In this document: one piece after another, positions 1 to 64,000 of the stretch
Layout of the letters: each line of letters starts with the position of its first letter
Numbering within the stretch: position 1 is the first letter of the stretch
From: Carettochelys insculpta
Lineage: Eukaryota > Chordata > Testudines > Carettochelyidae
Direction: 5' to 3'
Length of the DNA: 64,000 nucleotides
Assembly: GCF_033958435.1 (NCBI RefSeq)
Contig: NC_134139.1
Location: 207,621,501 to 207,685,500 of the forward strand
Translations under genes and position numbers: made by a program
Notes under the pieces: generated by a model
Databases searched by the model: none
Seen by the model: only the letters and a program-made list of their open reading frames with translations
What the model was told of the DNA's origin: nothing

Positions 1-440
1 GCGTTATTGCTTGTGAGGAGGAGCGGCGTGCGGCTGTTGACCAAAGTGCCATTTTCTGTGGACTTCCAGTTGACAGAAAGCCTTGGGAATTTGGGAGCTC
101 CCCGGTTTTGTGGACAAAATGCCCCTTTTGCCGACAAAACCCTCTAGTCTAGACTTAGCCTAGTAGCTGAGGCTACGTCTACGCTAGAAGCATCTCTCAA
201 GAGTGCTTAGTGTCGCAAGAGACGTACCGCCAAATCTTCTGTCGACAGATCGTGTCTACGCGTAAAAGCGGATGGATCCTTTGATCCGCTCCGTGGCCAA
301 ACAAAGTCCTCCGGAGAGTCTACGCGGACGGCTTTCTGTTGCCAATTTCTGTTGACAAAAGGCACGTTGGTTGTGGACAACCTGCGAGTTTTGTAGCCCA
401 AACCCTAGCGGTGTCTCCAAAAGTCTCTGGTGTAGCCCTT
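1..440. mobile_element. Inverted-repeat element remnants (GTTGACAAAA type), right part, unit 1
   Basis: The left element is cut by the window edge; it ends CTCTAGTCTAGACTTAGCC at 147. The second begins GGCTACGTCTACGCTAGAAG near 172 and ends with GTGTAGCCCTT at 440, an imperfect inverted match to its start. Internal GTTGACAAAA/GTCGACAG words recur. Confidence 0.55.
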
Positions 441-494
441 GGCGGCCAGCAAGTGGAGTGCCCCGGTTTTAGCCGCGGGGCTGGGGCTGTTGAA

Positions 495-1429
495 CATAGA
501 ACCAGAGAATCCTAGACTACTAGGACTGGAAGGGACCTCGAGAGGTCATCGAGTCCAGCCCCCTGCCCCAATGGCAGGACCAAGTACTATCTAAACCATC
601 GCTGAGAGACATCTATCTTACCTGTTCTTAAATATCTCCAGTGATGGGGATTCCACAACCTCCCTTGGCAATTTAGTCCACTGTTTGACCGCCCTGACAG
701 TTAGGAACTTTTTCCTAATGTCCAATCCACACCTGCCTTGCTGCAGTTTTAGCCCGTTGCCTCTTGTTCTATCCTCAGAGGCCAAGAAGAACAAGTTTTC
801 TCCTTCTTCCTTATGACTCCCTTTTAGATACCTGAAAACCGCTATCATGTCTCCCTTCAATCGTCTCTTTTCCAAACTAAACAAGCCCAATTGTTTCAAC
901 CTTTTTTCATAGGTCACATTCTCGAGACCTTGAATCATTCTTGTCGCTCTTCTCTGGACCCTCTCTAGTTTCCGCACATCTTTTTTGAACTGCGGTGACC
1001 ACAACTGGACACAATCCTCCAGCTGAGGCCTAACCAGCCCAGAATAGAGTGAAAGAATAACTTCTCTTGTCTTGTTCACAACGCACTTGTTAATGCGTCC
1101 TAGAATCATGTTGGCTTTTTTTTGCAACGGCATCACACTGTTGACTCATATTTAGCTTGTGGTCCACGATAATCCCTAGATCCTCTTCTGCTGGAGTCGT
1201 TCCTAGACAGCCTCTCCCCATTCTGTATGTGTGAAACGGATTGTTCCTTCCCAAGTGGAGCACTTTGCATTTGTCCTTATTAAACTTCATCCTCTTTACC
1301 TCAGACTATTTGTCCAATTTATCCAGATCATTTGGAATGACGACCCTCTCCTCCAAAGCAGTTGCAACCCCTCCCAACTTGGGATCATCTGCAAACTTAA
1401 GAAGCGTCCTTTTTATGCCAAGATCTAAA
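495..1429 (-). mobile_element. CR1 LINE 3' fragment (RT C-terminal half to 3' end), unit 1
   Basis: On the minus strand the translation carries CR1 reverse-transcriptase landmarks in order: KFADDPKLGG (the FADD catalytic box) near 1395-1365, MKFNKDKCKVLHLGRNN from 1290, [16 protein letters not shown], then [17 protein letters not shown] and [18 protein letters not shown] shift of frame in the T8 run near 1114-1121 separates the LHLGRNN part (1090-1290) from the tail (618-1136), so the ORF is broken. The tail ends with an early stop near 618 that most other units lack. The element's 3' end at 495-530 shows the imperfect 8-bp repeats typical of CR1 (minus strand GATTCTAG-like, then GCTTCTAT). 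It is 5' truncated at 1429. Dead copy. Confidence 0.93.
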
Positions 1430-2690
1430 CATCTTCATTGATGACGCGGAGAATGGACTGGATGATTCCAAGTAGGCGGAGAGGTAGTTACGCTGGCTGA
1501 CAGCGGTGAGGTGCAGAGTGTCCTCGGCCAATTGGAGCAGTGGGTCAATCGGAATCTGCTGAGGTGGAAGAAGGTCAAGGGCAGAGTCCTGCACTTGGGA
1601 GGGAGGAATTGCAAGCATTGTTAGAGGCTGGGAAGTGACTGGCTAAGTTGCAGTGCAGCCAAAATGGAGCTGGGGCTGAGGGGGGCTGAGAAGCTGGCCA
1701 TGAGCCAAGAGAGTGCCCCCGTATCCAAGGAGGCGCAAGACATATTGGGGTGCATTAGGAGGAGCTTTGCCAGCAGATGGGGGAAGTGATTCTTCTCCTC
1801 TACTCGGCACTGCTGAGGCTGCCTCTGGGCTGGAGGACGACAGGGGGCTTGAAGTCCCGTTGCCGTCTGTGGAGTTGTGTTCCCGCCTAATGCGGGTGGC
1901 AGAGCAGCGCCAGCAGCTGCTTGAGCTGCAGCAGCTCCAAAGGGCTGCTGAAAGGCCTGGCGGGGGATGTCCAGCAGCAGGAGCAGGCACTGAGGAAGGA
2001 TCCGTTTTTGCATAGCTACGGAATGGGAAGTGACCGTCTGGGGAGGAGCGCTCCGAAAGGGATGGAGGCTGGTAGTGGAGTCCAAGCTGAAGAGGAATCA
2101 CCCCAGTGTGGCACTGATTCTAAAAAAACCCATAGCGTCCTGGGCTTTATTAAGAGCAGCATTGCGAGCGAGACTGGAGCGGTCAATCTTTTGTTGTGCT
2201 CTGTGCTGATGAGGCCTCAAGTGGAGTGTCCGGTTCTGGGGGCCACATGTTAGGAGAGATCTGGACAAATTGGAAGAAGTCCAAAGAAGACGAATAAAAA
2301 TGATTAAAAATCCAGAGAACGTGACCTATGAGGGTGGGAAAAGTCTGATTGTTTAGTCTGGAAAAGAGAGGGCTGGCAAGGGACACGATGAGAGCGTTCA
2401 CGTAGCTACAAGGGTGATCCTAGGTGGAGGAGGAGGAAACTTCTTCTCCTTGGCCGCTGAGGCTAGAAGAGGCAATGGGCTGAAATTGATGCAAGGGAGC
2501 TTTCGGTTGGGCATTAGGGAAAACTTCCTTCCTGTCAGGGTGGTTAAACGCTGGAGTCAATTGCCTGGGGAGGTTGTGGAATCCCATCGCTGGAGATTTT
2601 GAAGAGCAGGTTAGAAAAGCACCTCTCAGGGCAGGTGTAACTGGTGCTTGGTGGTGCCCTGAGTACAGGGTGTGATATGAGGGGGTTTCC
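1430..2690 (+). mobile_element. Older CR1 LINE remnant(s) on plus strand with internal non-CR1 insert, unit 1
   Basis: Two decayed CR1 pieces lie in the same direction. The first (1430-1826) reads IFIDDAENGLDDSK, then VLHLGG, and ends with DILGCIRRSFASRWG and LLLYSALLRL. The second (about 2111-2690) again has the CR1 signature, now VLGFIKSSIASETG and LLLCSVLMRPQ, followed by ENVTYEG, a SLEKRG-like frame, VRVVKRWSQLPGEVVES and LEILKSRLEKHL. Because the same protein segment occurs twice, this is either two insertions or a duplication. Between them, 1827-2110 is GC/CAG-rich and not CR1-like. Frames shift several times. The 3' limit near 2690 is approximate; no terminal 8-bp repeats are visible. 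Confidence 0.85.
1827..2110 (+). other. GC/CAG-rich non-CR1 segment inside the plus-strand CR1 (representative, unit 1)
   Basis: The segment contains GCCAGCAGCTGCTTGAGCTG and CCAGCAGCAGGAGC. The frame 1713-2015 reads EDDRGLEVPLPSVELCSRLM, then AEQRQQLLELQQLQRAAERPG, a Q/L-rich stretch that would form a short coiled coil. It lacks CR1 landmarks. The frame stays open in most units (equivalents start at 6308, 10912, 15517, 20112, 24717, 29322, 38529, 43133, 47737, 52342 and 61541), but units are too similar for that to prove coding. Possible sources are a captured exon or another retroelement's ORF; I cannot name it. Confidence 0.5.
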
Positions 2691-3848
2691 AGGCACAGCT
2701 AGAGAAATCTACCCAGGGGAGGTTGACTTAAAATCAAGCTACTTTCAGCCCCAGGCTGGGATTTCCTTTTCACTAAGGCAAATGCAATCAGCCACAAAAG
2801 TAGCCCTGCCAGCTCCAGCGGCCAGCCAGGTGCCAAATAAGTAAACCCCCACACTTCTCAGCTGCTCCAGCAGCCCAGACCAAACAAGCCCAACTCAGGC
2901 GAAAGGTTTTGAAACCTATTTCACCCAAGGGCAGACGGATTCTTCTAAGCCCGAAGGGCCCGGCCGCAGTCTCAAGTCACTTCATACTTGGATCTAACCC
3001 AAATCGCCACGTGTGCCAATCCTTCAGATCTAAGAGCTAAAGGTTTAGGAATACAAAAGAAAGAAGAGGTTTGGAGAGAAAAATGGTGAAAGCAATACTT
3101 GACATCCGTCCATTAGGGCTATTGATGCCGGCCAGCGGTGTTCTTTGCTGATTCTTGAAAGTCTCTGAAAGTCCACCCCATAAGGGAAACGATTTCAGGC
3201 TCCGTATCTTTGCTTCCTGGAGAAGTGGAGATCCGGCGAGCTGAAGTCAGCCTGCTCGAAAACGGATCCCTGGAAACAGGACCGAGACCAAAGTATCAAG
3301 GTGAAATAGAAGATGGATGCTGCTAGGTCTACCTCCTGGAAGTGTCTTGTGTCCAGGCAGTAAAACCTTTCTCCTTGTCATCAAGCCCCTGAGGGTCCTA
3401 AAGTCACCAGCCCCAGGTAGGCTGTTGCGGCCAAGTGGCAATGGATGACTTCCAAGAGACAGACTCAGTTCCCTCAAAGGGTATTGTCCTTTGTCTCAAT
3501 CAAGTGCCCTGGCGTGGGTGGCAATCACCCCTCCCGTTGTGTACTTTTGGCTCGCAATATTCCGAAGACAACTAGAGAGCTGAAAATCTATGAAGTTGAC
3601 CCACAAACATGGCACAGACCTATAAGTAGCATCCCTAGATTCAGGGCATCCTCAGCTATCATGAGACACATCCCAGGGGCCCCCAGCACAATATTTGGGG
3701 CCAACAGCTACACTGGGCACATTAGATGGCTTCCGCAGCAATAGGAAAATGCAATCGGGTGACACAGGGGACTGGCTCAGAGGAGCTGTCAAGGTTCCTT
3801 CCAAATCTAGACGACCACGGCATGGCTTCAGATGGCTGGGTGAGCAGA
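2691..3848. other. Intergenic spacer between CR1 remnants and U1 promoter (representative, unit 1)
   Basis: No gene is supported here. Landmarks are GCCACGTGTGCC near 3006, an A/G-rich stretch with AGAAAGAAGAGG near 3058, and a GAAAGTCTCTGAAAGTCC direct repeat near 3158-3176. A 99-codon frame (3445-3744) is open in every unit without recognisable homology. Equivalent spacers in the other units are 7286-8443, 11890-13047, 16495-17652, 21090-22247, 25695-26851, 30300-31456, 34903-36060, 39507-40663, 44111-45267, 48715-49872, 53320-54477, 57914-59071 and 62519-63676. It may contain unidentified old repeats. Confidence 0.6.
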
Positions 3849-3870
3849 GCATTGTGGGAGAGGGGGCAGG
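3849..3870 (+). promoter_or_regulatory. U1 distal element: ZNF143/Staf site plus G-rich box, copy 1
   Basis: On the minus strand this reads CTCCCACAATGC, a full match to the Staf/ZNF143 core pattern YWCCCRNMATSC. It lies at -213 to -202, the usual place for a vertebrate snRNA distal enhancer. A GC-box-like GGGGGCAGG follows directly. Recalled consensus, not scored. Confidence 0.75.
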
Positions 3871-4000
3871 CTGCTGAGTAGGGCCTGAATTTGGTAGCCA
3901 GGGCTTTTGTGGAGATGAATGCGAGGCTGGGCCATGGCAGGGAAGCTTGTGGCAGTGGTGGCTGGTGTGGATGAGGCCTGTGAGAGGGCCGAGGCCACCT

Positions 4001-4020
4001 CCACCCTATGCTGAAAGCCT
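4001..4020 (+). promoter_or_regulatory. U1 PSE, copy 1
   Basis: CCACCCTATGCTGAAAGCCT at -61 to -42 fits the vertebrate PSE pattern of CACC-N-T followed 8 bases later by AAAG, bound by SNAPc. This copy has AAAG; all others have GAGAG here, so copy 1 is nearest the recalled consensus. There is no TATA box, as expected for a Pol II snRNA gene. Confidence 0.7.
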
Positions 4021-4061
4021 GGGGTGCGTGAGGTGGAGCTCAGCGTGGGGGTGAGTCTCTC

Positions 4062-4225
4062 ATACTTACCTGGCAGGGAAAATACCATGATCTGGAAGGT
4101 GGTTTTTCCAGGGTGAGGCTTCTCCATTGCACTGTGGTTGTTGCTGACCCCTGTGATTTCCCCCAAGGGGGAAACTCAACTGCATAATTTGTGGTAGTGG
4201 GGGACTGCATTTGTGCTTTCCCCTG
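4062..4225 (+). ncRNA. RNU1: U1 snRNA-like gene, copy 1 (164 nt)
   Basis: U1 snRNA base-pairs with 5' splice sites and nucleates the U1 snRNP. The copy is 164 nt, exactly the length of human U1. It starts ATACTTACCTGG, the 5' splice-site-pairing end, and ends CTTTCCCCTG. The Sm site AATTTGTGG begins at position 125, as in human. Stem-loop I spans positions 16-48, and stem-loop II keeps the ATTGCAC heptamer of the U1A-binding loop. Differences from human U1 include U32 and G33 in the stem-loop I loop (human A32, C33), a one-base insertion after position 77, and a reshaped stem-loop III. This copy alone has A18 paired with U46 where the others have G18-C46. The stem-loop IV tetraloop is UUUG. 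The promoter and 3' box are at the standard distances. It may be a functional variant U1 or a structured pseudogene; identity as U1-derived is not in doubt. Confidence 0.95.
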
Positions 4226-4232
4226 ATACTAA

Positions 4233-4248
4233 GTATGGCAAAAATAGA
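4233..4248 (+). terminator. snRNA 3' box, copy 1
   Basis: GTATGGCAAAAATAGA, 8 nt after the RNA 3' end, fits the vertebrate 3' box pattern GTTT-N(0-3)-AAARNNAGA with one mismatch. The 3' box directs Integrator-dependent 3' end formation. Confidence 0.75.
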
Positions 4249-4459
4249 CCAGACTGGATGAGTTGATAGAACAGGCTAGAATGCTTTGTTTGCAACTGTT
4301 ATGGATTGGTTTGTGTATCCAAGTGAGTGTAGACTGCAGTGCTTTTTTTTTCTGAAGGCTTTGTTGTCAGAAGATTTCTGTCAACAATTTAGTTTCTTTT
4401 TGTGAATGGGAGGACAAAAGAGATCTTCTCTGTTGATGGTGGGCAGCTGGCCTGCTTGG
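4249..4459. other. Post-U1 spacer, short allele (representative, unit 1)
   Basis: A/T-richer than the rest, with a T run near 4345-4352. GTTGTCAGAAG faces CTTCTGTCAACAA-like sequence (4364-4388), an imperfect inverted repeat. No gene seen. Units 4 and 12 share this short allele; the others have a longer form with GTTGCAAGGTACTTTGCAAG, itself a hairpin (CTTTGTTGCAAG / CTTTGCAAG area). Confidence 0.6.
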
Positions 4460-5035
4460 CCCTTGTCTAGACAAAACAGCCAAGTGGAAACATAGCAGCT
4501 AGGGCTGTCTGGTGTCCTGCAAGCCCTGACTATGGAGAGAGGGCCTGTTGGCACGTCCAGAGTAGCTTCCTGTGGCCAGATGTCTGTGGACAGCAGCGTT
4601 ATTGCTTGTGAGGAGGAGCGGCGTGCGGCTGTTGACAAAAGTGCCATTTTCTGTGGACTTCCAGTTGACAGAAAGCCTTGGGAATTTGGGAGCTCCCCGG
4701 TTTTGTGGACAAAATGCCCCTTTTGCCAACAAAACCCTCTAGTCTAGACTTAGCCTAGTAGCTGAGGCTACGTCTACGCTAGAAGCATCTCTCAAGAGTA
4801 CTTAGTGTCGCAAGAGACATACCGCCAAATCTTCTGTCGACAGATCGTGTCTACGCGTAAGAGCGGATGGATCCTTTGATCCGCTCCGTGGCCAAACAAA
4901 GTCCTCCAGAGAGTCTACGCGGACGGCTTTCTGTTGCCAATTTCTGTTGACAAAAGGCACGTTGGTTGTGGACGACCTGCGAGTTTTGTAGCCCAAACCC
5001 TAGCGGTGTCTCCAAAAGTCTCTGGCGTAGCCCTT
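4460..5035. mobile_element. Two adjacent inverted-repeat (MITE-like) remnants, unit 1/2 junction
   Basis: Element A (about 4460-4763) opens CCCTTGTCTAGACAAAAC and closes CTAGTCTAGACTTAGCC, so imperfect terminal repeats are centred on GTCTAGAC. Element B (about 4764-5035) opens GAGGCTACGTCTACGCTAG and closes TCTCTGGCGTAGCCCTT. Both carry GTTGACAAAA-type internal words. No transposase frame and no clear target-site duplication were found. They resemble non-autonomous DNA transposons common in turtles (recalled, not searched). Element B is rich in CpG. Confidence 0.55.
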
Positions 5036-5089
5036 GGCGGCCAGCAAGTGGAGTGCCCCGGTTTTAGCCGCGGGGCTGGGGCTGTTGAA

Positions 5090-6024
5090 CATAGAAGCAG
5101 AGAATCCTAGACTACTAGGACTGGAAGGGACCTCGAGAGGCCATCGAGTCCAGCCCCCTGCCCCAATGGCAGGACCAAGTACTATCTAAACCATCGCTGA
5201 GAGACATCTATCTTACCTGTTCTTAAATATCTCCAGTGATGGGGATTCCACAACCTCCCTTGGCAATTTAGTCCACTGATTGACCGCCCTGACAGTTAGG
5301 AACTTTTTCCTAATGTCCAACCTAAACCTCCCTTGCTGCAGTTTAAGCCCGTTGCCTCTTGTTCTATCCTCAGAGGCCAAGAAGAACAAGTTTTCTCCTT
5401 CTTCCTTATGACTCCCTTTTAGATACCTGAAAACCGCTATCATGTCTCCCTTCAATCGTCTCTTTTCCAAACTAAACAAGCCCAATTGTTTCAACCTTTT
5501 TTCATAGGTCACATTCTCGAGACCTTGAATCATTCTTGTCGCTCTTTTCTCGACCCTCTCTAGTTTCCGCACAACTTTTTTGAACTGCGGTGCCCAGAAC
5601 TGGACACAATCCTCCAGCTGAGGCCTAACCAGCTCAGAGTAGAGCGAAAGAATGACTTCTCTTGTCTTCTTCACAACACACTTGTTAATGCGTCCCAGAG
5701 TCATGTTGGCTTTTTTTTGCAACGGCATCACACTGTTGACTCATATTTAGCTTGTGGTCCACGATAATCCCTAGATCCTGTTCTGCTGGAGTCGTTCCTA
5801 GACAGCCTCTCCCCATTCTGTATGTGTGAAACGGATTGTTCCTTCCCAAGTGGAGCACTTTGCATTTGTCCTTATTAAACTTCATCCTGTTTACCTCAGA
5901 CTATTTGTCCAATTTATCCAGATCATTTGGAATGACGACCCTCTCCTCCAAAGCAGTTGCAACCCCTCCCAACTTGGGATCATCTGCAAACTTAAGAAGC
6001 GTCCTTTTTATGCCAAGATCTAAA
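5090..6024 (-). mobile_element. CR1 LINE 3' fragment, unit 2
   Basis: Subtype-B spelling. Retains the early stop near 5213 seen in unit 1. Frame break in the T8 run near 5710. Confidence 0.93.
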
Positions 6025-7285
6025 CATCTTCATTGATGACGCGGAGAATGGACTGGATGATTCCAAGTAGGCGGAGAGGTAGTTACGCTGGCTGACAGCG
6101 GTGAGGTGCAGAGTGTCCTCGGCCAATTGGAGCAGTGGGTCAATCGGAATCTGCTGAGGTGGAAGAAGGTCAAGGGCAGAGTCCTGCACTTGGGAGGGAG
6201 GAATTGCAAGCATTGTTAGAGGCTGGGAAGTGACTGGCTAAGTTGCAGTGCAGCCAAAATAGAGCTGGGGCTGAGGGGGGCTGAGAAGCTGGCCATGAGC
6301 CAAGAGAGTGCCCCCGTATCCAAGGAGGTGCAAGACATATTGGGGTGCATTAGGAGGAGCTTTGCCAGCAGATGGGGGAAGTGATTCTTCTCCTCTACTC
6401 GGCGCTGCTGAGGCTGCCTCTGGGCTGGAGGACGACAGGGGGCTTGAAGTCCCGTTGCCGTCTGTGGAGTTGTGTTCCTGCCTCATGCGGGTGGCAGAGC
6501 AGCGCCAGCAGCTGCTTGAGCTGCAGCAGCTCCAAAGGGCTGCTGAAAGGCCTGGCGGGGGCTGTCCAGCAGCAGGAGCAGGCACTGAGGAAGGATCCGT
6601 TTTTGCATAGCTATGGAATGGGAAGTGACCGTCTGGGGAGGAGCGCTCCGAAAGGGATGGAGGCTGGTAGTGGAGTCCAAGCTGAAGAGGAATCACCCCA
6701 GTGTGGCACTGATTCTAAAAAAACCCATAGCGTCCTGGGCTTGATTAAGAGCAGCATTGCGAGCGAGACTGGAGCGGTCAATCTTTTGTTGTGCTCTGTG
6801 CTGATGAGGCCTCAAGCGGAGTGTCCGGTTCTGGGGGCCACGTGTTAGGAGAGATCTGGACAAATTGGAAGAAGTCCAAAGAAGACGAATAAAAATGATT
6901 AAAAATCCAGAGAACGTGACCTATGAGGGTTGGAAAAGTCTGATTGTTTAGTCTGGAAAAGAGAGGGCTGGGAAGGGACACGATGAGAGCGTTCACGTAG
7001 CTACAAGGGTGATCCTAGGTGGAGGAGGAGGAAACTTCTTCTCCTTGGCCGCTGAGGCTAGAAGAGGCAATGGGCTGAAATTGACGCAAGGGAGCTTTCG
7101 GTTGGGCATTAGGGAAAACTTCCTTCCTGTCAGGGTGGTTAAACGCTGGAGTCAATTGCCCGGGGAGGTTGTGGAATCCCATCGCTGGAGATTTTGAAGA
7201 GCAGGTTAGAAAAGCACCTCTCAGGGCAGGTGTAACTGGTGCTTGGTGGTGCCCTGAGGACAGGGTGTGATATGAGGGGGTTTCC
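6025..7285 (+). mobile_element. Older CR1 remnants with insert, unit 2
   Basis: Same architecture; CATCTTCATTGATGAC start directly abuts the minus-strand CR1. Confidence 0.85.
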
Positions 7286-8443
7286 AGGCACAGCTAGAGA
7301 AATCTACCCAGGGGAGGTTGACTTAAAATCAAGCTACTTTCAGCCCCAGGCTGAGATATCCTTTTCACTAAGGCAAATGCAATCAGCCACAAAAGTAGCC
7401 CTGCCAGCTCCAGCGGCCAGCCAGGTGCCAAATAAGTAAACACACACACTTCTCAGCTGCTCCAGCAGCCCAGACCAAACAAGCCTAACTCAGGCGAAAG
7501 GTTTTCAAAGCTATTTCACCGAAGGGCAGACGGATTCTTCTAAGCCCGAAGGGCCCGGCCGCAGTCTCAAGTCACTTCATATTTGGATCTAACCCAAATC
7601 GCCACGTGTGCCAGTCCTTCAGATCTAAGAGCTAAAGGTTTAGAAATACAAAAGAAAGAAGAGGTTTGGAGAGAAAAATGGTGAAAGCAATACTTGACAT
7701 CCGTCCATTAGGGCTATTGATGCCGGCCAGCGGTGTTCTTTGCTGATTCTTGAAAGTCTCTGAAAGTCCACCCCATAAGGGAAACGATTTCAGGCTCCAT
7801 ATCTTTGCTTCCTGCAGAAGTGGAGATCCGGCGAGCTGAAGTCAGCCTGCTAGAAAACGGATCCCTGGAAACAGGACCCAGACCAAAGTATCAAGATGAA
7901 ATAGAAGATGGATGCTGCTAGGTCTACCTCCTGGAAGTGTCTTGTGTCCAGGCAGTAAAACCTTTCTCCTTGTCATCAAGCCCCTGAGGGTCCTAAAGTC
8001 ACCAGCCCCAGGTAGGCTGTTGCGGCCAAGTGGCAATGGATGACTTCCAAGAGACAGACTCAGTTCCCTCGAAGGGTATTGTCCTTTGTCTCAATCAAGT
8101 GCCCTGGCGTGGGTGGCAATCACCCCTCCCGTTGTGTACTTTTGGCTCGCAATATTCCGCAGACAACTAGAGAGCTAAAAATCTATGAAGTTGACCCACA
8201 AACATGGCACAGACCTATAAGTAGCATCCCTCGATTCAGGGCATCCTCAGCTATCATGAGACACCTCGCAGGGGCCGCCAGTACAATATTTGAGACCAAC
8301 AGCTACACTGGGCACATTAGATGGCTTCCGCAGCAATAGGAAAATGCAATTGGGTGACACAGGGGACTGGCCCAGAGGAGCTGTCAAGGTTCCTTCCAAA
8401 TCTAGACGACCACGGCATGGCTTCAGATGGCTGGGTGAGCAGA

Positions 8444-8465
8444 GCATTGTGGGAGAGGGGGCAGG
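8444..8465 (+). promoter_or_regulatory. U1 distal element, copy 2
   Basis: GCATTGTGGGAG followed by AGGGGGCAGG, unchanged even though its RNA is the most diverged. Confidence 0.75.
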
Positions 8466-8595
8466 CTGCTGAGTAGGGCCTGAATTTGGTAGCCAGGGCT
8501 TTTGTGGAGATGAATGCGAGGCTGGGCCATGGCAGGGAAGCTTGTGGCAGTGGTGGCTGGTGTGGATGAGGCCTGTGAGAGGGCCGAGGCCACCT

Positions 8596-8615
8596 CCACC
8601 CTATGCTGAGAGCCT
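8596..8615 (+). promoter_or_regulatory. U1 PSE, copy 2
   Basis: CCACCCTATGCTGAGAGCCT; one base from copy 1. Confidence 0.65.
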
Positions 8616-8656
8616 GGGGTGCGTGAGGTGGAGCTCAGCGTGGGGGTGAGTCTCTC

Positions 8657-8820
8657 ATACTTACCTGGCAGGTGAAATACCATGATTGGGAAGGTGGTTT
8701 TCCCAGGGTGAGGCTTTTCCATTGCATTGTGGTTGTTGCTGACCCCTGTGACTTCCCCCAAGGGGAAAACTCAACTGCATAATTTGTGGCAGTGGGGGAC
8801 TGCATTTGTGCTTTCCCCTG
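8657..8820 (+). ncRNA. RNU1: U1 snRNA-like gene, copy 2 (most diverged)
   Basis: 164 nt with an intact 5' end. Private changes accumulate here. G17 to U leaves U17 opposite C47 in stem I. Loop I reads GATTGGGAAG, so U31, G32 and G33. C71 to U changes the last base of the U1A heptamer. There is a C in the stem III T run (GACTTCC), C134 follows the Sm site, and the tetraloop is UUUG. This pattern looks more like loss of function than compensated change. Confidence 0.93.
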
Positions 8821-8827
8821 ATATTAA

Positions 8828-8843
8828 GTATGACAAAAATAGA
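8828..8843 (+). terminator. snRNA 3' box, copy 2
   Basis: GTATGACAAAAATAGA at the same spacing. Confidence 0.75.
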
Positions 8844-9065
8844 CCAGACTGGATGAGTTGATAAAACAGGCTAGAATGCTTTCTTTACAACTGTTATGGA
8901 TTGGTTTGTGTATCCAAGTGAATCTATACTCCAATGCTTTTTCTCCTGAAGGCTTTGTTGCAAGGTACTTTGCAAGAAAACTTCTGTCAACAATTTAGTT
9001 TCTTCTTGTGAATGGGAGGACAAAAGAGATCTTCTCTGTTGATGGTGGGCAGCTGGCCTGCTTGA

Positions 9066-9640
9066 CCCTTGTCTAGACAAAACAGCCAAGTGGAAAGATA
9101 GCAGCTAGGGCTGTCTGGTGTTCTGCAAGCCCTGACTATGGAGAGAGGGCCTGTTGGCACATCCAGAGTAGCTTCCTGTGGCCAGATGTCTGTGGTCAGC
9201 AGCGTTATTGCTTGTGAAGAGGAGCGGCGTGCGGCTGTTGACAAAAGTGCCATTTTCTGTGGACTTCCAGTTGACAGAAAGCCTTGGGAATTTGGGAGCT
9301 CCCCGGTTTTGTGGACAAAATGCCCCTTTTGCCGACAAAACCCTCTAGTCTAGACTTAGCCTAGTAGCTGAGGCTACGTCTACGCTAGAAGCATCTCTCA
9401 AGAGTGCTTAGTGTCGCAAGAGACGTACCGCCAAATCTTCTGTCGACAGATTGTGTCTACGCGTAAGAGCAGATGGATCCTTTGATCGCTCCGTGGCTAA
9501 AAAAAGTCCTCCGGAGCGTCTACACGGACGGCTTTCTGTTGCCAATTTCTGTTGACAAAAGGCACGTTGGTTGTGGACGACCTGCGAGTTTTGTAGCCTA
9601 AACCCTAGCGGTGTCTCCAAAAGTCTCTAGCGTAGCCCTT
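9066..9640. mobile_element. MITE-like pair, unit 2/3 junction
   Basis: Subtype-B form: TTTGATCGCTCC (one C fewer) and TACACGGACGG. Confidence 0.55.
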
Positions 9641-9694
9641 GGCGGGTAGTAAGTGGAGTGCCCCGGTTTTAGCCGCGGGGCTGGGGCTGTTGAA

Positions 9695-10628
9695 CATAGA
9701 AGCAGAGAATCCTAGAATCCTAGGACTGGAAGGGACCTCGAGAGGCCATCGAGTCCAGCCCCCTGCCCCAATGGCAGGACCAAGTACTATCTAAACCATC
9801 GCTGAGAGACATCTATCTAACCTGTTCTTAAATATCTCCAGTGATGGGGATTCCACAACCTCCCTTGGCAATTTAGTCCACTGATTGACCGCCCTGACAG
9901 TTAGGAACTTTTTCCTAATGTCCAACCTAAACCTCCCTTGCTGCAGTTTAAGCCCGTTGCCTCTTGTTCTATCCTCAGAGGCCAAGAAGAACAAGTTTTC
10001 TCCTTCTTCCTTATGACTCCCTTTTAGATACCTGAAAACCGCTATCATGTCTCCCTTCAATCGTCTCTTTTCCAAACTAAACAAGCCCAATTGTTTCAAC
10101 CTTTTTCATAGGTCACATTCTCGAGACCTTGAATCATTCTTGTCGCTCTTTTATGGACCCTCTCTAGTTTCCGCACATCTTTTTTGAACTGCGGTGCCCA
10201 GAACTGGACACAATCCTCCAGCTGAGGCCTAACCAGCGCAGAGTAGAGCGAAAGAATGACTTCTCTTGTCTTCTTCACAACACACTTGTTAATGCGTCCC
10301 AGATTCATGTTGGCTTTTTTTTGCAAAGGCATCACACTGTTGACTCATATTTAGCTTGTGGTCCACGATAATCCCTAGCTCCTGTTCTGCTGGAGTCCTT
10401 CCTAGACATCCTCTCCCCATTCTGTATGTGTGAAACGGATTGTTCCTTCCCAAGTGGAGCACTTTGCATTTGTCCTTATTAAACTTCATCCTCTTTACCT
10501 CAGACTATTTGTCCAATTTATCCAGATCATTTGGAATGACGACCCTCTCCTCCAAAGCAGTTGCAACCCCTCCCAACTTGGGATCATCTGCAAACTTAAG
10601 AAGCGTCCTTTTTATGCCAAGATCTAAA
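9695..10628 (-). mobile_element. CR1 LINE 3' fragment, unit 3
   Basis: An extra one-base loss in the T run near 10101 splits the tail into frames 9791-10099 and 10096-10335. The 3' end has a tandem AGAATCCT-type repeat. Confidence 0.93.
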
Positions 10629-11889
10629 CATCTTCATTGATGACGCGGAGAATGGACTGGATGATTCGAAGTAGGCGGAGAGGTAGTTACGCTGGCTGAC
10701 AGCGGTGAGGTACAGAGTGTCCTTGGCCAATTGGAGCAGTGGGTCAATCGGAATCTGCTGAGGTGGAAGAAGGTCAAGGGCAGAGTCCTGCACTTGGGAG
10801 GTAGGAATTGCAAGCATTGTTAGAGGCTGGGAAGTGACTGGCTAAGTTGCAGTGCAGCCAAAATAGAGCTGGGGCTGAGGGGGGCTGAGAAGCTGGCCAT
10901 GAGCCAAGAGAGTGCCCCCGTATCCAAGGAGGCGCAAGACATATTGGGGTGCATTAGGAGGAGCTTTGCCAGCAGATGGGGGAAGTGATTCTTCTCTTCT
11001 ACTCGGCGCTGCTGAGGCTGCCTCTGGGCTGGAGGACGACAGGGGGCTTGAAGTCCCGTTGCCGTCTGTGGAGTTGTGTTCCCGCCTCATGCGGGTGGCA
11101 GAGCAGCGCCAGCAGCTGCTTGAGCTGCAGCAGCTCCAAAGGGCTGCTAAAAGGCCTGGCGGGGGCTGTCCAGCAGCAGGAGCAGGCACTGAGGAAGGAT
11201 CCGTTTTTGCATAGCTATGGAATGAGAAGTGACGGTCTGGGGAGGAGCACTCCGAAAGGGATGGAGGCTGGTAGTGGAGTCCAAGCTGAAGAGGAATCAC
11301 CCCAGTGTGGCACTGATTCTAAAAAAACCCATCGCGTCCTGGGCTTTATTAAGAGCAGCATTGCGAGCGAGACTGGAGCGGTCAATCTTTTGTTGTGCTC
11401 TGTGCTGATGAGGCCCCAAGTGGAGTGTCCGGTTCTGGGGGCCACGTGTTAGGAGAGATCTGGAGAAATTGGAAGAAGTCCAAAGAAGACGAATAAAAAT
11501 GATTAAAAATCCAGAGAACGTGACCTATGAGGGTGGGAAAAGTCTGATTGTTTAGTCTGGAAAAGAGAGGGCTGGGAAGGGACACGATGAGAGCATTCAC
11601 GTAGCTACAAGGGTGATCCTAGGTGGAGGAGGAGGAAACTTCTTCTCCTTGGCCGCTGAGGCTAGAAGAGGCAATGGGCTGAAATTGACGCAAGGGAGCT
11701 TTCGGTTGGGCATTAGGGAAAACTTCCTTCCTGTCAGGGTGGTTAAACGCTGGAGTCAATTGCCCGGGGAGGTTGTGGAATCCCATCGCTGGAGATTTTG
11801 AAGAGCAGGTTAGAAAAGCACCTCTCAGGGCAGGTGTAACTGGTGCTTGGTGGTGCCCTGAGGACAGGGTGTGATATGAGGGGGTTTCC
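10629..11889 (+). mobile_element. Older CR1 remnants with insert, unit 3
   Basis: Same architecture. Private GATTCGAAG near 10665 and GGAGGTAGGAA near 10797. Confidence 0.85.
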
Positions 11890-13047
11890 AGGCACAGCTA
11901 GAGAAATCTACCCAGGGGAGGTTGACTTAAAATCAAGCTACTTTCAGCCCCAGGCTGAGATATCCTTTTCACTAAGGCAAATGCAATCAGCCACAAAAGT
12001 AGCCCTGCCAGCTCCAGCGGCCAGCCAGGTGCCAAATAAGTAAACCCACACACTTCTCAGCTGCTCCAGCAGCCCAGACCAAACAAGCCTAACTCAGGCG
12101 AAAGGTTTTCAAAGCTATTTCACCGAAGGGCAGACGGATTCTTCTAAGCCCGAAGGGCCCGGCCGCAGTCTCAAGTCACTTCATATATGGATCTAACCCA
12201 AATCGCCACGTGTGCCAGTCCTTCAGATCTAAGAGCTAAAGGTTTAGGAATACAAAAGAAAGAAGAGGTTTGGAGAGAAAAATGGTGAAAGCAATACTTC
12301 ACATCCATCCATTAGGGCTATTGATGCCGGCCAGCGGTGTTCTTTCCTGATTCTTGAAAGTCTCTGAAAGTCCACCCCATCAGGGAAACAATTTCAGGCT
12401 CCATATCTTTGCTTCCTGCAGAAGTGGAGATCCGGCGAGCTGAAGTCAGCCTGCTAGAAAACGGATCCCTGGAAACAGGACCCAGACCAAAGTATCAAGA
12501 TGAAATAGAAGATGGATGCTGCTAGGTCTACCTCCTGGAAGTGTCTTGTGTCCAGGCAGTAAAACCTTTCTCCTTGTCATCAAGCCCCTGAGGGTCCTAA
12601 AGTCACCAGCCCCAGGTAGGCTGTTGCGGCCAAGTGGCAATGGATGACTTCCAAGAGACAGACTCAGTTCCCTCGAAGGGTATTGTCCTTTGTCTCAATC
12701 AAGTGCCCTGGCGTGGGTGGCAATCACCCCTCCCGTTGTGTACTTTTGGCTCGCAATATTCCGCAGACAACTAGAGAGCTAAAAATCTATGAAGTTGACC
12801 CACAAACATGGCACAGACCTATAAGTAGCATCCCTCGATTCAGGGCATCCTCAGCTATCATGAGACACCTCCCAGGGGCCGCCAGTACAATATTTGAGAC
12901 CAACAGCTACACTGGGCACATCAGATGGCTTCCGCAGCAATAGGAAAATGCAATCGGGTGACACAGGGGACTGGCCCAGAGGAGCTGTCAAGGTTCCTTC
13001 CAAATCTAGACGACCACGGCATGGCTTCAGATGGCTGGGTGAGCAGA

Positions 13048-13069
13048 GCATTGTGGGAGAGGGGGCAGG
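13048..13069 (+). promoter_or_regulatory. U1 distal element, copy 3
   Basis: Same ZNF143-type core and G-rich box at -213. Confidence 0.75.
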
Positions 13070-13199
13070 CTGCTGAGTAGGGCCTGAATTTGGTAGCCAG
13101 GGCTTTTGTGGAGATGAATGCTAGGCTGGGCCATGGCAGGGAAGCTTGTGGCAGTGATGGCTGGTGTGGATGAGGCCTGTGAGAGGGCCGAGGCCACCT

Positions 13200-13219
13200 C
13201 CACCCTTTGCTGAGAGCCT
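13200..13219 (+). promoter_or_regulatory. U1 PSE, copy 3
   Basis: CCACCCTTTGCTGAGAGCCT; private A to T inside the element. Confidence 0.62.
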
Positions 13220-13260
13220 GGGGTACGTGAGGTGGAGCTCAGCGTGGGGGTGAGTCTCTC

Positions 13261-13424
13261 ATACTTACCTGGCAGGGGAAATACCATGATCTGGAAGGTG
13301 GTTTTCCCAGGGTGAGGCTTCTCCATTGCACTGTGGTTGTTGCTGACCCCTGTGATTTCCCCCAAGGGGAAAACTCAACTGCATAATTTGTGGTAGTGGG
13401 GGACTGCATTGGTGCTTTCCCCTG
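13261..13424 (+). ncRNA. RNU1: U1 snRNA-like gene, copy 3
   Basis: 164 nt, T32/G33 loop I, stem III 3' arm GGGGAAAA. The stem IV tetraloop is UUGG instead of UUCG. The Sm core is intact. Its PSE is the only one with a T in place of A in CACCCTATG. Confidence 0.95.
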
Positions 13425-13431
13425 ATACTAA

Positions 13432-13447
13432 GTATGACAAAAATAGA
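13432..13447 (+). terminator. snRNA 3' box, copy 3
   Basis: GTATGACAAAAATAGA at the same spacing. Confidence 0.75.
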
Positions 13448-13669
13448 CCAGACTGGATGAGTTGATAGAACAGGCTAGAATGCTTTCTTTGCAACTGTTA
13501 TGGATTGGTTTGTGTATCCAAGTGAGTCTATACTGCAATGCTTTTTCTCCTGAAGGCTTTGTTGCAAGGTACTTTGCAAGAAAACTTCTGTCAACAATTT
13601 AGTTTCTTCTTGTGAATGGGAGGACAAAAGAGATCTTCTCTGTTGATGGTGGGCAGCTGGCCTGCTTGA

Positions 13670-14244
13670 CCCTTGTCTAGACAAAACAGCCAAGTGGAAA
13701 CATAGCAGCTAGGGCTGTCTGGTGTCCTGCAAGCCCTGACTATGGAGAGAGGGCCTGTTGGCACATCCAGAGTAGCTTCCTGTGGCCAGATGTCTGTGGT
13801 CAGCAGCGTTATTGCTTGTGAGGAGGAGCGGCGTGCGGCTGTTGACAAAAGTGCCATTTTCTGTGGACTTCCAGTTGACAGAAAGCCTTGGGAATTTGGG
13901 AGCTCCCCGGTTTTGTGGACAAAATGCCCCTTTTGCCGACAAAACCCTCTAGTCTAGACTTAGCCTAGTAGCTGAGGCTACGTCTACGCTAGAAGCATCT
14001 CTCAAGAGTGCTTAGTGTCGCAAGAGACGTATCGCCAAATCTTCTGTTGACAGATTGTGTCTACGCGTAAGAGCAGATGGATCCTTTGATCGCTCCGTGG
14101 CCAAAAAAAGTCCTCCGGAGCATCTACACGGACGGCTTTCTGTTGCCAATTTCTGTTGACAAAAGGCACGTTGGTTGTGGACGACCTGCGAGTTTTGTAG
14201 CCTAAACCCTAGCGGTGTCTCCAAAAGTCTCTAGCGTAGCCCTT
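13670..14244. mobile_element. MITE-like pair, unit 3/4 junction
   Basis: Subtype-B form with GTATCGCC at 14029 and CTGTTGACAG instead of CTGTCGACAG. Confidence 0.55.
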
Positions 14245-14298
14245 GGCGGGTAGTAAGTGGAGTGCCCCGGTTTTAGCCGCGGGGCTGGGGCTGTTGAA

Positions 14299-15233
14299 CA
14301 TAGAAGCAGAGAATCCTAGAATCCTAGGACTGGAAGGGACCTCGAGAGGCCATCGAGTCCAGCCCCCTGCCCCAATGGCAGGACCAAGTACTATCTAAAC
14401 CATCGCTGAGAGACATCTATCTAACCTGTTCTTAAATATCTCCAGTGATGGGGATTCCACAACCTCCCTTGGCAATTTAGTCCACTGATTGACCGCCCTG
14501 ACAGTTAGGAACTTTTTCCTAATGTCCAACCTAAACCTCCCTTGCTGCAGTTTAAGCCCGTTGCCTCTTGTTCTATCCTCAGAGGCCAAGAAGAACAAGT
14601 TTTCTCCTTCTTCCTTATGACTCCCTTTTAGATACCTGAAAACCGCTATCATGTCTCCCTTCAATCGTCTCTTTTCCAAACTAAACAAGCCCAATTGTTT
14701 CAACCTTTTTTCATAGGTCACATTCTCGAGACCTTGAATCATTCTTGTCGCTCTTTTCTCGACCCTCTCTAATTTCCGCACATCTTTTTTGAACTGCGGT
14801 GCCCAGAACTGGACACAATCCTCCAGCTGAGGCCTAACCAGCGCAGAGTAGAGCGAAAGAATGATTTCTCTTGTTTTCTTCACAACACACTTGTTAATGC
14901 GTCCCAGATTCATGTTGGCTTTTTTTTGCAAAGGCATCACACTGTTGACTCATATTTAGCTTGTGGTCCACGATAATCCCTAGATCCTGTTCTGCTGGAG
15001 TCGTTCCTAGACAGCCTCTCCCCATTCTGTATGTGTGAAACGGATTGTTCCTTCCCAAGTGGAGCACTTTGCATTTGTCCTTATTAAACTTCATCCTGTT
15101 TACCTCAGACTATTTGTCCAATTTATCCAGATCATTTGGAATGACGACCCTCTCCTCCAAAGCAGTTGCAACCCCTCCCAACTTGGGATCATCTGCAAAC
15201 TTAAGAAGCGTCCTTTTTATGCCAAGATCTAAA
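14299..15233 (-). mobile_element. CR1 LINE 3' fragment, unit 4
   Basis: The 181-codon tail frame (14395-14940) is open to the family-type C-terminus LDRCLSAMV. Confidence 0.93.
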
Positions 15234-16494
15234 CATCTTCATTGATGACGCGGAGAATGGACTGGATGATTCCAAGTAGGCGGAGAGGTAGTTACGCTGG
15301 CTGACAGCGGTGAGGTGCAGAGTGTCCTCGGCCAATTGGAGCAGTGGGTCAATCGGAATCTGCTGAGGTGGAAGAAGGTCAAGGGCAGAGTCGTGCACTT
15401 GGGAGGGAGGAATTGTAAGCATTGTTAGAGGCTGGGAAGTGACTGGCTAAGTTGCAGTGCAGCCAAAATGGAGCTGGGGCTGAGGGGGGCTGAGAAGCTG
15501 GCCATGAGCCAAGAGAGTGCCCCCGTATCCAAGGAGGCGCAAGACATATTGGGGTGCATTAGGAGGAGCTTTGCCAGCAGATGGGGGAAGTGATTCTTCT
15601 CCTCTACTCGGCGCTGCTGAGGCTGCCTCTGGGCTGGAGGACGACAGGGGGCTTGAAGTCCCGTTGCCGTCTGTGGAGTTGTGTTCCCGCCTCATGCGGG
15701 TGGCAGAGCAGCGCCAGCAGCTGCTTGAGCTGCAGCAGCTCCAAAGGGCTGCTGAAAGGCCTGGTGGGGGCTGTCCAGCAGCAGGAGCAGGCACTGAGGA
15801 AGGATCCGTTTTTGCATAGCTATGGAATGGGAAGTGACCGTCTGGGGAGGAGCGCTCCGAAAGGGATGGAGGCTGGTAGTGGAGTCCAAGCTGAAGAGGA
15901 ATCACCCCAGTGTGGCACTGATTCTAAAAAAACCCATCGCGTCCTGGGCTTGATTAAGAGCAGCATTGCGAGCGAGACTGGAGCGGTCAATCTTTTGTTG
16001 TGCTCTGTGCTGATGAGGCCTCAAGTGGAGTGTCCAGTTCTGGGGGCCACGTGTTAGGAGAGATCTGGAGAAATTGGAAGAAGTCCAAAGAAGACGAATA
16101 AAAATGATTAAAAATCCAGAGAACGTGACCTATGAGGGTGGGAAAAGTCTGATTGTTTAGTCTGCAAAAGAGAGGGCTGGCAAGGGACACGATGAGAGCG
16201 TTCACGTAGCTACAAGGGTGATCCGAGGTGGAGGAGGAGGAAACTTCTTCTCCTTGGCCACTGAGGCCAGAAGAGGCAATGGGCTGAAATTGACGCAAGG
16301 GAGCTTTAGGTTGGGAATTAGGGAAAACTTCCTTCCTGTCAGGGTGGATAAACGCTGGAGTCAATTACCTGGGGAGGTTGTGAAATCCCATCGCTGGAGA
16401 TTTTGAAGAGCAGGTTAGAAAAGCACCTCTCAGGGCAGGTGTAACTGGTGCTTGGTTGTGCCCTGAGGACAGGGTGTGATATGAGGGGGTTTCC
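15234..16494 (+). mobile_element. Older CR1 remnants with insert, unit 4
   Basis: Right part has GATCCGAGG and GTGCTTGGTTG, shared with units 12 and 14 only. Confidence 0.85.
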
Positions 16495-17652
16495 AGGCAC
16501 AGCTAGAGAAATCTACCCAGGGGAGGTTGACTTAAAATCAAGCTACTTTCAGCCCCAGGCTGGGATTTCCTTTTCACTAAGGCAAATGCAATCAGCCACA
16601 AAAGTAGCCCTGCCAGCTCCAGCAGCCAGCCAGGTGCCAAATAAGTAAACCCACACACTTCTCAGCTGCTCCAGCAGCCCAGACCAAACAAGCCCAACTC
16701 AGGCGAAAGGTTTTGAAACCTATTTCACCCAAGAGCAGACGGATTCTTCTGGGCCCGAAGGGCCCGGCCGCAGTCTCGAGTCACTACATACGTGGATCTA
16801 ACCCGAATCGCCACGTGTGCCAGTCCTTCAGATCTAAGAGCTAAAGGTTTAGGAATACAAAAGAAAGAAGAGGTTTGGAGAGAAAAATGGTGAAAGCAAT
16901 ACTTGACATCCGTCCATTAGGGCTATTGATGCCGGCCAGCGGTGTTCTTTGCTGATTTTTGAAAGTCTCTGAAAGTCCACCCCATAAGGGAAACGATTTC
17001 AGGCTCCGTATCTTTGCTTCCTGGAGAAGTGGAGATCTGGCGAGCTGAAGTCAGCCTGCTCGAAAACGGATCCCTGGAAACAGGACCCAGACCAGAGTAT
17101 CAAGATGAAATAGAAGATGGATGCTGCTCGGTCTACCTCCTGGAAGTGTCTTGTGTCCAGGCAGTAAAACCTTTCTCCTTGTCATCAAGCCCCTGAGGGT
17201 CCTAAAGTCACCAGCCCCAGGTAGGCTGTTGCGGCCAAGTGGCAATGGATGACTTCCAAGAGACCGACTCAGTTCCCTCAAAGGGTATTGTCCTTTGTCT
17301 CAATCAAGTGCCCTGGCGTGGGTGGCAATCACCCCTCCCGTTGTGTACTTTTGGCTCGCAATATTCCGAAGACAACTAGAGAGCTGAAAATCTATGAAGT
17401 TGACCCACAAACATGGCACAGACCTATAAGTAGCATCCCTAGATTCAGGGCATCCTCAGCTATCATGAGACACCTCCCATGGGCCACCAGCACAATATTT
17501 GGTGCCCACAGCTACACTGGGCACATTAGATGGCTTCCGCAGCAATAGGAAAATGCAATGGGGTGACACAGGGGACTGGCCCAGAGGAGCTGTCAAGGTT
17601 CCTTCCAAATCTAGACGACTATGGCATGGCTTCAGATGGCTGGGTGAGCAGA

Positions 17653-17674
17653 GCATTGTGGGAGAGGGGGCAGG
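17653..17674 (+). promoter_or_regulatory. U1 distal element, copy 4
   Basis: Same ZNF143-type core and G-rich box at -213. Confidence 0.75.
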
Positions 17675-17804
17675 CTGCTGAGTAGGGCCTGAATTTGGTA
17701 GCCAGGGCTTTTGTGGAGATGAATGCGAGGCTGGGCCATGGCAGGGAAGCTTGTGGCAGTGGTGGCTGGTGTGGATGAGGCCTGTGAGAGGGCCGAGGCC
17801 ACCT

Positions 17805-17824
17805 CCACCCTATGCTGAGAGCCT
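17805..17824 (+). promoter_or_regulatory. U1 PSE, copy 4
   Basis: GAGAG form of the element at -61 to -42. Confidence 0.65.
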
Positions 17825-17865
17825 GGGGTGCGTGAGGTGGAGCTCAGCGTGGGGGTGAGTCTCTC

Positions 17866-18029
17866 ATACTTACCTGGCAGGGGAAATACCATGATCTGGA
17901 AGGTGGTTTTCCCAGGGTGAGGCTTCTTCATTGCACTGTGGTTGTTGCTGACCCCTGTGATTTCCCCCAAGGGGGAAACTCAACTGCATAATTTGTGATA
18001 GTGGGGGACTGCATTCATGCTTTCCCCTG
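17866..18029 (+). ncRNA. RNU1: U1 snRNA-like gene, copy 4
   Basis: 164 nt, T32/G33 loop I. U63 makes a U-G wobble beside the U1A loop. The Sm-site flank reads AATTTGTGA (G133 to A). The stem IV loop is UUCA, one more loss of a CpG. Confidence 0.94.
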
Positions 18030-18036
18030 ATACTAA

Positions 18037-18052
18037 GTATAGCAAAAATAGA
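18037..18052 (+). terminator. snRNA 3' box, copy 4
   Basis: GTATAGCAAAAATAGA; subtype-A spelling. Confidence 0.73.
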
Positions 18053-18263
18053 CTAGACTGAATGAGTTGATAGAGTTGGCTAAAATGCCTTGTTTAAAAC
18101 TGTTATGGATTGGTTTGTGTATCCAAGTGAGTCTAGACTGCAGTGCTTTTTTTTTCTGAAGGCTTTGTTGTCAGAAGATTTCTGTCAACAGTTTAGTTTC
18201 TTTTTGTGAATGAGAGAGCAAAAGAGATTTTCTCTGTTGATGGTGGGTAGTTGGCCTGCTTGG

Positions 18264-18839
18264 TCCTTGTCTAGACAAAACAGCTAAGTGGAAAGATAGC
18301 AGCTAGGGCTGTCTGGTGTCCTGCAAGCCCTGACTATGGAGAGAGGGCCTGTTGGCATGTTCAGAGTAGCTTCCTGTGGCCAGATGTCTGTGGACAGCAG
18401 CGTTATTGCTTGTGAGGAGGAGCAGCGTGCGGCTGTTGACAAAAGTGCCATTTTCTGTGGACTTCCAGTTGACAGAAAGCCTTGGGAATTTGGGAGCTCC
18501 CCGGTTTTGCGGACAAAATGCCCCTTTTGCCAACAAAACCCTCTAGTCTAGACTTAGCCTAGTAGCTGAGGCTAGGTCTACGCTAGAAGCATCTCTCAAG
18601 AGTACTTAGTGTCGCAAGAGACATACCGCCAAATCTTCTGTTGACAGATCGTGTCTACGCGTAAGAGCGGATGGATCCTTTGATCCGCTCCGTGGCCAAA
18701 CAAAGTCCTCCGGAGAGTCTACGCGGACGGCTTTCTGTTGCCAATTTCTGTTGACAAAAGGCACGTTGGTTGTGGACAACCTGCGAGTTTTCTAGCCCAA
18801 ACCCTAGCGGTGTCTCCAAAAGTCTCTGGTGTAGCCCTT
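18264..18839. mobile_element. MITE-like pair, unit 4/5 junction
   Basis: Subtype-A form; GAGGCTAGGTCTACGC start variant. Confidence 0.55.
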
Positions 18840-18893
18840 GGCAGCCAGCAAGTGGAGTGCCCCGGTTTTATACGCGGGGCTGGGGCTGTTGAA

Positions 18894-19828
18894 CATAGAA
18901 GCACAGAATCCTAGACTACTAGGAGTGGAAGGGACCTCGAGAGGCCATCGAGTCCAGCCCCCTGCCCCAATGGCAGGACCAAGTACTGTCTAAACCATCG
19001 CTGAGAGACATCTATCTAACCTGTTCTTAAATATATCCAGTGATGGGGATTCCACAACCAACCTTGGCAATTTAGTCCACTGTTTGACTGCCCTGACAGT
19101 TAGGAACTTTTTCCTAATGTCCAATCCACACCTGCCTTTCTGCAGTTTTAGCCCGTTGCCTCTTGTTCTATCCTCAGAGGCCAAGAAGAACAAGTTTTCT
19201 CCTTCTTCCTTATGACTCCCTTTTAGATACCTGAAAACCGCTATCATGTCTCCCTTCAATCGTCTCATTTCCAAACTAAAGAAGCCCAATTGTTTCAACC
19301 TTTTTTCATAGGTCACATTCTCGAGACCTTGAATCATTCTTGTCGCTCTTTTCTGGACCCTCTCTAGTTTCCGCACATCTTTTTTGAACTGCGGTGCCCA
19401 CAACTGGACACAATACTCCAGCTGAGGCCTAACCAGCCCAGAGTAGAGCGAAAGAATAACTTCTCTTGTCTTGTTCACAACGCACTTGTTAATGCGTCCT
19501 AGAATCATGTTGTCTTTTTTTTGCAACGGCATCACACTGTTGACTCATATTTAGCTTGTGGTCCACGATAATCCCTAGATCCTGTTCTGCTGGAGTCGTT
19601 CCTAGACAGCCTCTCCCCATTCTGTATGTGTGAAACGGATTGTTCCTTCCCAAGTGGAGCACTTTGCATTTGTCCTTATTAAACTTCATCCTGTTTACCT
19701 CAGACTATTTGTCTAATTTATCCAGATCATTTGGAATGACGACCCTCTCCTCCAAAGCAGTTGCAACCCCTCCCAACTTGGGATCATCTGCAAACTTAAG
19801 AAGCGTCCTTTTTATGCCAATATCTAAA
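18894..19828 (-). mobile_element. CR1 LINE 3' fragment, unit 5
   Basis: Subtype A. Tail frame 18990-19535 with FFSLEMRRL, shared with unit 7 at an offset of 9210 bp. Confidence 0.93.
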
Positions 19829-21089
19829 CATCTTCACTGATGACGCGGAGAATGGACTGGATGATTCCAAGTAGGCGGAGAGGTAGTTACGCTGGCTGAC
19901 AGCGGTGAGGTGCAGAGTGTCCTCGGCCAATTGGAGCAGTGGGTCAATCGGAATCTGCTGAGGTGGAAGAAGGTCAAGGGCAGAGTCCTGCACTTGGGAG
20001 GGAGGAATTGCAAGCATTGTTAGAGGCTGGGAAGTGACTGGCTAAGTTGCAGTGCAGCCAAAATGGAGCTGGGGCTGACAGGGGCTGAGAAGCTGGCCAT
20101 GAGCCAAGAGAGTGCCCCCGTATCCAAGGAGGCGCAAGACATATTGGGGTGTGTTAGGAGGAGCTTTGCCAGCAGATGGGGGAAGTGATTCTTCTCCTCT
20201 ACTCGGCACTGCTGAGGCTGCCTCTGGGCTGGAGGACGACAGGGGGCTTGAAGTCCCGTTGCCGTCTGTGGAGTTGTGTTCCTGCCTCATGCGGGTGGCA
20301 GAGCAGTGCCAGCAGCTGCTTGAGCTGCAGCAGCTCCAAAGGGCTGCTGAAAGGCCTGGCGAGGCCTGTCCAACAGCAGGAGCAGGCACCGAGGAAGGCT
20401 ACGTTTTTGCATAGCTATGGAATGGGAAGTGACCGTCTGGGGAGGAGCGCTCCGAAAGGGATGGAGGCTGGTAGTGGAGTCCAAGCTGAAGAGGAATCAC
20501 CCCAGTGTGGCACTGATTCTAAAAAAACCCATCGCGTCCTGGGCTTTATTAAGAGCAGCATTGCGAGCGAGACTGGAGCGGTCAATCTTTTGTTGTGCTC
20601 TGTGCTGATGAGGCCTCAAGCGGAGTGTCCGGTTCTGGGGGCCACGTGTTAGAAGAGATCTGGACAAATTGGAAGAAGTCCAAAGAAGACTAATAAAAAT
20701 GATTAAAAATCCAGAGAACGTGACCTATGAGAGTTGGAAAAGTCTGATTGTTTAGTCTGGAAAAGAGAGGGCTGGGAAGGGACACGATGAGAGCTTTCAC
20801 GTAGCTAGAAGGGTGATCCTAGGTGGAGGAGGAGGAAACTTCTTCTCCTTGGCCGCTGAGGCTAGAAGAGGCAATGGGCTGAAATTGACGCAAGGGAGCT
20901 TTAGGTTGGGCATTAGGAAAAACTTCCTTCCTGTCAGGGTGGATAAACGCTGGAGTCAATTGCCTGGGGAGGTTGTGGAATCCCATCGCTGGAGATTTTG
21001 AAAAGCAGGTTAGAAAAGCACCTCTCAGGGCAGGTGTAACTGGTGCTTGGTGGTGCCCTGAGTACAGGGTGTGATATGAGGGGGTTTCC
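19829..21089 (+). mobile_element. Older CR1 remnants with insert, unit 5
   Basis: The insert has private changes (GGCGAGGCCTG near 20358, GGCTACG near 20398). Confidence 0.85.
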
Positions 21090-22247
21090 AGGCACAGCTA
21101 GAGAAATCTACCCAGGGGAGGTTGACTTAAAATCAAGCTACTTTCAGCCCCAGGCTGGGATTTCCTTTTCACTAAGGCAAATGCAATCAGCCACAAAAGT
21201 AGGCCTGCCAGCTCCAGCAGCCAGCCAGGTGCCAAATAAGTAAACCCCCACACTTCTCAGCTGCTCCAGCAGCCCAGACCAAACAAGCCTAACTCAGGCG
21301 AAAGGTTTTGAAACCTATTTCACCCAAGGGCAGACGGATTCTTCTGGGCCCGAAGGGCCCGGCCGCAGTCTGAAATCACTACATACGTGGATCTAACCCA
21401 AATCGCCACGTGTGCCAGTCCTTCAGATCTAAGAGCTAAAGGTTTAGGAATACAAAAGAAAGAAGAGGTTTGGAGAGAAAAATGGTGAAAGCAATACTTG
21501 ACATCCGTCCATTAGGGCTATTGATGCCGGCCAGCGGTGTTCCTTGCTGATTCTTGAAAGTCTCTCAAAGTCCACCCCATAAGGGAAACGATTTCAGGCT
21601 CCATATCTTTGCTTCCTGGAGAAGTGGAGATCCGGCGAGCTGAAGTCAGCCTGCTAGAAAACGGATCCCTGGAAACAGGACCCAGACCAAAGTATCAAGA
21701 TGAAATAGAAGATGGATGCTGCTCGGTCTACCTCCTGGAAGTGTCTTGTGTCCAGGCAGTAAAACCTTTCTCCTTGTCATCAAGCCCCTGAGGGTCCTAA
21801 AGTCACCAGCCCCATGTAGGCTGTTGCGGCCAAGTGGCAATGGATGACTTCCAAGAGACAGACTCAGTTCCCTCGAAGGGTATTGTCCTTTGTCTCAATC
21901 AAGTGCCCTGGCGTGGGTGGCAACCACCCCTCCCGTTGTGTACTTTTGGCTGGCAACATTCCGAAGACAACTAGAGAGCTAAAAATCTATGAAGTTGACC
22001 CACAAACATGGCACAGACCTATAAGTAGCATCCCTAGATTCAGGGCATCCTCAGCTATCATGAGACACCTCCCAGGGGCCGCCAGCACAATATTTGGGGC
22101 CAACAGCTACACTGGGCACATCAGATGGCTTCCGCAGCAATAGGAAAATGCAATCGGGTGACACAGGGGACTGGCCCAGAGGAGCTGTCAAGGTTCCTTC
22201 CAAATCTAGACGACCACGGCATGTCTTCAGATGGCTGGGTGAGCAGA

Positions 22248-22269
22248 GCATTGTGGGAGAGGGGGCAGG
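22248..22269 (+). promoter_or_regulatory. U1 distal element, copy 5
   Basis: Same ZNF143-type core and G-rich box at -213. Confidence 0.75.
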
Positions 22270-22399
22270 CTGCTGAGTAGGGCCTGAATTTGGCAGCCAG
22301 GGCTTTTGTGGAGATGAATGCGAGGCTGGGCCGTGGCAGGGAAGCTTGTGGCAGTGGTGGCTGGTGTGGATGAGGCCTGTGAGAGGGCGGAGGCCACCT

Positions 22400-22419
22400 C
22401 CACCCTATGCTGAGAGCCT
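22400..22419 (+). promoter_or_regulatory. U1 PSE, copy 5
   Basis: GAGAG form; the 5' flank has GGGCGGAGG instead of GGGCCGAGG. Confidence 0.65.
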
Positions 22420-22460
22420 GGGGTGCGTGAGGTGGAGCTCAGCATGGGGGTGAGTCTCTC

Positions 22461-22624
22461 ATACTTACCTGGCAGGGGAAATACCATGATCTGGAAGGTG
22501 GTTTTCCCAGGGTGAGGCTTCTCCATTGCACTGTGGTTGTTGCTGACCCCTGTGATTTCCCCCAAGGGGAAAACTCAACTGCATAATTTGTGGTAGTGGG
22601 GGACTGCATTCGTGCTTTCCCCTG
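22461..22624 (+). ncRNA. RNU1: U1 snRNA-like gene, copy 5
   Basis: 164 nt, T32/G33 loop I, stem II with CC/GG closing pairs, Sm site AATTTGTGG, UUCG tetraloop in stem IV. It is close to the array consensus of the T32 class. Confidence 0.95.
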
Positions 22625-22631
22625 ATACTAA

Positions 22632-22647
22632 GTATGGCAAAAATAGA
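22632..22647 (+). terminator. snRNA 3' box, copy 5
   Basis: GTATGGCAAAAATAGA, as in copy 1. Confidence 0.75.
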
Positions 22648-22869
22648 CCAGACTGGATGAGTTGATAAAACAGGCTAGAATGCTTTCTTTGCAACTGTTA
22701 TGGATTGGTTTGTGTATCCAAGTGAGTCTATACTGCAATGCTTTTTCTCCTGAAGGCTTTGTTGCAAGGTACTTTGCAAGAAAACTTCTGTCAACAATTT
22801 AGTTTCTTCTTGTGAATGGGAGGACAAAAGAGATTTTCTCTGTTGATGGTGGGCAGCTGGCCTGCTTGA

Positions 22870-23444
22870 CCCTTGTCTAGACAAAACAGCCAAGTGGAAA
22901 GATAGCAGCTAGGGCTGTCTGGTGTCCTGCAAGCCCTGACTATGGAGAGAGGGCCTGTTGGCACATCCAGAGTAGCTTCCTGTGGCCAGATGTCTGTGGT
23001 CAGCAGCGTTATTGCTTGTGAGGAGGAGCGGCGTGCGGCTGTTGACAAAAGTGCCATTTTCTGTGGACTTCCAGTTGACAGAAAGCCTTGGGAATTTGGG
23101 AGCTCCCCGGTTTTGTGGACAAAATGCCCCTTTTGCCGACAAAACCCTCTAGTCTAGACTTAGCCTCGTAGCTGAGGCTACGTCTACGCTAGAAGTATCT
23201 CTCAAGAGTGCTTAGTGTCGCAAGAGACGTACCGCCAAATCTTCTGTTGACAGATTGTGTCTACGCGTAAGAGCAGATGGATCCTTTGATCGCTCCGTGG
23301 CCAAAAAAAGTCCTCCGGAGCATCTACACGGACGGCTTTCTGTTGCCAATTTCTGTTGACAAAAGGCACGTTGGTTGTGGACGACCTGCGAGTTTTGTAG
23401 CCTAAACCCTAGCGGTGTCTCCAAAAGTCTCTAGCGTAGCCCTT
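22870..23444. mobile_element. MITE-like pair, unit 5/6 junction
   Basis: Subtype-B form; private CCTCGTAGC near 23164. Confidence 0.55.
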
Positions 23445-23498
23445 GGCGGGTAGTAAGTGGAGTGCCCCGGTTTTAGCCGCGGGGCTGGGGCTGTTGAA

Positions 23499-24433
23499 CA
23501 TAGAAGCAGAGAATCCTAGAATCCTAGGACTGGAAGGGACCTCGAGAGGCCATCGAGTCCAGCCCCCTGCCCCAATGGCAGGACCAAGTACTATCTAAAC
23601 CATCGCTGAGAGACATCTATCTAACCTGTTCTTAAATATCTCCAGTGATGGGGATTCCACAACCTCCCTTGGCAATTTAGTCCACTGATTGACCGCCCTG
23701 ACAGTTAGGAACTTTTTCCTAATGTCCAACCTAAACCTCCCTTGCTGCAGTTTAAGCCCGTTGCCTCTTGTTCTATCCTCAGAGGCCAAGAAGAACAAGT
23801 TTTCTCCTTCTTCCTTATGACTCCCTTTTAGATACCTGAAAACCGCTATCATGTCTCCCTTCAATCGTCTCTTTTCCAAACTAAACAAGCCCAATTGTTT
23901 CAACCTTTTTTCATAGGTCACATTCTCGAGACCTTGAATCATTCTTGTCGCTCTTTTCTGGACCCTCTCTAGTTTCCGCACAACTTTTTTGAACTGCGGT
24001 GCCCAGAACTGGACACAATCCTCCAGCTGAGGCCTAACCAGCTCAGAGTAGAGCGAAAGAATGACTTCTCTTGTCTTCTTCACAACACACTTGTTAATGC
24101 GTCTCAGAGTCATGTTGGCTTTTTTTTGCAACGGCATCACACTGTTGACTCATATTTAGCTTGTGGTCCACGATAATCCCTAGATCCTGTTCTGCTGGAG
24201 TCGTTCCTAGACAGCCTCTCCCCATTCTGTATGTGTGAAACGGATTGTTCCTTCCCAAGTGGAGCACTTTGCATTTGTCCTTATTAAACTTCATCCTCTT
24301 TACCTCAGACTATTTGTCCAATTTATCCAGATCATTTGGAATGACGACCCTCTCCTCCAAAGCAGTTGCAACCCCTCCCAACTTGGGATCATCTGCAAAC
24401 TTAAGAAGCGTCCTTTTTATGCCAAGATCTAAA
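23499..24433 (-). mobile_element. CR1 LINE 3' fragment, unit 6
   Basis: Subtype B. Tail frame 23595-24140 intact, with [10 protein letters not shown] as in units 2 and 11. Confidence 0.93.
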
Positions 24434-25694
24434 CATCTTCATTGATGACGCGGAGAATGGACTGGATGATTCCAAGTAGGCGGAGAGGTAGTTACGCTGG
24501 CTGACAGCGGTGAGGTGCAGAGTGTCCTCGGCCAATTGGAGCAGTGGGTCAATCGGAATCTGCTGAGGTGGAAGAAGGTCAAGGGCAGAGTCCTGCACTT
24601 GGGAGGGAGGAATTGCAAGCATTGTTAGAGGCTGGGAAGTGACTGGCTAAGTTGCAGTGCAGCCAAAATAGAGCTGGGGCTGAGGGGGGCTGAGAAGCTG
24701 GCCATGAGCCAAGAGAGTGCCCCCGTATCCAAGGAGGCGCAAGACATATTGGGGTGCATTAGGAGGAGCTTTGCCAGCAGATGGGGGAAGTGATTCTTCT
24801 CCTCTACTCGGCACTGCTGAGGCTGCCTCTGGGCTGGAGGACGACAGGGGGCTTGAAGTCCCGTTGCCGTCTGTGGAGTTGTGTTCCTGCCTCATGCGGG
24901 TGGCAGAGCAGCGCCAGCAGCTGCTTGAGCTGCAGCAGCTCCAAAGGGCTGCTAAAAGGCCTGGCGGGGGCTGTCCAGCAGCAGGAGCAGGCACTGAGGA
25001 AGGATCCGTTTTTGCATAGCTATGGAATGGGAAGTGACCGTCTGGGGAGGAGCGCTCCGAAAGGGATGGAGGCTGGTAGTGGAGTCCAAGCTGAAGAGGA
25101 ATCACGCCAGTGTGGCACTGATTCTAAAAAAACCCATAGCGTCCTGGGCTTGATTAAGAGCAGCATTGCGAGCGAGACTGGAGCGGTCAATCTTTTGTTG
25201 TGCTCTGTGCTGATGAGGCCTCAAGCGGAGTGTCCGGTTCTGGGGGCCACGTGTTAGGAGAGATCTGGACAAATTGGAAGAAGTCCAAAGAAGACGAATA
25301 AAAATGATTAAAAATCCAGAGAACGTGACCTATGAGGGTTGGAAAAGTCTGATTGTTTAGTCTGGAAAAGAGAGGGCTGGGAAGGGACACGATGAGAGCG
25401 TTCACGTAGCTACAAGGGTGATCCTAGGTGGAGGAGGAGGAAACTTCTTCTCCTTGGCCGCTGAGGCTAGAAGAGGCAATGGGCTGAAATTGACGCAAGG
25501 GAGCTTTCGGTTGGGCATTAGGGAAAACTTCCTTCCTGTCAGGGTGGTTAAACGCTGGAGTCAATTGCCCGGGGAGGTTGTGGAATCCCATCGCTGGAGA
25601 TTTTGAAGAGCAGGTTACAAAAGCACCTCTCAGGGCAGGTGTAACTGGTGCTTGGTGGTGCCCTGAGTACAGGGTGTGATATGAGGGGGTTTCC
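24434..25694 (+). mobile_element. Older CR1 remnants with insert, unit 6
   Basis: Same architecture; CAGGTTACAAAAG near 25611, shared with units 7, 9, 10 and 13. Confidence 0.85.
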
Positions 25695-26851
25695 AGGCAC
25701 AGCTAGAGAAATCTACCCAGGGGAGGTTGACTTAAAATCAAGCTACTTTCAGCCCCAGGCTGAGATATCCTTTTCACAAAGGAAATGCAATCAGCCACAA
25801 AAGTAGCCCTGCCAGCTCCAGCGGCCAGCCAGGTGCCAAATAAGTAAACACACACACTTCTCAGCTGCTCCAGCAGCCCAGACCAAACAAGCCTAACTCA
25901 GGCGAAAGGTTTTCAAACCTATTTCACCGAAGGGCAGACGGATTCTTCTAAGCCCGAAGGGCCCGGCCGCAGTCTCAAGTCACTTCATATTTGGATCTAA
26001 CCCAAATCGCCACGTGTGCCAGTCCTTCAGATCTAAGAGCTAAAGGTTTAGAAATACAAAAGAAAGAAGAGGTTTGGAGAGAAAAATGGTGAAAGCAATA
26101 CTTGACATCCGTCCATTAGGGCTATTGATGCCGGCCAGCGGTGTTCTTTGCTGATTCTTGAAAGTCTCTGAAAGTCCACCCCATAAGGGAAACGATTTCA
26201 GGCTCCGTATCTTTGCTTCCTGGAGAAGTGGAGATCTGGCGAGCTGAAGTCAGCCTGCTCGAAAACGGATCCCTGGAAACAGGACCCAGACCAGAGTATC
26301 AAGGTGAAATACAAGATGGATGCTGCTAGGTCTACCTCCTGGAAGTGTCTTGTGTCCAGGCAGTAAAACCTTTCTCCTTGTCATCAAGCCCCTGAGGGTC
26401 CTAAAGTCACCAGCCCCAGGTAGGCTGTTGCGGCCAAGTGGCAATGGATGACTTCCAAGAGACAGACTCAGTTCCCTCGAAGGGTATTGTCCTTTGTCTC
26501 AATCAAGTGCCCTGGCGTGGGTGGCAATCACCCCTCCCGTTGTGTACTTTTGGCTCGCAATATTCCGAAGACAACTAGAGAGCTGAAAATCTATGAAGTT
26601 GACCCACAAACATGGCACAGACCTATAAGTAGCATCCCTAGATTCAGGGCATCCTCAGCTATCATGAGACACCTCCCATGGGCCACCAGCACAATATTTG
26701 GTGCCCACAGCTACACTGGGCACATCAGATGGCTTCCGCAGCAATAGGAAAATGCAATTGGGTGACACAGGGGACTGGCCCAGAGGAGCTGTCAAGGTTC
26801 CTTCCAAATCTAGACGACTATGGCATGGCTTCAGATGGCTGGGTGAGCAGA

Positions 26852-26873
26852 GCATTGTGGGAGAGGGGGCAGG
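26852..26873 (+). promoter_or_regulatory. U1 distal element, copy 6
   Basis: Same ZNF143-type core and G-rich box at -213. Confidence 0.75.
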
Positions 26874-27003
26874 CTGCTGAGTAGGGCCTGAATTTGGTAG
26901 CCAGGGCTTTTGTGGAGATGAATGCGAGGCTGGGCCATGGCAGGGAAGCTTGTGGCAGTGGTGGCTGGTGTGGATGAGGCCTGTGAGAGGGCCGAGGCCA
27001 CCT

Positions 27004-27023
27004 CCACCCTATGCTGAGAGCCT
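27004..27023 (+). promoter_or_regulatory. U1 PSE, copy 6
   Basis: GAGAG form of the element at -61 to -42. Confidence 0.65.
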
Positions 27024-27064
27024 GGGGTGCGTGAGGTGGAGCTCAGCGTGGGGGTGAGTCTCTC

Positions 27065-27228
27065 ATACTTACCTGGCAGGGGAAATACCATGATCTGGAA
27101 GGTGGTTTTCCCAGGGTGAGGCTTCTTCATTGCACTGTGGTTGTTGCTGACCCCTGTGATTTCCCCCAAGGGGGAAACTCAACTGCATAATTTGTGATAG
27201 TGGGGGACTGCATTCGTGCTTTCTCCTG
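27065..27228 (+). ncRNA. RNU1: U1 snRNA-like gene, copy 6
   Basis: 164 nt, T32/G33 loop I, U63, and A133 after the Sm core as in copy 4. C160 to U in the 3' arm of stem IV (CTTTCTCCTG) converts a G-C pair to G-U. Confidence 0.94.
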
Positions 27229-27235
27229 ATACTAA

Positions 27236-27251
27236 GTATAGCAAAAATAGA
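27236..27251 (+). terminator. snRNA 3' box, copy 6
   Basis: GTATAGCAAAAATAGA; subtype-A spelling. Confidence 0.73.
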
Positions 27252-27473
27252 CTAGACTGAATGAGTTGATAGAGTTGGCTAAAATGCCTTGTTTGAAACT
27301 GTTATGGATTGGTTTGTGTATCCAAGTGAGTCTATACTGCAATGCTTTTTCTCCTGAAGGCTTTGTTGCCAGGTACTTTGCAAGAAAACTTCTGTCAACA
27401 ATTTAGTTTCTTCTTGTGAATGGGAGGAGAAAAGAGATCTTCTCTGTTGATGGTGGGCAGCTGGCCTGCTTGG

Positions 27474-28049
27474 TCCTTGTCTAGACAAAACAGCTAAGTG
27501 GAAAGATAGCAGCTAGGGCTGTCTGGTGTTCTGCAAGCCCTGACTATGGAGAGAGGGCCTGTTGGCATGTTCAGAGTAGCTTCCTGTGGCCAGATGTCTG
27601 TGGACAGCAGCGTTATTGCTTGTGAGGAGGAGCGGCGTGCGGCTGTTGACAAAAGTGCCATTTTCTGTGGACTTCCAGTTGACAGAAAGCCTTGGGAATT
27701 TGGGAGCTCCCCGGTTTTGCGGACAAAATGCCCCTTTTGCCAACAAAACCCTCTAGTCTAGACTTAGCCTAGTAGCTGAGGCTACGTCTACGCTAGAAGC
27801 ATCTCTCAAGAGTACTTAGTGTCGCAAGAGACATACCGCCAAATCTTCTGTCGACAGATCGTGTCTACGCGTAAGAGCGGATGGATCCTTTGATCCGCTC
27901 CGTGGCCAAACAAAGTCCTCCGGAGAGTCTACGCGGACGGCTTTCTGTTGCCAATTTCTGTTGACAAAAGGCACGTTGGTTGTGGACAACCTGCGAGTTT
28001 TGTAGCCCAAACCCTAGCGGTGTCTCCAAAATTCTCTGGTGTAGCCCTT
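27474..28049. mobile_element. MITE-like pair, unit 6/7 junction
   Basis: Subtype-A form with TTTGATCCGCTCC. Confidence 0.55.
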
Positions 28050-28103
28050 GGCAGCCAGCAAGTGGAGTGCCCCGGTTTTAGCCGCGGGGCTGGGGCTGTT
28101 GAA

Positions 28104-29038
28104 CATAGAAGCAGAGAATCCTAGACTACTAGGAGTGGAAGGGACCTCGAGAGGCCATCGAGTCCAGCCCCCTGCCCCAATGGCAGGACCAAGTACTGTC
28201 TAAACCATCGCTGAGAGACATCTATCTAACCTGTTCTTAAATATATCCAGTGATGGGGATTCCACAACCAACCTTGGCAATTTAGTCCACTGTTTGACTG
28301 CCCTGACAGTTAGGAACTTTTTCCTAATGTCCAATCCACACCTGCCTTTCTGCAGTTTTAGCCCGTTGCCTCTTGTTCTATCCTCAGAGGCCAAGAAGAA
28401 CAAGTTTTCTCCTTCTTCCTTATGACTCCCTTTTAGATACCTGAAAACCGCTATCATGTCTCCCTTCAATCGTCTCATTTCCAAACTAAAGAAGCCCAAT
28501 TGTTTCAACCTTTTTTCATAGGTCACATTCTCGAGACCTTGAATCATTCTTGTCGCTCTTTTCTGGACCCTCTCTAGTTTCCGCACATCTTTTTTGAACT
28601 GCGGTGCCCACAACTGGACACAATACTCCAGCTGAGGCCTAACCAGCCCAGAGTAGAGCGAAAGAATAACTTCTCTTGTCTTGTTCACAACGCACTTGTT
28701 AATGCGTCCTAGAATCATGTTATCTTTTTTTTGCAACGGCATCACACTGTTGACTCATATTTAGCTTGTGGTCCACGATAATCCCTAGATCCTGTTCTGC
28801 TGGAGTCGTTCCTAGACAGCCTCTCCCCATTCTGTATGTGTGAAACGGATTGTTCCTTCCCAAGTGGAGCACTTTGCATTTGTCCTTATTAAACTTCATC
28901 CTGTTTACCTCAGACTATTTGTCCAATTTATCCAGATCATTTGGAATGACGACCCTCTCCTCCAAAGCAGTTGCAACCCCTCCCAACTTGGGATCATCTG
29001 CAAACTTAAGAAGCGTCCTTTTTATGCCAAGATCTAAA
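28104..29038 (-). mobile_element. CR1 LINE 3' fragment, unit 7
   Basis: Subtype A. Tail frame 28200-28745 gives the same peptide as unit 5. A private TTATC near the T run removes the upstream LHLGRNN frame's usual length. Confidence 0.92.
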
Positions 29039-30299
29039 CATCTTCATTGATGACGCGGAGAATGGACTGGATGATTCCAAGTAGGCGGAGAGGTAGTTAC
29101 GCTGGCTGACAGCGGTGAGGTGCAGAGTGTCCTCGGCCAATTGGAGCAGTGGGTCAATCGGAATCTGCTGAGGTGGAAGAAGGTCAAGGGCAGAGTCCTG
29201 CACTTGGGAGGGAGGAATTGCAAGCATTGTTAGAGGCTGGGAAGTGACTGGCTAAGTTGCAGTGCAGCCAAAATGGAGCTGGGGCTGACAGGGGCTGAGA
29301 AGCTGGCCATGAGCCAAGAGAGTGCCCCCGTATCCAAGGAGGCGCAAGACATATTGGGGTGCATTAGGAGGAGCTTTGCCAGCAGATGGGGGAAGTGATT
29401 CTTCTCCTCTACTCGGCACTGCTGAGGCTGCCTCTGGGCTGGAGGACGACAGGGGGCTTGAAGTCCCGTTGCCGTCTGTGGAGTTGTGTTCCTGCCTCAT
29501 GCGGGTGGCAGAGCAGCGCCAGCAGCTGCTTGAGCTGCAGCAGCTCCAAAGGGCTGCTAAAAGGCCTGGCGGGGGCTGTCCAGCAGCAGGAGCAGGCACT
29601 GAGGAAGGATCCGTTTTTGCATAGCTATGGAATGGGAAGTGACCGTCTGGGGAGGAGCGCTCCGAAAGGGATGGAGGCTGGTAGTGGAGTCCAAGCTGAA
29701 GAGGAATCACCCCAGTGTGGCACTGATTCTAAAAAAACCCATCGCGTCCTGGGCTTTATTAAGAGCAGCATTGCGAGCGAGACTGGAGCGGTCAATCTTT
29801 TGTTGTGCTCTGTGCTGATGAGGCCTCAAGCGGAGTGTCGGGTTCTGGGGGCCACGTGTTAGAAGAGATCTGGACAAATTGGAAGAAGTCCAAAGAAGAC
29901 TAATAAAAATGATTAAAAATCCAGAGAACGTGACCTATGAGGGTTGGAAAAGTCTGATTGTTTAGTCTGGAAAAGAGAGGGCTGGGAAGGGACACGATGA
30001 GAGCGTTCACGTAGCTACAAGGGTGATCCTAGGTGGAGGAGGAGGAAACTTCTTCTCCTTGGCCGCTGAGGCTAGAAGAGGCAATGGGCTGAAATTGACG
30101 CAAGGGAGCTTTCGGTTGGGCATTAGGGAAAACTTCCTTCCTGTCAGGGTGGTTAAACGCTGGAGTCAATTGCCCGGGGAGGTTGTGGAATCCCATCGCT
30201 GGAGATTTTGAAGAGCAGGTTACAAAAGCACCTCTCAGGGCAGGTGTAACTGGTGCTTGGTGGTGCCCTGAGTACAGGGTGTGATATGAGGGGGTTTCC
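29039..30299 (+). mobile_element. Older CR1 remnants with insert, unit 7
   Basis: Left part follows unit 5 (GGCTGACAGGGG), right part follows unit 6. Confidence 0.85.
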
Positions 30300-31456
30300 A
30301 GGCACAGCTAGAGAAATCTACCCAGGGGAGGTTGACTTAAAATCAAGCTACTTTCAGCCCCAGGCTGAGATATCCTTTTCACAAAGGAAATGCAATCAGC
30401 CACAAAAGTAGCCCTGCCAGCTCCAGCGGCCAGCCAGGTGCCAAATAAGTAAACACACACACTTCTCAGCTGCTCCAGCAGCCCAGACCAAACAAGCCTA
30501 ACTCAGGCGAAAGGTTTTCAAACCTATTTCACCGAAGGGCAGACGGATTCTTCTAAGCCCGAAGGGCCCGGCCGCAGTCTCAAGTCACTTCATATTTGGA
30601 TCTAACCCAAATCGCCACGTGTGCCAGTCCTTCAGATCTAAGAGCTAAAGGTTTAGAAATACAAAAGAAAGAAGAGGTTTGGAGAGAAAAATGGTGAAAG
30701 CAATACTTGACATCCGTCCATTAGGGCTATTGATGCCGGCCAGCGGTGTTCTTTGCTGATTCTTGAAAGTCTCTGAAAGTCCACCCCATAAGGGAAACGA
30801 TTTCAGGCTCCATATCTTTGCTTCCTGCAGAAGTGGAGATCCGGCGAGCTGAAGTCAGCCTGCTAGAAAACGGATCCCTGGAAACAGGACCCAGACCAAA
30901 GTATCAAGATGAAATAGAAGATGGATGCTGCTAGGTCTACCTCCTGGAAGTGTCTTGTGTCCAGGCAGTAAAACCTTTCTCCTTGTCATCAAGCCCCTGA
31001 GGGTCCTAAAGTCACCAGCCCCAGGTAGGCTGTTGCGGCCAAGTGGCAATGGATGACTTCCAAGAGACAGACTCAGTTCCCTCGAAGGGTATTGTCCTTT
31101 GTCTCAATCAAGTGCCCTGGCGTGGGTGGCAATCACCCCTCCCGTTGTGTACTTTTGGCTCGCAACATTCCGAAGACAACTAGAGAGCTAAAAATCTATG
31201 AAGTTGACCCACAAACATGGCACAGACCTATAAGTAGCATCCCTCGATTCAGGGCATCCTCAGCTATCATGAGACACCTCGCAGGGGCCGCCAGTACAAT
31301 ATTTGAGACCAACAGCTACACTGGGCACATCAGATGGCTTCCGCAGCAATAGGAAAATGCAATCGGGTGACACAGGGGACTGGCCCAGAGGAGCTGTCAA
31401 GGTTCCTTCCAAATCTAGACGACCACGGCATGGCTTCAGATGGCTGGGTGAGCAGA

Positions 31457-31478
31457 GCATTGTGGGAGAGGGGGCAGG
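31457..31478 (+). promoter_or_regulatory. U1 distal element, copy 7
   Basis: Same ZNF143-type core and G-rich box at -213. Confidence 0.75.
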
Positions 31479-31608
31479 CTGCTGAGTAGGGCCTGAATTT
31501 GGTAGCCAGGGCTTTTGTGGAGATGAATGCTAGGCTGGGCCATGGCAGGGAAGCTTGTGGCAGTGGTGGCTGGTGTGGATGAGGCCTGTGAGAGGGCCGA
31601 GGCCACCT

Positions 31609-31628
31609 CCACCCTATGCTGAGAGCCT
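31609..31628 (+). promoter_or_regulatory. U1 PSE, copy 7
   Basis: GAGAG form of the element at -61 to -42. Confidence 0.65.
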
Positions 31629-31669
31629 GGGGTGCGTGAGGTGGAGCTCAGCGTGGGGGTGAGTCTCTC

Positions 31670-31833
31670 ATACTTACCTGGCAGGGGAAATACCATGATC
31701 GGGAAGGTGGTTTTCCCAGGGTGAGGCTTCTCCATTGCACTGTGGTTGTTGCTGACCCCTGTGATTTCCCCCAAGGGGAAAACTCAACTGCATAATTTGT
31801 GGTAGTGGGGGACTGCATTCGTGCTTTCCCCTG
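31670..31833 (+). ncRNA. RNU1: U1 snRNA-like gene, copy 7
   Basis: 164 nt, G32/G33 loop I (GATCGGGAAG), stem III 3' arm GGGGAAAA, intact Sm site and UUCG tetraloop. By eye it is identical to copies 8, 9 and 10. Confidence 0.95.
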
Positions 31834-31840
31834 ATATTAA

Positions 31841-31856
31841 GTATGACAAAAATAGA
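31841..31856 (+). terminator. snRNA 3' box, copy 7
   Basis: GTATGACAAAAATAGA at the same spacing. Confidence 0.75.
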
Positions 31857-32078
31857 CCAGACTGGATGAGTTGATAAAACAGGCTAGAATGCTTTCTTTA
31901 CAACTGTTATGGATTGGTTTGTGTATCCAAGTGAGTCTATACTGCAATGCTTTTTCTCCTGAAGGCTTTGTTGCAAGGTACTTTGCAAGAAAACTTCTCT
32001 CAACAATTTAGTTTCTTTGTGTGAATGGGAGGACAAAAGAGATCTTCTCTGTTGATGGTGGGCAGCTGGCCTGCTTGA

Positions 32079-32653
32079 CCCTTGTCTAGACAAAACAGCC
32101 AAGTGGAAAGATAGCAGCTAGGGCTGTCTGGTGTCCTGCAAGCCCTGACTATGGAGAGAGGGCCTGTTGGCACATCCAGAGTAGCTTCCTGTGGCCAGAT
32201 GTCTGTGGTCAGCAGCGTTATTGCTTGTGAGGAGGAGCGGCGTGCGGCTGTTGACAAAAGTGCCATTTTCTGTGGACTTCCAGTTGACAGAAAGCCTTGG
32301 GAATTTGGGAGCTCCCCGGTTTTGTGGACAAAATGCCCCTTTTGCCGACAAAACCCTCTAGTCTAGACTTAGCCTAGTAGCTGAGGCTACGTCTACGCTA
32401 GAAGCATCTCTCAAGAGTGCTTAGTGTCGCAAGAGACGTACCGCCAAATCTTCTGTCGACAGATTGTGTCTACGCGTAAGAGCGGATGGATCCTTTGATC
32501 GCTCCGTGGCTAAAAAAAGTCCTCCGGAGCATCTACACGGACGGCTTTCTGTTGCCAATTTCTGTTGACAAAAGGCACGTTGGTTGTGGACGACCTGCGA
32601 GTTTTGTAGCCTAAACCCTAGCGGTGTCTCCAAAAGTCTCTAGCGTAGCCCTT
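32079..32653. mobile_element. MITE-like pair, unit 7/8 junction
   Basis: Subtype-B form; GGCTAAAAAAAGTCC near 32508. Confidence 0.55.
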
Positions 32654-32707
32654 GGCGGGTAGTAAGTGGAGTGCCCCGGTTTTAGCCGCGGGGCTGGGGC
32701 TGTTGAA

Positions 32708-33641
32708 CATAGAAGCAGAGAATCCTAGAATCCTAGGACTGGAAGGGACCTCGAGAGGCCATCGAGTCCAGCCCCCTCCCCCAATGGCAGGACCAAGTAC
32801 TATCTAAACCATCGCTGAGAGACATCTATCTAACCTGTTCTTAAATATCTCCAGTGATGGGGATTCCACAACCTCCCTTGGCAATTTAGTCCACTGATTG
32901 ACCGCCCTGACAGTTAGGAACTTTTTCCTAATGTCCAACCTAAACCTCCCTTGCTGCAGTTTAAGCCCGTTGCCTCTTGTTCTATCCTCAGAGGCCAAGA
33001 AGAACAAGTTTTCTCCTTCTTCCTTATGACTCCCTTTTAGATACCTGAAAACCGCTATCATGTCTCCCTTCAATCGTCTCTTTTCCAAACTAAACAAGCC
33101 CAATTGTTTCAACCTTTTTCATAGGTCACATTCTCGAGACCTTGAATCATTCTTGTCGCTCTTTTCTGGACCCTCTCTAGTTTCCGCACATCTTTTTTGA
33201 ACTGCGGTGCCCAGAACTGGACACAATCCTCCAGCTGAGGCCTAACCAGCGCAGAGTAGAGCGAAAGAATGACTTCTCTTGTCTTCTTCACAACACACTT
33301 GTTCATGCGTCCCAGATTCATGTTGGCTTTTTTTTGCAAAGGCATCACACTGTTGACTCATATTTAGCTTGTGGTCCACGATAATCCCTAGCTCCTGTTC
33401 TGCTGGAGTCCTTCCTAGACAGCCTCTCCCCATTCTGTATGTGTGAAACGGATTGTTCCTTCCCAAGTGGAGCACTTTGCATTTGTCCTTATTAAACTTC
33501 ATCCTCTTTACCTCAGACTATTTGTCCAATTTATCCAGATCATTTGGAATGACGACCCTCTCCTCCAAAGCAGTTGCAACCCCTCCCAACTTGGGATAAT
33601 CTGCAAACTTAAGAAGCGTCCTTTTTATGCCAAGATCTAAA
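32708..33641 (-). mobile_element. CR1 LINE 3' fragment, unit 8
   Basis: Same one-base T-run deletion as unit 3 (frames 32804-33112 and 33109-33348). The conceptual frame from 33502 runs longer (86 codons) because one stop is lost. Confidence 0.93.
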
Positions 33642-34902
33642 CATCTTCATTGATGACGCGGAGAATGGACTGGATGATTCCAAGTAGGCGGAGAGGTAGT
33701 TACGCTGGCTGACAGCGGTGAGGTACAGAGTGTCCTCGGCCAATTGGAGCAGTGGGTCAATCGGAATCTGCTGAGGTGGAAGAAGGTCAAGGGCAGAGTC
33801 GTGCACTTGGGAGGGAGGAATTGCAAGCATTGTTAGAGGCTGGGAAGTGACTGGCTAAGTTGCAGTGCAGCCAAAATAGAGCTGGGGCTGAGGGGGGCTG
33901 AGAAGCTGGCCATGAGCCAAGAGAGTACCCCCGTATCCAAGGAGGCGCAAGACATATTGGGGTGCATTAGGAGGAGCTTTGCCAGCAGATGGGGGAAGTG
34001 ATTCTTCTCCTCTACTCGGCACTGCTGAGGCTGCCTCTGGGCTGGAGGACGACAGGGGGCTTGAAGTCCCGTTGCCGTCTGTGGAGTTGTGTTCCTGCCT
34101 CATGCGGGTGGCAGAGCAGCGCCAGCAGCTGCTTGAGCTGCAGCAGCTCCAAAGGGCTGCTAAAAGGCCTGGCGGGGGCTGTCCAGCAGCAGGAGCAGGC
34201 ACTGAGGAAGGATCCGCTTTTGCATAAGTATGGAATGGGAAGTGACCGTCTGGGGAGGAGCGCTCCGAAAGGGATGGAGGCTGGTAGTGGAGTCCAAGCT
34301 GAAGAGGAATCACCCCAGTGTGGCACTGATTCTAAAAAAACCCATAGCGTCCTGGGCTTGATTAAGAGCAGCATTGCGAGCGAGACTGGAGCGGTCAATC
34401 TTTTGTTGTGCTCTGTGCTGATGAGGCCTCAAGCGGAGTGTCCGGTTCTGGGGGCCACGTGTTAGGAGAGATCTGGACAAATTGGAAGAAGTCCAAAGAA
34501 GACGAATAAAAATGATTAAAAATCCAGAGAACGTGACCTATGAGGGTTGGAAAAGTCTGATTGTTTAGTCTGGAAAAGAGAGGGCTGGGAAGGGACACGA
34601 TGAGAGCATTCACGTAGCTACAAGGGTGATCCTAGGTGGAGGAGGAGGAAACTTCTTCTCCTTGGCCGCTGAGGCTAGAAGAGGCAATGGGCTGAAATTG
34701 ACGCAAGGGAGCTTTCGGTTGGGCATTAGGGAAAACTTCCTTCCTGTCAGGGTGGTTAAACGCTGGAGTCAATTGCCCGGGGAGGTTGTGGAATCCCATC
34801 GCTGGAGATTTTGAAGAGCAGGTTAGAAAAGCACCTCTCAGGGCAGGTGTAACTGGTGCTTGGTGGTGCCCTGAGGACAGGGTGTGATATGAGGGGGTTT
34901 CC
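33642..34902 (+). mobile_element. Older CR1 remnants with insert, unit 8
   Basis: Private GAGTACCCCCG near 33925 and GCATAAGTATGG near 34223. Confidence 0.85.
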
Positions 34903-36060
34903 AGGCACAGCTAGAGAAATCTACCCAGGGGAGGTTGACTTAAAATCAAGCTACTTTCAGCCCCAGGCTGAGATATCCTTTTCACTAAGGCAAATGCAAT
35001 CAGCCACAAAAGTAGCCCTGCCAGCTCCAGCGGCCAGCCAGGTGCCAAATAAGTAAACACACACACTTCTCAGCTGCTCCAGCAGCCCAGACCAAACAAG
35101 CCCAACTCAGGCGAAAGGTTTTGAAACCTATTTCACCCAAGAGCAGACGGATTCTTCTGGGCCCGAAGGGCCCGGCCGCAGTCTCAAGTCACTACATACG
35201 TGGATCTAACCCAAATCGCCACGTGTGCCAGTCCTTCAGATCTAAGAGCTAAAGGTTTAGGAATAAAAAAGAAAGAAGAGGTTTGGAGAGAAAAATGGTG
35301 AAAGCAATACTTCACATCCATCCATTAGGGCTATTGATGCCGGCCAGCGGTGTTCTTTGCTGATTCTTGAAAGTCTCTGAAAGTCCACCCCATAAGGGAA
35401 ACGATTTCAGGCTCCATATCTTTGCTTCCTGCAGAAGTGGAGATCCGGCGAGCTGAAGTCAGCCTGCTAGAAAACGGATCCCTGGAAACAGGACCCAGAC
35501 CAAAGTATCAAGATGAAATAGAAGATGGATGCTGCTAGGTCTACCTCCTGGAAGTGTCTTGTGTCCAGGCAGTAAAACCTTTCTCCTTGTCATCAAGCCC
35601 CTGAGGGTCCTAAAGTCACCAGCCCCAGGTAGGCTGTTGCGGCCAAGTGGCAATGGATGACTTCCAAGAGACAGACTCAGTTCCCTCGAAGGGTATTGTC
35701 CTTTGTCTCAATCAAGTGCCCTGGCGTGGGTGGCAATCACCCCTCCCGTTGTGTACTTTTGGCTCGCAATATTCCGCAGACAACTAGAGAGCTAAAAATC
35801 TATGAAGTTGACCCACAAACATGGCACAGACCTATAAGTAGCATCCCTCGATTCAGGGCATCCTCAGCTATCATGAGACACCTCCCAGGGGCCGCCAGTA
35901 CAATATTTGAGACCAACAGCTACACTGGGCACATCAGATGGCTTCCGCAGCAATAGGAAAATGCAATCGGGTGACACAGGGGACTGGCCCAGAGGAGCTG
36001 TCAAGGTTCCTTCCAAATCTAGACGACCACGGCATGGCTTCAGATGGCTGGGTGAGCAGA

Positions 36061-36082
36061 GCATTGTGGGAGAGGGGGCAGG
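36061..36082 (+). promoter_or_regulatory. U1 distal element, copy 8
   Basis: Same ZNF143-type core and G-rich box at -213. Confidence 0.75.
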
Positions 36083-36212
36083 CTGCTGAGTAGGGCCTGA
36101 ATTTGGTAGCCAGGGCTTTTGTGGAGATGAATGCTAGGCTGGGCCATGGCAGGGAAGCTTGTGGCAGTGGTGGCTGGTGTGGATGAGGCCTGTGAGAGGG
36201 CCGAGGCCACCT

Positions 36213-36232
36213 CCACCCTATGCTGAGAGCCT
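36213..36232 (+). promoter_or_regulatory. U1 PSE, copy 8
   Basis: GAGAG form of the element at -61 to -42. Confidence 0.65.
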
Positions 36233-36273
36233 GGGGTGCGTGAGGTGGAGCTCAGCGTGGGGGTGAGTCTCTC

Positions 36274-36437
36274 ATACTTACCTGGCAGGGGAAATACCAT
36301 GATCGGGAAGGTGGTTTTCCCAGGGTGAGGCTTCTCCATTGCACTGTGGTTGTTGCTGACCCCTGTGATTTCCCCCAAGGGGAAAACTCAACTGCATAAT
36401 TTGTGGTAGTGGGGGACTGCATTCGTGCTTTCCCCTG
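36274..36437 (+). ncRNA. RNU1: U1 snRNA-like gene, copy 8
   Basis: 164 nt; no difference from copy 7 seen. G32/G33 class. Confidence 0.95.
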
Positions 36438-36444
36438 ATATTAA

Positions 36445-36460
36445 GTATGACAAAAATAGA
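36445..36460 (+). terminator. snRNA 3' box, copy 8
   Basis: GTATGACAAAAATAGA at the same spacing. Confidence 0.75.
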
Positions 36461-36682
36461 CCAGACTGGATGAGTTGATAAAACAGGCTAGAATGCTTTC
36501 TTTACAACTGTTATGGATTGGTTTGTGTATCCAAGTGAATCTAGACTACAATGCTTTTTCTCCTGAAGGCTTTGTTGCAAGGTACTTTGCAAGAAAACTT
36601 CTGTCAACAATTTAGTTTCTTCGTGTGAATGGGAGGACAAAAGAGGTCTTCTCTGTTGATGGTGGGCAGCTGGCCTGCTTGA

Positions 36683-37257
36683 CCCTTGTCTAGACAAAAC
36701 AGCCAAGTGGAAAGATAGCAGCTAGGGCTGTCTGGTGTCCTGCAAGCCCTGACTATGGAGAGAGGGCCTGTTGGCACATCCAGAGTAGCTTCCTGTGGCC
36801 AGATGTCTGTGGTCAGCAGCGTTATTGCTTGTGAGGAGGAGCGGCGTGCGGCTGTTGACAAAAGTGCCATTTTCTGTGGACTTCCAGTTGACAGAAAGCC
36901 TTGGGAATTTGGGAGCTCCCCGGTTTTGTGGACAAAATGCCCCTTTTGCCGACAAAACCCTCTAGTCTAGACTTAGCCTAGTAGCTGAGGCTACGTCTAC
37001 GCTAGAAGCATCTCTCAAGAGTGCTTAGTGTCGCAAGAGACGTACCGCCAAATCTTCTGTCGACAGATTGTGTCTACGCGTAAGAGCGGATGGATCCTTT
37101 GATCACTCCGTGGCCAAAAAAAGTCCTCCGGAGCGTCTACACGGACGGCTTTCTGTTGCCAATTTCTGTTGACAAAAGGCACGTTGGTTGTGGACGACCT
37201 GCGAGTTTTGTAGCCTAAACCCTAGCGGTGTCTCCAAAAGTCTCTAGCGTAGCCCTT
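36683..37257. mobile_element. MITE-like pair, unit 8/9 junction
   Basis: Subtype-B form; TTTGATCACTCC, a CpG loss. Confidence 0.55.
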
Positions 37258-37311
37258 GGCGGGTAGTAAGTGGAGTGCCCCGGTTTTAGCCGCGGGGCTG
37301 GGGCTGTTGAA

Positions 37312-38245
37312 CATAGAAGCAGAGAATCCTAGAATCCTAGGACTGGAAGGGACCTCGAGAGGCCATCGAGTCCAGCCCCCTGCCCCAATGGCAGGACCAA
37401 GTACTATCTAAACCATCGCTGAGAGACATCTATCTAACCTGTTCTTAAATATCTCCAGTGATGGGGATTCCACAACCTCCCTTGGCAATTTAGTCCACTG
37501 ATTGACCGCCCTGACAGTTAGGAACTTTTTCCTAATGTCCAACCTAAACCTCCCTTGCTGCAGTTTAAGCCCGTTGCCTCTTGTTCTATCCTCAGAGGCC
37601 AAGAAGAACAAGTTTTCTCCTTCTTCCTTATGACTCCCTTTTAGATACCTGAAAACCGCTATCATGTCTCCCTTCAATCGTCTCTTTTCCAAACTAAACA
37701 AGCCCAATTGTTTCAACCTTTTTCATAGGTCACATTCTCGAGACCTTGAATCATTCTTGTCGCTCTTTTCTGGACCCTCTCTAGTTTCCGCACATCTTTT
37801 TTGAACTGCGGTGCCCAGAACTGGACACAATCCTCCAGCTGAGGCCTAACCAGCGCAGAGTAGAGCGAAAGAATGACTTCTCTTGTCTTCTTCACAACAC
37901 ACTTGTTAATGCGTCCCAGATTCATGTTGGCTTTTTTTTGCCAAGGCATCACACTGTTGACTCATATTTAGCTTGTGGTCCACGATAATCCCTAGATCCT
38001 GTTCTGCTGGAGTCCTTCCTAGACAGCCTCTCCCCATTCTGTATGTGTGAAACGGATTGTTCCTTCCCAAGTGGAGCACTTTGCATTTGTCCTTATTAAA
38101 CTTCATCCTCTTTACCTCAGACTATTTGTCCAATTTATCCAGATCATTTGGAATGACGACCCTCTCCTCCAAAGCAGTTGCAACCCCTCCCAACTTGGGA
38201 TCATGTGCAAACTTAAGAAGCGTCCTTTTTATGCCAAGATCTAAA
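37312..38245 (-). mobile_element. CR1 LINE 3' fragment, unit 9
   Basis: T-run deletion as in units 3 and 8 (frames 37408-37716 and 37713-37952). TTGCCAAGGC at 37938 is shared only with unit 10. Confidence 0.93.
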
Positions 38246-39506
38246 CATCTTCATTGATGACGCGGAGAATGGACTGGATGATTCCAAGCAGGCGGAGAGG
38301 TAGTTACGCTGGCTGACAGCGGTGAGGTGCAGAGTGTCCTCGGCCAATTGGAGCAGTGGGTCAATCGGAATCTGCTGAGGTGGAAGAAGGTCAAGGGCAG
38401 AGTCGTGCACTTGGGAGGGAGGAATTGCAAGCATTGTTAGAGGCTGGGAAGTGACTGGCTAAGTTGCAGTGCAGCCAAAATGGAGCTGGGGCTGAGGGGG
38501 GCTGCGAAGCTGGCCATGAGCCAAGAGAGTGCCCCCGTATCCAAGGAGGCGCAAGACATATTGGGGTGCATTAGGAGGAGCTTTGCCAGCAGATGGGGGA
38601 AGTGATTCTTCTCCTCTACTCGGCGCTGCTGAGGCTGCCTCTGGGCTGGAGGACGACAGGGGGCTTGAAGTCCCGTTGCCGTCTGTGGAGTTGTGTTCCC
38701 GCCTCATGCGGGTGGCAGAGCAGCGCCAGCAGCTGCTTGAGCTGCAGCATCTCCAAAGGGCTGCTGAAAGGCCTGGCGGGGGCTGTCCAGCAGCAGGAGC
38801 AGGCACTGAGGAAGGATCCATTTTTGCATAGCTATGGAATGGGAAGTGACGGTCTGGGGAGGAGCGCTCCGAAAGGGATGGAGGCTGGTAGTGGAGTCCA
38901 AGCTGAAGAGGAATCACCCCAGTGTGGCACTGATTCTAAAAAAACCCATAGCGTCCTGGGCTTGATTAAGAGCAGCATTGCGAGCGAGACTGGAGCGGTC
39001 AATCTTTTGTTGTGCTCTGTGCTGATGAGGCCTCAAGCGGAGTGTCCGGTTCTGGGGGCCACGTGTTAGGAGAGATCTGGACAAATTGGAAGAAGTCCAA
39101 AGAAGACGAATAAAAATGATTAAAAATCCAGAGAACGTGACCTATGAGGGTTGGAAAAGTCTGATTGTTTAGTCTGGAAAAGAGAGGGCTGGGAAGGGAC
39201 ACGATGAGAGCGTTCACGTAGCTACAAGGGTGATCCTAGGTGGAGGAGGAGGAAACTTCTTCTCCTTGGCCGCTGAGGCTAGAAGAGGCAATGGGCTGAA
39301 ATTGACGCAAGGGAGCTTTCGGTTGGGCATTAGGGAAAACTTCCTTCCTGTCAGGGTGGTTAAACGCTGGAGTCAATTGCCCGGGGAGGTTGTGGAATCC
39401 CATCGCTGGAGATTTTGAAGAGCAGGTTACAAAAGCACCTCTCAGGGCAGGTGTAACTGGTGCTTGGTGGTGCCCTGAGTACAGGGTGTGATATGAGGGG
39501 GTTTCC
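38246..39506 (+). mobile_element. Older CR1 remnants with insert, unit 9
   Basis: Shares GGGCTGCGAAGC and CTGCAGCATCTCC with unit 10 alone. Confidence 0.85.
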
Positions 39507-40663
39507 AGGCACAGCTAGAGAAATCTACCCAGGGGAGGTTGACTTAAAATCAAGCTACTTTCAGCCCCAGGCTGAGATATCCTTTTCACAAAGGAAATGC
39601 AATCAGCCACAAAAGTAGCCCTGCCAGCTCCAGCGGCCAGCCAGGTGCCAAATAAGTAAACACACAAACTTCTCAGCTGCTCCAGCAGCCCAGACCAAAC
39701 AAGCCTAACTCAGGCGAAAGGTTTTCAAACCTATTTCACCGAAGGGCAGACGGATTCTTCTAAGCCCGAAGGGCCCGGCCGCAGTCTCAAGTCACTTCAT
39801 ATTTGGATCTAACCCAAATCGCCACGTGTGCCAGTCCTTCAGATCTAAGAGCTAAAGGTTTAGAAATACAAAAGAAAGAAGAGGTTTGGAGAGAAAAATG
39901 GTGAAAGCAATACTTGACATCCGTCCATTAGGGCTATTGATGCCGGCCAGCGGTGTTCTTTGCTGATTCTTGAAAGTCTCTGAAAGTCCACCCCATAAGG
40001 GAAACGATTTCAGGCTCCATATCTTTGCTTCCTGCAGAAGTGGAGATCCGGCGAGCTGAAGTCAGCCTGCTAGAAAACGGATCCCTGGAAACAGGACCCA
40101 GACCAAAGTATCAAGATGAAATAGAAGATGGATGCTGCTAGGTCTACCTCCTGGAAGTGTCTTGTGTCCAGGCAGTAAAACCTTTCTCCTTGTCATCAAG
40201 CCCCTGAGGGTCCTAAAGTCACCAGCCCCAGGTAGGCTGTTGCGGCCAAGTGGCAATGGATGACTTCCAAGAGACAGACTCAGTTCCCTCGAAGGGTATT
40301 GTCCTTTGTCTCAATCAAGTGCCCTGGCGTGGGTGGCAATCACCCCTCCCGTTGTGTACTTTTGGCTCGCAATATTCCGCAGACAACTAGAGAGCTAAAA
40401 ATCTATGAAGTTGACCCACAAACATGGCACAGACCTATAAGTAGCATCCCTCGATTCAGGGCATCCTCAGCTATCATGAGACACCTCGCAGGGGCCGCCA
40501 GTACAATATTTGAGACCAACAGCTACACTGGGCACATTAGATGGCATCCGCAGCAATAGGAAAATGCAATCGGGTGACACAGGGGACTGGCCCAGAGGAG
40601 CTGTCAAGGTTCCTTCCAAATCTAGACGACCACGGCATGGCTTCAGATGGCTGGGTGAGCAGA

Positions 40664-40685
40664 GCATTGTGGGAGAGGGGGCAGG
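40664..40685 (+). promoter_or_regulatory. U1 distal element, copy 9
   Basis: Same ZNF143-type core and G-rich box at -213. Confidence 0.75.
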
Positions 40686-40815
40686 CTGCTGAGTAGGGCC
40701 TGAATTTGGTAGCCAGGGCTTTTGTGGAGATGAATGCTAGGCTGGGCCATGGCAGGGAAGCTTGTGGCAGTGGTGGCTGGTGTGGATGAGGCCTGTGAGA
40801 GGGCCGAGGCCACCT

Positions 40816-40835
40816 CCACCCTATGCTGAGAGCCT
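40816..40835 (+). promoter_or_regulatory. U1 PSE, copy 9
   Basis: GAGAG form of the element at -61 to -42. Confidence 0.65.
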
Positions 40836-40876
40836 GGGGTGCGTGAGGTGGAGCTCAGCGTGGGGGTGAGTCTCTC

Positions 40877-41040
40877 ATACTTACCTGGCAGGGGAAATAC
40901 CATGATCGGGAAGGTGGTTTTCCCAGGGTGAGGCTTCTCCATTGCACTGTGGTTGTTGCTGACCCCTGTGATTTCCCCCAAGGGGAAAACTCAACTGCAT
41001 AATTTGTGGTAGTGGGGGACTGCATTCGTGCTTTCCCCTG
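40877..41040 (+). ncRNA. RNU1: U1 snRNA-like gene, copy 9
   Basis: 164 nt; no difference from copy 7 seen. The flanks are shared with copy 10 more than with copy 8. Confidence 0.95.
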
Positions 41041-41047
41041 ATATTAA

Positions 41048-41063
41048 GTATGACAAAAATAGA
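41048..41063 (+). terminator. snRNA 3' box, copy 9
   Basis: GTATGACAAAAATAGA at the same spacing. Confidence 0.75.
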
Positions 41064-41285
41064 CCAGACTGGATGAGTTGATAAAACAGGCTAGAATGCT
41101 TTCTTTACAACTGTTATGGATTGGTTTGTGTATCCAAGTGAGTCTATACTGCAATGCTTTTTCTCCTGAAGGCTTTGTTGCAAGGTACTTTGCAAGAAAA
41201 CTTCTGTCAACAATTTAGTTTCTTCTTGTGAATGGGAGGACAAAAGAGGTCTTCTCTGTTCATGGTGGGCAGCTGGCCTGCTTGA

Positions 41286-41860
41286 CCCTTGTCTAGACAA
41301 AACAGCCAAGTGGAAAGATAGCAGCTAGGGCTGTCTGGTGTCCTGCAAGCCCTGACTATGGAGAGAGGGCCTGTTGGCACATCCAGAGTAGCTTCCTGTG
41401 GCCAGATGTCTGTGGTCAGCAGCGTTATTGCTTGTGAGGAGGAGCGGCGTGCGGCTGTTGACAAAAGTGCCATTTTCTGTGGACTTCCAGTTGACAGAAA
41501 GCCTTGGGAATTTGGGAGCTCCCCGGTTTTGTGGACAAAATGCCCCTTTTGCCGACAAAACCCTCTAGTCTAGACTTAGCCTAGTAGCTGAGGCTACGTC
41601 TACGCTAGAAGCATCTCTCAAGAGTGCTTAGTGTCGCAAGAGACGTACCGCCAAATCTTCTGTCGACAGATTGTGTCTACGCGTAAGAGCAGATGGATCC
41701 TTTGATCGCTCCGTGGCCATAAAAAGTCCTCCGGAGCATCTACACGGACGGCTTTCTGTTGCCAATTTCTGTTGACAAAAGGCACGTTGGTTGTGGACGA
41801 CCTGCGAGTTTTGTAGCCTAAACCCTAGCGGTGTCTCCAAAAGTCTCTAGCGTAGCCCTT
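41286..41860. mobile_element. MITE-like pair, unit 9/10 junction
   Basis: Subtype-B form; private GGCCATAAAAAG near 41715. Confidence 0.55.
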
Positions 41861-41914
41861 GGCGGGTAGTAAGTGGAGTGCCCCGGTTTTAGCCGCGGGG
41901 CTGGGGCTGTTGAA

Positions 41915-42849
41915 CATAGAAGCAGAGAATCCTAGAATCCTAGGACTGGAAGGGACCTCGAGAGGCCATCGAGTCCAGCCCCCTGCCCCAATGGCAGGAC
42001 CAAGTACTATCTAAACCATCGCTGAGAGACATCTATCTAACCTGTTCTTAAATATCTCCAGTGATGGGGATTCCACAACCTCCCTTGGCAATTTAGTCCA
42101 CTGATTGACCGCCCTGACAGTTAGGAACTTTTTCCTAATGTCCAACCTAAACCTCCCTTGCTGCAGTTTAAGCCCGTTGCCTCTTGTTCTATCCTCAGAG
42201 GCCAAGAAGAACAAGTTTTCTCCTTCTTCCTTATGACTCCCTTTTAGATGCCTGAAAACCGCTATCATGTCTCCCTTCAATCGTCTCTTTTCCAAACTAA
42301 ACAAGCCCAATTGTTTCAACCTTTTTTCATAGGTCACATTCTCGAGACCTTGAATCATTCTTGTCGCTCTTTTCTGGACCCTCTCTAGTTTCCGCACATC
42401 TTTTTTGAACTGCGGTGCCCAGAACTGGACACAATCCTCCAGCTGAGGCCTAACCAGCGCAGAGTAGAGCGAAAGAATGACTTCTCTTGTCTTCTTCACA
42501 ACACACTTGTTAATGCGTCCCAGATTCATGTTGGCTTTTTTTTGCCAAGGCATCACACTGTTGACTCATATTTAGCTTGTGGTCCACGATAATCCCTAGA
42601 TCCTGTTCTGCTGGAGTCCTTCCTAGACAGCCTCTCCCCATTCTGTATGTGTGAAACGGATTGTTCCTTCCCAAGTGGAGCACTTTGCATTTGTCCTTAT
42701 TAAACTTCATCCTCTTTACCTCAGACTATTTGTCCAATTTATCCAGATCATTTGGAATGACGACCCTCTCCTCCAAAGCAGTTGCAACCCCTCCCAACTT
42801 GGGATCATGTGCAAACTTAAGAAGCGTCCTTTTTATGCCAAGATCTAAA
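41915..42849 (-). mobile_element. CR1 LINE 3' fragment, unit 10
   Basis: Tail frame 42011-42556 intact. Carries the unit 9 private variants but not its T-run deletion. Confidence 0.93.
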
Positions 42850-44110
42850 CATCTTCATTGATGACGCGGAGAATGGACTGGATGATTCCAAGCAGGCGGA
42901 GAGGTAGTTACGCTGGCTGACAGCGGTGAGGTGCAGAGTGTCCTCGGCCAGTTGGAGCAGTGGGTCAATCGGAATCTGCTGAGGTGGAAGAAGGTCAAGG
43001 GCAGAGTCGTGCACTTGGGAGGGAGGAATTGCAAGCATTGTTAGAGGCTGGGAAGTGACTGGCTAAGTTGCAGTGCAGCCAAAATGGAGCTGGGGCTGAG
43101 GGGGGCTGCGAAGCTGGCCATGAGCCAAGAGAGTGCCCCCGTATCCAAGGAGGCGCAAGACATATTGGGGTGCATTAGGAGGAGCTTTGCCAGCAGATGG
43201 GGGAAGTGATTCTTCTCCTCTACTCGGCGCTGCTGAGGCTGCCTCTGGGCTGGAGGACGACAGGGGGCTTGAAGTCCCGTTGCCGTCTGTGGAGTTGTGT
43301 TCCCGCCTCATGCGGGTGGCAGAGCAGCGCCAGCAGCTGCTTGAGCTGCAGCATCTCCAAAGGGCTGCTGAAAGGCCTGGCGGGGGCTGTCCAGCAGCAG
43401 GAGCAGGCACTGAGGAAGGATCCATTTTTGCATAGCTATGGAATGGGAAGTGACGGTCTGGGGAGGAGCGCTCCGAAAGGGATGGAGGCTGGTAGTGGAG
43501 TCCAAGCTGAAGAGGAATCACCCCAGTGTGGCACTGATTCTAAAAAAACCCATAGCGTCCTGGGCTTGATTAAGAGCAGCATTGCGAGCGAGACTGGAGC
43601 GGTCAATCTTTTGTTGTGCTCTGTGCTGATGAGGCCTCAAGCGGAGTGTCCGGTTCTGGGGGCCACGTGTTAGGAGAGATCTGGACAAATTGGAAGAAGT
43701 CCAAAGAAGACGAATAAAAATGATTAAAAATCCAGAGAACGTGACCTATGAGGGTTGGAAAAGTCTGATTGTTTAGTCTGGAAAAGAGAGGGCTGGGAAG
43801 GGACACGATGAGAGCGTTCACGTAGCTACAAGGGTGATCCTAGGTGGAGGAGGAGGAAACTTCTTCTCCTTGGCCGCTGAGGCTAGAAGAGGCAATGGGC
43901 TGAAATTGACGCAAGGGAGCTTTCGGTTGGGCATTAGGGAAAACTTCCTTCCTGTCAGGGTGGTTAAACGCTGGAGTCAATTGCCCGGGGAGGTTGTGGA
44001 ATCCCATCGCTGGAGATTTTGAAGAGCAGGTTACAAAAGCACCTCTCAGGGCAGGTGTAACTGGTGCTTGGTGGTGCCCTGAGTACAGGGTGTGATATGA
44101 GGGGGTTTCC
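42850..44110 (+). mobile_element. Older CR1 remnants with insert, unit 10
   Basis: Near-identical to unit 9 at an offset of 4604 bp. Confidence 0.85.
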
Positions 44111-45267
44111 AGGCACAGCTAGAGAAATCTACCCAGGGGAGGTTGACTTAAAATCAAGCTACTTTCAGCCCCAGGCTGAGATATCCTTTTCACAAAGGAA
44201 ATGCAATCAGCCACAAAAGTAGCCCTGCCAGCTCCAGCGGCCAGCCAGGTGCCAAATAAGTAAACACACACACTTCTCAGCTGCTCCAGCAGCCCAGACC
44301 AAACAAGCCTAACTCAGGCGAAAGGTTTTCAAACCTATTTCACCGAAGGGCAGACGGATTCTTCTAAGCCCGAAGGGCCCGGCCGCAGTCTCAAGTCACT
44401 TCATATTTGGATCTAACCCAAATCGCCACGTGTGCCAGTCCTTCAGATCTAAGAGCTAAAGGTTTAGAAATACAAAAGAAAGAAGAGGTTTGGAGAGAAA
44501 AATGGTGAAAGCAATACTTGACATCCGTCCATTAGGGCTATTGATGCCGGCCAGCGGTGTTCTTTGCTGATTCTTGAAAGTCTCTGAAAGTCCACCCCAT
44601 AAGGGAAACGATTTCAGGCTCCATATCTTTGCTTCCTGCAGAAGTGGAGATCCGGCGAGCTGAAGTCAGCCTGCTAGAAAACGGATCCCTGGAAACAGGA
44701 CCCAGACCAAAGTATCAAGATGAAATAGAAGATGGATGCTGCTAGGTCTACCTCCTGGAAGTGTCTTGTGTCCAGGCAGTAAAACCTTTCTCCTTGTCAT
44801 CAAGCCCCTGAGGGTCCTAAAGTCAACAGCCCCAGGTAGGCTGTTGCGGCCAAGTGGCAATGGATGACTTCCAAGAGACAGACTCAGTTCCCTCGAAGGG
44901 TATTGTCCTTTGTCTCAATCAAGTGCCCTGGCGTGGGTGGCAATCACCCCTCCCGTTGTGTACTTTTGGCTCGCAATATTCCGCAGACAACTAGAGAGCT
45001 AAAAATCTATGAAGTTGACCCACAAACATGGCACAGACCTATAAGTAGCATCCCTCGATTCAGGGCATCCTCAGCTATCATGAGACACCTCGCAGGGGCC
45101 GCCAGTACAATATTTGAGACCAACAGCTACACTGGGCACATTAGATGGCTTCCGCAGCAATAGGAAAATGCAATCGGGTGACACAGGGGACTGGCCCAGA
45201 GGAGCTGTCAAGGTTCCTTCCAAATCTAGACGACCACGGCATGGCTTCAGATGGCTGGGTGAGCAGA

Positions 45268-45289
45268 GCATTGTGGGAGAGGGGGCAGG
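45268..45289 (+). promoter_or_regulatory. U1 distal element, copy 10
   Basis: Same ZNF143-type core and G-rich box at -213. Confidence 0.75.
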
Positions 45290-45419
45290 CTGCTGAGTAG
45301 GGCCTGAATTTGGTAGCCAGGGCTTTTGTGGAGATGAATGCTAGGCTGGGCCATGGCAGGGAAGCTTGTGGCAGTGGTGGCTGGTGTGGATGAGGCCTGT
45401 GAGAGGGCCGAGGCCACCT

Positions 45420-45439
45420 CCACCCTATGCTGAGAGCCT
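45420..45439 (+). promoter_or_regulatory. U1 PSE, copy 10
   Basis: GAGAG form of the element at -61 to -42. Confidence 0.65.
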
Positions 45440-45480
45440 GGGGTGCGTGAGGTGGAGCTCAGCGTGGGGGTGAGTCTCTC

Positions 45481-45644
45481 ATACTTACCTGGCAGGGGAA
45501 ATACCATGATCGGGAAGGTGGTTTTCCCAGGGTGAGGCTTCTCCATTGCACTGTGGTTGTTGCTGACCCCTGTGATTTCCCCCAAGGGGAAAACTCAACT
45601 GCATAATTTGTGGTAGTGGGGGACTGCATTCGTGCTTTCCCCTG
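45481..45644 (+). ncRNA. RNU1: U1 snRNA-like gene, copy 10
   Basis: 164 nt; no difference from copy 7 seen. Last of four consecutive identical copies. Confidence 0.95.
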
Positions 45645-45651
45645 ATATTAA

Positions 45652-45667
45652 GTATGACAAAAATAGA
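45652..45667 (+). terminator. snRNA 3' box, copy 10
   Basis: GTATGACAAAAATAGA at the same spacing. Confidence 0.75.
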
Positions 45668-45889
45668 CCAGACTGCATGAGTTGATAAAACAGGCTAGAA
45701 TGCTTTCTTTACAACTGTTATGGATTGGTTTGTGTATCCAAGTGAGTCTATACTGCAATGCTTTTTCTCCTGAAGGCTTTGTTGCAAGGTACTTTGCAAG
45801 AAAACTTCTGTCAACAATTTAGTTTCTTTTTGTGAATGGGAGGACAAAAGAGATCTTCTCTGTTGATGGTGGGCAGTTGGCCTGCTTGA

Positions 45890-46464
45890 CCCTTGTCTAG
45901 ACAAAACAGCCAAGTGGAAAGATAGCAGCTAGGGCTGTCTGGTGTCCTGCAAGCCCTGACTATGGAGAGAGGGCCTGTTGGCACATCCAGAGTAGCTTCC
46001 TGTGGCCAGATGTCTGTGATCAGCAGCGTTATTGCTTGTGAGGAGGAGCGGCGTGCGGCTGTTGACAAAAGTGCCATTTTCTGTGGACTTCCAGTTGACA
46101 GAAAGCCTTGGGAATTTGGGAGCTCCCCGGTTTTGTGGACAAAATGCCCCTTTTGCCGACAAAACCCTCTAGTCTAGACTTAGCCTAGTAGCTGAGGCTA
46201 CGTCTACGCTAGAAGCATCTCTCAAGAGTGCTTAGTGTCGCAAGAGATGTACCGCCAAATCTTCTGTCGACAGATTGTGTCTACGCGTAAGAGCAGATGG
46301 ATCCTTTGATCGCTCCGTGGCCAAAAAAAGTCCTCTGGAGCGTCTACACGGACGGCTTTCTGTTGCCAATTTCTGTTGAAAAAAGGCACGTTGGTTGTGG
46401 ACGACCTGCGAGTTTTGTAGCCTAAACCCTAGCGGTGTCTCCAAAAGTCTCTAGCGTAGACCTT
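45890..46464. mobile_element. MITE-like pair, unit 10/11 junction
   Basis: Subtype-B form; private CTGTTGAAAAAAGG near 46372. Confidence 0.55.
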
Positions 46465-46518
46465 GGCGGGTAGTAAGTGGAGTGCCCCGGTTTTAGCCGC
46501 GGGGCTGGGGCTGTTGAA

Positions 46519-47453
46519 CATAGAAGCAGAGAATCCTAGAATCCTAGGACTGGAAGGGACCTCGAGAGGCCATCGAGTCCAGCCCCCTGCCCCAATGGCA
46601 GGACCAAGTACTATCTAAACCATCGCTGAGAGACATCTATCTAACCTGTTCTTAAATATCTCCAGTGATGGGGATTCCACAACCTCCCTTGGCAATTTAG
46701 TCCACTGATTGACCGCCCTGACAGTTAGGAACTTTTTCCTAATGTCCAACCTAAACCTCCCTTGCTGCAGTTTAAGCCCGTTGCCTCTTGTTCTATCCTC
46801 AGAGGCCAAGAAGAACAAGTTTTCTCCTTCTTCCTTATGACTCCCTTTTAGATACCTGAAAACCGCTATCATGTCTCCCTACAATCGTCTCTTTTCCAAA
46901 CTAAACAAGCCCAATTGTTTCAACCTTTTTTCATAGGTCACATTCTCGAGACCTTGAATCATTCTTGTCGCTCTTTTCTGGACCCTCTCTAGTTTCCGCA
47001 CAACTTTTTTGAACTGCGGTGCCCAGAACTGGACACAATCCTCCAGCTGAGGCCTAACCAGCGCAGAGTAGAGCGAAAGAATGACTTCTCTTGTCTTCTT
47101 CACAACACACTTGTTAATGCGTCCCAGAGTCATGTTGGCTTTTTTTTGCAACGGCATCACACTGTTGACTCATATTTAGCTTGTGGTCCACGATAATCCC
47201 TAGATCCTGTTCTGCTGGAGTCCTTCCTAGACAGCCTCTCCCCATTCTGTATGTGTGAAACGGATTGTTCCTTCCCAAGTGGAGCACTTTGCATTTGTCC
47301 TTATTAAACTTCATCCTCTTTACCTCAGACTATTTGTCCAATTTATCCAGATCATTTGGAATGACGACCCTCTCCTCCAAAGCAGTTGCAGCCCCTCCCA
47401 ACTTGGGATCATCTGCAAACTTAAGAAGCGTCCTTTTTATGCCAAGATCTAAA
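46519..47453 (-). mobile_element. CR1 LINE 3' fragment, unit 11
   Basis: A private T to A near 46881 (CCCTACAATCG) puts a stop between frames 46615-46872 and 46879-47160. Confidence 0.93.
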
Positions 47454-48714
47454 CATCTTCATTGATGACGCGGAGAATGGACTGGATGATTCCAAGTAGG
47501 CGGAGAGGTAGTTACGCTGGCTGACAGCGGTGAGGTGCAGAGTGTCCTAGGCCAATTGGAGCAGTGGGTCAATCGGAATCTGCTGAGGTGGAAGAAGGTC
47601 AAGGGCAGAGTCGTGCACTTGGGAGGGAGGAATTGCAAGCATTGTTAGAGGCTGGGAAGTGACTGGCTAAGTTGCAGTGCAGCCAAAATAGAGCTGGGGC
47701 TGAGGGGGGCTGAGAAGCTGGCCATGAGCCAAGAGAGTGCCCCCGTATCCAAGGAGGCGCAAGACATATTGGGGTGCATTAGGAGGAGCTTTGCCAGCAG
47801 ATGGGGGAAGTGATTCTTCTCCTCTACTCAGCACTGCTGAGGCTGCCTCTGGGCTGGAGGACGACAGGGGGCTTGAAGTCCCGTTGCTGTTTGTGGAGTT
47901 GTGTTCCTGCCTCATGCGGGTGGCAGAGCAGCGCCAGCAGCTGCTTGAGCTGCAGCAGCTCCAAAGGGCTGCTAAAAGGCCTGGCGGGGGCTGTCCAGCA
48001 GCAGGAGTAGGCACTGAGGAAGGATCCGTTTTTGCATAGCTATGGAATGGGAAGTGACCGTCTGGGGAGGAGCGCTCCGAAAGGGATGGAGGCTGGTAGT
48101 GGAGTCCAAGCTGAAGAGGAATCACCCCAGTGTGGCACTGATTCTAAAAAAACCCATAGCGTCCTGGGCTTGATTAAGAGCAGCATTGCGAGCGAGACTG
48201 GAGCGGTCAATCTTTTGTTGTGCTCTGTGCTGATGAGGCCTCAAGCGGAGTGTCCGGTTCTGGGGGCCACGTGTTAGGAGAGATCTGGACAAATTGGAAG
48301 AAGTCCAAAGAAGACGAATAAAAATGATTAAAAATCCAGAGAACGTGACCTATGAGGGTTGGAAAAGTCTGATTGTTTAGTCTGGAAAAGAGAGGGCTGG
48401 GAAGGGACACGATGAGAGCATTCACGTAGCTACAAGGGTGATCCTAGGTGGAGGAGGAGGAAACTTCTTCTCCTTGGCCGCTGAGGCTAGAAGAGGCAAT
48501 GGGCTGAAATTGACGCAAGGGAGCTTTCGGTTGGGCATTAGGGAAAACTTCCTTCCTGTCAGGGTGGTTAAACGCTGGAGTCAATTGCCCGGGGAGGTTG
48601 TGGAATCCCATCGCTGGAGATTTTGAAGAGCAGGTTAGAAAAGCACCTCTCAGGGCAGGTGTAACTGGTGCTTGGTGGTGCCCTGAGTACAGGGTGTGAT
48701 ATGAGGGGGTTTCC
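47454..48714 (+). mobile_element. Older CR1 remnants with insert, unit 11
   Basis: Private stop in the insert frame (GCAGGAGTAGGC near 48001). Confidence 0.85.
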
Positions 48715-49872
48715 AGGCACAGCTAGAGAAATCTACCCAGGGGAGGTTGACTTAAAATCAAGCTACTTTCAGCCCCAGGCTGAGATATCCTTTTCACTAA
48801 GGCAAATGCAATCAGCCACAAAAGTAGCCCTGCCAGCTCCAGCGGCCAGCCAGGTGCCAAATAAGTAAACACACACACTTCTCAGCTGCTCCAGCAGCCC
48901 AGACCAAACAAGCCTAACTCAGGCGAAAGGTTTTCAAACCTATTTCACCGAAGGGCAGACGGATTCTTCTAAGCCCGAAGGGCCCGGCCGCAGTCTCAAG
49001 TCACTTCATATTTGGATCTAACCCAAATCGCCATGTGTGCCAGTCCTTCAGATCTAAGAGCTAAAGGTTTAGAAATACAAAAGAAAGAAGAGGTTTGGAG
49101 AGAAAAATGGTGAAAGCAATACTTGACATCCGTCCATTAGGGCTATTGATGCCGGCCAGCGGTGTTCTTTGCTGATTCTTGAAAGTCTCTGAAAGTCCAC
49201 CCCATAAGGGAAACGATTTCAGGCTCCATATCTTTGCTTCCTGCAGAAGTGGAGATCCGGCGAGCTGAAGTCAGCCTGCTAGAAAACGGATCCCTGGAAA
49301 CAGGACCCAGACCAAAGTATCAAGATGAAATAGAAGATGGATGCTGCTAGGTCTACCTCCTGGAAGTGTCTTGTGTCCAGGCAGTAAAACCTTTCTCCTT
49401 GTCATCAAGCCCCTGAGGGTCCTAAAGTCACCAGCCCCAGGTAGGCTGTTGCGGCCAAGTGGCAATGGATGACTTCCAAGAGACAGACTCAGTTCCCTCG
49501 AAGGGTATTGTCCTTTGTCTCAATCAAGTGCCCTGGCGTGGGTGGCAACCACCCCTCCCGTTGTGTACTTTTGGCTCGCAATATTCCGCAGACAACTAGA
49601 GAGCTAAAAATCTATGAAGTTGACCCACAAACATGGCACAGACCTATAAGTAGCATCCCTCGATTCAGGGCATCCTCAGCTATCATGAGACACCTCCCAG
49701 GGGCCGCCAGTACAATATTTGAGACCAACAGCTACACTGGGCACATCAGATGGCTTCCGCAGCAATAGGAAAATGCAATCGGGTGACACAGGGGACTGGC
49801 CCAGAGGAGCTGTCAAGGTTCCTTCCAAATCTAGACGACCACGGCATGGCTTCAGATGGCTGGGTGAGCAGA

Positions 49873-49894
49873 GCATTGTGGGAGAGGGGGCAGG
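49873..49894 (+). promoter_or_regulatory. U1 distal element, copy 11
   Basis: Same ZNF143-type core and G-rich box at -213. Confidence 0.75.
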
Positions 49895-50024
49895 CTGCTG
49901 AGTAGGGCCTGAATTTGGTAGCCAGGGCTTTTGTGGAGATGAATGCTAGGCTGGGCCATGGCAGGGAAGCTTGTGGCAGTGGTGGCTGGTGTGGATGAGG
50001 CCTGTGAGAGGGCCGAGGCCACCT

Positions 50025-50044
50025 CCACCCTATGCTGAGAGCCT
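50025..50044 (+). promoter_or_regulatory. U1 PSE, copy 11
   Basis: GAGAG form of the element at -61 to -42. Confidence 0.65.
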
Positions 50045-50085
50045 GGGGTGCGTGAGGTGGAGCTCAGCGTGGGGGTGAGTCTCTC

Positions 50086-50249
50086 ATACTTACCTGGCAG
50101 GGGAAATACCATGATCGGGAAGGTGGTTTTCCCAGGGTGAGGCTTCTCCATTGCACTGTGGTTGTTGCTGACCCCTGTGATTTCCCCCAAGGGGGAAACT
50201 CAACTGCATAATTTGTGGTAGTGGGGGACTGCATTCGTGCTTTCCCCTG
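50086..50249 (+). ncRNA. RNU1: U1 snRNA-like gene, copy 11
   Basis: 164 nt, G32/G33 loop I. Differs from copies 7-10 by one base in stem III (GGGGGAAA), which gives a fully self-complementary CCCCC/GGGGG arm. Identical to copy 13. Confidence 0.95.
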
Positions 50250-50256
50250 ATATTAA

Positions 50257-50272
50257 GTATGACAAAAATAGA
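50257..50272 (+). terminator. snRNA 3' box, copy 11
   Basis: GTATGACAAAAATAGA at the same spacing. Confidence 0.75.
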
Positions 50273-50494
50273 CCAGACTGGATGAGTTGATAAAACAGGC
50301 TAGAATGTTTTCTTTACAACTGATATGGATTGGTTTGTGTATCCAAGTGAGTCTATACTGCAATGCTTTTTCTCCTGAAGGCTTTGTTGCAAGGTACTTT
50401 GCAAGAAAACTTCTGTCAACAATTTAGTTTCTTCTTGTGAATGGGAGGACAAAAGAGATCTTCTCTGTTGATGGTGGGCAGCTGGCCTGCTTGA

Positions 50495-51069
50495 CCCTTG
50501 TCTAGACAAAACAGCCAAGTGGAAAGATAGCAGCTAGGGCTGTCTGGTGTCCTGCAAGCCCTGACTATGGAGAGAGGGCCTGTTGGCACATCCAGAGTAG
50601 CTTCCTGTGGCCAGATGTCTGTGGTCAGCAGCGTTATTGCTTGTGAGGAGGAGCGGCGTGCGGCTGTTGACAAAAGTGCCATTTTCTGTGGACTTCCAGT
50701 TGACAGAAAGCCTTGGGAATTTGGGAGCTCCCCGGTTTTGTGGACAAAATGCCCCTTTTGCCGACAAAACCCTCTAGTCTAGACTTAGCCTAGTAGCTGA
50801 GGCTACGTCTACGCTAGAAGCATCTCTCAAGAGTGCTTAGTGTCGCAAGAGACGTACCGCCAAATCTTTTGTCGACAGATTGTGTCTACGCGTAAGAGCA
50901 GATGGATCCTTTGATCGCTCCGTGGCCAAAAAAAGTCCTCCGGAGCGTCTACACGGACGGCTTTCTGTTGCCAATTTCTGTTGACAAAAGGCACATTGGT
51001 TGTGGACGACCTGCGAGTTTTGTAGCCTAAACCCTAGCGGTGTCTCCAAAAGTCTCTAGCGTAGCCCTT
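50495..51069. mobile_element. MITE-like pair, unit 11/12 junction
   Basis: Subtype-B form; AATCTTTTGTCGAC and GGCACATTGG, repeated at the unit 13/14 junction. Confidence 0.55.
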
Positions 51070-51123
51070 GGTGGGTAGTAAGTGGAGTGCCCCGGTTTTA
51101 GCCGCGGGGCTGGGGCTGTTGAA

Positions 51124-52058
51124 CATAGAAGCAGAGAATCCTAGAATCCTAGGACTGGAAGGGACCTCGAGAGGCCATCGAGTCCAGCCCCCTGCCCCAA
51201 TGGCAGGACCAAGTACTATCTAAACCATCGCTGAGAGACATCTATCTAACCTGTTCTTAAATATCTCCAGTGATGGGGATTCCACAACCTCCCTTGGCAA
51301 TTTAGTCCACTGATTGACCACCCTGACAGTTAGGAACTTTTTCCTAATGTCCAACCTAAACCTCCCTTGCTGCAGTTTAAGCCCGTTGTCTCTTGTTCTA
51401 TCCTCAGAGGCCAAGAAGAACAAGTTTTCTCCTTCTTCCTTATGACTCCCTTTTAGATACCTGAAAACCGCTATCATGTCTCCCTTCAATCGTCTCTTTT
51501 CCAAACTAAACAAGCCCAATTGTTTCAACCTTTTTTCATAGGTCACATTCTCGAGACCTTGAATCATTCTTGTCGCTCTTTTCTGGACCCTCTCTAGTTT
51601 CCGCACATCTTTTTTGAACTGCGGTGCCCAGAACTGGACACAATCCTCCAGCTGAGGCCTAACCAGCGCAGAGTAGAGCGAAAGAATGACTTCTCTTGTC
51701 TTCTTCACAACACACTTGTTAATGCGTCCCAGATTCATGTTGGCTTTTTTTTGCAAAGGCATCACACTGTTGACTCATATTTAGCTTGTGGTCCACGATA
51801 ATCCCTAGATCCTGTTCTGCTGGAGTCCTTCCTAGACAGCCTCTCCCCATTCTGTATGTGTGAAACGGATTGTTCCTTCCCAAGTGGAGCACTTTGCATT
51901 TGTCCTTATTAAACTTCATCCTCTTTACCTCAGACTATTTGTCCAATTTATCCAGATCATTTGGAATGACGACCCTCTCCTCCAAAGCAGTTGCAACCCC
52001 TCCCAACTTGGGATCATCTCCAAACTTAAGAAGCGTCCTTTTTATGCCAAGATCTAAA
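51124..52058 (-). mobile_element. CR1 LINE 3' fragment, unit 12
   Basis: Tail frame 51220-51765 intact, with the private TRDNGLKL variant that also occurs in unit 14. Confidence 0.93.
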
Positions 52059-53319
52059 CATCTTCATTGATGACGCGGAGAATGGACTGGATGATTCCAA
52101 GTAGGCGGAGAGGTAGTTACGCTGGCTGACAGCGGTGAGGTGCAGAGTGTCCTCGGCCAATTGGAGCAGTGGGTCAGTCGGAATCTGCTGAGGTGGAAGA
52201 AGGTCAAGGGCAGAGTCGTGCACTTGGGAGGGAGGAATTGCAAGCATTGTTAGAGGCTGGGAAGTGACTGGCTAAGTTGCAGTGCAGCCAAAATGGAGCT
52301 GGGGCTGAGGGGGGCTGAGAAGCTGGCCATGAGCCAAGAGAGTGCCCCCGTATCCAAGGAGGCGCAAGACACATTGGGGTGCATTAGGAGGAGCTTTGCC
52401 AGCAGATGGGGGAAGTGATTCTTCTCCTCTACTCGGCGCTGCTGAGGCTGCCTCTGGGCTGGAGGACGACAGGGGGCTTCAAGTCCCGTTGCCGTCTGTG
52501 GAGTTGTGTTCCCGCCTCATGCGGGTGGCAGAGCAGCGCCAGCAGCTGCTTGAGCTGCAGCAGCTCCAAAGGGCTGCTAAAAGGCCTGGCGGGGGCTGTC
52601 CAGCAGCAGAAGCAGGCACCGAGGAAGGATCCGTTTTTGCATAGCTATGGAATGGGAAGTGACCGTCTGGGGAGGAGCGCTCCGAAAGGGATGGAGGCTG
52701 GTAGTGGAGTCCAAGCTGAAGAGGAATCACCCCAGTGTGGCACTGATTCTAAAAAAACCCATCGCGTCCTGGGCTTTATTAAGAGCAGCATTGCGAGCGA
52801 GACTGGAGCGGTCAATCTTTTGTTGTGCTCTGTGCTGATGAGGCCCCAAGTGGAGTGTCCGGTTCTGGGGGCCACGTGTTAGGAGAGATCTGGAGAAATT
52901 GGAAGAAGTCCAAAGAAGACGAATAAAAATGATTAAAAATCCAGAGAACGTGACCTATGAGGGTGGGAAAAGTCTGATTGTTTAGTCTGGAAAAGAGAGG
53001 GCTGGGAAGGGACACGATGAGAGCGTTGACGTAGCTACAAGGGTGATCCGAGGTGGAGGAGGAGGAAACTTCTTCTCCTTGGCCGCTGAGGCCAGAAGAG
53101 GCAATGGGCTGAAATTGACGCAAGGGAGCTTTAGGTTGGGAATTAGGGAAAACTTCCTTCCTGTCAGGGTGGATAAACGCTGGAGTCAATTGCCTGGGGA
53201 GGTTGTGAAATCCCATCGCTGGAGATTTTGAAGAGCAGGTTAGAAAAGCACCTCTCAGGGCAGGTGTAACTGGTGCTTGGTTGTGCCCTGAGGACAGGGT
53301 GTGATATGAGGGGGTTTCC
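52059..53319 (+). mobile_element. Older CR1 remnants with insert, unit 12
   Basis: Private GGTCAGTCGG and GCTTCAAGTCC variants are repeated in unit 14. Confidence 0.85.
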
Positions 53320-54477
53320 AGGCACAGCTAGAGAAATCTACCCAGGGGAGGTTGACTTAAAATCAAGCTACTTTCAGCCCCAGGCTGGGATTTCCTTTTC
53401 ACTAAGGCAAATGCAATCAGCCACAAAAGTAGCCCTGCCAGCTCCAGCGGCCAGCCAGGTGCCAAATAAGTAAACCCACACACTTCTCAGCTGCTCCAGC
53501 AGCCCAGACCAAACAAGCCCAACTCAGGCGAAAGGTTTTGAAACCTATTTCACCCAAGAGCAGACGGATTCTTCTGGGCCCGAAGGGCCCGGCCGCAGTC
53601 TCAAGTCACTACATATGTGGATCTAACCCAAATCGCCACGTGTGCCAGTCCTTCAGATCTAAGAGCTAAAGGTTTAGGAATACAAAAGAAAGAAGAGGTT
53701 TGGAGAGAAAAATGGTGAAAGCAATACTTGACATCCGTCCATTAGGGCTATTGATGCCGGCCAGCAGTGTTCTTTGCTGATTTTTGAAAGTCTCTGAAAG
53801 TCCACCCCATAAGGGAAACGATTTCAGGCTCCGTATCTTTGCTTCCTGGAGAAGTGGAGATCTGGCGAGCTGAAGTCAGCCTGCTCGAAAACGGATCCCT
53901 GGAAACAGGACCCAGACCAGAGTATCAAGGTGAAATACAAGATGGATGCTGCTAGGTCTACCTCCTGGAAGTGTCTTGTGTCCAGGCAGTAAAACCTTTC
54001 TCCTTGTCATCAAGCCCCTGAGGGTCCTAAAGTCACCAGCCCCAGGTAGGCTGTTGCGGCCAAGTGGCAATGGATGACTTCCAAGAGACAGACTCAGTTC
54101 CCTCGAAGGGTATTGTCCTTTGTCTCAATCAAGTGCCCTGGCGTGGGTGGCAATCACCCCTCCCGTTGTGTACTTTTGGCTCGCAATATTCCGAAGACAA
54201 CTAGAGAGCTGAAAATCTATGAAGTTGACCCACAAACATGGCACAGACCTATAAGTAGCATCCCTAGATTCAGGGCATCCTCAGCTATCATGAGACACCT
54301 CCCATGGGCCACCAGCACAATATTTGGTGCCCACAGCTACACTGGGCACATCAGATGGCTTCCGCAGCAATAGGAAAATGCAATCGGGTGACACAGGGGA
54401 CTGGCCCAGAGGAGCTGTCAAGGTTCCTTCCAAATCTAGACGACTATGGCATGGCTTCAGATGGCTGGGTGAGCAGA

Positions 54478-54499
54478 GCATTGTGGGAGAGGGGGCAGG
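54478..54499 (+). promoter_or_regulatory. U1 distal element, copy 12
   Basis: Same ZNF143-type core and G-rich box at -213. Confidence 0.75.
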
Positions 54500-54629
54500 C
54501 TGCTGAGTAGGGCCTGAATTTGGTAGCCAGGGCTTTTGTGGAGATGAATGCGAGGCTGGGCCATGGCAGGGAAGCTTGTGGCAGTGGTGGCTGGTGTGGA
54601 TGAGGCCTGTGAGAGGGCCGAGGCCACCT

Positions 54630-54649
54630 CCACCCTATGCTGAGAGCCT
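54630..54649 (+). promoter_or_regulatory. U1 PSE, copy 12
   Basis: GAGAG form of the element at -61 to -42. Confidence 0.65.
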
Positions 54650-54690
54650 GGGGTGCGTGAGGTGGAGCTCAGCGTGGGGGTGAGTCTCTC

Positions 54691-54854
54691 ATACTTACCT
54701 GGCAGGGGAAATACCATGATCTGGAAGGTGGTTTTCCCAGAGTGAGGCTTCTTCATTGCACTCTGGTTGTTGCTGACCCCTGTGGTTTCCCCCAAGGGGG
54801 AAACTCAACTGCATAATTTGTGGTAGTGGGGGACTGCATTCGTGCTTTCCCCTG
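54691..54854 (+). ncRNA. RNU1: U1 snRNA-like gene, copy 12
   Basis: 164 nt, T32/G33 loop I. Private or semi-private changes: G51 to A (CCCAGAGTG), U63, C73 next to the U1A heptamer (CACTCTGG, closer to human CACTCCGG), and G in place of A before the stem III T run (GTGGTTTCC). Shares U63, C73 and GTGG with partial copy 14. Confidence 0.94.
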
Positions 54855-54861
54855 ATACTAA

Positions 54862-54877
54862 GTATAGCAAAAATAGA
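54862..54877 (+). terminator. snRNA 3' box, copy 12
   Basis: GTATAGCAAAAATAGA; subtype-A spelling. Confidence 0.73.
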
Positions 54878-55088
54878 CTAGACTGAATGAGTTGATAGAA
54901 TTGGCTAAAATGTCTTGTTTGAAACTGTTATGGATTGGTTTGTGTATCCAAGTGAGTCTAGACTGCAGTGCTTTTTTTTTCTGAAGGCTTTGTTGTTAGA
55001 AAACTTCTGTCAACAGTTTAGTTTTTTTTTGTGAATGGGAGGGCAAAAGAGATTTTCTCTGTTGATGGTGGGTAGTTAGCCTGCTTGG

Positions 55089-55664
55089 TCCTTGTCTAGA
55101 CAAAACAGCTAAGTGGAAAGATAGCAGCTAGGGCTGTCTGGTGTCCTGCAAGCCCTGACTATGGAGAGAGGGCCTCTTGGCATGTTCTGAGTATCTTCCT
55201 GTGGCCAGATGTCTGTGGACAGCAGCGTTATTGCTTGTGAGGAGGAGCGGCGTGCGGCTGTTGACAAAAGTGCCATTTTCTGTGGACTTCCAGTTGACAG
55301 AAAGCCTTGGGAATTTGGGATCTCCCCCGTTTTGCGGACAAAATGCCCCTTTTGCCAACAAAACCCTCTAGTCTAGACTTAGCCTAGTAGCTGAGGCTAG
55401 GTCTACGCTAGAAGCATCTCTCAAGAGTACTTAGTGTCGCAAGAGACATACCGCCAAATCTTCTGTCGACAGATCGTGTCTACGCGTAAGAGCGGATGGA
55501 TCCTTTGATCCGCTCCGTGGCCAAACAAAGTCCTCCGGAGAGTCTACGCGGACGGCTTTCTGTTGCCAATTTCTGTTGACAAAAGGCACGTTGGTTGTGG
55601 ACAACCTGCGAGTTTTGTAGCCCAAACCCTAGCGGTGTCTCCAAAAGTCTCTGGTGTAGCCCTT
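55089..55664. mobile_element. MITE-like pair, unit 12/13 junction
   Basis: Subtype-A form; private GGGATCTCCCCCG near 55317. Confidence 0.55.
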
Positions 55665-55718
55665 GGCAGCCAGCAAGTGGAGTGCCCCGGTTTTAGCCGC
55701 GGGGCTGGGGCTGTTGAA

Positions 55719-56653
55719 CATAGAAGCAGAGAATCCTAGACTACTAGGAGTGGAAGGGACCTCGAGAGGCCATCGAGTCCAGCCCCCTGCCCCAATGGCA
55801 GGACCAAGTACTGTCTAAACCATCGCTGAGAGACATCTATCTAACCTGTTCTTAAATATATCCAGTGATGGGGATTCCACAACCAACCTTGGCAATTTAG
55901 TCCACTGTTTGACCGCCCTGACAGTTAGGAACTTTTTCCTAATGTCCAATCCACACCTGCCTTTCTGCAGTTTTAGCCCGTTGCCTCTTGTTCTATCCTC
56001 AGAGGCCAAGAAGAACAAGTTTTCTCCTTCTTCCTTATGACTCCCTTTTAGATACCTGAAAACCGCTATCATGTCTCCCTTCAATCGTCTCATTTCCAAA
56101 CTAAACAAGCCCAATTGTTTCAACCTTTTTTCATAGGTCACATTCTCGAGACCTTGAATCATTCTTGTCGCTCTTTTCTGGACCCTCTCTAGTTTCCGCA
56201 CATCTTTTTTGAACTGCGGTGCCCACAACTGGACACAATACTCCAGCTGAGGCCTAACCAGCCCAGAGTAGAGCGAAAGAATAACTTTTCTTGTCTTGTT
56301 CACAACGCACTTGTTAATGCGTCCTAGAATCATGTTGGCTTTTTTTTGCAACGGCATCACACTGTTGACTCATATTTAGCTTGTGGTCCACGATAATCCC
56401 TAGATCCTGTTCTGCTGGAGTCCTTCCTAGACAGCCTCTCCCCATTCTGTATGTGTGAAACGGATTGTTCCTTCCCAAGTGGAGCACTTTGCATTTGTCC
56501 TTATTAAACTTCATCCTGTTTACCTCAGACTATTTGTCCAATTTATCCAGATCATTTGGAATGACGACCCTCTCCTCCAAAGCAGTTGCAACCCCTCCCA
56601 ACTTGGGATCATCTGCAAACTTAAGAAGCGTCCTTTTTATTCCAATATCTAAA
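55719..56653 (-). mobile_element. CR1 LINE 3' fragment, unit 13
   Basis: Subtype A. Tail frame 55815-56360 intact. The junction spelling TTCCAATATC differs from other units. Confidence 0.93.
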
Positions 56654-57913
56654 CATCTTCATTGATGACGCGGAGAATGGACTGGATGATTCCAAGTAGG
56701 CGGAGAGGTAGTTACGCTGGCTGACAGCGGTGAGGTACAGAGTGTCCTCGGCCAATTGGAGCAGTGGGTCAATCGGAATCTGCTGAGGTGGAAGAAGGTC
56801 AAGGGCAGAGTCCTGCACTTGGGAGGGAGGAATTGCAAGCATTGTTAGAGGCTGGGAAGTGACTGGCTAAGTTGCAGTGCAGCCAAAATGGAGCTGGGGC
56901 TGACAGGGGCTGAGAAGCTGGCCATGAGCCAAGAGAGTGCCCCCGTATCCAAGGAGGCGCAAGACATATTGGGGTGCATTAGGAGGAGCTTTGCCAGCAG
57001 ATGGGGAAGTGATTCTTCTCCTCTACTCGGCACTGCTGAGGCTGCCTCTGGGCTGGAGGACGACAGGGGGCTTGAAGTCCCGTTGCCGTCTGTGGAGTTG
57101 TGTTCCTGCCTCATGCGGGTGGCAGAGCAGCGCCAGCAGCTGCTTGAGCTGCAGCAGCTCCAAAGGGCTGCTGAAAGGCCTGGCGGGGGCTGTCCAGCAG
57201 CAGGAGCAGGCACCGAGGAAGGATCCGTTTTTGCATAGCTATGGAATGGGAAGTGACCGTCTGGGGAGGAGCGCTCCGAAAGGGATGGAGGCTGGTAGTG
57301 GAGTCCAAGCTGAAGAGGAATCACCCCAGTGTGGCACTGATTCTAAAAAAACCCATAGCGTCCTGGGCTTGATTAAGAGCAGCATTGCAAGCGAGACTGG
57401 AGCGGTCAATCTTTTGTTGTGCTCTGTGCTGATGAGGCCTCAAGCGGAGTGTCCGGTTCTGGGGGCCACGTGTTAGGAGAGATCTGGACAAATTGGAAGA
57501 AGTCCAAAGAAGACGAATAAAAATGATTAAAAATCCAGAGAACGTGACCTATGAGGGTTGGAAAAGTCTGATTGTTTAGTCTGGAAAAGAGAGGGCTGGG
57601 AAGGGACACGATGAGAGCGTTCACGTAGCTACAAGGGAGATCCTAGGTGGAGGAGGAGGAAACTTCTTCTCCTTGGCCGCTGAGGCTAGAAGAGGCAATG
57701 GGCTGAAATTGACGCAAGGGAGCTTTAGGTTGGGCATTAGGAAAAACTTCCTTCCTGTCAGGGTGGATAAACGCTGGAGTCAATTGCCTGGGGAGGTTGT
57801 GGAATCCCATCGCTGGAGATTTTGAAAAGCAGGTTACAAAAGCACCTCTCAGGGCAGGTGTAACTGGTGCTTGGTGGTGCCCTGAGTACAGGGTGTGATA
57901 TGAGGGGGTTTCC
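56654..57913 (+). mobile_element. Older CR1 remnants with insert, unit 13
   Basis: One-G deletion near 57003 joins the two usual frames, so a 179-codon conceptual frame (56937-57476) appears; this is an accident of the indel. Confidence 0.85.
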
Positions 57914-59071
57914 AGGCACAGCTAGAGAAATCTACCCAGGGGAGGTTGACTTAAAATCAAGCTACTTTCAGCCCCAGGCTGGGATTTCCTTTTCACTAAG
58001 GCAAATGCAATCAGCCACAAAAGTAGCCCTGCCAGCTCCAGCGGCCAGCCAGGTGCCAAATAAGTAAACCCACACACTTCTCAGCTGCTCCAGCAGCCCA
58101 GACCAAACAAGCCCAACTCAGGCGAAAGGTTTTGAAACCTATTTCACCCAAGGGCAGACGGATTCTTCTGGGCCCGAAGGGCCCGGCCGCAGTCTCAAAT
58201 CACTACATACGTGGATCTAACCCAAATCGCCACGTGTGCCAATCCTTCAGATCTAAGAGCTAAAGGTTTAGGAATACAAAAGAAAGAAGAGGTTTGGAGA
58301 GAAAAATGGTGAAAGCAATACTTGACATCCGTCCATTAGGGCTATTGATGCCGGCCAGCGGTGTTCCTTGCTGATTCTTGAAAGTCTCTGAAAGTCCACC
58401 CCATAAGGGAAACGATTTCAGGCTCCATATCTTTGCTTCCTGGAGAAGTGGAGATCCGGCGAGCTGAAGTCAGCCTGCTAGAAAACGGATCCCTGGAAAC
58501 AGGACCCAGACCAAAGTATCAAGATGAAATAGAAGATGGATGCTGCTAGGTCTACCTCCTGGAAGTGTCTTGTGTCCAGGCAGTAAAACCTTTCTCCTTG
58601 TCATCAAGCCCCTGAGGGTCCTAAAGTCACCAGCCCCAGGTAGGCTGTTGCGGCCAAGTGGCAATGGATGACTTCCAAGAGACAGACTCAGTTCCCTCGA
58701 AGGGTATTGTCCTTTGTCTCAATCAAGTGCCCTGGCGTGGGTGGCAATCACCCCTCCCGTTGTGTACTTTTGGCTCGCAATATTCCGCAGACAACTAGAG
58801 AGCTAAAAATCTATGAAGTTGACCCACAAACATGGCACAGACCTATAAGTAGCATCCCTCGATTCAGGGCATCCTCAGCTATCATGAGACACCTCCCAGG
58901 GGCCGCCAGTACAATATTTGAGACCAACAGCTACACTGGGCACATCAGATGGCTTCCGCAGCAATAGGAAAATGCAATCGGGTGACACAGGGGACTGGCC
59001 CAGAGGAGCTGTCAAGGTTCCTTCCAAATCTAGACGACCACGGCATGGCTTCAGATGGCTGGGTGAGCAGA

Positions 59072-59093
59072 GCATTGTGGGAGAGGGGGCAGG
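59072..59093 (+). promoter_or_regulatory. U1 distal element, copy 13
   Basis: Same ZNF143-type core and G-rich box at -213. Confidence 0.75.
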
Positions 59094-59223
59094 CTGCTGA
59101 GTAGGGCCTGAATTTGGTAGCCAGGGCTTTTGTGGAGATGAATGCTAGGCTGGGCCATGGCAGGGAAGCTTGTGGCAGTGGTGGCTGGTGTGGATGAGGC
59201 CTGTGAGAGGGCCGAGGCCACCT

Positions 59224-59243
59224 CCACCCTATGCTGAGAGCCT
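59224..59243 (+). promoter_or_regulatory. U1 PSE, copy 13
   Basis: GAGAG form of the element at -61 to -42. Confidence 0.65.
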
Positions 59244-59284
59244 GGGGTGCGTGAGGTGGAGCTCAGCGTGGGGGTGAGTCTCTC

Positions 59285-59448
59285 ATACTTACCTGGCAGG
59301 GGAAATACCATGATCGGGAAGGTGGTTTTCCCAGGGTGAGGCTTCTCCATTGCACTGTGGTTGTTGCTGACCCCTGTGATTTCCCCCAAGGGGGAAACTC
59401 AACTGCATAATTTGTGGTAGTGGGGGACTGCATTCGTGCTTTCCCCTG
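59285..59448 (+). ncRNA. RNU1: U1 snRNA-like gene, copy 13
   Basis: 164 nt; identical by eye to copy 11 although 9199 bp away with a different-class copy between them. Confidence 0.95.
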
Positions 59449-59455
59449 ATATTAA

Positions 59456-59471
59456 GTATGACAAAAATAGA
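59456..59471 (+). terminator. snRNA 3' box, copy 13
   Basis: GTATGACAAAAATAGA at the same spacing. Confidence 0.75.
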
Positions 59472-59693
59472 CCAGACTGGATGAGTTGATAAAACAGGCT
59501 AGAATGTTTTCTTTACAACTGATATGGATTGGTTTGTGTATCCAAGTGAGTCTATACTGCAATGCTTTTTCTCCTGAAGGCTTTGTTGCAAGGTACTTTG
59601 CAAGAAAACTTCTGTCAACAATTTAGTTTCTTCTTGTGAATGGGAGGAGAAAAGAGATCTTCTCTGTTGATGGTGGGCAGCTGGCCTGCTTGA

Positions 59694-60268
59694 CCCTTGT
59701 CTAGACAAAACAGCCAAGTGGAAAGATAGCAGCTAGGGCTGTCTGGTGTCCTGCAAGCCCTGACTATGGAGAGAGGGCCTGTTGGCACATCCAGAGTAGC
59801 TTCCTGTGGCCAGATGTCTGTGGTCAGCAGCGTTATTGCTTGTGAGGAGGAGCGGCGTGCGGCTGTTGACAAAAGTGCCATTTTCTGTGGACTTCCAGTT
59901 GACAGAAAGCCTTGGGAATTTGGGAGCTCCCCGGTTTTGTGGACAAAATGCCCCTTTTGCCGACAAAACCCTCTAGTCTAGACTTAGCCTAGTAGCTGAG
60001 GCTACGTCTACGCTAGAAGCATCTCTCAAGAGTGCTTAGTGTCGCAAGAGACGTACCGCCAAATCTTTTGTCGACAGATTGTGTCTACGCGTAAGAGCAG
60101 ATGGATCCTTTGATCGCTCCGTGGCCAAAAAAAGTCCTCCGGAGCGTCTACACGGACGGCTTTCTGTTGCCAATTTCTGTTGACAAAAGGCACATTGGTT
60201 GTGGACGACCTGCGAGTTTTGTAGCCTAAACCCTAGCGGTGTCTCCAAAAGTCTCTAGCGTAGCCCTT
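59694..60268. mobile_element. MITE-like pair, unit 13/14 junction
   Basis: Subtype-B form matching the unit 11/12 junction at an offset of 9199 bp. Confidence 0.55.
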
Positions 60269-60322
60269 GGTGGGTAGTAAGTGGAGTGCCCCGGTTTTAG
60301 CCGCGGGGCTGGGGCTGTTGAA

Positions 60323-61257
60323 CATAGAAGCAGAGAATCCTAGAATCCTAGGACTGGAAGGGACCTCGAGAGGCCATCGAGTCCAGCCCCCTGCCCCAAT
60401 GGCAGGACCAAGTACTATCTAAACCATCGCTGAGAGACATCTATCTAACCTGTTCTTAAATATCTCCAGTGATGGGGATTCCACAACCTCCCTTGGCAAT
60501 TTAGTCCACTGATTGACCACCCTGACAGTTAGGAACTTTTTCCTAATGTCCAACCTAAACCTCCCTTGCTGCAGTTTAAGCCCGTTGTCTCTTGTTCTAT
60601 CCTCAGAGGCCAAGAAGAACAAGTTTTCTCCTTCTTCCTTATGACTCCCTTTTAGATACCTGAAAACCGCTATCATGTCTCCCTTCAATCGTCTCTTTTC
60701 CAAACTAAACAAGCCCAATTGTTTCAACCTTTTTTCATAGGTCACATTCTCGAGACCTTGAATCATTCTTGTCGCTCTTTTCTGGACCCTCTCTAGTTTC
60801 CGCACATCTTTTTTGAACTGCGGTGCCCAGAACTGGACACAATCCTCCAGCTGAGGCCTAACCAGCGCAGAGTAGAGCGAAAGAATGACTTCTCTTGTCT
60901 TCTTCACAACACACTTGTTAATGCGTCCCAGATTCATGTTGGCTTTTTTTTGCAAAGGCATCACACTGTTGACTCATATTTAGCTTGTGGTCCACGATAA
61001 TCCCTAGATCCTGTTCTGCTGGAGTCCTTCCTAGACAGCCTCTCCCCATTCTGTATGTGTGAAACGGATTGTTCCTTCCCAAGTGGAGCACTTTGCATTT
61101 GTCCTTATTAAACTTCATCCTCTTTACCTCAGACTATTTGTCCAATTTATCCAGATCATTTGGAATGACGACCCTCTCCTCCAAAGCAGTTGCAACCCCT
61201 CCCAACTTGGGATCATCTCCAAACTTAAGAAGCGTCCTTTTTATGCCAAGATCTAAA
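60323..61257 (-). mobile_element. CR1 LINE 3' fragment, unit 14
   Basis: Tail frame 60419-60964 identical to that of unit 12. Confidence 0.93.
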
Positions 61258-62518
61258 CATCTTCATTGATGACGCGGAGAATGGACTGGATGATTCCAAG
61301 TAGGCGGAGAGGTAGTTACGCTGGCTGACAGCGGTGAGGTGCAGAGTGTCCTCGGCCAATTGGAGCAGTGGGTCAGTCGGAATCTGCTGAGGTGGAAGAA
61401 GGTCAAGGGCAGAGTCGTGCACTTCGGAGGGAGGAATTGCAAGCATTGTTAGAGGCTGGGAAGTGACTGGCTAAGTTGCAGTGCAGCCAAAATGGAGCTG
61501 GGGCTGAGGGGGGCTGAGAAGCTGGCCATGAGCCAAGAGAGTGCCCCCGTATCCAAGGAGGCGCAAGACACATTGGGGTGCATTAGGAGGAGCTTTGCCA
61601 GCAGATGGGGGAAGTGATTCTTCTCCTCTACTCGGCGCTGCTGAGGCTGCCTCTGGGCTGGAGGACGACAGGGGGCTTCAAGTCCCGTTGCCGTCTGTGG
61701 AGTTGTGTTCCCGCCTCATGCGGGTGGCAGAGCAGCGCCAGCAGCTGCTTGAGCTGCAGCAGCTCCAAAGGGCTGCTAAAAGGCCTGGCGGGGGCTGTCC
61801 AGCAGCAGAAGCAGGCACCGAGGAAGGATCCGTTTTTGCATAGCTATGGAATGGGAAGTGACCGTCTGGGGAGGAGCGCTCCGAAAGGGATGGAGGCTGG
61901 TAGTGGAGTCCAAGCTGAAGAGGAATCACCCCAGTGTGGCACTGATTCTAAAAAAACCCATCGCGTCCTGGGCTTTATTAAGAGCAGCATTGCGAGCGAG
62001 ACTGGAGCGGTCAATCTTTTGTTGTGCTCTGTGCTGATGAGGCCCCAAGTGGAGTGTCCGGTTCTGGGGGCCACGTGTTAGGAGAGATCTGGAGAAATTG
62101 GAAGAAGTCCAAAGAAGACGAATAAAAATGATTAAAAATCCAGAGAACGTGACCTATGAGGGTGGGAAAAGTCTGATTGTTTAGTCTGGAAAAGAGAGGG
62201 CTGGGAAGGGACACGATGAGAGCGTTGACGTAGCTACAAGGGTGATCCGAGGTGGAGGAGGAGGAAACTTCTTCTCCTTGGCCGCTGAGGCCAGAAGAGG
62301 CAATGGGCTGAAATTGACGCAAGGGAGCTTTAGGTTGGGAATTAGGGAAAACTTCCTTCCTGTCAGGGTGGATAAACGCTGGAGTCAATTGCCTGGGGAG
62401 GTTGTGAAATCCCATCGCTGGAGATTTTGAAGAGCAGGTTAGAAAAGCACCTCTCAGGGCAGGTGTAACTGGTGCTTGGTTGTGCCCTGAGGACAGGGTG
62501 TGATATGAGGGGGTTTCC
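61258..62518 (+). mobile_element. Older CR1 remnants with insert, unit 14
   Basis: As unit 12, with a private CTTCGGAGG near 61432. Confidence 0.85.
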
Positions 62519-63676
62519 AGGCACAGCTAGAGAAATCTACCCAGGGGAGGTTGACTTAAAATCAAGCTACTTTCAGCCCCAGGCTGGGATTTCCTTTTCA
62601 CTAAGGCAAATGCAATCAGCCACAAAAGTAGCCCTGCCAGCTCCAGCGGCCAGCCAGGTGCCAAATAAGTAAACCCACACACTTCTCAGCTGCTCCAGCA
62701 GCCCAGACCAAACAAGCCCAACTCAGGCGAAAGGTTTTGAAACCTATTTCACCCAAGAGCAGACGGATTCTTCTGGGCCCGAAGGGCCCGGCCGCAGTCT
62801 CAAGTCACTACATATGTGGATCTAACCCAAATCGCCACGTGTGCCAGTCCTTCAGATCTAAGAGCTAAAGGTTTAGGAATACAAAAGAAAGAAGAGGTTT
62901 GGAGAGAAAAATGGTGAAAGCAATACTTGACATCCGTCCATTAGGGCTATTGATGCCGGCCAGCAGTGTTCTTTGCTGATTTTTGAAAGTCTCTGAAAGT
63001 CCACCCCATAAGGGAAACGATTTCAGGCTCCGTATCTTTGCTTCCTGGAGAAGTGGAGATCTGGCGAACTGAAGTCAGCCTGCTCGAAAACGGATCCCTG
63101 GAAACAGGACCCAGACCAGAGTATCAAGGTGAAATACAAGATGGATGCTGCTAGGTCTACCTCCTGGAAGTGTCTTGTGTCCAGGCAGTAAAACCTTTCT
63201 CCTTGTCATCAAGCCCCTGAGGGTCCTAAAGTCACCAGCCCCAGGTAGGCTGTTGCGGCCAAGTGGCAATGGATGACTTCCAAGAGACAGACTCAGTTCC
63301 CTCGAAGGGTATTGTCCTTTGTCTCAATCAAGTGCCCTGGCGTGGGTGGCAATCACCCCTCCCGTTGTGTACTTTTGGCTCGCAATATTCCGAAGAAAAC
63401 TAGAGAGCTGAAAATCTATGAAGTTGACCCACAAACATGGCACAGACCTATAAGTAGCATCCCTAGATTCAGGGCATCCTCAGCTATCATGAGACACCTC
63501 CCATGGGCCACCAGCACAATATTTGGTGCCCACAGCTACACTGGGCACATCAGATGGCTTCCGCAGCAATAGGAAAATGCAATCGGGTGACACAGGGGAC
63601 TGGCCCAGAGGAGCTGTCAAGGTTCCTTCCAAATCTAGACGACCACGGCATGGCTTCAGATGGCTGGGTGAGCAGA

Positions 63677-63698
63677 GCATTGTGGGAGAGGGGGCAGG
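63677..63698 (+). promoter_or_regulatory. U1 distal element, copy 14
   Basis: Same ZNF143-type core and G-rich box at -213; its RNA runs off the window. Confidence 0.75.
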
Positions 63699-63828
63699 CT
63701 GCTGAGTAGGGCCTGAATTTGGTAGCCAGGGCTTTTGTGGAGATGAATGCGAGGCTGGGCCATGGCAGGGAAGCTTGTGGCAGTGGTGGCTGGTGTGGAT
63801 GAGGCCTGTGAGAGGGCCGAGGCCACCT

Positions 63829-63848
63829 CCACCCTATGCTGAGAGCCT
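63829..63848 (+). promoter_or_regulatory. U1 PSE, copy 14
   Basis: GAGAG form of the element at -61 to -42. Confidence 0.65.
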
Positions 63849-63889
63849 GGGGTGCGTGAGGTGGAGCTCAGCGTGGGGGTGAGTCTCTC

Positions 63890-64000
63890 ATACTTACCTG
63901 GCAGGGGAAATACCATGATCTGGAAGGTGGTTTTCCCAGGGTGAGGCTTCTTCATTGCACTCTGGTTGTTGCTGACCCCTGTGGTTTCCCCCAAGGGGAA
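63890..64000 (+). ncRNA. RNU1: U1 snRNA-like gene, copy 14 (first 111 nt; truncated by window)
   Basis: Starts ATACTTACCTGG and stops in stem-loop III at the window edge. T32/G33 loop I, U63 and C73 as in copy 12, but with G51 retained. Confidence 0.93.

What the first reader, a model, noticed from the sequence alone, without database searches (positions are those of the whole stretch)
1..64000. At least 14 U1 snRNA genes in a head-to-tail 4.6-kb array in a sauropsid-type genome
Each unit holds one 164-nt U1-like RNA with distal element, PSE and 3' box in fixed spacing. Most of each unit (CR1 and MITE-like remnants) is transposon-derived, so a U1 locus loaded with transposons was amplified as a block. 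The array continues past both window edges, so the true copy number is larger. I do not recall a described array of this unit type.
Basis: partly seen in the sequence, partly recalled or inferred. Interest (0 to 1): 0.85.

Follow-up and report, generated by a model that had tools for sequence, protein, structure and literature searches.

The report
Tandem array of divergent U1 genes
This stretch of vertebrate-like DNA repeats a 4.6-kb block, each carrying one copy of a U1 splicing-RNA gene; the copies look like an unusual, slowly decaying version of U1 rather than the animal's main supply, and tandem U1 arrays as such are already known.

Summary
Rfam U1 (RF00003) finds 14 of the 14 claimed genes (13 whole, one cut by the window end), all on one strand, starts 4,594-4,605 bases apart. 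A ZNF143/Staf-like site and a 3'-box-like site sit in fixed places; the PSE is weak. A CR1 remnant lies in the unit, and the array runs past both edges. "U1 genes" needs qualifying. The array consensus matches human U1 (recalled) in 148 of 165 columns and has lost 7 of 8 CpGs (6 to TpG/CpA); all 14 copies have a changed U1-70K loop (A32 to T or G). Among 13 copies, U1 is as variable as its surroundings (18/164 sites against 311/4,425), and its variants hit conserved positions as often as random ones (9 against 8.5). Older, array-wide substitutions spared the fold (2 broken pairs against 6.3). Best reading: a once-constrained divergent U1 gene was amplified as a 4.6-kb block, homogenised by exchange, and now decays without visible selection on single copies. 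Expression was not testable, and the source genome could not be searched. New member of a known kind.

The parts
4062..4225 (+). U1 copy 1 (161.1 bits); carries C46T
8657..8820 (+). U1 copy 2, most decayed (142.9 bits; 5 non-pairs in the mapped Rfam structure, 3 in the array consensus)
13261..13424 (+). U1 copy 3 (161.4 bits)
17866..18029 (+). U1 copy 4 (157.6 bits)
22461..22624 (+). U1 copy 5, best score (163.8 bits)
27065..27228 (+). U1 copy 6 (157.1 bits)
31670..31833 (+). U1 copy 7 (163.3 bits); identical in sequence to copies 8, 9, 10
36274..36437 (+). U1 copy 8 (163.3 bits)
40877..41040 (+). U1 copy 9 (163.3 bits)
45481..45644 (+). U1 copy 10 (163.3 bits)
50086..50249 (+). U1 copy 11 (163.1 bits); identical to copy 13
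54691..54854 (+). U1 copy 12 (154.1 bits)
59285..59448 (+). U1 copy 13 (163.1 bits)
63890..64000 (+). U1 copy 14, cut by the window end (94.6 bits, model positions 1-112)
31451..31468 (-). ZNF143/Staf-like distal element of copy 7 (2 mismatches); same site at -219 of all 14 copies
   Evidence: consensus recalled
31609..31625 (+). PSE-like site of copy 7 (5 mismatches; weak, no better than chance)
   Evidence: consensus recalled
31841..31856 (+). 3'-box-like site of copy 7 (1 mismatch)
   Evidence: consensus recalled
32804..33118 (-). CR1-type retrotransposon remnant in unit 7 (104-aa piece)
   Evidence: family name recalled
34561..34882 (+). second piece, inverted to the first and 71-82% complementary to it
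   Evidence: arms I1-I3

Best explanation
A divergent U1 snRNA gene, copied as DNA with its distal element, PSE region and 3' box and with transposon debris beside it, was amplified head to tail as a 4.6-kb block. Unequal exchange and conversion keep the units 96-99.5% alike. The founding gene had evolved under structural constraint (a working U1 isoform), but after amplification single copies gather changes as fast as the spacer. Most or all copies are therefore probably a non-essential variant or pseudogene array; RNA made from them would keep the normal 5'-splice-site pairing end and Sm core but should bind U1-70K less well and may be unstable. Shown: the array, exchange, two-phase change pattern, changed loop. 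Inferred: weaker U1-70K binding, instability, low expression, non-essentiality.
For: U1 is not less variable than the unit: 18/164 against 311/4,425 segregating sites in 13 units (Fisher p 0.063 towards MORE variation; ratio 1.56, rough 95% interval 0.97-2.51), nor than its own 320-base flanks (18/164 against 61/627, p 0.66). 19 within-array variants at 18 sites hit Rfam-conserved positions 9 times (8.5 expected, P(sim<=obs) 0.70) and break pairs 4 times (5.4 expected, P 0.28). 15 substitutions between human U1 (recalled) and the array consensus leave 2 broken pairs (6.3 expected, P 0.005) and hit 2 conserved positions (5.3 expected, P 0.037). 7 of 16 human CpG positions changed against 8 of 148 others (p 9e-5), 6 of the 7 as CpG transitions, as germline methylation would do. 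Loop I is changed in 14 of 14; in the human structure C31 and A32 stack on U1-70K Phe106/Phe148 and its loop 3 embraces C33 and G34 (PMC4383343, passages). PMC10801842 (passages) holds that transcribed variants impaired in Sm assembly, by the Sm motif or the U1-70K site, are likely repressed. Exchange: 6,062 of 18,145 informative site pairs fail the four-gamete test, identity does not fall with distance (rho -0.04, p 0.73), the nearest unit changes along units, and a two-unit block is repeated.
Against: 5' end ATACTTACCTG unchanged in 14 of 14; Sm core ATTTGTG in 13 of 13 whole copies and ATTGCAC of loop II in 12 of 13; Staf site in 14 of 14. Six of the 13 whole copies share just two U1 sequences. 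In PMC10801842 restoring the Sm motif alone rescued 3' processing of U1v15, so an intact Sm core may be enough for stability; in PMC12390936 the loop-I-stem change C25T lowered U1-70K binding only modestly. Low CpG is not special to U1: some spacer stretches are as low, and only 2 of 18 U1 variants are CpG transitions. Immediate flanks differ strongly (14/320 upstream, 47/307 downstream), so the local comparison is noisy. The human sequence is recalled and stands in for the ancestor; the test ignores the two indels and leaves out unmapped pairs, while the array consensus on its own 46-pair map has 3 non-pairs. Selection on a multi-copy array can be weak per copy. The animal's other U1 genes were not seen.
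Confidence: 0.58

Rival explanations
1. A working array of a developmentally used U1 isoform (oocyte or embryo type), as in Xenopus and mouse, with a changed U1-70K loop and intact 5' end.
For: Founder substitutions spared the fold; 5' end, Sm core and Staf site kept; early-stage U1 isoforms are reported for fly, mouse, Xenopus and sea urchin (PMC4291461, passages); human variant U1 genes, long taken for pseudogenes and some with changes in the U1-70K domain, affect stem cells when knocked out (PMC13172311, passages).
Against: No excess conservation of U1 among copies; weak PSE; CpG loss.
Confidence: 0.26
2. The main U1 supply of the animal: an ordinary active U1 array under concerted evolution.
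For: 14 hits far above the gathering score, promoter-like elements in place, exchange between units.
Against: Loop I changed in all 14 copies, 17 of 165 columns differ from human U1, gene body not more conserved than its flanks.
Confidence: 0.12
3. Assembly artefact: one unit repeated falsely by the assembler.
For: Not excludable from sequence alone; no reads were available.
Against: 13 units differ at 329 of 4,589 gap-free columns, with 1-24 private changes each and a 12-base indel shared by three units; a false repeat would give near-identical units.
Confidence: 0.04

Closest known systems
Xenopus U1 arrays
   Same: U1 genes repeated at one chromosome site: BLAST counts of about 20 on X. tropicalis chromosome 1, and 11 and about 35 on X. 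laevis 1L and 1S (PMC10361878, passages); embryo and adult U1 isoforms are known (PMC4291461, passages).
   Different: Unit length and content differ (a 1.8-kb Xenopus unit is recalled, not checked); here expression is untested and loop I is changed.
Human variant U1 genes (RNVU1, name recalled; chromosome 1)
   Same: Divergent U1 copies, some with changes in the U1-70K domain and nearly intact 5' ends (PMC13172311, passages).
   Different: The word 'tandem' does not occur in that paper; no regular short head-to-tail unit is known to me.
Human RNU2 tandem array
   Same: Regular array of snRNA genes, about 15 copies per haploid genome (PMC9138887, passages); concerted evolution of it is the title of papers cited in PMC4291461 (reference list).
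   Different: U2, not U1; active genes.
Fish and insect U1/U2 snDNA clusters
   Same: snRNA genes used as repeated-gene markers in cytogenetics (27 papers holding 'U1 snDNA', listing only).
   Different: Unit-level comparison not made here.

Membership tests
U1 spliceosomal RNA (RF00003) | Covariance-model score above gathering | tested here: met
   14 of 14
U1 spliceosomal RNA (RF00003) | 5'-splice-site pairing end ACUUACCUG | tested here: met
   14 of 14
U1 spliceosomal RNA (RF00003) | Sm site core AUUUGUG | tested here: met
   13 of 13 whole copies
U1 spliceosomal RNA (RF00003) | U1A site AUUGCAC in loop II | tested here: met
   12 of 13 whole copies; copy 2 has C to T
U1 spliceosomal RNA (RF00003) | Conserved A32 in the U1-70K loop (Rfam GAUCAaGAAG) | tested here: not met
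   0 of 14; T or G instead
Functional Pol II snRNA gene | DSE, PSE and 3' box at standard distances | tested here: inconclusive
   Staf-like site and 3' box present; PSE weak
Functional Pol II snRNA gene | Transcribed and assembled into snRNP | not testable with these tools
   no RNA data
Essential snRNA gene array | Gene body less variable than spacer | tested here: not met
   18/164 against 311/4,425; 18/164 against 61/627
Retro-pseudogene | RNA-derived copy without promoter | tested here: not met
   Staf-like site in 14 of 14 and 3'-box-like site in 13 of 13 travel with the RNA

The most novel reading that the evidence does not exclude
An expressed germline or embryonic U1 isoform family whose U1-70K loop has been re-made (A32 lost in every copy, two alternative letters kept), giving a U1 particle that still pairs with 5' splice sites but has altered U1-70K/U1C loading, and that acts as a variant splicing or 3'-end-protection particle or as a titrating decoy.
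Probability: 0.12. Interest if true: 0.65.

Novelty: new member of a known kind. Interest (0 to 1): 0.33.

Why it matters
It is a clear case of an snRNA gene turned into a satellite-like array, with a readable change from constrained to unconstrained evolution. If expressed, it would offer natural U1 variants with a changed U1-70K loop. It also warns that counting U1 model hits can overstate the number of working U1 genes.

Tried and rejected
Retro-pseudogene origin: rejected, since promoter-side and 3'-box-like elements travel with the copies. Other RNAs: one unit (31500-36200) scanned at E<=1 gave U1 only; ARAGORN found no tRNA in the window. TRF cannot see a 4.6-kb period (longest period 500). 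Pfam on 5 pieces picked from the 58 stop-to-stop frames gave two matches below cut-off and no retrotransposon family. Exact 31-base U1 pattern in viral contigs and genome contigs: 0 matches (records of the window's own genome may be left out there). The low variation upstream is not unusual (15% of 220-base windows are as low). Paper searches: 9 answered. Searches listed only 25 of 28,642 and 15 of 44 papers. By title and start of abstract none listed describes a 4.6-kb U1 unit in a reptile or bird; this is weak evidence of absence. Recalled and not checked: human U1 sequence, PSE, octamer, Staf and 3'-box consensus strings, the 1.8-kb Xenopus unit, the names CR1 and RNVU1.
Full report
What is there. 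An Rfam scan of the whole window gives 14 matches, all U1 and all on the + strand. Thirteen are whole (model positions 1-166, 142.9-163.8 bits); the last is cut by the window end. Starts are 4,594-4,605 bases apart. Thirteen whole units align at 95.8-99.5% identity with 329 segregating sites in 4,589 gap-free columns, and partial units at both ends show that the array goes on.

Gene anatomy. A ZNF143/Staf-like site lies at -219 in 14 of 14 copies. A 3'-box-like GTATNNCAAAAATAGA lies 8-23 bases after the RNA in 13 of 13 whole copies (sequences); one other spacing form of the consensus has an equally good match elsewhere in the one unit scanned. A PSE-like stretch at -61 is weak: 4 or 5 mismatches in the four copies scored, reached at 55 places in one unit. 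The consensus strings are recalled. Together these parts indicate that the locus was copied as DNA, not from RNA.

The RNA. The array consensus agrees with human U1 (recalled) in 148 of 165 aligned columns, single copies in 142-149. The first 11 bases are unchanged in 14 of 14, the Sm core ATTTGTG in 13 of 13 whole copies and ATTGCAC of loop II in 12 of 13. Loop I, the U1-70K site, differs in all 14: position 32 is T or G where Rfam has a conserved A, position 33 is G, and copy 2 also has T at 31. In the human crystal structure C31 and A32 stack on Phe106 and Phe148 of U1-70K, and C33 and G34 are sandwiched between Arg191 and Lys138 (PMC4383343, passages). Two T-T non-pairs in the upper stem of loop II and one in stem IV are present in all 13 whole copies on the mapped structure. 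Copy 1 carries C46T, one of the changes reported to cut Sm-core assembly by 40-60% in vitro; but C25T in stem-loop I lowered U1-70K binding only modestly there (PMC12390936, passages).

Two phases of change. The 15 substitutions between human U1 and the array consensus leave 2 broken pairs, as many as human itself shows on that 44-pair map, against 6.3 in base- and CpG-matched random placement (P 0.005), and hit 2 conserved positions against 5.3 (P 0.037). The two indels are ignored in this test. So the founder seems to have evolved as a structured RNA. Within the array, 19 variants at 18 sites hit conserved positions 9 times against 8.5 expected (P 0.70) and break pairs 4 times against 5.4 (P 0.28; base-matched only, 46-pair map). 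U1 has 18 of 164 segregating sites against 311 of 4,425 in the rest (Fisher p 0.063 towards more variation). It is level with its own 320-base flanks (18/164 and 61/627, p 0.66), though the two flanks differ (14/320 and 47/307). No constraint is seen after amplification. The human sequence stands in for the unknown ancestor, linked sites are not independent, and selection per copy can be weak in an array, so this is strong but not final.

CpG loss. The U1 consensus keeps 2 CpG with 28 TpG or CpA (observed/expected 0.18; unit 0.41); some spacer stretches are as low. Of eight CpGs in human U1 one remains in register, six are TpG or CpA and one is GG. CpG positions changed in 7 of 16 cases, others in 8 of 148 (p 9e-5). 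That is what germline methylation does; silence in the germline is an inference.

How the array lives. A third of informative site pairs (6,062 of 18,145) fail the four-gamete test, and identity does not fall with distance (rho -0.04, p 0.73). The nearest relative of a unit changes along its length. A two-unit block is repeated: unit 11 equals unit 13 with 2 differences in 3,454 aligned bases from -349 on, and the start of unit 12 equals unit 14 with 6 in 1,611. Unequal crossing-over with conversion explains this; recurrent mutation may add to the four-gamete count.

Surroundings. A 104-aa piece on the minus strand of unit 7 has 7,977 relatives at E<=0.001 among the 8,000 candidates scored; of the 120 listed, the named ones are birds (Mycteria, Grus, Limosa) and one turtle (Chelydra), a few called RNA-directed DNA polymerase or reverse transcriptase. 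I take it for CR1 (name recalled). A second piece lies inverted 1.5-1.9 kb away. As 13 units differ only by 1-base indels and one 12-base indel, the debris predates amplification. The organism is unknown; nine requests to search the source genome did not complete.

What stability would follow. PMC10801842 (passages) says transcribed U1 variants that assemble Sm poorly, through the Sm motif or the U1-70K site, are likely repressed; the same paper shows that a good Sm motif alone rescued the processing of variant U1v15. These copies have a good Sm core and a changed U1-70K loop, so stability is open, and the instability step is the weakest of my reading.

Verdict. It is a tandem array of a divergent U1 gene, probably decaying. 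U1 tandem repeats are known in Xenopus (PMC10361878, passages), U1 clusters in fishes and insects (listing) and variant U1 genes in human (PMC13172311, passages). It is a new member of a known kind, with one open question worth a test: whether the loop-I-altered U1 is expressed.

Noticed in passing
window 48586-64000 (units 11-14): Recent two-unit (about 9.2 kb) block duplication inside the array: units 11/12 repeated as 13/14, with a breakpoint within about the first 1.1 kb of unit 11 as cut here.
   Followed up: yes
window 31834-32153 and the same place in other units: The stretch just after U1 is the most variable of the unit (47 of 307 sites, with a 12-base indel in units 1, 4 and 12), while the 320 bases upstream vary little (14 of 320).
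   Followed up: partly
U1 position 32 in all 14 copies: No copy has the canonical A; 7 have T and 7 have G, which follows the two unit lineages only in part (units 3 and 5 have T but group with G units), as expected with exchange.
   Followed up: partly
window 32248-32277, 32562-32591: Short direct repeats (CTGTTGACAAAAG...), possibly ends of a DNA transposon remnant.
   Followed up: no
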